From contig NC_134400.1 in NCBI RefSeq assembly GCF_050003625.1, forward strand, positions 49,155,096-49,219,095: a DNA stretch of 64,000 nt, written 5' to 3'. A program made the position numbers and the translations under genes. Below, piece by piece: positions 1 to 64,000 of the stretch (position 1 is its first letter; the number at the start of each line of letters is the position of its first letter). Under the pieces are notes generated by a model, which was given only the letters and a program-made list of their open reading frames with translations, searched no databases and had not been told where the DNA came from. The stretch is from Haematobia irritans. Taxonomy: Eukaryota; Arthropoda; Insecta; Diptera; Muscidae.

Positions 1-1351
1 TATGATTATGGACTGATATGGACCACTTTTGGTATGGTTGTTAAATATCATATACTACAACCACGTACCTAATTTAAGGCAGATCGGATGAATTTTGCTT
101 CTCCAAAAGGCACCAGAGGTCAAATCTGGGGATCGGTTTATATGGGAGCTATATATTATTATGGACTGATAGGAACCAATTCCTGCATGGTTGTTGGATA
201 CCATATACTAACATCACGTACCAAATTTCAACCGAATGGGAAGAATTTTGCTCTTCCAAGGGGCTCTGGAGATCAAATCTGGGATCGGTTTATATGGGGC
301 ATATATATAATTATGGACCGATATCGACCAGTTTTTGCATGGGAGTGTGAGGCCATATATTAACACCACGTACCAAATTTCAACTGAATCAGATGAATTT
401 TGGTCTTCCAAGAGGCTCCGGAGGTCAAATCTTGTGATCGGTTTATATGGGGGCTATATATAATTATGGACCGATGTGGACCAAGTTTTGCATGGTTGTT
501 AAAGACCATATACTAACATCACGTACCAAATTTCAGCCGGATCTGATGAAATTTGCATCTCTTAGCGGCCTCGAAAGCCAAATCGGGGGATCGGTTTATA
601 TGGGGGCTATATATAATTATGGACCGATGTGGACCAATTTTTGCATGGTTGCTAGAGACCATTTACTGACACCATGTACTAAATTTCAGCCGGATCGGAT
701 GAAATTTGCTTCTCTTAGAGGACTCGCAAGCCAAATGGGGGGATCGGTTTATATCGGGGCTATATATAATTATTGACCGATGTGGACCAATTTTTGCATG
801 GTTGCTAGAGACCATATACTGACACCATGTACCAAATTTCAGCCGGATCGGATGAAATTTGCTTCTCTTAGAGGCCTCGCAAGCCAAATCGGGGGATCGG
901 TTTATATGGGGGCTATATATAATTATGGACCGATGTGGACCAATTTTTGCATGGTTATTAGAGACCATATACTAACACCATGTACCAAATTTCAGCCGGA
1001 TCGGATGAAATTTGCTTCTCTTAGAGCGATCGCAAGCCAAATTTTGGGGTCCGTTTATATGGGGGCTATACGTAAAAGTGAACCGATAAGGCCCATTTGT
1101 AATACCATCCGACCTACATCAATAACAACTACTTGTGCCAAGTTTCAAGTCGATAGCTTGTTTCGTTCGGAAGTTAGCGTGATTTCAACAGACGGACGGA
1201 CGGACGGACAGACGGACATGCTCAGATCGACTCAGAATTTCACCACGACCCAGAATATATATACTTTATGGGGTCTTAGAGCAATATTTCGATGTGTTAC
1301 AAACGGAATGACAAAGTTAATATACCCCCCATCCTATGGTGGAGGGTATAA
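1..1351 (+). mobile_element. HL-2 (mini-me-like) element, 3' part
   Basis: The 3' portion of a non-autonomous element whose 5' end lies before the window. Positions 131 to about 1050 hold a minisatellite; the GATCGGTTTATAT motif starts at 131, 283, 436, 589, 742 and 895, a period of 152-153 bp. A GACG/GACA tract lies at about 1190-1218, followed by the core TCGACTCAGAATTTCACC and a short TA run near 1255. The copy ends in a hairpin (CCCCCCATCC..GGTGGAGGG) and GGGTATAA at about 1324-1351. The TA run, core and GACR tract match the mini-me element architecture described in Diptera. Helentron-like ancestry is inferred. Confidence 0.8.
131..1050 (+). repeat. 153-bp minisatellite inside HL-2
   Basis: Six or more diverged tandem units of 152-153 bp. 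Because 153 is 51 codons, a unit open in one frame stays open through the array, which produces long apparent proteins on both strands. I read these as non-coding. Confidence 0.85.
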
Positions 1352-1600
1352 CAAGTAAAGAAAGTCTAAAGTCGGGCGGGGCCGACTATATTAAACCCTG
1401 CACCACTTTGTAGATCTAAATTTTCGATACCATATCACATCCGTCAAATGTATTGGGTGTTATATATAAATCTTTGTCCCAAATACATACATTTAAATAT
1501 CACTCGATTTGGACAGAATTTGATAGACTTTTACAAAATCTATAGACTCAAAATTTATGTTGGCTAATGCACTAGGGTGGAACACAATTTTAGTAAAAAA
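1352..1600 (+). mobile_element. HL-1 5' module, copy a
   Basis: A roughly 245-bp module starting CAAGTAAAG, followed by the palindrome GTCGGGCGGGGCCGAC and a subterminal ACCCTGCACCAC. It ends GGAACACAATTTTAG plus an A run. It joins the GGGTATAA end of the preceding HL-2 element with no spacer. Confidence 0.8.
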
Positions 1601-1601
1601 C

Positions 1602-1848
1602 CAGTAAGGAAAGTCTAAAGTCGGGCGGGGCCGACTATATTATACCCTGCACCACTTTGTAGATCTAAATTTTCGATGCCATATCACATCCGTCAAATGT
1701 GTTGGGGGCTATATATAAAGGTTTGTCCCAAATACATACATTTAAATATCAATCGATCTGGAAGAATTTGATAGACTTCTACAAAATCTATAGACTCAAA
1801 ATTTAAGTCGGCTAATGCACTAGGGTGGAACACAATGTTAGTAAAAAA
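1602..1848 (+). mobile_element. HL-1 5' module, copy b, leading into the 987-bp array
   Basis: A second 5' module in direct orientation (CAGTAAGG start, same palindrome, TATACCCTGCACCAC). It runs straight into the first 987-bp unit. The arrangement of 5' module then 3' module matches the single-copy element at 28641-29859, so the array is probably an amplified 3' part of one HL-1 element. Confidence 0.8.
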
Positions 1849-2633
1849 ATATGGGAAACGTTTAAATCTGAAGCAATGTTAAGGAAACTTCGCAAAAGTT
1901 TACTTATGATTTATCGCTCGATATATATGTATTAGAAGTTTAGGAAAATTAGAGTCATTTTTACAACTTTTCGACTAAGCAGTGGCGATTTTACAAGGAA
2001 AATGTTGGTATTTTGACCATTTTTGTCGAAATCAGAAAAACATATATATGGGAGCTATATCTAAATCTGAACCGATTTCAAGCAAATTTGGCACGCATAG
2101 CTACAATGCTAATTCTACTCCCTGTGCAAAATTTCAACTAAATCGGAGTTAAAAATTGGCCTCTGTGGTCATATGAGTGTAAATCGGGCGAAAGCTTTAT
2201 ATGGGAGATATATCCAAATCTGAACCGATTTCAAGCAAATTTGGCACGCACAGTTACAACGCTAATTCTACTCCCTATGCAAATTTTCAACTAAATCGGA
2301 GCAAAAAATTGGCCTCTGTGGGCAAATGAGTGTAAATCGGGCGAAAGCTATATATGGGAGCTATATCTAAATCTGAACCGATTTTGCTGATATTTTGCAA
2401 GTTTTTCGAGACTCATAAAATATTCGGATGTACGGAATTTGAGGAAGATCGGTTGATATACACGCCAATTATGACCAGATCGGTGAAAAATATATATGGC
2501 AGCTATATCTAAATCTGAACCGTTTTTTTCCAAAATCAATAGGGATCGTCTTTGAGCCGAAACAGGACCCTATACCAAATTTTAGGACAATCGGACTAAA
2601 ACTGCGAGCTGTACTTTGCACACAAAAATACAT

Positions 2634-2697
2634 CAACAGACAGACAGACAGACGGACAGACAGACGGACAGACAGACGGACAGACAGACAGACGGAC
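2634..2697 (+). repeat. (GACA/GACG)n microsatellite, array unit 1
   Basis: A tetranucleotide tract mixing GACA and GACG, present at the same position in every 987-bp unit. Its internal pattern differs between unit types, and the last unit is longer by one GACA. Read on the minus strand it is (GTCY)n, the hallmark tract of dipteran mini-me elements. Confidence 0.85.
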
Positions 2698-2802
2698 ATC
2701 GCTAAATCGACTCAGAATTTAATTCTAAGCCGATCCGTATACTAAAAGGTTGGTCTATGATTACTCCTTCTTGGCGTTACATACAAATGCACAAACTTAT
2801 TA

Positions 2803-2835
2803 TACCCTGTACCACAGTAGTGGTGAAGGGTATAA
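2803..2835 (+). other. HL-1 3'-terminal hairpin (recurs every 987 bp)
   Basis: ATACCCTGTACCAC and GTGGTGAAGGGTAT form an imperfect palindrome around AGTA. The same structure closes every array unit and the solitary copies. The ATACCC..ACCAC arm also occurs near the HL-1 5' end, which makes it a subterminal inverted repeat. Confidence 0.8.
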
Positions 2836-5800
2836 ATATGGGAAACGTTTAAATCTGAAGCAATTTTAAGGAAACTTCGCAAAAGTTTACTTATGATTTA
2901 TCGCTCGATATATATGTATTAGAAGTTTAGGAAAATTAGAGTCATTTTTACAACTTTTCGACTAAGCAGTGGCGATTTTACAAGGAAAATGTTGGTATTT
3001 TGACCATTTTTGTCGAAATCAGAAAAACATATATATGGGAGCTATATCTAAATCTGAACCGATTTCAAGCAAATTTGGCACGCATAGCTACAATGCTAAT
3101 TCTACTCCCTGTGCAAAATTTCAACTAAATCGGAGTTAAAAATTGGCCTCTGTGGTCATATGAGTGTAAATCGGGCGAAAGCTTTATATGGGAGATATAT
3201 CCAAATCTGAACCGATTTCAAGCAAATTTGGCACGCACAGTTACAACGCTAATTCTACTCCCTATGCAAATTTTCAACTAAATCGGAGCAAAAAATTGGC
3301 CTCTGTGGGCAAATGAGTGTAAATCGGGCGAAAGCTATATATGGGAGCTATATCTAAATCTGAACCGATTTTGCTGATATTTTGCAAGTTTTTCGAGACT
3401 CATAAAATATTCGGATGTACGGAATTTGAGGAAGATCGGTTGATATACACGCCAATTATGACCAGATCGGTGAAAAATATATATGGCAGCTATATCTAAA
3501 TCTGAACCGTTTTTTTCCAAAATCAATAGGGATCGTCTTTGAGCCGAAACAGGACCCTATACCAAATTTTAGGACAATCGGACTAAAACTGCGAGCTGTA
3601 CTTTGCACACAAAAATACATCAACAGACAGACAGACAGACGGACAGACAGACGGACAGACAGACGGACAGACAGACAGACGGACATCGCTAAATCGACTC
3701 AGAATTTAATTCTAAGCCGATCCGTATACTAAAAGGTTGGTCTATGATTACTCCTTCTTGGCGTTACATACAAATGCACAAACTTATTATACCCTGTACC
3801 ACAGTAGTGGTGAAGGGTATAAATATGGGAAACGTTTAAATCTGAAGCAATTTTAAGGAAACTTCGCAAAAGTTTACTTATGATTTATCGCTCGATATAT
3901 ATGTATTAGAAGTTTAGGAAAATTAGAGTCATTTTTACAACTTTTCGACTAAGCAGTGGCGATTTTACAAGGAAAATGTTGGTATTTTGACCATTTTTGT
4001 CGAAATCAGAAAAACATATATATGGGAGCTATATCTAAATCTGAACCGATTTCAACCAAATTTGGCACGCATAGCTACAATGCTAATTCTACTCCCTGTG
4101 CAAAATTTCAACTAAATCGGAGTTAAAAATTGGCCTCTGTGGTCATATGAGTGTAAATCGAGCGAAAGCTTTATATGGGAGATATATCCAAATCTGAACC
4201 GATTTCAAGCAAATTTGGCACGCACAGTTACAACGCTAATTCTACTCCCTATGCAAATTTTCAACTAAATCGGAGCAAAAAATTGGCCTCTGTGGGCAAA
4301 TGAGTGTAAATCGGGCGAAAGCTATATATGGGAGCTATATCTAAATCTGAACCGATTTTGCTCATATTTTGCAAGTTTTTCGAGACTCATAAAATATTCG
4401 GATGTACGGAATTTGAGGAAGATCGGTTGATATACACGCCAATTATGACCAGATCGGTGAAAAATATATATGGCAGCTATATCTAAATCTGAACCGATTT
4501 TTTCCAAAATCAATAGGGATCGTCTTTGAGCCGAAACAGGACCCTATACCAAATTTTAGGACAATCGGACTAAAACTGCGAGCTGTACTTTGCACACAAA
4601 AATACATCAACAGACAGACAGACAGACAGACAGACAGACGGACAGACAGACGGACAGACAGACAGACGGACATCGCTAAATCGACTCAGAATTTAATTCT
4701 AAGCCGATCCGTATACTAAAAGGTTGGTCTATGATTACTCCTTCTTGGCGTTACATACAAATGCACAAACTTATTATACCCTGTACCACAGTAGTGGTGA
4801 AGGGTATAAATATGGGAAACGTTTAAATCTGAAGCAATGTTAAGGAAACTTCGCAAAAGTTTACTTATGATTTATCGCTCGATATATATGTATTAGAAGT
4901 TTAGGAAAATTAGAGTCATTTTTACAACTTTTCGACTAAGCAGTGGCGATTTTACAAGGAAAATGTTGGTATTTTGACCATTTTTGTCGAAATCAGAAAA
5001 ACATATATATGGGAGCTATATCTAAATCTGAACCGATTTCAAGCAAATTTGGCACGCATAGCTACAATGCTAATTCTACTCCCTGTGCAAAATTTCAACT
5101 AAATCGGAGTTAAAAATTGGCCTCTGTGGTCATATGAGTGTAAATCGGGCGAAAGCTTTATATGGGAGATATATCCAAATCTGAACCGATTTCAAGCAAA
5201 TTTGGCACGCACAGTTACAACGCTAATTCTACTCCCTATGCAAATTTTCAACTAAATCGGAGCAAAAAATTGGCCTCTGTGGGCAAATGAGTGTAAATCG
5301 GGCGAAAGCTATATATGGGAGCTATATCTAAATCTGAACCGATTTTGCTGATATTTTGCAAGTTTTTCGAGACTCATAAAATATTCGGATGTACGGAATT
5401 TGAGGAAGATCGGTTGATATATACGCCAATTATGACCAGATCGGTGAAAAATATATATGGCAGCTATATCTAAATCTGAACCGTTTTTTTCCAAAATCAA
5501 TAGGGATCGTCTTTGAGCCGAAACAGGACCCTATACCAAATTTTAGGACAATCGGACTAAAACTGCGAGCTGTACTTTGCACACAAAAATACATCAACAG
5601 ACAGACAGACAGACGGACAGACAGACGGACAGACAGACGGACAGACAGACAGACGGACATCGCTAAATCGACTCAGAATTTAATTCTAAGCCGATCCGTA
5701 TACTAAAAGGTTGGTCTATGATTACTCCTTCTTGGCGTTACATACAAATGCACAAACTTATTATACCCTGTACCACAGTAGTGGTGAAGGGTATAAATAT

Positions 5801-8800
5801 GGGAAACGTTTAAATCTGAAGCAATTTTAAGGAAACTTCGCAAAAGTTTACTTATGATTTATCGCTCGATATATATGTATTAGAAGTTTAGGAAAATTAG
5901 AGTCATTTTTACAACTTTTCGACTAAGCAGTGGCGATTTTACAAGGAAAATGTTGGTATTTTGACCATTTTTGTCGAAATCAGAAAAACATATATATGGG
6001 AGCTATATCTAAATCTGAACCGATTTCAAGCAAATTTGGCACGCATAGCTACAATGCTAATTCTACTCCCTGTGCAAAATTTCAACTAAATCGGAGTTAA
6101 AAATTGGCCTCTGTGGTCATATGAGTGTAAATCGGGCGAAAGCTTTATATGGGAGATATATCCAAATCTGAACCGATTTCAAGCAAATTTGGCACGCACA
6201 GTTACAACGCTAATTCTACTCCCTATGCAAATTTTCAACTAAATCGGAGCAAAAAATTGGCCTCTGTGGGCAAATGAGTGTAAATCGGGCGAAAGCTATA
6301 TATGGGAGCTATATCTAAATCTGAACCGATTTTGCTGATATTTTGCAAGTTTTTCGAGACTCATAAAATATTCGGATGTACGGAATTTGAGGAAGATCGG
6401 TTGATATACACGCCAATTATGACCAGATCGGTGAAAAATATATATGGCAGCTATATCTAAATCTGAACCGTTTTTTTCCAAAATCAATAGGGATCGTCTT
6501 TGAGCCGAAACAGGACCCTATACCAAATTTTAGGACAATCGGACTAAAACTGCGAGCTGTACTTTGCACACAAAAATACATCAACAGACAGACAGACAGA
6601 CGGACAGACAGACGGACAGACAGACGGACAGACAGACAGACGGACATCGCTAAATCGACTCAGAATTTAATTCTAAGCCGATCCGTATACTAAAAGGTTG
6701 GTCTATGATTACTCCTTCTTGGCGTTACATACAAATGCACAAACTTATTATACCCTGTACCACAGTAGTGGTGAAGGGTATAAATATGGGAAACGTTTAA
6801 ATCTGAAGCAATTTTAAGGAAACTTCGCAAAAGTTTACTTATGATTTATCGCTCGATATATATGTATTAGAAGTTTAGGAAAATTAGAGTCATTTTTACA
6901 ACTTTTCGACTAAGCAGTGGCGATTTTACAAGGAAAATGTTGGTATTTTGACCATTTTTGTCGAAATCAGAAAAACATATATATGGGAGCTATATCTAAA
7001 TCTGAACCGATTTCAACCAAATTTGGCACGCATAGCTACAATGCTAATTCTACTCCCTGTGCAAAATTTCAACTAAATCGGAGTTAAAAATTGGCCTCTG
7101 TGGTCATATGAGTGTAAATCGAGCGAAAGCTTTATATGGGAGATATATCCAAATCTGAACCGATTTCAAGCAAATTTGGCACGCACAGTTACAACGCTAA
7201 TTCTACTCCCTATGCAAATTTTCAACTAAATCGGAGCAAAAAATTGGCCTCTGTGGGCAAATGAGTGTAAATCGGGCGAAAGCTATATATGGGAGCTATA
7301 TCTAAATCTGAACCGATTTTGCTCATATTTTGCAAGTTTTTCGAGACTCATAAAATATTCGGATGTACGGAATTTGAGGAAGATCGGTTGATATACACGC
7401 CAATTATGACCAGATCGGTGAAAAATATATATGGCAGCTATATCTAAATCTGAACCAATTTTTTCCAAAATCAATAGGGATCGTCTTTGAGCCGAAACAG
7501 GACCCTATACCAAATTTTAGGACAATCGGACTAAAACTGCGAGCTGTACTTTGCACACAAAAATACATCAACAGACAGACAGACAGACAGACAGACAGAC
7601 GGACAGACGGACGGACAGACAGACAGACGGACATCGCTAAATCGACTCAGAATTTAATTCTAAGCCGATCCGTATACTAAAAGGTTGGTCTATGATTACT
7701 CCTTCTTGGCGTTACATACAAATGCACAAACTTATTATACCCTGTACCACAGTAGTGGTGAAGGGTATAAATATGGGAAACGTTTAAATCTGAAGCAATG
7801 TTAAGGAAACTTCGCAAAAGTTTACTTATGATTTATCGCTCGATATATATGTATTAGAAGTTTAGGAAAATTAGAGTCATTTTTACAACTTTTCGACTAA
7901 GCAGTGGCGATTTTACAAGGAAAATGTTGGTATTTTGACCATTTTTGTCGAAATCAGAAAAACATATATATGGGAGCTATATCTAAATCTGAACCGATTT
8001 CAAGCAAATTTGGCACGCATAGCTACAATGCTAATTCTACTCCCTGTGCAAAATTTCAACTAAATCGGAGTTAAAAATTGGCCTCTGTGGTCATATGAGT
8101 GTAAATCGGGCGAAAGCTTTATATGGGAGATATATCCAAATCTGAACCGATTTCAAGCAAATTTGGCACGCACAGTTACAACGCTAATTCTACTCCCTAT
8201 GCAAATTTTCAACTAAATCGGAGCAAAAAATTGGCCTCTGTGGGCAAATGAGTGTAAATCGGGCGAAAGCTATATATGGGAGCTATATCTAAATCTGAAC
8301 CGATTTTGCTGATATTTTGCAAGTTTTTCGAGACTCATAAAATATTCGGATGTACGGAATTTGAGGAAGATCGGTTGATATACACGCCAATTATGACCAG
8401 ATCGGTGAAAAATATATATGGCAGCTATATCTAAATCTGAACCGTTTTTTTCCAAAATCAATAGGGATCGTCTTTGAGCCGAAACAGGACCCTATACCAA
8501 ATTTTAGGACAATCGGACTAAAACTGCGAGCTGTACTTTGCACACAAAAATACATCAACAGACAGACAGACAGACGGACAGACAGACGGACAGACAGACG
8601 GACAGACAGACAGACGGACATCGCTAAATCGACTCAGAATTTAATTCTAAGCCGATCCGTATACTAAAAGGTTGGTCTATGATTACTCCTTCTTGGCGTT
8701 ACATACAAATGCACAAACTTATTATACCCTGTACCACAGTAGTGGTGAAGGGTATAAATATGGGAAACGTTTAAATCTGAAGCAATTTTAAGGAAACTTC

Positions 8801-11800
8801 GCAAAAGTTTACTTATGATTTATCGCTCGATATATATGTATTAGAAGTTTAGGAAAATTAGAGTCATTTTTACAACTTTTCGACTAAGCAGTGGCGATTT
8901 TACAAGGAAAATGTTGGTATTTTGACCATTTTTGTCGAAATCAGAAAAACATATATATGGGAGCTATATCTAAATCTGAACCGATTTCAAGCAAATTTGG
9001 CACGCATAGCTACAATGCTAATTCTACTCCCTGTGCAAAATTTCAACTAAATCGGAGTTAAAAATTGGCCTCTGTGGTCATATGAGTGTAAATCGGGCGA
9101 AAGCTTTATATGGGAGATATATCCAAATCTGAACCGATTTCAAGCAAATTTGGCACGCACAGTTACAACGCTAATTCTACTCCCTATGCAAATTTTCAAC
9201 TAAATCGGAGCAAAAAATTGGCCTCTGTGGGCAAATGAGTGTAAATCGGGCGAAAGCTATATATGGGAGCTATATCTAAATCTGAACCGATTTTGCTGAT
9301 ATTTTGCAAGTTTTTCGAGACTCATAAAATATTCGGATGTACGGAATTTGAGGAAGATCGGTTGATATACACGCCAATTATGACCAGATCGGTGAAAAAT
9401 ATATATGGCAGCTATATCTAAATCTGAACCGTTTTTTTCCAAAATCAATAGGGATCGTCTTTGAGCCGAAACAGGACCCTATACCAAATTTTAGGACAAT
9501 CGGACTAAAACTGCGAGCTGTACTTTGCACACAAAAATACATCAACAGACAGACAGACAGACGGACAGACAGACGGACAGACAGACGGACAGACAGACAG
9601 ACGGACATCGCTAAATCGACTCAGAATTTAATTCTAAGCCGATCCGTATACTAAAAGGTTGGTCTATGATTACTCCTTCTTGGCGTTACATACAAATGCA
9701 CAAACTTATTATACCCTGTACCACAGTAGTGGTGAAGGGTATAAATATGGGAAACGTTTAAATCTGAAGCAATTTTAAGGAAACTTCGCAAAAGTTTACT
9801 TATGATTTATCGCTCGATATATATGTATTAGAAGTTTAGGAAAATTAGAGTCATTTTTACAACTTTTCGACTAAGCAGTGGCGATTTTACAAGGAAAATG
9901 TTGGTATTTTGACCATTTTTGTCGAAATCAGAAAAACATATATATGGGAGCTATATCTAAATCTGAACCGATTTCAACCAAATTTGGCACGCATAGCTAC
10001 AATGCTAATTCTACTCCCTGTGCAAAATTTCAACTAAATCGGAGTTAAAAATTGGCCTCTGTGGTCATATGAGTGTAAATCGAGCGAAAGCTTTATATGG
10101 GAGATATATCCAAATCTGAACCGATTTCAAGCAAATTTGGCACGCACAGTTACAACGCTAATTCTACTCCCTATGCAAATTTTCAACTAAATCGGAGCAA
10201 AAAATTGGCCTCTGTGGGCAAATGAGTGTAAATCGGGCGAAAGCTATATATGGGAGCTATATCTAAATCTGAACCGATTTTGCTCATATTTTGCAAGTTT
10301 TTCGAGACTCATAAAATATTCGGATGTACGGAATTTGAGGAAGATCGGTTGATATACACGCCAATTATGACCAGATCGGTGAAAAATATATATGGCAGCT
10401 ATATCTAAATCTGAACCGATTTTTTCCAAAATCAATAGGGATCGTCTTTGAGCCGAAACAGGACCCTATACCAAATTTTAGGACAATCGGACTAAAACTG
10501 CGAGCTGTACTTTGCACACAAAAATACATCAACAGACAGACAGACAGACAGACAGACAGACGGACAGACGGACGGACAGACAGACAGACGGACATCGCTA
10601 AATCGACTCAGAATTTAATTCTAAGCCGATCCGTATACTAAAAGGTTGGTCTATGATTACTCCTTCTTGGCGTTACATACAAATGCACAAACTTATTATA
10701 CCCTGTACCACAGTAGTGGTGAAGGGTATAAATATGGGAAACGTTTAAATCTGAAGCAATGTTAAGGAAACTTCGCAAAAGTTTACTTATGATTTATCGC
10801 TCGATATATATGTATTAGAAGTTTAGGAAAATTAGAGTCATTTTTACAACTTTTCGACTAAGCAGTGGCGATTTTACAAGGAAAATGTTGGTATTTTGAC
10901 CATTTTTGTCGAAATCAGAAAAACATATATATGGGAGCTATATCTAAATCTGAACCGATTTCAAGCAAATTTGGCACGCATAGCTACAATGCTAATTCTA
11001 CTCCCTGTGCAAAATTTCAACTAAATCGGAGTTAAAAATTGGCCTCTGTGGTCATATGAGTGTAAATCGGGCGAAAGCTTTATATGGGAGATATATCCAA
11101 ATCTGAACCGATTTCAAGCAAATTTGGCACGCACAGTTACAACGCTAATTCTACTCCCTATGCAAATTTTCAACTAAATCGGAGCAAAAAATTGGCCTCT
11201 GTGGGCAAATGAGTGTAAATCGGGCGAAAGCTATATATGGGAGCTATATCTAAATCTGAACCGATTTTGCTGATATTTTGCAAGTTTTTCGAGACTCATA
11301 AAATATTCGGATGTACGGAATTTGAGGAAGATCGGTTGATATACACGCCAATTATGACCAGATCGGTGAAAAATATATATGGCAGCTATATCTAAATCTG
11401 AACCGTTTTTTTCCAAAATCAATAGGGATCGTCTTTGAGCCGAAACAGGACCCTATACCAAATTTTAGGACAATCGGACTAAAACTGCGAGCTGTACTTT
11501 GCACACAAAAATACATCAACAGACAGACAGACAGACGGACAGACAGACGGACAGACAGACGGACAGACAGACAGACGGACATCGCTAAATCGACTCAGAA
11601 TTTAATTCTAAGCCGATCCGTATACTAAAAGGTTGGTCTATGATTACTCCTTCTTGGCGTTACATACAAATGCACAAACTTATTATACCCTGTACCACAG
11701 TAGTGGTGAAGGGTATAAATATGGGAAACGTTTAAATCTGAAGCAATTTTAAGGAAACTTCGCAAAAGTTTACTTATGATTTATCGCTCGATATATATGT

Positions 11801-12505
11801 ATTAGAAGTTTAGGAAAATTAGAGTCATTTTTACAACTTTTCGACTAAGCAGTGGCGATTTTACAAGGAAAATGTTGGTATTTTGACCATTTTTGTCGAA
11901 ATCAGAAAAACATATATATGGGAGCTATATCTAAATCTGAACCGATTTCAACCAAATTTGGCACGCATAGCTACAATGCTAATTCTACTCCCTGTGCAAA
12001 ATTTCAACTAAATCGGAGTTAAAAATTGGCCTCTGTGGTCATATGAGTGTAAATCGGGCGAAAGCTTTATATGGGAGATATATCCAAATCTGAACCGATT
12101 TCAAGCAAATTTGGCACGCACAGTTACAACGCTAATTCTACTCCCTATGCAAATTTTCAACTAAATCGGAGCAAAAAATTGGCCTCTGTGGGCAAATGAG
12201 TGTAAATCGGGCGAAAGCTATATATGGGAGCTATATCTAAATCTGAACCGATTTTGCTCATATTTTGCAAGTTTTTCGAGACTCATAAAATATTCGGATG
12301 TACGGAATTTGAGGAAGATCGGTTGATATACACGCCAATTATGACCAGATCGGTGAAAAATATATATGGCAGCTATATCTAAATCTGAACCGATTTTTTC
12401 CAAAATCAATAGGGATCGTCTTTGAGCCGAAACAGGACCCTATACCAAATTTTAGGACAATCGGACTAAAACTGCGAGCTGTACTTTGCACACAAAAATA
12501 CATCA

Positions 12506-12539
<34 letters not shown>

Positions 12540-12710
12540 GGACAGACAGACGGACAGACAGACAGACGGACATCGCTAAATCGACTCAGAATTTAATTCT
12601 AAGCCGATCCGTATACTAAAAGGTTGGTCTATGATTACTCCTTCTTGGCGTTACATACAAATGCACAAACTTATTATACCCTGTACCACAGTAGTGGTGA
12701 AGGGTATAAC

Positions 12711-13671
12711 CAGTAAGGAAAGTCTAAAGTCGGGCGGGGCCGACTATATTATACCCTGCACCACTTTGTAGATCTAAATTTTCGATACCATATCACATCC
12801 GTCAAATGTGTTGGGGGCTATATATAAAGGTTTGTCCCATATACATACATTTAAATATCACTCGATCTGGAAGAATTTTATAGACTTCTACAAAATCTAT
12901 AGACTCAAAATTTAAGTCGGCTAATGCACTAGGGTGGAACACAATGTTAGTAAAAACAAGTAAGGAAAGTCTAAAGTCGGGCGGGGCCGACTATAGTATA
13001 CCCTGCACCACTTTGTAGATCAAAATTTTCGGTACCATATCACATCCGTCAAATGTGTTGGGGGCCATATATAAACGTTTGTCCCAAATACATACATTTA
13101 AATATCACTCGATCTGGACAGAATTTGATAGACTTCAACAAAATCTATAGACTCAAAATTTAAGCTAATGCACTACGGTGGAACACAATGTTAGTAAAAA
13201 AACAAGTCGGGCGGGTCCGACTATATTATACCCTGCACCACTTGGTAGATATCATACCATATCATATCCGTTAAATGTGTTGGGGGCTATATATAAAGGT
13301 TTATCCCAAATACATACATTTAAATATCACTCGATCAGGACAGAATTTGAGTTCTACAAAACCTATAGACTCAAAATTTAAGTCGGCTAATGGACTAGGG
13401 TGGAACACAATGTTAGTAAAAAACAAGTAAGGAAAGTCTAAAGTCGGGCGGTGCCGACTATATTATACCCTGCTCCACTTTGTAGATCTAAATTTTCGAT
13501 ACCATATCACATCCGTCAAATGTGTTGGGGGCTATATATAAAGGTTTGTCCCAAATACATACATTTAAATATCACTCGATCTGGAATAATTTGATAGACT
13601 TCTACAAAATCTATAGACTCAAAATTTAAGTCGGCTAATGCATTAGGGTGGAACACAATGTTAGTAAGAAA
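12711..13671 (+). mobile_element. Four tandem HL-1 5' modules
   Basis: Direct copies at about 12711-12956, 12957-13202, 13203-13423 and 13424-13671. Each starts CAGTAAGG or CAAGT and carries the GTCGG..CCGAC palindrome and TATACCCTGC. The third lacks the first bases and has internal deletions. The first abuts the 3' end of the 987-bp array. Confidence 0.8.
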
Positions 13672-14490
13672 ATATTGGAAACGTTTAAATCTGAAGCAAT
13701 TTTAAGGAAACTTGGGAAAAGTTTATTTATGATTTATCGCTCGATATATATGTATTAGAAGTTTAGGAAAATTAGAGTCATTTTTACAACTTTTCGACGA
13801 AGCAGTGGCGATTTTACAAGGAAAATGTTGGTATTTTGACCATTTTTGTCGAAATCAAGAGAACATATATATGGGAGCTATATCTAAATCTGAACCGATT
13901 TCAACCAAATTTGTCACGCATAGCTAGAATGCTAATTCTACTCCCTGTGCAAAATTTCAACTAAATCGGAGTTAAAAATTGGCCTCTGTGGTCATATGAG
14001 TGTAAATCGGGCGAAAGCTTTATATGGGAGATATATCCAAATCTGAACCGATTTTGCTGATATTTTGCAAGTTTTTCGAGACTCATAAAATATTCGGATG
14101 TACGGAATTTGAGGAAGATCGGTTGATATACACGCCAATTATGACCAGATCGGTGAAAAATATATATGGCAGCTATATCTAAATCTGAACCGATTTTGAA
14201 CCAAAATCAATAGGGATCGTCTTTGAGCCGAAACAGGACCCTATACCAAATTTTAGGACAATCGGACTAAAACTGCGAGCTGTACTTTGCACACAAAAAT
14301 ACATCAAAAGACAGACAGACAGACAGACAGACGGACAGACAGACAGGCGGACATCGCTAAATCGACTCAGAATTTAATTCTAAGCCGATCCGTATACTAA
14401 AAGGTTGGTCTATGATTACTCCTTCTTGGCGTTACATACAAATGCACAAACTTATTATACCCTGTACCACAGTAGTGGTGAAGGGTATAA
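13672..14490 (+). mobile_element. HL-1 3' module, about 820 bp, internally deleted
   Basis: Aligns by eye with a 987-bp unit but lacks one internal 153-bp sub-repeat and shows scattered substitutions. It keeps the GACA tract, core and terminal hairpin with GGGTATAA. It is a diverged neighbour of the array rather than part of the homogenised block. Confidence 0.8.
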
Positions 14491-15297
14491 ATATGGGAAA
14501 CGTTTAAATCTGAAGCAATTTTAAGGAAACTTCGAAAAAGTTTATTTATGATTTATCGCTCGATATATATGTATTAGAAGTTTAGGAAAATTATAGTCAT
14601 TTTTACAACTTTTCGACTAAGCAGTGGCGATTTTACAAGGAAAATGTTGGTATTTTGACCATTTTTGTCGAAATCAGAAAAACATATATATGGGAGCTAT
14701 ATCTAAATCTGAACCGATTTCAACCAAATTTGGCACACATAGTTACAACGCTAATTCTACTCCCTATGCAAAATTTCAACTAAATCGGAAAAAAAATTGG
14801 CCTTTGTGGGCAAATGAGTGTAAATCGGGCGAAAGCTATATATGGGAGCTATATCTAAATCTGAACCGATTTTGCTGATATTTTGCAAGTTTTTCGAGAC
14901 TCATAAAATATTCGGATGTACGGAATTTGAGGAAGATCGGTTGATATACATGCCAATTATGACCAGATCGGTGAAAAATATATATGGCAGCTATATCTAA
15001 ATCTGAACCGATTTTTTCCAAAATCAATAGGGATCGTCTTTGAGCCGAAACAGGACCCTATACCAAATTTTAGGACAATCGGACTAAAACTGCGAGCTGT
15101 ACTTTGCACACAAAAATACATCAACAGACAGACAGACGGACAGACAGACAGACGGCCATCGCTAAATCGACTCAGAATTTAATTCTAAGCCGATCCGTAT
15201 ACTAAAAGGTTGGTCTATGATTACTCCTTCTTGGCGTTACATACAAATGCACAAACTTATTATACCCTGTACCACAGTAGTGGTGAAGGGTATAAAA
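14491..15297 (+). mobile_element. HL-1 3' module, about 807 bp
   Basis: A second diverged 3' module in direct orientation with one 153-bp sub-repeat fewer than the array unit and a shortened GACA tract. It ends in the standard hairpin and GGGTATAA. Confidence 0.8.
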
Positions 15298-15857
15298 ATA
15301 TGGGAAACGCTTAAATCTGAAGCAATTTTAAGGAAACTTCGAAAAAGTTTATTTATGATTTATCGCTCGATATATATGTATTAGAAGTTTAATAAAATTA
15401 TAGTCATTTTTACAACTTTTCGACTAAGCAGTGGCGATTTTACGAGGAAAATGTTGGTATTTTGACCATTTTTGTCGAAATCAGAAAAACATATATATGG
15501 AAGCTATATCTAAATCTGAACCGATTTCAACCAAATTTTGGGGTCCGTTTATATGGGGGCTATACGTAAAAGTGAACCGATAAGGCCCATTTGTAATACC
15601 ATCCGACCTACATCAATAACAACTACTTGTGCCAAGTTTCAATTCGATAGCTTGTTTCGTTCGGAAGTTAGCGTGATTTCAACAGACGGACGGACGGACG
15701 GACGGACAGACGGACAGACGGACATGCTCAGATCGACTCAGAATTTCACCACGACCCAGAATATATATACTTTATGGGGTCTTAGAGCAATATTTCGATG
15801 TGTTACAAACGGAATGACAAAGTTAATATACCCCCCATCCTATGGTGGATGGTATAA
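15298..15857 (+). mobile_element. HL-1/HL-2 chimeric element
   Basis: Starts as an HL-1 3' module (15298 to about 15534) and switches at CCAAATTTTGGGG (about 15531-15543) to the last part of HL-2. The HL-2 part has the GACG tract, the core with TTTCACCACGACC and a terminal hairpin. The crossover sits in a motif shared by both families: HL-2 at 1037-1050 also reads CCAAATTTTGGGG. Confidence 0.8.
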
Positions 15858-16355
15858 CAAGTAAAGAAAGTCTAAAGTCGGGCGGGGCCGACGATATTAA
15901 ACCCTGCACCACTTTGTAGATCTAAATTTTCGATACCATATCACATCCGTCAAATGTGTTGGGTGCTATATATAAAGCTTTGTCCCAAATACATACATTT
16001 AAATATCACTCGATTTGGACAGAATTTGATAAACTTTTACAAAATCTATAGACTCAAAATTTAAGTTGGCTAATGCACTAGGGTGGAACACAATTTTAGT
16101 AAAAAACCAGTAAGGAAAGTCTAAAGTCGGGCGGGGCCGACTATATTATACCCTGCACCACTTTGTAGATCTAAATTTTCGATACCATATCACATCCGTC
16201 AAATGTGTTGGGGGCTATATATAAAGGTTTGTCCCATATACATACATTTAAATATCACTCGATCTGGAAGAATTTGATAAACTTCTACAAAATCTATAGA
16301 CTCAAAATTTAAGTCGGCTAATGCACTAGGGTGGAACACAATGTTAGTAAAAAAA
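15858..16355 (+). mobile_element. Two tandem HL-1 5' modules
   Basis: Direct copies at about 15858-16106 and 16108-16355. The first abuts the GGTATAA end of the chimera. The second leads directly into an HL-1 3' module. Confidence 0.8.
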
Positions 16356-16977
16356 ATATGGGAAACGTTTAAATCTGAAGCAATTTTAAGGAAACTTCAA
16401 AAAAGCTTATTTATGATATATATGTATTAGAAGTTTAGGAAAATTAGAGTCATTTTTACTACCTTTCGACTAAGCAGTGGCGATTTTACAAGGAAAATGT
16501 TGGTATTTTGACCATTTTTGTCGAAATCAGAAAAACATATATATGGAAGCTATATCTAAATCTGAACCGATTTCAACCAAATTTGGCACACATAGCTACA
16601 ATGCTAATTCTACTCCCTGTGCAAAATTTCAACAAAATCGGAGTTAAAAATTGGCCTTTGTGGTCAAATGAGTGTAAATCGGGCGAAAGCTATATATGGG
16701 AGCTATATCTAAATCTGAACCGATTTTGCTGATATTTTGCAAGTTTTTCGAGACTCATAAAATATTCGGATGTACGGAATTTGATGAAGATCGGTTGATA
16801 TACACGCCAATTATGACCAGATCGGTGAAAAATATATATGGCAGCTATATCTAAATCTGAACCGATTTTTTCCAAAATCAATAGGGATCGTCTTTGAGCC
16901 GAAACAGGACCCTATACCAAATTTTAGGACAATCGGACTAAAACTGCGAGCTGCACTTTGCACACAAAAATACATCA

Positions 16978-17027
<50 letters not shown>

Positions 17028-17181
17028 GGACAGACAGACGGACATCGCTAAATCGACTCAGAATTTAATTCTAAGCCGATCCGTATACTAAAATGTTGGT
17101 CTATGATTACTCCTTCTTGGCGTTACATACAAATGTACAAACTTATTATACCTTGTACCACAGTAGTGGTGAAGGGTATAA
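16356..17181 (+). mobile_element. HL-1 3' module following a 5' module
   Basis: With 16108-16355 this forms a complete 5'+3' HL-1 element of about 1.07 kb. It has an expanded GACA tract at about 16980-17043 and ends in the standard hairpin. Confidence 0.8.
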
Positions 17182-18050
17182 ATATAGGAAACATTTAAAT
17201 CTGAAGCAATTTTAAGGAAACTTCGCAAAAGTTTATTTATGATTTATCGCTCGATATATATGTATTAGAAGTTTAGGAAAATTAGAGTCATTTTTACAAC
17301 TTTTCGACTAAGCAGTGGCGATTTAACAAGAAAAATATTGGTATTTTGACCATTTTTGTCGAAATCAGAAAAACATATATATGGGAGCTATATCTAAATC
17401 AAATTTGGCACACATGACTATATTACTAATAGTACTCCTAGTGCAAAATTTCAACCAAATTGGGCCAAACCTCTGGCTTCTGGATATAAGTCCATATCGG
17501 GCGAAAAATATATATGGAATCTATATCTAAATCTGAACCGATTTCAATCAAATGTGGCACACATGCCTATACTACCAATTGTACTCCTTGTGCAAAATTT
17601 CAAGCTAATCGGGATAAACTCTGGCTTTTGGGGCCATATAAGTCCATATCGGGCGAAAGATATATATGGGAGCTACAACTAAATCTGAACCGATTTCAAT
17701 CAAATTTTTCACACTTGACTATACTACTAATTGTACTCCTAGTGCAAAATTTCAACCAAATTCGGCCAAAAATCTGGCTTCTGGGGCCATATAAGTCCAT
17801 ATCGGGCGAAATATATATATGGGAGATATATCTAAATCTGAACCGATTTCTTCCAAAATCAATAGGGTTCTATTCTGTCTCAAATAAGGAACATGTGCCA
17901 AATTTGAAGGCAATTGGACTTAAATTGCGACCTAGACTTTGATCACAAAAATATGTTCACAGACAGGCGGACGGACAGACGGACAGACAGACAGACGGAC
18001 ATGGTTATATTTACCGATGAAGACTATATCAGATGGATTTATAAGAACAA
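17182..18050 (+). mobile_element. HL-1/HL-5-type element lacking its 3' hairpin
   Basis: Begins like an HL-1 3' module (ATATAGGAAACATTT). From about 17400 it carries HL-5-like 153-bp repeats (TCCATATCGGGCGAAA) and a GACA/GACG tract at about 17962-18001. The terminal hairpin is absent; the copy stops at the 3' end of the opposing HL-2 element. Confidence 0.7.
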
Positions 18051-18803
18051 TTTTTTTATACCCTCCACCATAGGATGGGGGGTATATTAACTTTATCATT
18101 CCGTTTGTAACACATCGAAATATTGCTCTAAGACCCCATAAAGTATATATATTCTGGGTCGTGGTGAAATTCTGAGTCGATCTGAGCATGTCCGTCCGTC
18201 CGTCCGTCTGTTGAAATCACGCTAACCTCCGAACAAAACAAGCTATCGACTTGAACTTGGCACAAGTAGTTGTTATTTATGTAGGTCGGATGGTATTGCA
18301 AATGGGTCATATCGGTCCACTTTTACATGTAGCCCCATATAAAGGGAACCTCAGATTTGGCTTGTGGAGCCTATAAGAGAAGCAAATTTCATCCGATCCG
18401 GCTGAAATTTGGTACATGGTGTTGGTATATGGTCTCTAACAACCATTGGTCCATATCGGTTAATAATTATATATAGTCCCCATATAAACCGATCCGCCGA
18501 TTTGGCTTGTTGAGCCTCAAAGAGAAGCAAATTTCATCCAATCCGGCTGAAATTTGGCATATGGTGTTAGTATATAGTCCTTAGCATTCTTGCAAAAATT
18601 GGTTCACATCGGTCCATAATTATATATAGCCCCCATATAAACCGATCCCCAGATTTGGCTTGCGAAGCCTCAAAGAGAAGCAAATTTCGTCCGATACGGC
18701 TGAAATTTGGTACATGGTATAAGTATATGGTCTCTAACAACCATGCAAAAATTGGTCCATATCGGTCCATAATTATATAACCCCCATATAAACCGATCCC
18801 CAC

Positions 18804-19899
18804 ACAGATAAAAATAAGTTTGAGAACCAATAACTTTTGTTGGAAAACCAATAACAAAATTTGTTAATTTTCCTGCAACAAACTAATTTGTACTTTTAAT
18901 AACCATTATTACAAAAAAGTTGTTACCAATCGTTACCATCAGAAGGCAACAAATAATTTGTGTTCTCAATAACATAATTTGTAAGTTATTTGTTGAGATC
19001 CAACAGTACAAAATATTTGTTGTTGAACGTTACGTTTAATCCTCAACAAATATTTTTGAATTTGAACGAAAAAAATTGTATGTGGTTTGTTGGAGTTTAT
19101 CAATGACCTGCAACAAATTTATTGGTGTATTGACAAAAAATTAAATTGAAATTAAAATTGACAGAATTATGCTATGAATTGCACCCAAATTGCAAAAATG
19201 CCGTAAATAATTTGGAGATATTTTGTTAAGTACACACAGAGAAGGAATATGACCAAAATGTTATTTTTGGACGGGGAACATGTAACATTTTTGTGTCGAA
19301 AATCCTATACTCAGTTTTGTAAATGTATGACGATTTTAAATTTTGTGTAGTCCAGTATCTAGCAAGCATTTTGACAACTATTTGCCCAGTGCTATATATT
19401 CTAGTTAATTAGAATTGTACTAACTCTAATCCGGATATTAATATGGTTTTATTAATTATCTCATACAACAAACACATTTAAGAAACTACCAGATTGAAAA
19501 ATATAAATTTTTTGCAAACATTTATACATGCTTCTCTGTATTCTCTGATGAGTGAGCTCTTTGCTTGCTATCATGCACGTGCATGTGATCGTACTCATTT
19601 TGTTCTATCGGTATTCTTCGCATACTTCTTTTAGCTTTCGTACATATTTCAGGCGATGGGCGCGTAACCAGTCTTGTATTTTTGTTTTTGTTTTCATATC
19701 GATAGCAGTCAACTAATTTCGCAACAAACCAATTTGTTGAAAATTCAGAATATTTCTATTATTTCCTCTGTCAAGCATCTACAAACACATTTCAACAACA
19801 AATGCCTCATATTCAATAGACAAATTTGTTGAGCATCAGCAGATTTTACATACAAATAAAGTTGTTAATATTTATTTGCAGTTATTTTTTTGTGTGCAG
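18804..19899. mobile_element. 1.1-kb terminal-inverted-repeat element inside HL-2
   Basis: Starts CACACAGATAAAAATAA and ends TTATTTTTTTGTGTG, an imperfect terminal inverted repeat. The interior is rich in AACAA and TTGTT motifs. It interrupts the HL-2 repeat between GATCCC(CA) and CAGATTTG, with a possible 2-bp CA duplication. No transposase frame is visible. A partial copy of the AGAGAAGGAATATGA MITE starts at about 19235. Superfamily not determined. Confidence 0.6.
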
Positions 19900-20339
19900 A
19901 TTTGAACTCCGGAGCCTCTTAGAGGAGCAAAATTCATCTGATCCGGTTGAAATTTGGTACGTGGTGTTAGTATATGGTCTCTAACAACCATGTAAAAATT
20001 GGTCCATATTGGTCCATAATTATATATAGCCCCCATATAAAACGATTCCCAGATTTGGTTTGCGGATCCTCTAAGAGAAGCAAATTTCATCCGATCCGGC
20101 TGAAATTTGGTACATGGTATTAGTATATAGTCTCTAACAACTATTCAAAAATTTGTCCATATTAGTCCATAATTATATATAGCCCCCATATAAACCAGAT
20201 TTGAACTCCGGAGCCTCTTGGAGGAGCAAAATTCATCCGATCCGGTTCAAATTTGCAACGTGGTGTTAGTATATGGCCGCTAAAAAATTGGTCCATATCG
20301 GTTCATAATCATGGTTGCCATTCGAGTCAAAAATCATCT

Positions 20340-20610
20340 AGCAAAATTTTATTTCTATAGAAAATTTTGTCAAAATTCCTATAGAAAATTTTGTCAAATT
20401 TTATTTCTATAGAAAATTTTTGCAAAATTTTATTTCTATAGAAAATGTTGTCAAAGTTTTAATTCTATAGAGAATATTGTCAAAATTGAAAATTTTTGTC
20501 AAAATTGAAAATTTTGTCAAAATTTTATTTCTATAGAAAATTTTGTCAAAATGTTATTTCTATAGAAAATTTTGTTAAAATCGTATTTCTACAGAAAATT
20601 TTGTCAAACT
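20340..20610 (-). repeat. 29-bp minisatellite (TTTCTATAGAAAATTTTGTC type)
   Basis: About nine imperfect units, with TTCTATAGAA as a small palindrome in each. The same unit occurs at 45440-45640, 47690-48130 and 53950-54180, in both HL-2 and HL-3 elements, so it is a shared internal module. Confidence 0.8.
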
Positions 20611-20737
20611 TAACTATATATGTATTTACCCAAGTAATTCGATTGTGGATGACAGTCTTCAGTAGAAGTTTCTACGCAATCCATGGTTGAGGGTACATAA
20701 GCTTCGGCCTGGCCGACCTTACGGCCGTATATACTTG

Positions 20738-21949
20738 TTTCATGTTAGCCTGATACCGAAACAGGCAATTAACGTCCAAATGCATTATATCTAATTTTAC
20801 AATTAAATCGAGCTTTATGCACAGATTTAGATTAAGGAACATGATTAATAGAGTCATTGAAAAGAAAACGCCAGATACAAATCTATACACGACTGGACTG
20901 TACATGTTTCGATTCGGGCGAATGAATCATTCCACAGCCTTTAGTATAGATCTGGCTGGGACAGATAACTCAATTTTGGGCTCTTTATGCTAACTCCTTA
21001 TGGAGAAAATATTTGGGAAATTTCCTCTTACAAATTGAGTCATCTTTTCTCTCACTGTACATCGTCTTTTCATATAACTACAAGTCCCTTAATCTTATTT
21101 TTTATTTCGTTTTGTTACACAGTAATGCAACAACACGAATTTTTTTTTTATTTTTAGAAAGCTAAGTGGTGAACAATCGAACAATGCTTTTTGTTTCTAC
21201 AGTCAACAACAACAACATGTGACTTAAAAAATAAGATTATATATACCGTATACTGCTTTATGTTTTATTTAGTATTGAGATTTTTCGACACATATTTCAC
21301 AGAAAATTGTATTTCATCAATATGAAGATTCTTTCATCGTATTGATGAAAACTAGCATCCTTAATACATCATGGAAATAAAACACTTAAAACTTTTGTCC
21401 AACTTATATTAAAATGTGGAATTCATATAATGGGACTTCATATAAACGAAATAAATTTAAATCAAATGTTAATTTTGGTTAACTTTCCCTGCATCGGGAA
21501 GAAAATGATTTCGTCTCGTAGACGAAACTAGATCTTCAATGTGACGAACTATGAAAAGAACAAAAATTGACCTTGATGATTGATTTCGTCACGTGGACTA
21601 CCGAAATACTCATATGGACGAAACTTTTCATCGCATAGACGAAAACGCATTGATGAAAATGAATCGTCAATGTTACGAACGCTTCTTCTTTCGCTTTTAA
21701 ATGGGCAGTAGCCCATTTAAATTTGAAGCATAGACATCAAATTTTCAAATAACTCTAGAATATTTTGTCCAAATCGGTTCAGTTTTAAATGTATGTATAT
21801 GCGAACATAAACCGGTACCATTTGAAGGGTTTCCATTTATTTAAGCAATTCAAAGCCTTTAGAGGGCAAATTTAACGAATTACAATGTACTACTCTAATG
21901 GTATCGAAATGAGAATCTACATTTAGAGAATTAGAGAATCTACAAATTG
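20738..21949. other. No gene; unassigned AT-rich sequence
   Basis: I see no supported gene. The stretch contains repeated GACGAAA and TCGTCTCG-like motifs around 21500-21680, probably a decayed inverted-repeat element. A short direct repeat of CTACAAATTGGTGCAAGGTA occurs at 21940 and 21960. Confidence 0.5.
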
Positions 21950-22022
21950 GTGCAAGGTATCTACAAATTGGTGCAAGGTATAACATAGTCGGTCCCGCCC
22001 GACTTTAGCCTTTCTTTAGTTG
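21950..22022 (-). mobile_element. HL-1/HL-3-type 5' end fragment
   Basis: Only the terminal part is present: on the minus strand AAAGTCGGGCGGGACCGAC followed by TTATACC. It is joined to the 3' end of the next HL-2 element. Confidence 0.65.
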
Positions 22023-22108
22023 TTTTTATACCCTCCACCATAGGATGGGGGTATATTAACTTTGTCATTCCGTTTATAATACATCGAAATATTGCTCTAA
22101 GACCCCAT

Positions 22109-22347
<239 letters not shown>

Positions 22348-22936
22348 TGGGTCGTGGTGAATTTCTGAGTCGATCTGAGCATGTCCGTCCATCCGTCTGT
22401 TGAAATCACGCTAGCTTTCGAACGAAACAAGCTATCGACTTGAAACTTAGCACAAGTAGTTGTTATTGATGTAGGTTGGATGGTATTGCAAATGGGCCAT
22501 ATCGGTCGACTTTTACGTATAGCCCCCATATAAACCGATCCCCCGATTTGGCTTGCGGAGCCTCTAAGAGAAGCAAATTTCTTCTGATCCGGCTGAAATT
22601 TGGTACATGGTGTTAGTATATGGTCTCTAATGACCATGCAAAAAATGGTCCACATCGGTCCATAATTATATATAGCCCCCATATAAACCGATCCCCAGAT
22701 TTTACCTCCGGTGCTTTTGGGGAAGCAAAATTCATCCGATCTGGTTGAAATTTGGTATGTGGTGGTGTATATGATATTTAACAGCCATGCCAAAATTGGT
22801 CCATATCAGTCCAAAATCATATATATCCCCCATATAAAGCGATCCCGAGATTTGACTTTGGAGCCTCTTGGAGGAGCAAATTTCATCCGAGTCAGTTGAA
22901 ATTTGGTAATATATGGCCGTTAACAACCATGCCTAA

Positions 22937-23192
22937 CTACACGCAGAGAAGGAATATGATCACCTCAAACATGTTTCAAGAGCAAAATGTTATTTTTGTA
23001 TGGTGACCATGTAACATGTTTGTCAATAAAATGTTATTTTCTCGTCAAATATAACCTGCTTGTCGAAATCAGATACATGATTTCCGAGAAAATAACATGG
23101 TTGCGAAAACCATGTTACATGGTCACCACCCAAAAATAACATTTTGCTCTTAAAACATGTTTGAGGTGATCATATTCCTTCTCTGGGTGTAG
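22937..23192. mobile_element. MITE with long inverted repeats (AGAGAAGGAATATGATCACC family)
   Basis: The left arm CTACACGCAGAGAAGGAATA and the right arm, inverted, CTACACCCAGAGAAGGAATA continue pairing through ATGATCACCTCAAACATG and beyond, so the 256-bp element folds back along much of its length. It has no coding capacity. Partial relatives occur near 19235 and 35150. Superfamily not assigned. Confidence 0.75.
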
Positions 23193-23213
23193 GTCCATAT
23201 CGGTCTATAGTTA

Positions 23214-23772
23214 CCCAGCAAAAAAATTTGGAAGTTCTTCCAAAGGCACAACTTTAAAAGCACTTCCAAAATATGCACTTCCAATGATGTTCTTTATTTT
23301 AACTACCCAGGAAGTTCTTTTGATAACATTTTTTATAACTTGATTTTTTTATACTTTTAATGGGTAATTTTAGCTTTTTTTGTTCAAATAGGTTAAAAAG
23401 AGAATAAAATTCATAAAATGGTACAAATCTTTTAAATTTTGTCGAAAAAAATGCTAAACACAATCTGAAGAAATTGTGAATTTTTGAAATTATTTGAGGT
23501 CAAACGTTTAGAATCCAATAAAAATTGTAAAAAATTATAAAAATTGTCTATTTGAGAAAATATCACAGAATTTTTTAATTTATATCCAAAACATTGAATT
23601 CGGATCACACCTAAGGAAGTGATGCAAATTCAGTACAATGGCTGTTGAAATGGAGGACTTCCGTCCCATGAAAAGCCCATGTTAAATTCATCGCTTCTGC
23701 GTCAATTTTGCACCACTTCCGGATCCAAAAAGAACATTTTCGCCAAAAAATGGCGACGCTTTTTTTGCTGGG
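23214..23772. mobile_element. TA-flanked MITE, CCCAGCAAAAAAA family
   Basis: Starts CCCAGCAAAAAAATTTGG and ends TTTTTTTGCTGGG, flanked by TA on both sides (23212-23213 and 23773-23774), within an HL-2 element. The TA duplication fits a Tc1/mariner-type MITE. Relatives lie at 38835, 40080-40197, 52340-55087 and 55788. Confidence 0.75.
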
Positions 23773-23840
23773 TATATATAGCCCTCAAATAAATCGATCC
23801 CCAAACACACAAAAATTTGTCCATATCAAGTTCATAATTC

Positions 23841-24239
23841 CAATTTAACATAACTTCTTTATGAAATCAAATAAATAAACTACTAAAATCGTACTTCTCA
23901 CAAATAGCTCATTATTTCTTTAAATTTGTAAATCTTACTTATCTTAAACTACGTGTGGCTCTAAAGAAGTTCTTGTAATTTTGAACTCCAATTTTTTCCT
24001 TTAAACTGCAAAATTGTCTTTAACAAGTGAAAAAATTAATTATATCTTATAAATTTTCTGGAATTTGCCCAAAAATATTTACTTATTTTTGTGATATCGG
24101 CAGCGTTTGTAATACTGTTTAGTTAAAATTTTCTACAAATAATCAAAAATGTTCTTCCTAGTGGATTCACAGTGTTTTTCAGTTCATGCCTAGTTGAACC
24201 ATGGCCCACGACAAAAATAAACTATTTATAGAATAAATA
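23841..24239. other. No gene; unassigned AT-rich sequence
   Basis: Nothing recognisable beyond short A/T runs; no open frame is supported. Confidence 0.5.
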
Positions 24240-24290
24240 ACTAATGAAAGTCTATAGTCGGTCCGACTACCACACCCCAAGGAATCGTCT
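24240..24290 (+). mobile_element. HL-1 5' end relic
   Basis: AAAGTCTATAGTCGGTCCGACTA resembles the HL-1 5' terminus with its hairpin shortened to GTCGG/CCGAC. The rest of the element is absent. Confidence 0.5.
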
Positions 24291-25394
24291 CATATTCTAT
24301 CCTAAACGGTGATTTACTTGGTATTATGGTTACAAATTAAATCTGCCTAAATAAGCTATATAAAACCCTAAAACGGTTGGGTTCATTTTTCGAAGTGTTG
24401 AAAGCCTTCACAATGCACTCAAAAAAATGTACATCGATCCAAAGACTTTGACTCTTAAAGATGCGGCTTCTTTAAAATAAAAACAGTTTTGAGAGATTTA
24501 TTTGTCTTTAAAATTGGGAATACAGACCTATCATTTTTATTTTGCAATATATAAACAAAGTTATTCATACACAAATAAAAAAAGTTGAAAATCTTTTCTT
24601 AATTTTAAAATAACTTTAACCAGATTTTTGCATTTCTTAATAAAAGTCTTACAAAAATAAAAAAGTTGAACATCTTTTCATAATTTTAAAATAACTTTAA
24701 CCAGATTTTTGCATTTCTTAATAAAAGTCACACTAGGCAAATTTTTGACAGAAATCAAAAAAGAATTTATCGTCACAGTCAAACTAGTTAACTCTTTTTA
24801 AAGCTCCAATTTGATGTATAACATAACGATAGGAGTATTTTCCAAAAGCGGTATCCAGATATTTCGATAATGGTCCTGGAAAAAGTTTGACACTTATTTT
24901 GGTCCAATATTTGTCTAGTGTACCCTTATGGCGATTTCGATTGGGGAAAAATGTGCAACATTCTCGAAATTGATTGCCACATATGAAGGACACTGTCATA
25001 GATTTTGAATCCTGTATCCCTCAAAATGTTATGAATTAATAATAACTTTGGAATGACACTATCATTTGGGCGAAAATACAATGAGGGAAAAAGTAGTGTA
25101 ACACCAAGGCAACATATTTTTGCGAAACGAAAACGCCCTTAGACTATATTTGAAGATTTGTTTATCTTTAATCCAAAAACACAATATCTTAGTTAATTAA
25201 AGGTTTATTTCGTTAAAACAAAAATGTTTTTCTTTAATTTAAGGAAAATTTGTCGCACTTCAAGGACATGCGACTTTGACAGAGGGATTTGTGTTCTAAA
25301 TTTAAAGAAGGAAATTTTTAAAGCAAAGATTATAAAAAAAAACGTGCGTTAAATGTTTAAACCAGTGTTGCCAAAAAACATACTACCCTTTACT
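24291..25394. other. No gene; unassigned, with an 81-bp tandem duplication
   Basis: 24577-24735 contains two direct copies, 81 bp apart, of a sequence including AACCAGATTTTTGCATTTC. No supported gene is present. A 71-codon minus-strand frame at 24784-24999 has no recognisable motif. Confidence 0.5.
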
Positions 25395-25545
25395 TGTATC
25401 GAGTTTCAAGCCGAAGTGTGTTTCTATCGCTAGACCGACTCAGAATTTCAGAACGAGTTCAATATTTCGATGCGTTACAAACGGAAAGACAAAGTTAATA
25501 TAGTACACCACCATGCTATGGTGGAGTCTATAAAAATTGCGATTA
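25395..25545 (+). mobile_element. Degenerate HL-2 3' end
   Basis: Shows the remnant core CCGACTCAGAATTTCAG, then CGATGCGTTACAAACGGAAAG, and a degraded hairpin CACCACCATGCTATGGTGGAG followed by TCTATAAAA. Confidence 0.6.
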
Positions 25546-26494
25546 AAAAGCCTTGCTCATGCACTTCGTTCCGTGCCAAATTGAGACTTTAACCGAAGCA
25601 CAGACAGACAGATATAATCGGATCATCAGCCTATATAGGTGAATAATTATTCGATCAGAAATTGTTATTGAATATTTCCTCCCGTTCCCTATCGATATAC
25701 TCAAGCTATTAAGCTGTCCAGATGAAATATTTCTGATTGACTGTATTTGGCAGATGTTGCCTATAATTTAAGTTTCAATCGTATAATCTTCTCTGGTGAT
25801 GCTCTATATCGTCGTCGTTCTTTCGAGATGTGGAAAAAGGCCAAAAACAATCACAATAAGCCTACCTGAAGTTATTTTACAAATAGGTTGTCCAAATGTT
25901 GAACACGTTTTACTTGCCTTCTTGTTTTGTTTGTATTTGGGTTTTTTTCACTTCGGTGTTTGTTTTGTGCCTAGATGTGGTTGGGGGAGGGGGGTGAGAG
26001 TCCACATGTGTTCACTCTCAGGTACCACTAACTGAGATATTTCAAATTCAAAACCATTGGATTTTTCCTTCAGGGTGTGTTCTTTGTGCTGTGGGTTTTA
26101 AGGAAATTTCTACCACGTGTGGCACGTGATACGAATCAGCAACAATGATATTCAGGCGCATGAAGTGTTTATGAAAATTTTCCAAAAAAAATTGCAAAAA
26201 TAACTAAAATCCCAAAGATAAATAAAAAACCCAAGAAAACTGGCTAAACAAATGAAATAGGAAATGTTGCTTAACACATGTGTTTTATGAATCTACCAAT
26301 GTTCCAACATGTAGAAGGAGATGTACAAGGTGTTTTACCAGAGATGGAATACCAAAAAGACCAAACAATTTCGTATAAGTTTGCTACATCCGTTTATAGT
26401 ATACACAACTCCCTGAACAAGATTCTATAATATGCTCCAAAGAAAATTTAGAAATAGGAGGCAATCTATATTGGAAATTTATTGTGTTGTTGAA
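25546..26494. other. No gene; unassigned
   Basis: Includes a relic ACAGACAGACAGATATA at about 25600 that may derive from another HL core. A 79-codon plus frame at 25796-26035 has no recognisable domain. I see no host gene. Confidence 0.45.
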
Positions 26495-27062
26495 GAATGA
26501 ATACTAACGTCACGTGTCGAGAGCTGGGATTAAAATCTGTTTCGAAGACGTTCAAAAATCCAAATCTAAAGATCGGTTTATATGATGTCCATATAAATTA
26601 CCAACCGAAATAGACCACTGAATCTCGTATCAAGTTTCAACCGGATCGGAAGAAGTTTATTGTCCCAGGATCCTCACAAAATTAAATCTGTGGATCAGTT
26701 TAAATGGGGTCAACATATAATTATAGATATAAAGAGTCATGTATTCGATCCCAGTTTCAAGCGAACACCAAAAAATCTTTTTCAGCGGTGGATTATATTG
26801 CGGTTTTTGTGGGGGGCTGTGTATAAAAAAGGCCCATTTGCAAGATCAGCTAAACTACATCCATAGTAACCAATCATGCCGGTAATTTATTTCATGTGGT
26901 AGCTAACGTTATTTTAGTAGACGGACGGATGGACGGACATGGCTGGATCGATTTAGAATTTCATCACGACCAAGAATATATATATACTCTATGGGTCTTA
27001 GACCGATATTTCAACGCGTTAGAAACGTGATGGAAAATACCACCCATCCTATGGTGGTGGGT
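26495..27062 (+). mobile_element. Diverged HL-2 element, 3' part
   Basis: Contains degraded 152-bp-type repeats (GATCGGTTTATATGATGTCC), GACGGACGGATGGACGGACAT at about 26920, a short TA run, and the hairpin CCCATCCTATGGTGGTGGG at 27045-27062. The terminal TATAA is lost. Confidence 0.65.
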
Positions 27063-28640
27063 TGCGCCGCTGATTTCAGTCGCCGCCGACCATATTTTGC
27101 CAGTCGACGCCGCCGCCGACTATGTCGACTCATATTTAGCCGCCAATTAATCAAAAATATCGATTTAAATCAGAAAAATGTATTAATAATTGTCATAGGT
27201 TTTCCCAAAATTTCGACCCTTCCACCCACTATCAATAATAGATTTGCAAAGTTTTGCTCAGAAAATTTTAACGAAATGTAAATTTGATTGTAAGATTGGT
27301 TGTATAACTAATCTCAATACACCGAAAAAAAGTTTACTATTGTTTACGAAAAATGAACTAACCCATAGTAAGAATGACCATGATTTGGCGCCAAAGATTT
27401 TTTTCATCTAGATAAGTTCATGATTTTCTTATAAATAAGTTTATGTATTGCATCGTATTTTAGTTCATTCTTACTACGCTGTGGGAAGAATGTACTTACA
27501 CTCATTCAAAATATTCCTGCTATCCGGAAAAATGAACAAGTTTTTGGGAATCCTATATTTAGAAATTGGTTTCAAATAAACTGTTTATCAGTATAATTTT
27601 CAAAGAAGTAAATAAATTGAGGAATTAAAGGTACAACAAGCGTGTATACAACTAAGAAATTTTTCGTACAATATAAGACAATTTTTCATAACTACCAGTA
27701 TTTTATTTCAAAAAATTATTATTATATTACATAAAACTATGGCTTATGATATACAATAAAAGAAATGTTTTTATTCGTACGCTGTATGCTGTTACTTTTC
27801 GGTAGTTAGTAATTGCTTCTTCAAAAGAGTAATATTCTATGTTAGTAGAATGAAACTAATTAATATCAATTTCCATTTTTTATCCATATGAAAGATATAT
27901 GCCATAAGTTGCTATTTTCATTTCATTTTTGTCCAATTTCACCGATTTCGCTAGTTTTTGTTGTGTGGATTTGCGTCATAAGCCTCTGAAGTTAAAAAGG
28001 TACATAAAATATAAAAATATTATCAAATTCTATGGTATTTTGATCTTTAACTTACAAGAGAATTTTCTTAGAGCAAATAGGGATATCAGCTTAGTTAGCA
28101 TTAAACAGTAAGAAGATTCCAAAAAATACCATTAGATTTGCTGTCATCCTGCAAATTAAAATTATTTTTAATAAATAGAAATTTTGGCTTTATTACAAAT
28201 GGACGAAAAACTTACCACATTGAAAAAAATCATCCAATTACTACATTAGTGGAATCATATCCATGCACAAATGGGACATTTTTGAAATCCTTCTCAGAAT
28301 ATAAATGAAATAAAAATATTATAAAATTAGATATAATTTCCACTTGTCAATATAGCATTTAGTATTTATGGTGGATATTAAGTTCGAGTTTAGTGGCTAA
28401 AATCCCAATTTTTCATGATTAGTTTTCTTTATAAATACATGGGAACAAAATTGAACCGTTTTTGTGTTCATTTAAAATTTATATCAAATTTTTAGTAATT
28501 TGAGGTCGCTGAATCCAAATTTACACTTATTTTTTTAAGAGCTCGACTTTTTGAGATATACGGTTATGTTCAAAATTAAGGCACTTCCGCTATATATATT
28601 GGAATAACTTGAAAACGATTCATCATATTAAATTAAAAAC
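27063..28640. other. No gene; begins with a GC-rich CGCCGCC cluster
   Basis: 27064-27150 is unusually GC-rich for this window and carries several GTCGCCGCCGAC-like repeats. A related cluster lies at 32745-32850 in roughly opposite orientation. The two might be subterminal repeats of an older element now split by insertions, but I find no matching ends or target duplication. The rest is AT-rich and unassigned. Confidence 0.35.
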
Positions 28641-29859
28641 CAGTAAGCAAAGTCTAAAGTCGGGCGGGGCCGACTATATTATACCCTGCACCACTTTGTA
28701 GATCTAAATTTTCGATACCATATCACATCCGTCAAATGTGTTGGGAGCTATATATAAAGGTTTGTCCCAAATACATAAATTTAAATATCACTCGATCTGG
28801 AAGAATTTGATAGACTTCTACAAAATCTATAGACTCAAAATTTAAGTCGGCTAATGCACTAGGGTGGAACACAATGTTAGTAAAAAATAAATATGGGAAA
28901 CGTTTAAATCTGAAGCAATTTTAAGGAAACTTCGCAAAAGTTTACTTATGATTTATCGCTCGATATATATGTATTAGAAGTTTAGGAAAATTAGAGTCAT
29001 TTTTACAACTTTTCGACTAAGCAGTGGCGATTTTACAAGGAAAATGTTGGTATTTTGACCATTTTTTTCGAAATCAGAAAAACATATATATGGGAGCTAT
29101 ATCTAAATCTGAACCGATTTCAACCAAATTTGGCACGCATAGCTACAATGCTAATTCTACTCCCTGTGCAAAATTTCAACTAAATCGGAGTTAAAAATTG
29201 GCCTCTGTGGTCATATGAGTGTAAATCGGGCGAAAGCTTTATATGGGAGATATATCCAAATCTGAACCGATTTCAAGCAAATTTGGCACGCACAGTTACA
29301 ACGCTAATTCTACTCCCTATGCAAAATTTCAACTAAATCGGAGCAAAAATTGGCCTCTGTGGGCAAATGAGTGTAAATCGGGCGAAAGCTATATATGGGA
29401 GCTATATCTAAATCTGAACCGATTTTGCTGATATTTTGCAAGTTTTTCGAGACTCATAAAATATTCGGATGTACGGAATTTGAGGAAGATCGGTTGATAT
29501 ACACGCCAATTATGACCAGATCGGTGAAAAATATATATGGCAGCTATATCTAAATCTGAACCGATTTTTTCCAAAATCAATAGGGATCGTCTTTGAGCCG
29601 AAACAGGACCCTATACCAAATTTTAGGACAATCGGACTAAAACTGCGAGCTGTACTTTGCACACAAAAATACATCAACAGACAGAGAGACAGACAGACAG
29701 ACGGACAGACAGACAGACGGACATTGCTAAATCGACTCAGAATTTAATTCTAAGCCGATCCGTATACTAAAAGGTTGGTCTATGATTACTCCTTCTTGGC
29801 GTTACATACAAATGCACAAACTTATTATACCCTGTACCACAGTAGTGGTGAAGGGTATT
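28641..29859 (+). mobile_element. Complete single-copy HL-1 element
   Basis: A 5' module (28641-28890: CAGTAAGC, GTCGGGCGGGGCCGAC, TATACCCTGCACCAC) is followed by one 3' module (28891-29859: three 153-bp sub-repeats, GACA tract at about 29679-29724, hairpin, GGGTATT). The flanks are unrelated to HL sequences and show no obvious target duplication. This is the simplest reference for the family and shows that the 987-bp array unit is only its 3' part. Confidence 0.82.
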
Positions 29860-30774
29860 AAAACAGCGTTCTACATAAGCTTAAAAACGATTTTCTGTTC
29901 TTAATCGTGTAATCCATTTAAAGAATATAAACTTAATAAAAAACTTGTTTCGAGCTATTCTCCATCAAGTTATATTTAAATTTGCATCGAAGGGGTATAA
30001 TTTTATACTTTTCTTACTGATTTATTTCTGATTTTAGCACCTAAACTCGAACTTAGTACACACCTTAAGGACTCGCTATAACATAAAAATATAGACTCAA
30101 AAAATTGTATTGTGATCCAGATGTAGAGTAAATATAGATCATTTTATTACCACTCATTATGAATATTTTTATGTAAACCAATTTAAAACCGCACTGATTT
30201 TAAATTATTAATAGAAATATACAGTTTCTTAATATGTGATTTATTTTAGAGTTATTTATTTTTTTATCAATATAAAGTGTTTTTGTTTTCTCTTACATCG
30301 CACCATTCACTTATCAGTTTCTAAAATGTTACGAAATAAATGTATTTTTATTAATAAACACAAATACCGCACGCAAGCCCACCACGTGTGCGCTTCATAA
30401 ATGCATCAACAGAACTGAATGCACCAATAAAACTCAAAGACACAAATAGTCATAAAGGACACATATGTAAAGAAAAACAACTCCACACACACACATGATC
30501 CCTTTCTGATCTCGCTATTGCAACAAAACAACTATCACCACAAAAGATACCAACAACACACATTCCATAACATCATCGCAATAACAAACACAAACAAAAA
30601 AAAAGATGATGCAATAATTTCATAATTTCTTCTCACTTCAATTTCCAGTATCACGTTTATTGATTAGTTGGTATTCTATCTATAGGATAAGGTAAAATAT
30701 ATTCAAAATTTACGAGGAATCCATAAAAAATTATATACACCCGTCAAGGATTAAATTAACTACTTTTTATTCTA
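29860..30774. other. No gene; unassigned
   Basis: AT-rich sequence with a CA-rich stretch at about 30470-30600. No supported gene or complete element. Confidence 0.5.
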
Positions 30775-32270
30775 CCCAGCAAAAACTAGGTAACCACATC
30801 TCATTACAATTGGCATTACCAGGAGTAAAGCTGTCATTACACGTTGCATTACATTGCGGTGTGTTATAATGACTTACTTGTAATGACAAAAATAAATATA
30901 ATGCCTAATAATTTTCGAATTGTTATTCTCAAATTTTTAGGCAGTTGGCTTAATAAAATAGAATTGAAAGGATTGAATACTTCTTAGTACGAATGAACTG
31001 AAATATTTTTCTATGCTAAGTGTTATTCGCATGTATGATAAGCTTTCTATAATAAAGGAAGTCAGAGTTATCATTTTATATGAAATTTTACTAAATTTGG
31101 TTTTAGTTTTAGTTCGGTTTTTGTTCATTTTTACGAATGCTTTGTTATCAGTGAATAAAATTTTCTTGTTCAGTAGTAAATTCGTATACCCCGCGAAGAA
31201 AACAGTATTAGTAAAATGCCATGCCTTATTCTAGTTAATGAACTATTCCTAACTGCTTTCAGTTTAGGATTTTTTTACTGAAGCAAGTAAATTTTATTAT
31301 TTCACACAATAACACTAGTTTACAAAAAAATAAAAAAATCATATACACTTAATGAAAGGCAACTTTTCTTATGTATTTTGATCTGCTGTATTCGATTTTT
31401 TTTATGGAACGACATTTTTCGGTCGTTTTTCTTCTAATTGATCTTATTACTTACGTTAGAGTATCATCTATACGATCATGAACTTCTCTTCCAGACGTTT
31501 TTTCAATGGTTTATTCTTTTCTGGCGGAAAAGGTCCTTTGTAAATTTTTTGAAAATTTGGCTTTTCGCATCGAAAATTTTGAACCACTTAACTTATCACA
31601 GATCCAATTATACACGATTATTCGTTATTAATTAATAGCTTTCATTTAAGTACCAACGACGATATAATCGGACATTTTCAACTCGAGATATAATTTGTTT
31701 AGAGAGAAAAGAGCGAAAAATAAAAATAACAGGATATCTCAAAAACTGTTCCATAAAAAAATTTTAAACATTTTTTTTCGAATTCAGCAGATCAAAATAC
31801 ATAAGAAAAGTCGACTCTCATCAAGTGTACATTTTCAGTGTAAACTAGTGTAATTTAACTTAATGCAAAAAATAAAATGGCTAATATAAATTGATGAATA
31901 TTTTTTCCTTTAGTTTCGAAGGCACTTTTTTCTGGGTGTAGTGCTCCTATTACAGCATTACTCGCCATATTTTGATCCATTGTAATCGGCGATAGAAATC
32001 AATATTTTCGAGATTTGGTTGCCTGAGACAATAAGTGGCTATTTTCCAAGCTTTGGTGTATCTACGAATAAGTGATTTTACATATTAGGTTATTATATGC
32101 TTTAAAAGCACTACTTATTTCATGGCCGAAAGTATGCCTGGGGAGAAGTACTTTCCTCCTAGGACATGCGTATGTAAATGTAATCCGGAGCGATGCCAAT
32201 TAATAAGTGGTTATTATCTTTTAAAACGGCTTACCTACAAGATTACCGGGTAATGAGAGTTTTTGCTGGG
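30775..32270. mobile_element. 1.5-kb TA-flanked inverted-repeat element (CCCAGCAAAAACT ends)
   Basis: Starts CCCAGCAAAAACT and ends AGTTTTTGCTGGG, flanked by TA (30773-30774 and 32271-32272). Sequences just inside the ends (GGTAACCACATCTCATTAC and TACCGGGTAATGAGAG) also look inversely related. It contains a second element at 31313-31850. No transposase frame is visible, so it is non-autonomous. The TA duplication suggests the Tc1/mariner group. Confidence 0.65.
31313..31850. mobile_element. Nested MITE with CACTAGTTTACA ends and TAA flanks
   Basis: The left end CACTAGTTTACA is the exact inverse of the right end TGTAAACTAGTG. Pairing continues imperfectly inward, with TATGTATTTTGATCTGCTG inverted at 31779-31805. 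TAA flanks both sides (31310-31312 and 31851-31853). A 3-bp TWA duplication would fit PIF/Harbinger, but that assignment is inference. Confidence 0.65.
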
Positions 32271-32869
32271 TACTTTATCTAAAATTTTCAATGTGAGGAA
32301 ATATACTCCAACTTATAGTAAAAACCGAAATAAGCTGTAGGAAGCCGCCATACGAATCGGTACTGTGGTTAAGTTAATTTTTACTACAAAAATTTTTTTC
32401 CATACAAAAATTTTTCTTAGTAAATTTTCCACATTTCGTAGTAAGATTTTTATATTGCCTATGTCTTTTTATAATACAATCAACGATGCATTAACTATTG
32501 TATTGGAAATTTATTTAAGGAAAAATCCGTCCCATTTCGTAGTTAGTGAACTAAAAAACATTTACTGAAGTTTTATAAGTTTTCCTTTAGCTAAGTTAAT
32601 TTTCGCAGTGGTTACGAAAAATGAACTATATTACAGTAAATTTTTTGAACTATGTGGAAGTTAAACTGGTCCTAAAATTAACAAGACACCATTTTTTCTG
32701 TGTACCATTCGAATGACTTAAAATGTGATTTTATAATGAATAATTGTCCGCCGCCGAATGGACAAATTTTTATCGCCTTAGCCGTCAAGCCGCCTCCGCC
32801 AGAGGCAAAAACTTAGTGTCAGCCGTCGCCGACAAAAATGGGTCGGCTTCATTCTCTGTTGGTAGGTTT
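32271..32869. other. No gene; unassigned, ends in a GC-rich CCGCC cluster
   Basis: AT-rich sequence, then GCCGTCAAGCCGCCTCCGCC and GCCGTCGCCGAC at about 32790-32835. See the related cluster at 27064-27150. Confidence 0.4.
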
Positions 32870-33157
32870 AAAAATGAAAAAATGGAAAATAACATACACT
32901 GAGAACAAATTATTTTTAATAAAAATTTGTGTTATAAATTCATTAGGTTAATGCTTAATCATCTATTACAATATATACCGCAAAAAGCATGGCCATTCCA
33001 AATATTTTAAAAATGAAAAAAAAATGGAAAATAACATACACTGAGAACAAATTATTTTTAATAAAAATTTGTGTTATATATATAGAACACCATCAAGGAT
33101 AGTGCTCATCTATTACAATATATACCGCAAAAAGCATGCCCGTTCCAAATATTTTGT
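32870..33157 (+). repeat. Tandem duplication of about 140 bp
   Basis: Two direct copies (about 32870-33008 and 33009-33157) share AACATACACTGAGAACAAAT and ATATATACCGCAAAAAGCAT. The second has a small replacement near 33080-33105. Origin unknown. Confidence 0.75.
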
Positions 33158-33503
33158 CTTTACACTAATTTTGGTATTAATTCCAAGCCAAAGAAGCGGA
33201 AAATTTAAGTAAGGAAAACTTTAGGAAACAATTTGTAATTTGATTTTAGGTAACAATTTTTAATTTATTCGTCTTTTCGGTGTTTTTCTTCATGTGCACA
33301 ATTGTTGTAGAGGTTATCCCATTTAAAAAATGTAAAGAAAAAATTAATTTAATAAGAATAAAAAAAAATATTTTACAAATAGAGGATTTCAGCAGGATTC
33401 GAATCCAAACCTCAAGATATGATTTTAATTACTGGTATTAATAAAAAGAATCACTTTTGGTTTACACAGGTAAGTTATTATTTTTAAATCCCAGGTAATA
33501 CTA
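33158..33503. other. No gene; unassigned
   Basis: AT-rich sequence up to the TA at 33502-33503 that flanks mariner-type element A. Confidence 0.5.
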
Positions 33504-34436
33504 AAGGGTGATTCTTTTGAGGTTAGGATTTTCATGCATTAGTATTTGACAGATCACGTGGGATTTCAGACATGGTGTCAAAGAGAAAGATGCTCAGTAT
33601 GCTTTGACATTTCATCATGAATAGACTTACGATCTGCCACAACGTCGAATTTTCAGTGAATGGGCCCTAGAAAAGTTGGCAGAAAATCCGCTTTTTTATC
33701 GACAAATTTTGTTCAGCGATGAGGCTCATTTCTGGTTGAATGGCTACGTAAATAAGCAAAATTGCCGCATTTGGAGTGAAGAGCAACCAGAAGCCGTTCA
33801 AGAACTGCCCATGCATCCCGAAAAATGCACTGTTTGGTGTGGTTTGTACGCTGGTGGAATCATTGGACCGTATTTTTTCAAAGATGCTATTGGACGCAAC
33901 GTTACGGTGAATGGCGATCGCTATCGTTCGATGCTAACAAACTTTTTGTTGCCAAAAATGGAAGAACTGAACTTGGTTGACATGTGGTTTCAACAAGATG
34001 GCGCTACATGCCACACAGCTCGCGATTCTATGGCCATTTTGAGGGAAAACTTCGGAGAACAATTCATCTCAAGAAATGGACCGGTAAGTTGGCCACCAAG
34101 ATCATGCGATTTGACGCCTTTAGACTATTTTTTGTGGGGCTACGTCAAGTCTAAAGTCTACAGAAATAAGCCAGCAACTATTCCAGCTTTGGAAGACAAC
34201 ATTTCCGAAGAAATTCGGGCTATTCCGGCCGAAATGCTCGAAAAAGTTGCCCAAAATTGGACTTTCCGAATGGACCACCTAAGACGCAGCCGCGGTCAAC
34301 ATTTAAATGAAATTATCTTCAAAAAGTAAATGTCATGGACCAATCTAACGTTTCAAATAAAGAACCGATGAGATTTTGCAAATTTTATGCGTTTTTTTTA
34401 AAAAAAAAGTTATCAAGCTCTTAACAAATCACCCTT
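33504..34436 (+). mobile_element. Mariner-type element A (DD41D), internally deleted
   Basis: The left end AAGGGTGATT and the right end AATCACCCTT are inverse, and TA flanks both sides (33502-33503 and 34437-34438), as in Tc1/mariner transposition. At 933 bp it is shorter than typical full-length members. Its first 127 bases (to AGACTTAC at 33630) match the start of the third copy at 63590-63716. It then jumps to the middle of the transposase, so several hundred bases of N-terminal coding sequence are missing. The near-identity of the ends suggests recent activity, probably supplied in trans. Confidence 0.88.
33628..34329 (+). pseudogene. Mariner-type transposase A, catalytic domain only (DD41D)
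   Basis: An IS630/Tc1/mariner DDE transposase fragment. The three catalytic aspartates are visible: ILFSDEAHFW (33718-33720), MWFQQDGATCHTA (33997-33999) and CDLTPLDYFLWG (34123-34125). Forty-one residues separate the second and third, the DD41D signature. The C-terminus RSRGQHLNEIIFKK is intact. The N-terminal helix-turn-helix half is absent. The natural ATG at 33613 is in another frame and reaches a stop at 33668. The in-frame segment starts after a stop at 33622-33624 and has no early ATG; a TTG at 33676 is the first alternative start. The product would be unable to bind the ends by itself. DD41D elements include the rosa/VISITOR-type groups; which one applies needs a tree. Confidence 0.88.
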
Positions 34437-34550
34437 TAGTTTTAAATTATTCTAATTTTATTATGATATATTGGTATTACTCAATTATGTATGGAACAAA
34501 ATATCGGCCAAATGGGCGCCGCGACCTCGGTGGCACACCTTCATCCGATG

Positions 34551-35873
34551 CACAGTGGGTCAAATGACCGAACTCCCACGCATAAAATCAATTTTTGAAC
34601 TTGTGAAAATTAAATATTTGGTGGTACGAAAAAGTTGATATATTGGAACGTATTGGTTGAGTTTTATACTGCGTTAGAAAGGTTGAGATGTTGTCTTTCT
34701 TGCAAACATAAATTTGTCTGCTTATAAGTGCTAATGAAGCTACCCTGTTATAATTATGGTGTTACAATCAAAACGCAGAAATTATTAAATATTGGATAGA
34801 AAACAACTCCCAGTGCTGTAATAATAATGCAAAAACATTAAAAAGTGATAAGTCTACCACCAAGAAAAAAGTAAAATAATTGTGCAGGGAAGTAGAATGA
34901 AGTAGCGTTACTTTGTTTAGTAGAAACATCTGGACAAAACAATGGTAACGAATGAGAAATTTAGGTAAATCTGCAATATCTACCATATCATTAATAATAG
35001 GTATATAAAATAAAATGTCGTCCTGGGTGTCTTACTGCAACTGATTCGTCGACACAAGTCCAGTTACAAAATATGCTTAATCATAAAGCTAATATTTACA
35101 TATAGACTTACATATAGCAGAGTGTCAAGGTAGTGACACGTACAGAAGTAATAGGATCACGTCAAACATGTTTCAAGAACAAAATGTTATTTTTGGGCTG
35201 GGAACGCAAAAACGGTATCTGAACATTTTTTAACGAATATGCTCCCATTTCAACATAGTGTTGCAGAAATAATGGTATTTGAAACTTTTAGCTAAAATGA
35301 GCGATTGAATTAAACTAAAATTGCTGAAATCATATACACTTTAAGGCAGTGATCAAGATGGAGTAACAGTGAGCATGAGTTCTAATCTAGATTTTCAGTT
35401 TCCAATGTTACTACATATTGAAATATTTGATTTGGTGTATGATAAAAGTGGTTGAGATACATCATCCATTAGAAAGTGGGCGTGGCAGTGGCCGGATCGG
35501 TCCGAAATGTTGATCATACTTTATGCTCATCCCCAGTGGTACATGTACAAAAATTTAGAGCTCTAAGCGCTTCCTTTGGGTTGAAATACGCCCTTCATTT
35601 TAAAGTGGGCGTGGCAATGGGCAGATCGGTCCAAATTTTTTATCATAATTTATTCTCATCCCCAGTGGTACATGTACAAAATTTCAGAGCTCTAGGCGCT
35701 TCCTTTGGGTTGAAATAGGCCTTCATTTTAAAGTGGGCGTGGCAGTGGGCGGATCGGTCCAAAATTTTAATCGTACTTTATTCTCATCCCCAGTGGTATA
35801 TGTACAAAATTTCAGAGCTCTGGGTGCTTCCGTTGATTTAATGCGTAAAAAACCTGTCATTTGGCCCACTGTG
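34551..35873. mobile_element. Transib-like non-autonomous element (CACAGTG ends, 5-bp target duplication)
   Basis: The ends are CACAGTGGGTCAAATGAC and, inverted, CACAGTGGGCCAAATGAC (17 of 18 match). The 5-bp CGATG flanks both sides (34546-34550 and 35874-35878) and the insertion splits transposase B. Transib elements have 5-bp target duplications and CAC-initial ends; CACAGTG is also the V(D)J RSS heptamer, which is related to Transib ends. No RAG1-like frame is visible, and I do not see a clear nonamer. The interior holds three direct repeats (35475-35850) and a 3' half of the AGAGAAGGAATATGA-type MITE at about 35140-35200. Confidence 0.72.
35474..35850 (+). repeat. Three tandem units of about 130 bp inside the Transib-like element
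   Basis: Each unit starts AAGTGGGCGTGGCARTGG and includes CATCCCCAGTGGTA and CAGAGCTCTRGG-like segments; starts are at about 35474, 35604 and 35731. They supply apparent frames on both strands that are not judged to be genes. Confidence 0.8.
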
Positions 35874-36511
35874 CGATGGTCCAAATTTTCGATGACGCTG
35901 AGGCATAATGGAGGTTCTATGCCGTTAATGTGCCGAATTATCTCATCCTTTAGCTCTTGAATTGTTGCTGGCTTATCGACGTACAACTTTTCTTTCAAAT
36001 AACCCCAAAGAAAAAAGTCCAACGGTGTCAAATCACATGATCTTGGCCAATTGACATCGCCATTACGTGAGATAACATGGCCATTGAATTTGTTGCGCAA
36101 AAGAGCCATTGTTTCGTTAGCTGTGTGGCAAGTGGCACCGTCCTGCTGAAACCACATATCGTCCATATCCATATCTTCCAATTCGGGCCATAAAAAGTTC
36201 GTTATCATCTCACGATAGCGAACACCATTCACAGTAACTGCCTGACCGGCCTCATTTTGGAAAAAATACGGCCCGATGATGCCGCCAGCCCATAAACCGC
36301 ACCAAACAGTCACTCTTTGTGGGTGCATTGGTTTTTCGACAATCACTCTTGGATTTTCATTCGCCCAAATGCGGCAATTTTGTTTATTGACGAATCCACT
36401 GAGGTGAAAATGTGCCTCATCACTGAAGATGATTTTCTTCGAAAATTGATCATCCACTGTTGCCATTTCTTGGAACCATTTAACACGTTGTTGGATTGTG
36501 TATCTATCCAT

Positions 36512-36605
36512 GGTTTAAATTGTGTAAGTCTGAAAGAGAAATGTCAAAAAAAAATTCGGAAAAAAACTTGGCGTTTAGGTGTGGTTCACATTCAACATCG
36601 GCCCT
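36512..36605 (-). other. Probable 5' untranslated or terminal part of mariner-type element B
   Basis: This stretch precedes the transposase B start. I cannot identify a terminal inverted repeat with confidence. It ends where HL-2 repeats resume. Confidence 0.4.
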
Positions 36606-37277
36606 TACATTTTAACCACCCCAGATTTGGCTTGCGGGTCCGCTGGGATAAGCAAATTGCATCCAATCCGGTTGAAATTTAGTACGAGGTGTTAGAATAC
36701 GGTCTATAACAACCATGTAAAAATTGGTTTATATCGGTCCGTAAATATATGTAGCCCCCATGTAAACCGATCCCCAGATTTGACCTCTGGAGCCTCTTGG
36801 AAATTTCATCCGATCCGGTAGAAATTTTGTACGTGGTGTAAGTATATGGTTACTAGGTTAGGTCAAAAAATTGGTCCATATCGATCCATAATTATGTATT
36901 AGGATATGACTGGCCAGAAACCTGGTCCATTTCGGTCTATATTTATATATATATTCCTCGGATAAACCGATCCCCATTGTATATAGCCCCCATATAAATC
37001 GACCCCCATATTTCAATTCCTACTCTCTAATTACCGCGCAAAAGTTCATACCGGTTCGTAATTATTTGTGGACTTCCCTATGTATAGCGGTCAAGAACTG
37101 AATCGGCCTAATATATACCCCGTATGGACTAACTTACAATTTATAAGACGATGTTAAGAAATTTTAAGAAACCTTGCCATCGGCAAGTATTACCACAACC
37201 CAAGTAATTCGATTGTGGATGGCTGTCTTTAGTAGAATAAGATTCGGCCTGGCCGAACTTTCGACCATATATACTTG
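36606..37277 (-). mobile_element. HL-2 element, 5' part
   Basis: On the minus strand the 5' end is CAAGTATATATGGTCGAAAG then TTCGGCCAGGCCGAA at 37235-37277. Degraded 153-bp repeats (TATATAGCCCCCATATAAA) continue down to about 36606. The 3' half is missing. Confidence 0.7.
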
Positions 37278-38321
37278 TTCTAAATTATTAAAGTTAAGTT
37301 GGCCATAATCAAACAAAAGTTTCTTTCTTCTAAAGATACCCTAACTACTATATAGACAAAACGACTTCGTTGCAAAAGACTACTTTTTGATGCTCGGTCG
37401 AAAACGCATCAGCTTTTGAAGAAAAAAACTTTAATTTTCTTTTCTCTGCTACCGCGGTATTTATTTCAGAAAAACTTGCATATATTTGAATTTTCAACAA
37501 ATTGGATTCTGAGTTCAAGTCATGTGACGGGTGCAATGTTTTGCAAAATGACAACAAGTGTATGCGAAACTAACATCTCTCGTATGGTTCACCCCATCTC
37601 TGGAGATGAATTGTTTGTAGTATTCGTTGTGAGAATGTATATATGTATGAAGTGTGGTGGTATGTGACAGTGCTACAAATCAAATTAAGTACCGCACACA
37701 TAGATTTGTCTTAAATTCCGCAAAACATTTGAAACGAAATCGAGGAGAAAACCTAATCCATGGAATCCCTCCATTCTCACACTAACCTCAACCCCACCAC
37801 ACACACACTCGCCACATAAAGAGAGTGTAGAGATTTTCTAGTTGGATGCAGGAAGTTATTTCCGTTCTAAAGAAGGATGAGTGTTTGCGTATAAGATGGT
37901 GACGGTGGGGTTATTATAAACAAATTTACACAAATTTAAATAAACACTCTGTTGTATTGATTGCCAGATCTGTAGAAAGTTTCCGGGAGGAGGAGGAGCT
38001 TGCATTGGCAATGGTATTTGAATTATCTGAAGGTAACACATGTCTTTCGGTAGATTTGTGTCAAAAATTCACATGTGGCAGGCATGTACGTTAATATCTT
38101 CCAATAAATAGCAACAAAGGTGAATGCTGTAAAAAATATTACAGGATTTAGAGGAAATACTCACAAAGACTCAGGAGAGTGAGGAATACGTATTTGTATA
38201 GAAAACTCATTTATGTGGGATTTTTATAGGATTTTAAAAGTCCGCTTTGTTTTATTGGTATAGAAGTCGGTTTTCTTGAAAGTTACTAGTCCACTATCGA
38301 GATTCTGTTGCGTAATTAGGG
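37278..38321. other. No gene; unassigned
   Basis: Less repeat-dense sequence. Several frames of 60-83 codons occur on both strands without recognisable motifs. I cannot support a gene. Confidence 0.45.
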
Positions 38322-38380
38322 TCTACATATAATTATGGACCGATGTGAACCAATTTTTGCATGATTGTTAGAGGGCGGAC
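38322..38380 (+). repeat. Isolated HL-2 repeat fragment
   Basis: A roughly 60-bp piece (TATAATTATGGACCGATGTG, CAATTTTTGCATGATTGTTAG) of the HL-2 153-bp unit with unrelated flanks. Confidence 0.6.
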
Positions 38381-38834
38381 GTTGTGCAAAACTGACAATG
38401 GATGAAGCAGTGAATTTTACATGGCCTTATAATAGAGCAGATGTCATATTTTTAAGCATCCGCTGTAATGATTTCGCCTTAGCTTTCGAGATGTGATGCT
38501 ATTTCAGCATTTTGGATTTATTTAATTTAGAAAAAAAGTAAGGAAAAACTTAAAAAATTAAATATTTCTTTAATTTTTTTTTTACTTTTATCTCTACGAA
38601 AAGACGGCACATTTTCAAATATTTTGTTTGGAAATTTACATTATTTTATTTGTCATTATTGTGTTTTACACACAAAATATTCAGCACACTTACATTTATT
38701 GCGCAAACGGCGTAAAATAAAAGAATTTTTTGTGAAGAGAAAATGAAGTCCATTTCTAGAAGAGCATTTCTACATGTGCTTTAAAAGTAATGACGTAGGA
38801 AGAAATTCCAAATATTTTTTCTGGATAGTAACTA
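38381..38834. other. No gene; unassigned AT-rich sequence
   Basis: Nothing recognisable before the CCCAGAAAAA MITE end at 38835. Confidence 0.5.
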
Positions 38835-39140
38835 CCCAGAAAAAAATTTTGGAAGTTCTTCCAAAGGCACAACTTTAAAATCACTTCCAGAAGATTCACT
38901 CCCAATGATGTTCTTTATTTTATCTACCCAGGAAGTTCTTTTCATTCAATTTTTTATAACTAGTTTTTTCATACTTTTAATCGATAATTTTAACTTTTTT
39001 TGTTTCAAATAGGTTAAAAACAGAATAAGAATTCATAAAATGGTACAAATCATTTAAATTTTGTCGAAAAAAATGTTAATTCCAATTTAAAAAAATTGTG
39101 AATTTCTGAAAATATTTGAGGTCAAACGTTTCCGGCAAGC
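38835..39140 (+). mobile_element. CCCAGCAAAA-family MITE, left half
   Basis: Resembles 23214-23530 (GGAAGTTCTTCCAAAGGCAC, GTCGAAAAAAATG, GAGGTCAAACGTT). It is cut off at about 39135 where the LINE 3' tail begins. Confidence 0.65.
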
Positions 39141-39145
39141 GTCAC

Positions 39146-39762
39146 CACCACCACTTGAACGTGGTGTTAGGTTAAAGTGCCAGCCCGATTAAGATTCATG
39201 CTCATTTAGACAATTCAGTCCATTGTGATACCACATTAACTAAAAGTACCTATTACATATGCGCTTTACACAAAATTCAGGACACTCACACAAGACGTGT
39301 TTAATTGATTCCTTTTCCTCCGCATCATGACAGCTCATACAATAGTCATTATACTTCGCGCCTATAGTTTTTGCAAAATCGCCTATCAGGCAGTGACCCG
39401 TTATAGCAGATATCTGAAGTGATATCTGACGTCTCGAGAACACTAGCATATCTAGTGTGCGGTTTAAATTTAAATGGGGCCATATTTGCTTGGTGTCGTT
39501 ACAGCCCTTGCAATACTCCCATTGAACATTTGCCATCATAACAGCCTTCTCAAGCAGCATGAGCTTGCAGGTAGCCAGGGGCATACCAACAGATTCTACT
39601 CCCCCTTGAATATCTAAGGTAGACCCTAGCCTTGCCAACTCATCCGCTTCGCAGTTCCCCGGTATGTTCCTATGGCCAGGCACTCATATTAGGTGAATAT
39701 TGTACTGCTCAGCCATCTCATTGAATGATTTGCGGCAGTCGATGGCCGTTTCCGAGTTGAGG
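39146..39762 (-). pseudogene. LINE (jockey/I-type) RNase H and 3' tail, truncated
   Basis: On the minus strand the frame at 39240-39683 contains PGHRNIPGNCEADELARLG, the C-terminal RNase H motif with the conserved His and Asp. A cysteine/histidine motif (CMSCHDAEEKESIKHVLCEC) follows, as in I/jockey-type LINE ORF2 C-termini. Upstream residues (RKSFNEMAEQYNIHLI) continue in frame but are separated by a TGA where the family has Trp. The tail at 39146-39239 includes CACAATGGACTG and CGGGCTGGCACTTTAACC. The 5' part is missing; the fragment joins HL-2 sequence at about 39762. Confidence 0.8.
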
Positions 39763-40079
39763 TGTTAGTATATGGTCTTTAACAACCATGCAAAAATTGG
39801 TCCATATCGGTCCATAATTATATATAGCCCTCATATAAACCGATCCCCAGATATGACCTTCGAAGCCTCTTGGAAGAGCAAAACTCATCCGATCCGGTTG
39901 AAATTTGGTACGTGGTGTTAGTATATGGTCTTTAACAAATATGCCAAAATTGGTCCATATCGGTCCACAATCATATATAGCCCCCATATTTCAGTTCTGG
40001 CGTTCTAATTACCGCGCAAAAGTCCATATCGGTTCGTAATTATTTGTAGACTTACCTTTAGACACTTTTTTGTCTAATT
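39763..40079 (-). mobile_element. HL-2 internal repeats, fragment
   Basis: Two 153-bp-type units (TATATAGCCCTCATATAAAC, AAATTTGGTACGTGGTGTTAG) without either element end. Confidence 0.65.
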
Positions 40080-40197
40080 TATATCACTGAAGTAAAAAAC
40101 ATCCTGTGTAGTTAATATAATTAACTTCTTTGTGAGGACATTTTTGGAAGTGCTTTTAAAGTTGTGCCTTTAAAACAAATCCCAATTTTTTGCTGGG
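40080..40197 (-). mobile_element. CCCAGCAAAAAATTGGG-type MITE end
   Basis: The inverse of the left end of the MITE at 55788 (CAAATCCCAATTTTTTGCTGGG at the right edge). It is one end of an inverted duplicated block shared with 55525-55905. Confidence 0.65.
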
Positions 40198-40490
40198 TGG
40201 TGTGGAACTACTTTTAGTTGCTTTATTATATATTATTTTGATGTATATTTTTGTATTCTTGTTTATGAAATAAAACAATAATTTATTCTATAAGTTCAGT
40301 CTATAAATTTTTAGATAAGGGGGCTATAGCCCCCCCCCCCCCCCTAGGAAAATTGTCTAGCTACACTAATGCCTATTTCACACTGTAATACCACACTTTC
40401 CACAAAACGGTCGAGTTTTAAATAAACTAGGCCAAATAATATATCACAACCCACAATTGACCACATATAATGCCGAGATTTAACCAATAT
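40198..40490. repeat. Segment duplicated in inverse orientation at 55525-55787, with a poly-C hairpin
   Basis: Contains GGGGGCTATAGCCCCCCCC (about 40319-40346), a palindrome whose C arm has expanded to 16 C. The copy at 55660-55690 has GGGGGGGCTATAGCCCCCC. The shared block also includes CACAATTGACCACATATAA and GTCGAGTTTTAAATAAACTAG in both places. Confidence 0.7.
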
Positions 40491-40886
40491 CCTTGTAAAA
40501 GCGCCACTGAAGCAACAATTTTAAATATTACTTAAATTTTCCTTTATCTCGAATACGTATTTCTCGCTCGATAAATCGTAAATATTATTTCGTACAATTG
40601 CATTAAAATTGCTCTAGCTTTATATGTCCCATATTTTGTAACTAACATTGTGATTCATCCCAGGGTGTTAGCCGATTTAAATATTAATTCTAGCGATTTT
40701 ACAGAAGTACAAAAAATTGTCTCCATATTGTATATAAATTATATAAATATTTCTAATAAATATTTCATAATAACTACCAACAAATTTGAATGAGTTGATA
40801 TGGTAACACAAATTTTTGGTCTACATAGTGGTGACGGGTATAATATAGTCGGCCCCACCCGACTTTAGACTTTACTTACTTGTTTT
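40491..40886 (-). mobile_element. Old HL-1 element, 5' module plus start of 3' module
   Basis: On the minus strand: CAAGTAAGTAAAGTCTAAAG, GTCGGGTGGGGCCGAC, TATTATACCCGTCACCAC, then a diverged 5' module. The first ~140 bp of a 3' module follow (CATATTTTGT..GGCGCTTTTACAAGG on complement). It is much more diverged than the array units. Confidence 0.65.
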
Positions 40887-40935
40887 TATATGAAAGCTAT
40901 GGAGTTTTCATCTAAATTTGTAATTTTGCGGGTAT

Positions 40936-41431
40936 CTACACGGACAAAAAAGACTGTTTTTCATAGGCTAGGGTGTACAAATTATATGTTTGAAACTCAA
41001 ATTGTTTAACACAATATTTTTAAGTGCAAGCATATAATGTTCATAAACTAGCATAACATGTTTGGGACATGTATGTATGTTAACATGTTAGAACATATTA
41101 TGTTTGGGACATACAATGTTTGTATATAATATGCTTAGATGGAAACATATATTAATTTGGAAATAGTCTATAAACATATATGTGTTTAGAAAAAGAGACC
41201 TGGATAATATGCTGCATGTAAAATAATGGAAATAACCAATTGGAGCCTTAAAACTATATCCACACAAAGAAAATTTCATTAAAATGTTTTCCTACCAGTG
41301 TATACCCTAGGGTGAAACATAATGTGTTTGAACAATACAAACAATATTTTGTTTGGACCCATCCTGAAAATATATATGCTTGAAGCAAAATGTGTATATG
41401 TTACAGAAGCGATTTTTTTTTTAGGGTGTAG
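40936..41431. mobile_element. CTACAC..GTGTAG MITE rich in ATATGTTTGG
   Basis: Starts CTACACGGACAAAAAAGA and ends TTTTTTTTTTAGGGTGTAG. The interior repeats ACATATTATGTTTGGGACAT-like motifs. No frame is supported. Related copies lie at about 50985-51484 and 51625-55524. Confidence 0.6.
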
Positions 41432-41561
41432 TGGTTCCAAGAATTGATATGTACGTGTTGAAATTTGATCACCTCGGGGATATGAAATTTTGTTTAACTG
41501 TCAAATTCGAAATTATGAACCCATTGTGATGCAAATTACTAGAATTTATAGTTTTTGAGGC

Positions 41562-42450
<889 letters not shown>

Positions 42451-42489
42451 AGATTCGTTTGGGGGTTTTAATCGAACAACGATGTACTG

Positions 42490-43579
42490 CACAGAAAAAA
42501 ATATCACCAAAATATTTCCAATTAAAAAGTTAATTGAAGTTGAAAATTGTTTCAATTAATAAATTAATTGATACAATTAACTTTTTAATCACGATAGAAA
42601 CATTAAGTTAATTAAGGCAATGATTGAAAATTTTTAAATTTTTAATTAAAAAATTAATTGATACAATTAACTTTTTATTCAAATTCGGAAGACTAATTCT
42701 GTTAACCCTTTCACTACCGAAATAAACCTAATGTTAGAAACTTTAATTTTTCTTCTGTTTTTACTTGTACTACCAGCATGTTGAACAAAAATTGCCATTT
42801 TGAAAACCTACTTCAAATACTTCAAGAGCTATATGAGCTTGTTTTGAAAATTTGATTCTTGAATTGTGACCAAGTGGCCTTACGAAAATAAGCGCTATGT
42901 GGCCTATAATGTCCTTCAAAGTGTGAGCAAAAATACAAAAAAGAACCCGAAAAAGTGTCAGCTATAGTTTTCGTATGAATGTCCATTTACTAGAAACATA
43001 CAGTAGAAAAATTGTCTCAAATTTTCGTATTTTTCGTTTATTTCTAAAGAACTTTACAAAAATGTATTTTGGACCTCACCAATATAGAAAATATTTATAG
43101 GTTATTTAGATTAAAGCCTTTAAAATAACATCGAGAAATTAATCAAAACTAAGTGGAAAAATAGAATTTGGTGTCTTTTTCGAATGTCCTTCATAGCGGA
43201 CATCGGTAGTGAAAGGGTTAAAAAAAAGTGCTGATTTTTTTTTAAATTTTTAATTAAAAATGTATTTCAAACAATCATTTGTTAATTCAAATAAAAACTC
43301 TAAGCCAATTCAGAAAGTAATTAAAAATAGTTACCTTTTTTAATTAATAAATTAATTGAGTTTTGCAATCAACATCAATTAAATTTTTAATTGAATCAAT
43401 TAAACAATTAATTGAAATTTGCTGAAAAATCAATTAATCACTTAATCAAGAATTTTTTCTATGCCCAATTAAAACTGTGATTGATACTATCATTTTTGTG
43501 ATTGAAGACATTTCAATTAAAAAATTAATTGGATCAATTAATTTGGTGATTGAATCCGAAAAAAATTTTTTTGTGTGTG
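42490..43579. mobile_element. MITE rich in AATTAATTG with CACA..TGTG ends
   Basis: Left end CACAGAAAAAAATATCACC; right end ending GTGATTGAATCC..TTTTTTTGTGTG. The interior has many TTAATTGAAT palindromic motifs. It contains the piggyBac-type MITE 42706-43217. No coding capacity. Confidence 0.65.
42706..43217. mobile_element. piggyBac-type MITE with TTAA target duplication
   Basis: Ends CCCTTTCACTACCGA and TCGGTAGTGAAAGGG are exact 15-bp inverse repeats, flanked by TTAA at 42702-42705 and 43218-43221. CCC-initial ends and a TTAA target are diagnostic of piggyBac. At 512 bp with no transposase frame it is non-autonomous. Confidence 0.9.
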
Positions 43580-44165
43580 GATTTCAGGCCATTCAAAGTT
43601 TATTTATATGGGTGAAATTTCACGGTGATATAAAGAGTAGGTTTTACTAGAATATGGCCTGAATTGATCAATTGTATAGTCCATTTCTAACACATTGAAC
43701 TATCAATTTTTAAGCCTATATAAGGTACAATTTTAAGGCAATATAGCAGTAGAGCCTAACGTTCTGAATTTTTGGCAGGCATGTTGAGTTCGAAGATGGG
43801 TCATACCGAACAATTTTGATTGATATAGCACCTACATATAAACCCATCTCCGATTTGTTTTAAGAAATTCTTCCCAGTCTAAAATTTTCATAAGATTTGT
43901 CAGAAATTTTGAATTATTTGAGATCCATTAATAAATGCGGAAATTTCCCGTCGGCCCAGATTTTGTATATGTATTATTTCAGAAATCTCTATGTATACCC
44001 GATGTCCTTGGAAGCTGTAATTTTAAATTAAACCTCTGCCGCCTGAGGCGGACTTTTGGGAGAAAGCTTGTTTCATCAATGTCTCTCGAAATTCTTTACA
44101 TTAAATTAATGGCCTCTAATGTCCATAACTGATACACCATTTAATAATCGATGTTTCACCATTTT
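43580..44165. other. No gene; probably an old repeat relic
   Basis: Contains HL-like phrases (GTCATACCGAACAATTTTG, CACCTACATATAAACCC) but no ends or core. A 65-codon plus frame at 43935-44132 has no recognisable motif. Confidence 0.45.
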
Positions 44166-46081
44166 TATACCCTAAACCACATAGTGGTCAGGGTATAATA
44201 AGTTTGATCGGCCAAAAAAATGTGCCTACCAGATATATTGATTTTAGAACCCATAAAATATATACCGATCGACTCAGAATCACCTCCTGAGTCGATCTAG
44301 CGCTTGGTGTCCGTCCGTCCGTCTGCCCATGTATTTGTTGTTCACAGGATTCCGGTCGCAATTATTAACCGATTTTGATGAAATTTGGTACTTGGTGTTT
44401 TTTGGGCACAAAGACGAACGCTATTGAATTTGGAAGAAATCGGATCAAATTTAGATATAGCTCCCATATATATGTATCGCCCGATTTCGACAAATGGGGT
44501 CACGTTGCGCTTTTTTTCAAACGGATCGTCACCAAATTTGGCAGAAGGTAATCCTTTTCACCGCCCTTCAAGTCTGCAAAATTTCATCCAAATCGGTTCA
44601 TATTTAGATATAGCTCTCATATATATGTGTCGGCCGATTTTTCTAAATTTGGCTATAAAACCCTTCCAGAAAATTTATTAGATATAATTAAGGTTATTAC
44701 TTGTCAAAGAAAATTTTGTAGTTTGAAGGAAAAAATTGGAGTTAAAAATTGCAAGAATGTCTTTAGTGACATACGAAGTGCATAATGAATGCATTTGTAG
44801 TAAAATTTACAAATTAAAAGAAATATTGAACTATTTTGTGGAAGACACGAATTTAGTTAATCTTTATCCTTCATTTGTGTATATTTTTTTCATCGGTTTA
44901 ATTTGACTAACGTACACAAAAAATTATTAGAGTAGAGGAAACTTTCTCCAAACACAATAATTCCATGAACTAAACGAAAGTTAAATTGGCTTTAGTGAAA
45001 TAGAGTTCACTTTTGTTGAGTGTAGCCGATCGTATTTATACGTACTTGTAGCACTTACATACGAATATTGCTCGATTTTTACAAAATTTGGATTTATTAC
45101 CCACACTAATTGAGAGATTTTATCTTTTTTAATAATGGGCTCATATTAGTGGCATACTAACTCCGTAGGTGCAATATCAACACAGCCAGTGTTGCTAGAA
45201 GTAGAATAGAATTCCCTATATGTAGGGTTTTTCTAATATTTAGCGTCTTGTAGGGACGTAGGGCCACAATGTAGGGACATTTTCCCTCAACACAATTTGT
45301 AATAATTTTTACATTTTGGTGGCTCAGAGGAGGAAATTAGAAGCCGGCAAGGCTTGATTTTAACAATGTGTAGTAACAACAGTTACCACTCGTGCCAAAA
45401 AAATCTAACAAAATTTGAAGATTACCACAAATCTACCAAATAAATATTTCTATAGAAATTTTTGTCAAAACTTTATTCCTGTAGAATATTTTGTCAACAT
45501 TTTATTTCTATAGAAAATTTTGTCAAAATTGTATTTCTATAAAATTTTTTTTCAAAATATTATTTCTATAAAAAATTTTCTCAAAAATTTTATTGAATAA
45601 GAATTTATTGTCAAAATTTTATTTTTATAGAGATTTAACAAAAAAAAGATTACTATTTTGGGTATAATTCTACCAACTGTGGCAACCGTGGTGGTAATAC
45701 AAATTTATGTTGTAAGTTATATACGTTGCATATTCATGTTTTAAGATAATAAAGTACTTAGAACCATTTTTGTTTTGTACAATTTTTTAAATTTAGCGAA
45801 AAATATTGTAGGGAAAATTGTATGGGAAAGTAGGGAACTTTGTTTGTCCTTGTAGGGTAAACCGAACATTTTCCCTGGCAACATTGACTATGAGATATAG
45901 TCAGATTGGGACAAAGCACCCATAAACACGTACCCCTTAATTTTCTTAAATATGTAACTGCGGTTTATCTCCCAAACCTATATCAATGTTACCACACAAA
46001 TGTGTATGATTACTAATTCAGTAAGGGTGGTTTAGGCTATGATATAGTCAGCCCCGCCCGACTTTCTACTTTACTTACTTG
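44166..46081 (-). mobile_element. HL-3 element with both ends (copy 1)
   Basis: 5' end at 46081 (minus: CAAGTAAGTAAAGTAG, GTCGGGCGGGGCTGAC, CATAGCCTAAACCACC). It continues through a 29-bp minisatellite (45440-45640) and 153-bp-type repeats. GTCCGTCCGTCCGTCTG lies at 44311-44327. The 3' hairpin is ATACCCTAAACCACATAGTGGTCAGGG at 44166-44200. About 44690-45025 may hold an old insertion, since it ends in GAGTGTAG. Confidence 0.75.
44267..44297. other. HL-3 core hairpin
   Basis: GATCGACTCAG and CTGAGTCGATC are 11-bp exact inverses around a 9-base loop, next to the GTCC tract. The same hairpin occurs at about 52555-52585. The arm is the TCGACTCAG core seen once in the other families, so HL-3 carries an inverted duplication of the core. 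Confidence 0.8.
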
Positions 46082-48375
46082 TTATACCCTCCATCATAGG
46101 ATGGGGGTATATTAACTTTGTCATTCCGTTTGTAACACATCGAAATATTGCTCTAAGACCCCATAAAGTATATATATTCTGGGTCGTGGTGAAATTCTGA
46201 GTCGATCTAAGCATGTCCGTCCGTCCGTCTGTTGAAATCACGCTAACTTCCGAACGAAACAAGCTATCGACTTGAAACTTGGCACAAGTAGTTGTTATCG
46301 ATGTAGGTCGGATGGTATTGAAAATGGGCCATATCGGTCCACTTTTACGTATAGCCCCCATATAAAGGGACCCTCAGATTTGGCTTGTGGATCCTCTAAC
46401 AGAAGCATATTTCATCCGATCCGGCTGAAATTTGGTATATGGTGTTGGTATATGGTCTCTAACAATCATGCAAAAATTGGTCCACATCGGTCCATAATTA
46501 TATATAGCCCCCATACAAAACCGATCCCCAGATTTGGCTTGCGGAGCCTAAAAGAGAAGCAAATTTCATCCGATCCGGCTGAAATTTGGTACATGGTGTT
46601 GGTATATGGTCTCTAACAATCATGCAAAAATTGGTCCACATCGGTCCTTAATTATATATAGCCCCCATATAAACCGATCCCCAGATTTGGCTTGCGGAGC
46701 CTCAAAAAGAAGTAAATTTCATCCGATCCGTCTGAAATTTGGTACATAGTGTTGGTATATGATCTCTAACAACCGTGCAAAAATTGGTTCACATCGGTCC
46801 ATAATTATATATAGCCCCCATATAAACCGATCCCCAGATTTGGCTTGTGGTGCCTCTAAGAGAAGCATATTTCATCCGATCCGGCTGAAATTTGGTACAT
46901 GGTGTTGGTATATGGTCTCTAACAATCATGCAAAAATTGGTCCACATCGGTCCATAATTATATATAGCCCCCATATAAACCGATCCCCATATTTGGCTTG
47001 CGGAGCCTCAAAGAGAAGCAAATTTCATCCGATCCGGCTGAAATTTGGTACATGATGTTGGTATATGGTCTCTAACAACCATGCAAAAATTGGTCTACAT
47101 CGGTCCATAATTATATATAGACCCCATATAAACCGATTCCAGATTTGGCTTGCGAAGCCTCAAAGAGAAGCAAATTGCATCCGATCCGGCTGAAATTTGG
47201 TACATGGTATTGGTATATGGTCTCTAACAACCGTGCAAAAATTGGTCCACATCGGTCCATAATTTTATATAGCGCCCATATAAACCGATCCCCAGATTTG
47301 GGTTGCGGATCCTCAAAGAGAAGCAAATTTCATCCGATCCGCCTGAAATTTGGTACATGATATTGGTATATGGTCTCTAACAACCATGCAAAAATTGGTC
47401 CACATCGGTTCATTATTATATATAGCCCCCATATAAACCGATCCCCAGATTTGGCTTGCGAAGTCTCCAAGAGAAGCAAATTTCATCCAATCCGGTTGTA
47501 ATTTGGAACATGGTGTTAGTATATGATCTTAAACAACCGTGGCAGAATTGGTCCATATCGGTCCATAATTATTATAAATTAGGAACGTGGTGTTAGTATA
47601 TGGTCGCTAACAACCATACCAAAATTGGTCCAGTCACACACAAATTGGTCCATATCGGTTCATAATCATGGTTGCCACTAGAGCCAAAAATAATCTACCA
47701 AAATTTTATTTCTATAGAAAATTTTGTCAAAATTTTATTTCTAGAGAAAATTTTGTTAAAATTTTATTCGGTTCATAATAAAATTTTCATCATTGTCAGA
47801 ATTTTATTTCTATAGAAAATTTTGTCAAAATTTTATTTCTATAGAAAATTTTGTTCAAATTTTATTCGGTTCATGATCATGGTTGCCACTCGAGCCAAAA
47901 ATAATCTACCAAGATTTTATTTCTATAGAAAATTTTGTCAAAAGTTTATTTCTATAGAAAATTTTGTTAAAATTTTATTTCTGTAGAAATTTTTGTCAAA
48001 ATTTTCTTTCTATAGAAAATTTTGTCAAAATTTTTATTTCTATAGAAAATTTTGTGAAAATTTTATTTCTATAGAAAATTATGTTAAAATTTTATTTCTG
48101 TAGAAAATTTTGTAAAAATTTTATGTCTACTTTGTCAAACTGAAATATATACGTATTGGATCGATCTTTTTTGATTTAATATATACCACGTATGGACTTA
48201 CATACAATTTAGAAGATGGTGTTAGGAGGTTTTAAGATATCTTGCCATCGGCAAGCGTTACCGCAACTTAAGTAATTCGATTCTGGATGGCAGTGTTTAG
48301 AAGAAGTTTCTACGCAATCCATGATGGAGGGTACATAAGCTTCGGCCTGGCCGAACTTACGGCCGTATATACTTG
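46082..48375 (-). mobile_element. Full-length HL-2 element, 2.29 kb
   Basis: On the minus strand: 5' end 48375 (CAAGTATATACGGCCGTAAG, TTCGGCCAGGCCGAA, TACCCTCCATCATGG). Then the 29-bp minisatellite (47690-48130), 153-bp repeats (about 46350-47560), the GTCC tract (46216-46232), the core, a short TA run, and the 3' hairpin with GGGTATAAC at 46082-46110. It is uninterrupted, so it is the best reference copy of HL-2 in the window. Confidence 0.82.
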
Positions 48376-48623
48376 TTTTTACTAAAATTGTGTTCCACCC
48401 TAGTGCATTAGCCAACTTAAATTTTGAGTCTATAGATTTTGTAAAAGTCTATCAAATTCTGTCCAACTCGAGTGATATTTAAATGTATGTATTTGGGACA
48501 AAAATTTATATGTAGCACCCAACACATTTGACGGATGTGATATGGTATCGAAAATTTAGATCTACAAAGTGGTGCAGGGTATAATATAGTCGGCCCCGCC
48601 CGACTTTAGACTTTCCTTACTTG
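48376..48623 (-). mobile_element. HL-1 5' module joined to HL-2
   Basis: On the minus strand CAAGTAAGGAAAGTC..GTCGGGCGGGGCCGAC..TATACCCTGCACCAC to TAGTAAAAA, directly followed by the HL-2 5' end at 48375. No 3' module is attached. Confidence 0.8.
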
Positions 48624-48769
48624 TTTTTTTTAAGTTTGCACATTTATATTCTATATTAAATTTTTATAATGAAACTTCGAAATGTGGGTTATTAAAGATT
48701 TGTAGTCAGTAACAGTGCTTGATATAAACGGAATTGACTGATTTTTGGATAAAATATTATTATACCCTC
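48624..48769. other. Short unassigned spacer
   Basis: AT-rich spacer between an HL-1 5' module and an HL-2 3' end. Nothing recognised. Confidence 0.5.
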
Positions 48770-49455
48770 CATCATAGGATGGTGGTATATTAACATTGTC
48801 ATTCCGTTTGTAACACATCGAAATATTGCTCTAAGACCCCATAAAGTATATATATTGCGGGTCGTGGTGAAATTCTGAGTCGATCTAAGCATGTCCGTCC
48901 GTCCGTCCGTCTGTTGAAATCACGCTAACTTCCGAACGAAACAAGCTATCGACTTGAAACTTGGCACAAGTAGTTGTTATCGATGTAGGTCGGATGGTAT
49001 TGAAAATGGGCCATATCGGTCCACTTTTACGTATAGCCCCCATATAAAGGGACCCTCCGATTTGGCTTGTGGAACCTCTAACAAAAGCATATTTCATCCG
49101 ATCCGGCTGAAATTTGGTACATGATTTCGGTATATTGTCTCTAACAACCATGCAAAAATTGGTCCACATCGGTCCTTAATTATATATATCCCCCATATAA
49201 ACCGATCCCCAGATTTGGCTTGCGGAGCCTAAAAGAGAAACCAATTTCATCCGATCCGGCTGAAATTTGGTACATGGTGTTGGTATATGGTCTCTAACAA
49301 CCATGCAAAAATTGGTCCACATCGGTCCATAATTATATATAGCCCCCATATAAACCGATCCCCAGATTTGGCTTGCGGAGCCTAAAAGAGAAGCAAATTT
49401 CATCCGATCCGGCTGAAATTTGGTACATGGTGTTGGTATATGGTCTCTACCAACC
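48770..49455 (-). mobile_element. HL-2 3' half, fused head-to-head with HL-5
   Basis: The 3' hairpin (TATACCCTCCATCATAGGATGG on plus) begins at 48770. Core, GTCCGTCCGTCCGTCTG (48896-48912) and 153-bp repeats follow to about 49455, where the sequence switches to plus-oriented HL-5 repeats. Confidence 0.75.
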
Positions 49456-50913
49456 AAGCAAAAGTCTATATCGGGCGAAAAATATATATGCAAGATATAT
49501 CTAAATCTGAACCGATTTCAACCAAATTTGGCACGCATAGCTACAATGCTAAATCTACTCCCTGTGCAAAGTTTCAACCAAATTGGGCCAAAACTCTGGC
49601 TTGTAGGACCATATTAGTCCATATCGGGCGAAAGATATATATGGGAGCTATATCTAAATCTGAACCGATTGCAATCAAATCTTGCACACTTGACTATACT
49701 ACTAATTGTACTCCTAGTGCAAAATTTCAACCAAAGTCGGCCAAAAATCTGGCTTCTGGGGCAATATAAGTCCATATCGGGCGAAAGATATATATGGGAG
49801 CTATATCTAAATCTGAACCGATTTCAATAAAATTTTGCACACTTGACTACACAACTAGGTGTTATGTTTGTACAAAATTTCAAGCAAATCGGTATAAAAC
49901 TCTGGCTGCTGGGTCCATATTAGTGCATATCGGGCGAAAGATATATATGGGAGCTATATCTAAATCTGAACCGATTTCAATCAAATTTAGCACACATGAC
50001 TATATTACTAATTGTAAGCCTAGTGCAAAATTTCAACCAAATTGGGGCAAAACTCTTGCTTCTGGGGCCATATAAGTCCATATCGGGCGAAAAATATATA
50101 TGGAAGCTATATCTAAATCTGAACCGATTTCTATCAAATTTGGCACACATGACTATACTACCAATTGTACTCCTTGTGCAAAATTTCAAGCTAATCGGGA
50201 TAAAACTCTGGCTTCTGGGTCCATATAAGTGCATATCGGGCGAAAGATATATATGGGAGCTATATCTAAATCTGAATCGATTTCAACCAAATTTGGCACG
50301 CATAGCTGCAATGCTAAATCTACTACCTGTGCAAAATTTCAACCAAATGGGGCCAAAACTCTGGCTTTTACAACCATATTAGTCCATATCGGGCGAAAGA
50401 TATATATGGGAGCTATATCTAAATCTGCACCGATTTCAATCAAATTTTGCACACTTGACTATACGACTAAGTGTTATGTTTGTACAAAATTTCAAGCAAA
50501 TCGGTATAAAACTCCGGCTGCGGGGTCCATATTAGTGCATATCGGGCGAAAGATATATATGGGAGCTATATCTAAATCTGAACCGATTTCTTTCAAAATC
50601 AATAGGGTTCTATTCTGACCCAAATTAGGAACATGTGCTAAATTTGAAGGCGATTGGACTTAAATTGCGACCTAGACTTTGATCACAAAAATGTGTTCAC
50701 AGACAGACGGACGGACGGACAGACGGACAGACGGACAGACGGACAGACGGACAGACGGACAGACGGACAGACGGACATGGTTATATCGACTCAGGGACCC
50801 ACCCTGAGCATTTTGGCCAAAGACACCATGTGTCTATATCGTCTCCTTCTGGGTGTTGCAAACATATGCACTAACTTAAAATACCCTGTTCCACAGTGTG
50901 GCGCAGGGTATAA
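49456..50913 (+). mobile_element. HL-5 element, 3' part, with 153-bp repeats
   Basis: TATATGGGAGCTATATC units recur with ATGG at 49641, 49794, 49947, 50100, 50253, 50406 and 50559, exactly 153 bp apart. A GACG/GACA tract follows (about 50700-50776), then the core TATATCGACTCAGGGACC. The hairpin ATACCCTGTTCCACAGTGTGG..GCAGGGTATAA ends at 50913. No 5' end; the left side is fused to inverted HL-2. Confidence 0.82.
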
Positions 50914-50924
50914 AAAAATGTTGT

Positions 50925-50980
50925 TCGGTCGGAGCAGGGATTAAACCCACGACCCTTTGCATGCAAGGGAGACTCCACGT
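50925..50980 (-). repeat. tRNA-like SINE head fragment
   Basis: The minus strand resembles the SINE at 63211-63519 around its box B (GGTCGTGGGTTTAATCCC here) and GTGTTCGGTCG-type flank. Only about 55 bp remain. Confidence 0.5.
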
Positions 50981-50984
50981 GGCA

Positions 50985-51484
50985 AACAAATGTATGTTTC
51001 TGTTAAATAATGTTATGTTTGCATGGGCTCGTGGGCGCTGCAAATTATGCTAAATAAATGTAACTTATAACGATAATTATCTACTGGTGACTATAACAGC
51101 TACGTAGTCCAGTGGATAGTGTGTTGGCTTACAAACTGTTTTGTCTCGGTTCGATTCTCCGTGCAGGCGAAAGGTAAAATTTAAAAAATTTATAAAAGTG
51201 AATAATTTCTTCAACATTATTTGTATTACAGAAAAAGGTGCCAAGAACTAAAATATTTCGTGGAAGTGAAAATTACGAGTGTGTTAGGCAATGAGCACAA
51301 TCGTCTTTGGGAAAAATTCTTCCAAGCATATAATATTTTTGGATTCAAAATGCTTCCAAACATATAATATGTTCACATAAAACAAACATATTAATGTTTC
51401 GGCATAATATATTTGCTTCCTGCAAAATATGTTTGGAACATATGTTAAAAAAGCGATTTTTTTTGAGGGTGTAGTTACAAAATA
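50985..51484 (+). mobile_element. ATATGTTTGG-type MITE (family X) with tRNA-like segment
   Basis: Ends TTTTTTTTGAGGGTGTAG like 40936-41431. It contains a tRNA-like segment at about 51103-51173 with a box A-like TAGTCCAGTGG and box B-like GGTTCGATTC. It includes GGGCGCTGCAAATTATGCTAA, which is the empty-site version of the position interrupted at 52340-55087. Confidence 0.6.
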
Positions 51485-51624
51485 TGGGACATATAAAGCT
51501 AGAGCAATTTTAATGCAATTGTACGAAATAATATTTACGATTTATCGAGCGAGAAATACGTATTCGAGATAAAGGAAAATTTAAGTAATATTTAAAATTG
51601 TTGCTTCAGTGGCGCTTTTACAAG
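51485..51624 (+). mobile_element. Relic of the HL-1 3' module start
   Basis: Shows AAAATATGGGACATATAAAG, ATTTATCGAGCGAGAAATACG and TTCAGTGGCGCTTTTACAAG, diverged versions of landmarks in the first 150 bp of a 987-bp unit. Confidence 0.6.
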
Positions 51625-51871
51625 CACTGTTAGAAAAATATGTTTTTCATATGTTCCGATATAAACAAAATGTGTTTCGGGCACAATTTTTAAACACAAT
51701 ATATTTAAGTGCAAACATGTAATGTTCCTAAACTAACACTAAATGTTTGGGACATCTATGTTAATATGTTAGAATATATTATGTTTGGGGCATGAATGTT
51801 TTATAAAAATAATATGTGTGAATGTAAACATATATAAATTTACAAATTTCGAGTAAACATATATATGTTGT

Positions 51872-51912
51872 GATATTTTATTCAGAGAGCGACAGAGAGA
51901 GAGAGAATATAG
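51872..51912. repeat. GA-rich simple repeat
   Basis: CAGAGAGCGACAGAGAGAGA followed by more GA: a short purine tract inside family X sequence. Confidence 0.6.
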
Positions 51913-52339
51913 AAAAAGAAATAGAGATGGAAACCGGGAGGGTTGACGAAAGATATCAACATAACACAGCAAGAGAATGAAAAGAGAGCAATTTCTGTGA
52001 AACCGCTTGTATGTTGTTTCGGAAAACTGTTTTATGATAAGGCCAAAAATTTGATATGCTTAAGTCTAAATATTATTTAATTTGAATATTAGAATGAGTA
52101 TTCGGAGTAAAGAGAATAGACATTCGGAACCAAGAGAATGGACATTTGAAAAAGAAACAGCGTGTGTTTTCGTCTTGAGAGCAGCATTTTATGTATGTGT
52201 GGACATGTGTTTTGTTTATCATTTTGGCATTATGGGCACAATTTTTTTCTTGGTTCGTTAAAAGAAATCGGAACCTATGCTAATAACATAATGTTAAATA
52301 ATGTTATGTTTGCATGGGCTGGTGGGCGCTGCAAACTAT

Positions 52340-55087
52340 CCCAGCAAAAAAATTTGGAAGTTCTTCTTAAGGCACAACTTTAAAAGAACTTCCAAAAATG
52401 TCCTGCCAAAGATGTTCTTTATTTTAACTGCACAGAAAGTTCATTTGAGACTTTTTATACCCTAAACCACATAGTGGTCAGGGTATAATAAGTTTGATCT
52501 GCCAAAAAAGTGCCTACCAGAAATATTGATTTTAGACCCCATAAAATATATACCGATCGACTCAGAATCACCTCCTGAGTCGATCTAGCGCTTGGTGTCC
52601 GTCCGTCCGTCCGTCTGTCCATGTATTTGTTGTTCACAGGATTCCGGTCGCAATTATTAACCGATTTTGATGAAATTTGGTTCAGGGATTTTGTTGGGCA
52701 CAAGGACGAACGCTATTGAATTTGGAAGAAATCGGATCAAATTTAGATATAGCTCCCATATATATGTATCGCCCGATTTGGACAAATGGGTCACGTTGCG
52801 CGTTTTTTCAAACGGATCGTCACCAAATTTGGCAAAAGGTAAACTTTTCCATCGCCCTTCAAGTCTGCAAAATTTCATCCTAATGGCTTCAGATTTAGAT
52901 ATAGCTCTCATATATATGTATCGCCCGATTTTCCCAAATTTAGCCACAAAACCTTTATTTATCAACCGATCTTACCCAAAGTTGGCTAAATATAATCTTC
53001 TATAGCACTAACTATATGTGCAAAAAATCATCGAAATCGGTTCAGATTTAGCTATAGCTCCCATATATATGTATAGCCCGATTTTCCAAAATTTGGCCAT
53101 AGAACCCTTATTTATCAACCGATCTTACCCAAATTTGACTAAATGTAGTCTTCTATAGCACTAACTATATGTGCAAAAAATCATCGAAATCGGTTCAGAT
53201 TTAGATATTGCTCCCATATATATGTACCGCCCGATTTTTCTAAATTTGGCCATAGAACTCTTATTTATTAACCGATCTTACTAAAAGTTGACTAGATCCA
53301 GTCCTCTATAGCACTAACTATATGTGCAAAATTTCATCGATATCGGAATCCCACATATGTATCACCCGATTTTGAAAAATTCGCCCCTAATAACCTTATG
53401 TTTAACCATACAGGCCTCATTTCTTAACTGATCTTACTCAAATCTTGCACAAGGTAACCTTTTGTGGTATTAATCAAACCAGCAAAATATTATGCAGATT
53501 TAGATATAGCTTCCATATATATGTATCGCTCGATTTTCCCAAATTTGGCCATAGTACTCTTATTTATTAACCAATGTTACTCAAATTTCAAATTTTGATG
53601 TACTAGCCGAGCGTACTTATACGTACTTGTAGCTCTTACATAAGAATGTTGCTCGATTTTTACAAATTTGTATTTATTACCCACACTAATTTAACGATTT
53701 TCTCTTTTTTAATAATGGGCTCAATATTAGTGGCATACTAACTCCGTAGGTGCAATATCAACACAGCCAGTGTTGCTAGAAGTAGGGGAAATTCCCTATA
53801 TGTAGGGTTTTTCTAATATTTAGCGTCTTGTAGGGACGTAGGGCCACAATGTAGGACATTTTCACTCAACAAAATTTGTAATAATTTTTACATTTTGCTG
53901 GCTCTAGAGGAGGAAATTAGAAGCCGACAAGGCTTGTTCTTTAACAATGTGTGCTAAACTTTATTCCTGTAGAACATTTTGTCAAAATTGTATTTCGATA
54001 GAATTTTTTTTCAAAATATTATTTCTATAAACAATTTTCTCAAAATTTTATTTCTCTGTAATTTTTTCTCCAAATTTTATTTCTATAGAATTTATTGTCA
54101 AAATTTTATTTCTATAGAAAAATTTCTCACAAAAATTTGTTTATAGAAACTTTTTCCAAAATTTTATTTTTATAGATATTTAACAAAATAGATTACTAAT
54201 TTGGGTAGAATTCTACCAACTGTGGCAACCGTGATGGTAATACAAATTTATATTCTAAGTTATATACGTTGCATATTCATGTTTTAAGATAATAAAGTAC
54301 TTAGAACCATTTTTGTTTTGTAAAATTTTTTTAAATTTAACGAAAAATATAGTAGGGAAAATTGTTTGGGAATGTATGGGAAAGTAGGGAACTTTTTTTG
54401 TCCTTGTAGGGTAAACCGAACATTTGCCGTGGCAACATTGACTATGAGCTATAGTCAGATTGACACAAAGCACCCATAGACGTGTACCCCTTAATTTTCT
54501 TAAATATGCAACTGCGGTTTATCTCCCAGACCTATATGTTACCCCACAAATGCTTATGATTACTAATTCTGTAATGGTGGTTTAGGGTATGATATAGTCG
54601 GCCCCGCCCGACTTTCTACTTTACTTACTTGTTTATAACTCGATTTTTTCATATTTTTAATGGGAAATTTAAAATTTTATTGTTCCAAATGGGTTAGAAA
54701 CAGATTAAAAATTAATAAAATAGTGCATATTATTTAAATTTTGTCGAAAAAAATGCTAAATCCTTTCTAGAAAAATTCGAATTTTTAAAAATATTTGATG
54801 TCAAATGTTCCAGACAAGCGTTATAATGCGTTGAAAATCATACAAAAATTGTAAAAATTATTTATTTGTCAAAATATCACAAAATTTCTTTATTCACATC
54901 CAAATCACTGGATGTGCATCACACCTTAAGAAGTGAGGCAAATTCAGTGCAACGGCAATAGATAAGGAGGACTTCCATCCTATGACAAGCCCATGTTAAA
55001 ATCATCGCTTCTGCGCCAATTTTGCACCACTTCCGAATCCAAAAAGAAAATTTTCACTACTTTTCTGGCGACGCTTTTTTTGCTGGG
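52340..55087 (+). mobile_element. CCCAGCAAAAAAA-family MITE split by HL-3
   Basis: Left end CCCAGCAAAAAAATTTGG at 52340, right end GACGCTTTTTTTGCTGGG at 55087. The interior matches 23214-23772 on both sides of the HL-3 insertion (..TTTGAGACTTTTT and TATAACTCGATTTTTTC). The outer flanks match the uninterrupted family X site at 51040-51060. Confidence 0.75.
52457..54631 (-). mobile_element. Full-length HL-3 element (copy 2), 2.18 kb
   Basis: Both boundaries are defined by the host MITE. On the minus strand: 5' end at 54631 (CAAGTAAGTAAAGTAG, GTCGGGCGGGGCCGAC, CATACCCTAAACCACC). Then a 29-bp minisatellite (53950-54180), 153-bp repeats (CTCCCATATATATG near 52753, 52905, 53058 and 53211), GTCC tract (52598-52617), core hairpin, and the 3' hairpin ACCACATAGTGGT with GGGTATAA at 52457-52495. 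The 5' ATACCCTAAACCAC is the exact inverse of part of the 3' end. No target duplication is apparent. Confidence 0.85.
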
Positions 55088-55132
55088 ATGCTATATAAAT
55101 GTAACTTATAACGATAATTGTCTATTGGTGAC

Positions 55133-55208
55133 TATAACAGCTATGTAGCCCAGTGGTAATGTGTTGGCTTACAAATTGCATGGTTCCCGGTTCGATTCTC
55201 CGTCCAGG
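55133..55208 (+). other. tRNA-like segment (box A/box B) in family X
   Basis: TAGCCCAGTGGTAATGTG resembles box A and CCCGGTTCGATTCTCCG resembles box B. Stem pairing is imperfect and a duplicate exists at 51103, so I read it as a SINE-derived or repeat-embedded tRNA-like sequence, not a functional tRNA gene. Confidence 0.5.
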
Positions 55209-55524
55209 CGAAAGGTAAAATTTAAAAAAATTGTAAAATTGAATAATTGAATAATTTCTTCAACATTATTTGTATTACAGAAAAAGGTGCCAAGAACTAA
55301 AAATTTTGTGGAAGTGAAAATTATGTGAGGGAATGAGCACAATCTTCTTAGGGAGAAAATTCTTCCAAGCATATAATATTTTTGTGCTCAAAATGCTTCC
55401 AAACATATAATATGTTCACATAAAACAAACATAATAATGTTTCGGCAATATCCAATAATATATGTGCTTCCTGCAAAATATGTTTGGAACATATGTTAGA
55501 GAAGCGATTTTTTTTGAGGTTGAG

Positions 55525-55787
55525 GATATTGGTTAAATCTCGGCATTATACGTGGTCAATTGTGGGTTGTGATATTGGCCTAGTTTATTTAAAACTCGAC
55601 CGTTTTGTGGAAAGTGTGGTATTACAGTGTGAAATAGGCATTAGCGTAGCTAGACAATTTTCCTAGGGGGGGCTATAGCCCCCCTATCTAAAAATTTATT
55701 TATTTCATAAACAAGAATACAAAAATAGCCATCAAAATAATATATAATAAAGCAACTAAAAGTAGTTCCACACTTTTCCCAGCAAAA
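55525..55787. repeat. Inverted partner of 40198-40490
   Basis: Inverse of the 40.2-40.5 kb segment, including GTCAATTGTGGGTTGTGATA and the GGGGGGGCTATAGCCCCCC palindrome. The adjoining MITE end at 55788 is also shared, so the duplicated block is about 0.4 kb. Confidence 0.7.
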
Positions 55788-56400
55788 AATTGGGATTTGT
55801 TTTAAGGGCACAACTTTAAAAGCACTTCCAAAAATGTCCTCACAAAGAAGTTAATTATATTAACTACACATGAAGTTTTTTACTTCAGTTTTTTCATATT
55901 TTAATGCGTAATTTTTGTTTTCTTTTTTCAAGTAGTTTAAAAAAGAATAAGAAAAAATTATTCAAATTTTGCCACAGAAATGCTAAATCCATTATAGAAA
56001 AATCGATAATTTTTGAAAATAATCAAACAAGAGTTAGAATGCAATAAAAATCATAAAAAAATATAAAAATTATTATAAATTAATGTTTCTTGAAGCTCGA
56101 GGTCTTTATAATTATTTATATAATTCTAACAAAAGGTCGACCAAAAATCAAATAAAAAACGAATAAATAAAAATTATTTATTTGGGAAAATATCACACAA
56201 TTTTTTAATTCACATTCAAAACTCTGAATTCGGATCACACCGTAAGAAGTGATGCAAATTTATTGCAACGGCTGTTGAAACGGTGGACATTCGTTCTATG
56301 ACGAGTTCCTATTACATTCATCGCTTCTCCGCCAATTTTGCACCACTTTCGGACGCAAAAAGAACATTTTCACTTCTTTATTGGCGACGCTTTTTTGCAG
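55788..56400 (+). mobile_element. CCCAGCAAAAAATTGGG-type MITE
   Basis: Left end CCCAGCAAAAAATTGGG. The right end ACGCTTTTTTGCAG is degraded relative to GCTGGG. Interior landmarks (AAGAAGTGATGCAAAT, CAATTTTGCACCACTTTCGG) match 23214-23772. Confidence 0.65.
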
Positions 56401-56502
56401 CATTATTAAGATATTAATTTATGAAAGAATAGTTTTAATACCAATTACTATTTTTTAATTAAGATAACTAAACCAGACTAAACATATAATAAAGGAGCTT
56501 TA
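56401..56502. other. Short unassigned stretch
   Basis: AT-rich; nothing recognised. Confidence 0.5.
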
Positions 56503-56641
56503 CAGCCTGTTTCTGTATGTCGAATGAGCTCTGTGGATCGACTAAAATGGAAACAAACAGCTGAATTTATAACCAAAAAACAGCTGTTTCTATGCATTTC
56601 AGTCGATCGATTGAACTCGTTCGACATACGGAAACAGGCTG
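56503..56641. mobile_element. 139-bp fold-back MITE (CAGCCTGTTTC ends, TTA flanks)
   Basis: The left arm CAGCCTGTTTCTGTATGTCG is matched inversely by the right arm, with pairing over about 45 bp. TTA flanks both sides (56500-56502 and 56642-56644). The 3-bp TWA-type duplication hints at PIF/Harbinger. Confidence 0.75.
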
Positions 56642-56704
56642 TTAGTTATTCAACTAAACCATAAGTTCAATCACAGCTCTATTTCATAAATATCAGACTT
56701 CAAA

Positions 56705-56793
56705 CATTGCCATCGGCAACTGCTACCACAACCCAAGTAATTCGATTGTGCGTGAAAGTCTTTAGCGGAACTTTGTGCGGTTGTATATACTTG
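56705..56793 (-). mobile_element. HL-type 5' end fragment
   Basis: On the minus strand CAAGTATATACAACCGCAC, then TCGAATTACTTGGGTTGTGG. This matches the HL-2 5' terminal region but has lost the GGCC palindrome. Confidence 0.55.
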
Positions 56794-56989
56794 TTTAATT
56801 TTTATAAAAATGTAAAATCGTAAATAGGTTTTCAAATTCTGGGGGTGGGGCTAAATTTTTTCTGGGGGGTCTAAGCCCCTTCCCCAGAGGTCTTCCTACG
56901 CTTATGGAAATATGAATACGAAATCTGAACCAATTAGATCAAAAAGCATATTAAATATTTCTCTGTGGAAACTATCGAGTCAACTGAAG
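56794..56989. other. Short unassigned stretch
   Basis: Contains a G-rich TCTGGGGGGTCTAAGCCCCT motif similar to the 40.3-kb hairpin segment; otherwise nothing recognised. Confidence 0.45.
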
Positions 56990-57712
56990 GAAACTCCCAT
57001 TGAAAATGGGTCTAAAATATGAAACATTTTACTCAACTCTGGCGTATATATACAAAATGTGAAGCAAATCAGGCTTCAACTCTGGCTTTTGTGCAAATCG
57101 GGCGAAGTATATATATGGGTGCTATATCTAAATCTGATCCGAGTTCAAACAAATTTGGCACAGTTAACCATACTATTAAACGCACTCCTTTTGCAACATT
57201 TGAAGAAAACAGGGTAAAATTCTGGCTTTTGATGCCATATAAGTCCAAATCGGACGAAAGGTATATATGGGAGCTATATCTAAATCTGAACCGATTTCAA
57301 CCAAATTTGGCACAGTTAACCATATTATAAAACGTACACTTTGTGCAAATTTTAAATCAAATAAGGGCAAAATTCTGGCTTTTGAAGCCATATAAGTGCA
57401 AATCGGACGAAAGATATATATGGGAGCTATATCTAAATCTGAACCGATTTAGGTGATGTGTTGCAGGTTTTACGTGACCGACAAAACATTCAGATGTACG
57501 AAATTTGAAGAAGATCGGTTCATAAATACGTGAATTATGATCAAATCGGTGATAAATATATATGGCAGCTATATCTAAATCTGAACCGATTTTTTCCAAA
57601 ATCAATAGCGATTGTCTTTGACCCGAAGAAAGACCCCATGCCAAAATTGAGGACGATCGGACTTAAATTGCGAGCTGTACTTTGTGCACAAAATTACATA
57701 TACAGACAGACG

Positions 57713-57751
<39 letters not shown>

Positions 57752-57925
57752 GGACATCGCTAAATAGACTCAGAATTTAATTCTAAGCCGATCGGTATAC
57801 TAAAAGATGGGTCTATGACTATTATTTCTTGGCGTTACATACAAATGCACAAACTTCTTATACCCTGTACCACAGTAGTGGTGAAGGGTATAAATATGGG
57901 AAACATTTAAATCTGAAGCAATTTT
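56990..57925 (+). mobile_element. HL-1 3' module (diverged subfamily), plus start of another
   Basis: TATATATGGG units with ATGG at 57115, 57267 and 57420 (152-153 bp apart), then GACA/GACG tract (about 57705-57755), core AATAGACTCAGAATTTAATTC and the hairpin ending GGGTATAA at about 57892. The next module starts (ATATGGGAAACATTT) but stops after about 30 bp. Confidence 0.78.
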
Positions 57926-58250
57926 TTTTTGTTTTGGTTTGTTAATCACGGTCACGCACACTCACGCCGTTGCCGTGAGCGTGAGTCACGAAAATTTTCG
58001 TGAGTCACGACAATTTCGTGTCACGTGTACACCTCTACAACAAAATTTGCTTCACAAAAGACGCTCTATCTCACAAACTAATTGACTTACAGGCGTCAAA
58101 TTTTGACACGAATCATGTGAAGGTTGGTACTATATAAAAATAATATGCATTTAATACTAGCGACGCCATCTATGTGTCAGACCGGGGACTTATCAGCCAA
58201 CCTGTTATATGGAGGCCTTACCAAGTGGACCGATAAAACTATCATATAAA
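57926..58250. other. No gene; probable transposon end fragments
   Basis: 57945-58035 is packed with GTGAGTCACG-type motifs and CACGAAAATTTTCGTG, ending GTGTACACCTCTA, which looks like a hAT-type end with subterminal repeats. The rest (GACGCCATCTATGTGTCAG) looks like another transposon fragment. Neither has a matching partner end here. Confidence 0.4.
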
Positions 58251-60052
58251 CAAGTATATAAAGCAGTAAATTCGGCCGGGCCGAATTTTAAATACCCACC
58301 ACCATGAACCAAGTATAATAGTTTACTATGAAAACTCTTCGTCGTAGTGGGTTACTTGATAATATATAGAATAGTAGGGGGTTTGATGACAAATCTTCTC
58401 CCTCTTCTGCGCCTGCTATACCCTGAAAGAAGTGTTTTCTTTTTTGAGAAACGTAATTTTCGACAAGCAAAGTTTTCTTTTGACACAAATGTTAGAGACA
58501 ATCGTTGAATAAACGAAACACTTTATAAGAAAAAGAAATTTCGCTTGTCTAAAATTTTATTATAGATTACTAATTTCCAGCAAATCGGATAAAAACTACG
58601 TATTCTAGAAGCCCAAGAAATAAAGCCAGGAGATCGGGGTATATGGGGCTATACCAAAACATGGACCGATAGGCACCATTTGCTACTCACAAATTTGTGA
58701 TCTTAAAATACCTCCAGATTTTAAATTTCAAACAAATTGGCCAAAAAATATAGTCTCTACAAGCCCAAGAAGTAAAAATCGAGAGCAGTCTATATGGGGG
58801 TTATACCACAAAATGGGCCGATAAACCTCAATTTCGGCACTTTTATTTGTGGTCTAAAAATACCTCTTGATTTCGAATTTCAGGCAAATCATGTAATAAA
58901 TACAGTTTATTGTAGCTCAAGAATTTCAGCTAAGCGGATGGTAAATATAGTTTCTGGAAGCCCAAGAAGTAAAATGGAAGATCGGTATATATGGGGGCTA
59001 TACCGAAAAATGGACCGATGGGCACCATTTTCGGCACACCTTTTTATGGTCCCAAAAGAACTCTAGATTTTCAATTTCAGGAAAATCGGATAGAAAATAA
59101 GTTTCTAGAAGCCCAAGAAGCAAAATCGGGAAATCAGTCTCTATGGGGGCTATATCAAAACATGGACCGATGAGCACCATTTTCGGCACACCTTTTTATG
59201 GTCTTCAAATACCTCCAAATTTCCAATTTCAGGCAAATTGGATGGTAAATATAGTTTCTAGAAGCCCTAAAAGCAAATTCGGGATATCGGTCTATATGGG
59301 GGCTATACCAAAACATGGACCGATGCGGACCACTTTCGACACACCTCTTTATGGTCCCAAAATACCTTTAGATTTTCAATTTCATACAAATCGGATAGAA
59401 AATACTGTTTCTAGACGTGTAAGAAGCAAAATCAGGGGATCGGTCTATATGGGGGCTATACCAAAACATGGACCGATATGGACCATTTTCGACACACCTA
59501 TTTATAGTCCCACAATACCTCTAGATTTCCAATTTCAGGCAAATCGGATGGTAAATATAGTTTCTAGACGCCCAAGAAGCAAAATCGGGAGATCGGTCTA
59601 TATGGGGGCTATATCAAAACATGGACCGATATGGACCATTTTCGACACACCTCTTTATGGTCCCAAAATACCTCTAGATTTCCAATTTCAGGCAAATCTG
59701 ATAAAAACTACGGTTTTTATAGGCCCAAGACCCCAAATCGGGAGGTCGGTTTATATGGGGACTATATCAAAACTTGGACCGATATAGCCCATCTTCGAAC
59801 TTGACCTGCCTGCAAACAAAAAACTAATCTGTGCCAAATTTCGGGACGATAGCACCATTATTGAAGGCTGTAGCGTGATTACAACAGACAGACAGACAGA
59901 CAGACGGACAGACGGACATGCTTATATCGTCTTAGAATTTCTCCCTGATCAAGAATATATATACTTTATATAGTCGGAAATCGATATTTCGATGTGTTAC
60001 AAACGGAATGACAAACTTATACCCCGTCACCATTTTATGGTGGTGGGTATAA
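58251..60052 (+). mobile_element. Full-length HL-4 element, 1.8 kb
   Basis: 5' end CAAGTATATAAAGCAG, palindrome TTCGGCCGGGCCGAA, then TACCCACCACCATGAACC. 153-bp repeats have ATGGGG at 58991, 59143, 59296, 59449, 59602 and 59755. GACA tract at about 59885-59920, core TATATCGTCTTAGAATTTC, and 3' hairpin CACCATTTTATGGTGGTGGGTATAA at about 60028-60052. The 5' TACCCACCACCAT and the 3' TATGGTGGTGGGTA are inverse. No protein is encoded despite a 214-codon frame. Confidence 0.82.
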
Positions 60053-61576
60053 AAACATGGACCGATAATCACCATTTTCGGCACATCTCTTTATTTTCGT
60101 AGAATATTTCTACATTTCCAATTTCAGGAAAATTGGGTAGAAACTACGGATTCTAGAAAACCAAGAAGTAAAATCGGGAGATCGGTCTATATGGGGGCTA
60201 TATCAAAACATGGACCGGTACTCACCATTTTCGACACACGTCCTTACGGTCCTAGAATACCTCTAAATTACAAATTTCAGACAAATTGTATAAAAATTAC
60301 GGATTCTAGTAGCCCACGAAGTAAAATCGGGAGATCGGTCTATATGGGGGCTATATCAAAACATGGACCGATACTCACCATTTTCGACACACCAATTTTT
60401 GATCTTAAAATACCTTTAGAATTTCAATTTCAGACAAAGATAGAAAATACACTTTATAGACGCCCAAGAAGCAAAATCCGGAAATCGGTCCATATGGGGG
60501 TTATACCAAAACATGGACCGATAGGCACTATTTTCGATACACTTTTTGATGGTCCAAAAATACTTCTAGATTTCCAATTTCAGGCAAAAATAAAAACTAC
60601 GGTTTTTATAAGCCCTAGACCCCAAATCGGGAGGTCGTTTTATATGGGGACTATATCAAAACCCATCTTCAAACTTGACCTGCCTGCAAACAAAAGACGA
60701 ATATGTACCAAATTTCAGGACGATCAGAGATGGTCTGTATCAAACTTTTTAAGGTTTGCGACTGTCGCAAAGTTGTAAACGTCGTAAACGTCACATACAT
60801 GTCGTAAATGTAGAAAAAGTAGCAAACGTCGCAAACTCCAAATACTTCGGACCCTTCAGATAGGCAGCAAATAATATCCATATCATAAAATTATTAACGA
60901 GTTTAAAAAATTTGAGAATATAGTTATTTCAATTGGAAACTCGAAGCCAAAATTACTATAAACTACTCGACGGGCGGTACTCGCTCATAGTCAACCTTTC
61001 ACAAATTACTGCAGAAACTGGAAGGAAGGAAAACTACTTAAGTCTTGCATAAGTAAATTGCTGTTTAGAGAGAATTTTATAAAATCATTTTGTTGGCGTA
61101 TTAGAGCCAACCTCCATACTAATTACAAATTTTCAAAATTGTTCTAGTCATTCGTTGATGCAGCTAAAGCTTGGATGGACATTAGGACCACGAAAACCAA
61201 GAATACTTTGAAGTTGTGAATGAGAGATGTAAATCTAGTAGAGCTTTGAATAAATACAATATATAGCATTTTTTGCATACCTTTTATCGGGGAGCTTAAC
61301 TAAATTAAATTGAAAAATATTTACAATTTCTTTAATTCCAAATTAGGTTTTCTACACTAGGTTTACGACTTTTGCGACATACGTATTATACCGTCGTAAA
61401 CGTATGTCGCAAAAGTCACAGTTTGCGACAGGCCAACCCTGAGGACGATAGCGCCATTATTGAAGGCTGTAGCGTGATTACAACAGACATGCTTATATCG
61501 TCTTAGAAATTCGCTCTGATCAAGAATATATATACTTTATATAGTCGGAAATCGATATTTCGATGTGGTACGATTT
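60053..61576 (+). mobile_element. Partial HL-4 element interrupted by a hAT MITE
   Basis: Continues directly from the end of the previous HL-4 with further 153-bp repeats (60054-60724). After the hAT MITE it resumes at 61442 through the core to CGATATTTCGATGTGG. The terminal hairpin is missing. Confidence 0.75.
60725..61441. mobile_element. hAT-type MITE with 8-bp target duplication
   Basis: Ends CAGAGATGGTC and GGCCAACCCTG (inverse CAGGGTTGGCC), flanked by AGGACGAT at 60717-60724 and 61442-61449. The 8-bp duplication and CAG-initial ends are hAT hallmarks. Subterminal repeats such as GTTTGCGAC, GTCGCAAA and GTCGTAAACG are clustered at both ends. At 717 bp there is no transposase frame. Confidence 0.9.
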
Positions 61577-63175
61577 GGTTAAGTACCCACCACCATGAAT
61601 CAAATATAATAGTTTCTTTTGAAAATTATTGGTCGTAGCGCGTTACTTGATAATATATAGAATTTCAGGGGGTTTTATGACAGATATTTTACCAAGCAGG
61701 ACAGTTCAACCAGTACTCTTTCCGAAGATACATTTAAAAATTTTACCTATGAAGACTAAATCAGATTCTGGATTTATAAGACCCATTTTTGTTTGAGTTT
61801 TTGAGGAATCATACGCCTTGATCTAAAATCCGTAGATTTTTACCCCCCATTATTTAAATGATTACGAGGAGTAAAATCTGGAAATTTTACATTCAGTTTC
61901 AAGAAATTTTCATGATCAGTTCTCCTTCTCTATCGGAGGGCCGGTATTTAAGGGAGCTATAGCAAAACCTGTACCGATATACAATATATTCACCGCACCT
62001 ATTTATAGGCCTTAAAAAATCTGGAAGTTCAAGAAGTAAATTCAGAAGATCGGTCTATATGGGGGCTATACCAAAACATGGACCGATAACCACCATTTTC
62101 GGCACACCTCTTTATGGTCCTAAAATACCTCTAGATTTCAAATTTCAACCAAATTGGATAATAACCACGGATTCTAGAAGCCCAATATGTAAAATCGGGA
62201 AATCGGTCTATATGGGGGCTATACCTAAACATGCCGAAAATGGTGAGCATCGGTATAGCCCCCATATAGACCGATCTCCAGTTTTTACTTCTTGGGCTTC
62301 TAAAATCTGTAGTTTTTATCCAATTTGCCTCAAATTGGAAATCTAGAGGTATTTTAGGACCATAAAAAGGTATGCCGAAAATGGTGAGTATAGGTCCATG
62401 TGTTGATATAGTCGTCAGATAGACCGATCTCCCGATATTACTTTTTGGGCTTCTAGAAACCGTTGTTGTTGTACACTTTGTCTGAAATCTGGAGGTTTTT
62501 AGGAATACAAATAGGTGTGCAAGAAATGATTTTATTTTTTAGGCTTCTAGAATCCGTAGTTTTTATCTAATTTGCCTGAAATGAGAAATCTACAGGTATT
62601 TAAGGACCTTAAATATGCCGAAAATGGCGTATATTGGCCCATGTTATGGTTTATCTCCCAAATAGAGCGATCTCCCGATTTTACTTCTTGGGCTTTTAGA
62701 AACCATAGTTTTTATCAAATTTGCATGAAATTTTAAATCTACAAGTATTTTAGGAACATAAAGAGGTGTGCCGAAAATGGTGAATATCGGTCCATGTGCA
62801 CTAATAATGAAAATTGCTTGAAACTGAATTATAGTTTCCAGATTGTACTTCTGGTAATCATTTAAATAATGGGGGTAAAAATCTACAGATATTAAATTTT
62901 AAATCAAGGCGTTATTTCATTTTCATTTCATTTTCTTGCAGACTTGCACACGATGTTTATGATTCCTCTAAAACTCAAACAAATATGGTTCTTATAAATC
63001 CAGAATCTGATCTAGTAAGTAAAATCTTTGAATTTATCTTCGGGAAGTATACTGGTTAAACTGATCTGCTTGTCACCAAATCCCCCTGAAATTTTCACAG
63101 GAAACTATAATATTTGATTCATAGTGGTGGGTATTTAAGATTCGGCCCGGCCTAACTTACTGCTTTATATACTTG
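61577..63175. mobile_element. Inverted duplication of HL-4 5' parts
   Basis: The left arm runs plus from TACCCACCACCATGAATC (61583); the right arm runs minus from CAAGTATATAAAGCAGTAAG with CGGGCCGAATC and TACCCACCACTATG (63175-63125). They meet near 62230-62245 within a 153-bp repeat. Landmarks pair across the centre, such as TTTAAATGATTACGAGGAG (61852) with GGTAATCATTTAAATAATGG (62852). Both 3' ends are absent. Confidence 0.72.
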
Positions 63176-63210
63176 TTTTCTTCTATGAGAGTATGTTATT
63201 TCATGAACTG

Positions 63211-63519
63211 CAGTTCGATTAGGTGGCAGTCCATTGTGATACCACATTGGTGAACTTCTCTCTTATCACTGAGTGCTGCTCGATTCCATGTTAAACTCAA
63301 TGACAAGAGACCTCCTTTTTATAGCCGAGTCCGAACGGCGTTCCACATTGCAATGAAACCACTTAGAGAAGCTTTGAAACCCTCAGAAATGTCACCAGCA
63401 TTACTGAGGTGCGATAATCCACCGCTGAAAACTTTGTGGTGTTCGGTCGAAACAGGAATCGAACCCACGACCTTGTGCATGCAAGGCGGGCATGCTAACC
63501 ATTTCACCACGATGGCTCC
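63211..63519 (-). mobile_element. tRNA-derived SINE with LINE-like 3' tail
   Basis: On the minus strand the head reads GGAGCCATCGTGGTGAAATG, GGTTAGCATGCC (box A region) and GTGGGTTCGATTCC (box B, 63455-63466). A body with GACTCGGCTATAAAAAGGAG follows, then a tail TATCACAATGGACTGCCAC. The tail shares a 22-bp exact match with the LINE remnant's tail (39216-39237 versus 63227-63248). The head drives RNA polymerase III transcription in such elements, and the tail is the likely LINE recognition site. Confidence 0.82.
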
Positions 63520-63589
63520 TGGTTTTAACAATGCTTTGTGGAAATCTCAAAATATGGAGTAGAATTTAGTTCAATTTTCGCGCGATGTA

Positions 63590-64000
63590 AAGGGTGATTC
63601 TTTTGAGGTTAGGATTTTCATGCATTAGTATTTGACAGATCACGTGGGATTTCAGACATGGTGTCAAAGAGAAAGATGCTCAGTATGCTTTGACATTTCA
63701 TCATGAATAGACTTACTAACGAGCAACGCTTGCAAATCATTGAATTTTATTACCAAAATCAGTGTTCGGTTCGAAATGTGTTTCGCGCTTTACGTCCGAT
63801 TTATGGTCTACATAATCGACCAAGTGAGCAAACAATTAATGCGATTGTGACCAAGTTTCGCACTCAGTTTACTTTATTGGACATTAAACCAACCACACGA
63901 ATGCGTACAGTGCGTACAGAAGAGAATATTGCGTCTGTTTCTGAGAGTGTTGCTGAAGACCGTGAAATGTCGATTCGTCGCCGTTCGCAGCAATTGGGTT
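63590..64000 (+). mobile_element. Mariner-type element C, left part (same family as A)
   Basis: Begins AAGGGTGATTC after a TA (63588-63589) and runs off the window. Its first 127 bases match element A by eye. Unlike A it continues into the N-terminal transposase coding region, so it may be complete. Confidence 0.88.
63703..64000 (+). CDS. Mariner-type transposase, N-terminal half (runs off window)
   Basis: The frame opens at ATG 63703 and is uninterrupted to the last base (99 codons plus one base). It starts MNRLTNEQRLQIIEFYYQNQ. SVRNVFRALRPIYG and NRPSEQTINAIVTKF form the first helix-turn-helix region. RTVRTEENIASV leads into SIRRRSQQLG, the start of the second DNA-binding helix region in this family. 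These are the residues missing from copy A. The ATG is the first one after the terminal repeat and is also present in A (33613). The catalytic domain would lie beyond the window, so activity cannot be judged. Confidence 0.88.
   Translation, partial: MNRLTNEQRLQIIEFYYQNQCSVRNVFRALRPIYGLHNRPSEQTINAIVTKFRTQFTLLDIKPTTRMRTVRTEENIASVSESVAEDREMSIRRRSQQLG

Follow-up and report, generated by a model that had tools for sequence, protein, structure and literature searches.

Tandem repeats and the elements that carry them

The window, that is, the whole 64-kb stretch of Haematobia irritans DNA analysed here, contains six families of related tandem arrays (Table 1). Families F1 to F5 are the HL-1 to HL-5 of a preliminary description that had counted five families; all five were recovered, and a sixth, F6, was added at 57112-57559. 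In all six families a TATACCC..GGGTATA palindrome is present at the 5′ end and a (GTCY)n tract adjoins the edge unit.

Table 1. Repeat arrays, edge units and element features in the 64-kb window
Feature	Position	Strand
F2 (HL-2) array, six units of 152-153 bp	139-1055	+
F2 edge unit, 132 bp to microsatellite	1056-1187	+
F1 (HL-1), two 153-bp units; recurs in other 987-bp copies	2045-2350	+
F1 142-bp unit, one 11-bp deletion relative to other families	2351-2492	+
F1 edge unit, 143 bp to microsatellite	2493-2635	+
Further units beyond those of the preliminary description	17511-17815, 18487-18790, 20040-20192, 22533-22836, 29087-29391, 39838, 44471, 62056	
Most complete element (F2), DINE-1 orientation (5′ palindrome first), ~2.3 kb, both ends recognisable	46082-48375	+
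F2 element, 5′ subterminal inverted repeat TACCCTCCATCAT, within palindrome 46083-46112	46085-46097	+
F2 element, (GTCY)n microsatellite	46215-46230	+
F2 element, edge unit, single copy, between microsatellite and array	46233-46364	-
F2 element, array of seven units: 153, 154, 153, 153, 153, 152, 153 bp (plus-strand order)	46365-47435	-
F2 element, 3′ subterminal inverted repeat, exact inverse of 46085-46097	48321-48333	+
F2 element, 3′ hairpin, 7-bp perfect stem, one-base centre	48341-48355	+
F5 (HL-5) array, seven 153-bp units, first decayed	49485-50555	+
F5 edge unit, 143 bp to microsatellite	50556-50698	+
F3 (HL-3) edge unit, 144 bp to microsatellite	52619-52762	-
F3 (HL-3) array, units of 152, 153, 153 bp	52763-53220	-
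F6 array, units of 152 and 153 bp	57112-57416	+
F6 142-bp unit	57417-57558	+
F6 edge unit, 143 bp to microsatellite	57559-57701	+
F4 (HL-4) array, five units of 152-153 bp	58988-59751	+
F4 edge unit, 132 bp to microsatellite	59752-59883	+
Second F4 array, also beyond those of the preliminary description, with three units (153, 150 and 150 bp)	60188-60640	+

The subterminal inverted repeats (subTIRs) of the most complete element, an F2 copy, match exactly over 13 bp at both ends. A hairpin lies beyond the 3′ subTIR, with an identical motif near 20.7 kb, and a T run comes after the element. In the F1 987-bp unit, subTIRs were not found: comparing its first 200 bases with its last 80 gave no inverted match of at least 8 bp. 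Most likely, the arrays are the central tandem repeats of non-autonomous Helentrons of the DINE-1/mini-me type.

Repeat period and common descent

The anchor TATATGGGRGCTATA, allowing up to 2 mismatches, has 96 plus-strand and 34 minus-strand sites in the window, and none in any of 10 first-order Markov sequences scanned on the plus strand. When units are delimited by anchors with up to 3 mismatches spaced 140-165 bp apart, 88 are obtained: 59 of 153 bp, 16 of 142 bp, 8 of 152 bp, 2 of 151 bp, 2 of 150 bp and 1 of 154 bp. The autocorrelation peak is at 153 in 11 of the 14 arrays examined, at 152 in two and at 151 in one. These counts confirm the claim that the families share a period of about 153 bp, and the motif starts given in the preliminary description agree with the anchor starts to within 3-9 bp, reflecting a different reference point in the unit. 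Two of its details need adjustment. The "seven exact 153-bp steps" of HL-5 are seven starts (49638-50556), that is, six steps, and become seven when the decayed unit at 49485 is included; the regular period of HL-1 holds for two 153-bp units but not for the next one, which is fixed at 142 bp.

The 60 distinct units of the six families can be aligned almost gap-free in 154 columns. The family consensuses are 52-83% identical, with no indel among those of F1 to F5. Four recognisable blocks are found at equal offsets across the families: the anchor itself at 0; CCGAT at +27 (52 of the 60 distinct units); AATTT at +85 (53 of 60), together with an ATCGG-like block at +97 (45 of 60); and an AAATCGG-like block 17 bp ahead of the next anchor (42 of 60). 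In the unit tree, units group by family for F1, F2, F4 and F6. The near-gapless alignment, the common block offsets and the family-wise tree argue for the earlier proposal of a single ancestral repeat; judged from these sequences, the descent of all the arrays from it is well supported, and this common descent accounts for the shared 153-bp period.

Another earlier idea took the length to preserve a reading frame, each unit being one 51-codon repeat of a protein. Frame +0 is indeed free of stops in the consensuses of F2, F3, F4, F6 and the 142-bp unit (the last two not a multiple of three in length) and in 17 of the 40 distinct 153-bp units, and ORFs of 192, 214 and 195 aa cross the arrays. 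However, differences pooled by codon position come to 0.385, 0.370 and 0.341 for positions 1, 2 and 3, and the third position is the lowest also in F2 to F5, though not in F1, F6 and the 142-bp unit. The synonymous fraction in frame +0 gives z = -1.1, -1.4, 0.0 and 1.1 in F2, F4, F5 and F1, the four families tested, and none of the five ORFs scanned has a Pfam match at the curated cut-off. Moreover, F1 units carry 3.0 stops on average in the reading frame found open elsewhere. Given these stops and the lack of any third-position or synonymous excess in the families tested, frame preservation was rejected, and a coding unit appears extremely improbable.

The units were also examined for internal hairpins supported by compensating changes. 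RNAalifold predicted 7 weak pairs, 2 of them changed on both sides. When the 41 gap-free units were scanned for 3-pair stems, 10 formed in 70% of units or more, against at most 8 in 20 column shuffles; nine of these 10 are invariant, and the best occurs as 2 stem types where shuffles reach 3. Since most of these stems are invariant and their types do not exceed those of the shuffles, covariation gives no support to such hairpins. The Rfam scan produced 0 matches at the gathering score, and the tRNA/tmRNA scan found 0 genes of these kinds.

Possible causes of the constant unit length

Between families there are 308 fixed substitutions and 0 fixed indels, against 445 substitutions and 13 indels within families (P 0.0012), in tests that rely on 11-13 within-family indels and on small samples with shared ancestry from one window. 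Including the larger fixed changes, namely the 142-bp unit and the 132/143 edge distance, raises P to 0.016 when they are scored as two events and to 0.040 when scored as three. The comparison of the edge unit with the 3′ part past the microsatellite gives P 0.020. Other tandem arrays in the window, taken as controls, are mixed: indels amount to 9% in a 247-bp array matching at 86% and to 0% in a 128-bp array matching at 89%. The earlier suggestion that the unit length may be held by a constraint thus receives moderate support from the deficit of fixed indels, weaker when the larger changes are included.

It could be argued that the 153-bp array was simply inherited, and that too few indels were fixed to alter its length in the absence of any constraint. 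The common descent is clear and the within-family indels are few, with P 0.031 for the arrays alone, all of which suits plain inheritance. Yet the absence of fixed indels is at odds with it, as are the decayed F1 copies, which show 4 indels per 55 substitutions (P 0.0006; two of the 4 are array indels also among the 13 above), and a length of about 153 bp is also reported in Drosophila. We consider this explanation to have a limited but appreciable probability. Alternatively, units of deviating length may be purged by unequal exchange and by conversion among the copies of an array, the period being kept by mechanism rather than function. Units are in fact lost in exact 153-bp steps, exactly one being missing from three of the five decayed HL-1 copies, and the clustering by family in the tree also agrees with such a process. 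It does not account for the edge unit, which is single-copy and closer to the edge units of other families than to its tandem partner. Edge units retain the block layout across 132 columns in the six families and are gap-free over these columns in 15 of 15 family pairs at 51-88% identity, in a comparison leaving out the decayed unit at 60641 (15-bp gap) and two further F2 copies. Because this single-copy unit is gap-free too, array register alone is not enough, and we regard it as an improbable cause.

Nucleosome phasing, in which the unit length would fit one nucleosome on the array, has a similarly small probability. The value of 153 bp is near the nucleosome core size, and the ~10-bp periodicity of AA/TT/TA is slightly raised (0.015 by shuffles), but the other two dinucleotide tests gave 0.11 and 0.175, so that helical periodicity in the units is weak, appearing in one of three tests. 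Furthermore, the edge unit keeps its length with no array on its microsatellite side, and a fixed 142-bp unit exists.

Our main proposal is that the arrays of all six families are Helentron central repeats of one ancestry, whose length of about 153 bp is probably held by selection on the spacing of putative protein-binding blocks; taken as a whole, it could equally well prove right or wrong. The blocks of the unit would serve, near the 5′ end, as binding sites for the element's Rep/helicase or for a host factor, and the arrays may lengthen or shorten through unequal exchange or slippage of a rolling-circle intermediate. If the blocks are protein-bound at a set spacing, a copy with a within-unit indel would rarely found a family. 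It is also conceivable, albeit rather unlikely, that the 153-bp repeat is an iteron-like cis module and not a passenger, conserved between Drosophila and H. irritans and with its putative protein-binding blocks locked a set distance apart (some 15 helical turns to the unit). The main fixed length changes, both 11 bp, would then amount to about one helical turn.

Relationship to known Helentron repeats

The repeats belong to a kind already in print, the Helentron-borne central repeats of about 150-154 bp described in Drosophila as DINE-TR1/154TR, which, according to the accessible text of the sources, are homologous across species, are conserved mainly at one unit end (~30 bp) and become satellite-like arrays (PMC9957191, PMC6922343, PMC3833285). 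The preliminary description named a 153-bp length confined to this window as something that would refute it; the approximately 14,160 DINE-TR1/154TR units of 153-154 bp given for D. virilis in the accessible part of PMC3833285 contradict such a confinement. In a comparison by description only, the present case differs from DINE-TR1/154TR in having six diverged families in one window and an exact 153-bp length, and in possessing an edge unit as well as a unit of 142 bp. Information content per column peaks in the first 30 columns of the unit alignment, consistent with the ~30-bp conservation of DINE-TR1. AluI, which recognises AGCT, cuts D. virilis DNA to 154-bp fragments; AGCT is found within most F1, F3, F5 and F6 anchors, which would be consistent with homology to the Drosophila repeat.

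Similarity extends to mini-me/Helitron2_Cv of Calliphora vicina, a DINE-1-like element with subTIRs, an inverted repeat by the 5′ subTIR, a GTCY tract and a terminal hairpin; mini-me elements are reported to be common in Lucilia, Musca and other Muscomorpha (PMC3630058, accessible text). Compared by description only, Helitron2_Cv differs in its 750-bp consensus, and the same text mentions no tandem array (PMC3630058). The HINE elements of Crassostrea gigas are likewise non-autonomous Helentrons with satellite-like central repeats, predominantly of 140-180 bp, but they come from an oyster, in another phylum, and have several unrelated unit lengths, again by description only and as far as the accessible text goes (PMC7492417). 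Two patterns searched for relatives outside the window had 0 matches in viral_contigs and genome_contigs, which are not fly genomes. A literature search with repeat sequence strings returned no match, and we found no account of a Helentron repeat of 153 bp from calyptrate flies, nor any use of indels to test the length of such a repeat.

Satellite DNA is known to arise from the central repeats of Helentrons. That the blocks are equally spaced across diverged families, and also in an edge unit present in single copy, raises the question of whether they may be bound by the Rep/helicase or a host factor, and the same conservation raises the question of whether block spacing matters to transposition.

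Period and common descent of the repeats

A search of both strands of the window for the anchor TATATGGGRGCTATA, with at most two mismatches, returned 130 sites (96 plus, 34 minus); the plus strands of ten first-order Markov sequences gave no match. With a unit defined by neighbouring anchors (at most three mismatches) spaced 140-165 bp, the 88 units measure 153 bp in 59 cases, 142 in 16, 152 in eight, 151 in two, 150 in two and 154 in one, and autocorrelation peaks at 153 in 11 of the 14 arrays, at 152 in two and at 151 in one. These counts confirm the shared period of about 153 bp noted in the preliminary description for five repeat families (HL-1 to HL-5, here F1 to F5), whose motif starts match the present anchor starts within 3-9 bp. 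HL-5 has seven starts, which make six 153-bp steps and not the seven given there.

Sixty distinct units were aligned in 154 columns: eight from F1, 21 from F2, four from F3, nine each from F4 and F5, two from a sixth family, F6, and seven of the 142-bp unit, which occurs in F1 and F6 elements. The F1-F6 consensuses are 52-83% identical, and those of F1 to F5 show no indels relative to one another; one of the two F6 units lacks one base, and the 142-bp unit carries a single 11-bp deletion. CCGAT stands at +27 in 52 of the 60 units and at +25 in one (an exact match is absent in seven), AATTT at +85 in 53, and a block resembling ATCGG at +97 in 45. In 42 units, none of them 142-bp units, an AAATCGG-like block precedes the next anchor by 17 bp. 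The edge unit, a single-copy unit between the last anchor and the (GTCY)n microsatellite, is gap-free over 132 columns in all 15 pairs of the six families, at 51-88% identity; this comparison excludes two additional F2 copies and the decayed copy at 60641, which has a 15-bp gap. The anchor lies 132 bp from the microsatellite in F2 and F4, 143 in F1, F5 and F6, and 144 in F3.

Common descent of the families' repeats, as earlier proposed, is supported. In a midpoint-rooted FastTree tree, F1, F2, F4, F6 and the 142-bp unit form clades, the 142-bp unit nesting with F3 and F1 with F5. The ancestor therefore probably carried more than one kind of unit already.

Element structure and relatives in other flies

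In all six families the arrays adjoin (ACAG)n, a core and the palindrome TATACCC..GGGTATA. Read in the opposite sense, arrays and flanking parts follow the DINE-1 order given in the structural descriptions of PMC2374699 and PMC4067079: 5' subterminal inverted repeat (subTIR) and inverted repeat, block A, GTCY, central repeats, 3' subTIR, hairpin. One F2 copy has both ends. Between the ends of the 987-bp F1 unit, a search for inverted matches of at least 8 bp found none, so the complete feature set is seen in F2 only. Tandem copies of this F1 unit form a young array in which an entire transposon is repeated in the manner of a satellite.

Coordinates of elements and repeat features in the window
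Feature	Position	Description
F2 copy	46082-48375	both ends present
subTIRs of F2 copy	46085-46097, 48321-48333	13 bp
Hairpin of F2 copy	48341-48355	
F2 array	46321-47576	additional 458-bp period, 2.7 copies; three-unit higher-order pattern
29-bp tandem array in F2 element	47699-48129	between 153-bp array and 3' end
Arrays similar to the 29-bp array	20342-20608, 45445-45636, 53956-54181	
F1 element array	1849-12709	eleven head-to-tail 987-bp copies, 99.2-100% identical to one of them
Variant F1 copies	3823, 6784, 9745	roughly every third copy
247-bp tandem units	12708-13672	four units; TATACCCTGCACCAC stretch and AGTCGG..CCGACT inverted repeat; resemble end of another small Helentron
(AT)117	22112-22345	perfect; within short TA tract of an F2 block A
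Second long AT tract	42027-42400	
Array junction	49462-49463	minus-strand F2 meets plus-strand F5 inside both repeats

Comparable repeats are described in other flies. For D. virilis, PMC3833285 reports 2,219 clusters and about 14,160 units, each 153-154 bp long, derived from Helitron-2, which holds four copies between positions 237 and 1087 of its 9,141 bp; its authors maintain that the units do not belong to D. virilis DINE-1 proper. The ~150-bp DINE-TR1 repeats are given as homologous between species and present in Bactrocera tryoni, and an array in D. serrata with a length of about 82.6 kb holds about 540 copies (PMC9957191), by our division 153 bp per copy. 154TR is listed for several Acalyptratae (PMC6922343), and related elements for Calliphora and, commonly, for Lucilia and Musca (PMC3630058). 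Together with the type of element, these last occurrences point to a higher fly as the host. PMC2374699 describes the central repeat regions of DINE-1 as very different from one Drosophila species to the next and proposes that their origins are non-homologous; this counts against a single ancestral repeat for all DINE-1 elements, but not against one for the present families.

A possible constraint on unit length

The preliminary description suggested that the length is held by a constraint such as nucleosome-scale spacing or a 51-codon reading frame. By parsimony on consensuses, 162 substitutions were fixed in the arrays (F1-F5) and 146 in the edge units (six families), with no indels in those columns, whereas array units vary within families by 429 substitutions and 11 indels, and five F2 edge units by 16 and two (one-sided Fisher P: arrays 0.031, edge units 0.011, combined 0.0012). 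Beyond the microsatellite there are 121 substitutions and 10 gapped columns, judged by eye as five events (P 0.020 against the edge unit, on that count by eye). Five decayed F1 copies, unit loss and microsatellite changes excluded, show 55 substitutions and four indels (1, 1, 1 and 12 bp), two of which are also among the 11 array indels; against the 308 fixed substitutions and no indels, P is 0.0006. Including the 142-bp unit (339 substitutions), P is 0.0045, 0.016 or 0.040 when the larger fixed changes count as one, two or three events. As controls, the other tandem arrays of the window give a mixed picture, with 86% match and 9% indels for 247-bp units, 86% and 3% for 142-bp units, and 89% and 0% for 128-bp units. 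With samples that are small and related, a constraint on length is moderately supported.

A coding unit of 51 codons is rejected. When pooled, differences amount to 0.385, 0.370 and 0.341 at codon positions 1, 2 and 3; the third position is lowest also within F2, F3, F4 and F5, but F1, F6 and the 142-bp unit do not share this order. The synonymous fraction in frame +0 shows no excess (z -1.1 in F2, -1.4 in F4, 0.0 in F5, 1.1 in F1), and F1 has 3.0 stops per unit in this frame. Five of the seven consensuses (two with a length that three does not divide) and 17 of the 40 distinct 153-bp units have no stop in it, which we take to be a side effect of the conserved blocks staying in register. Covarying stems tested inside the unit were unsupported. 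Of three periodicity tests, the one for AA/TT/TA near 10 bp comes out slightly high (0.015), the other two giving 0.11 and 0.175. As the most likely mechanism we favour putative binding blocks whose spacing would be held fixed in the 5' part of a Helentron.
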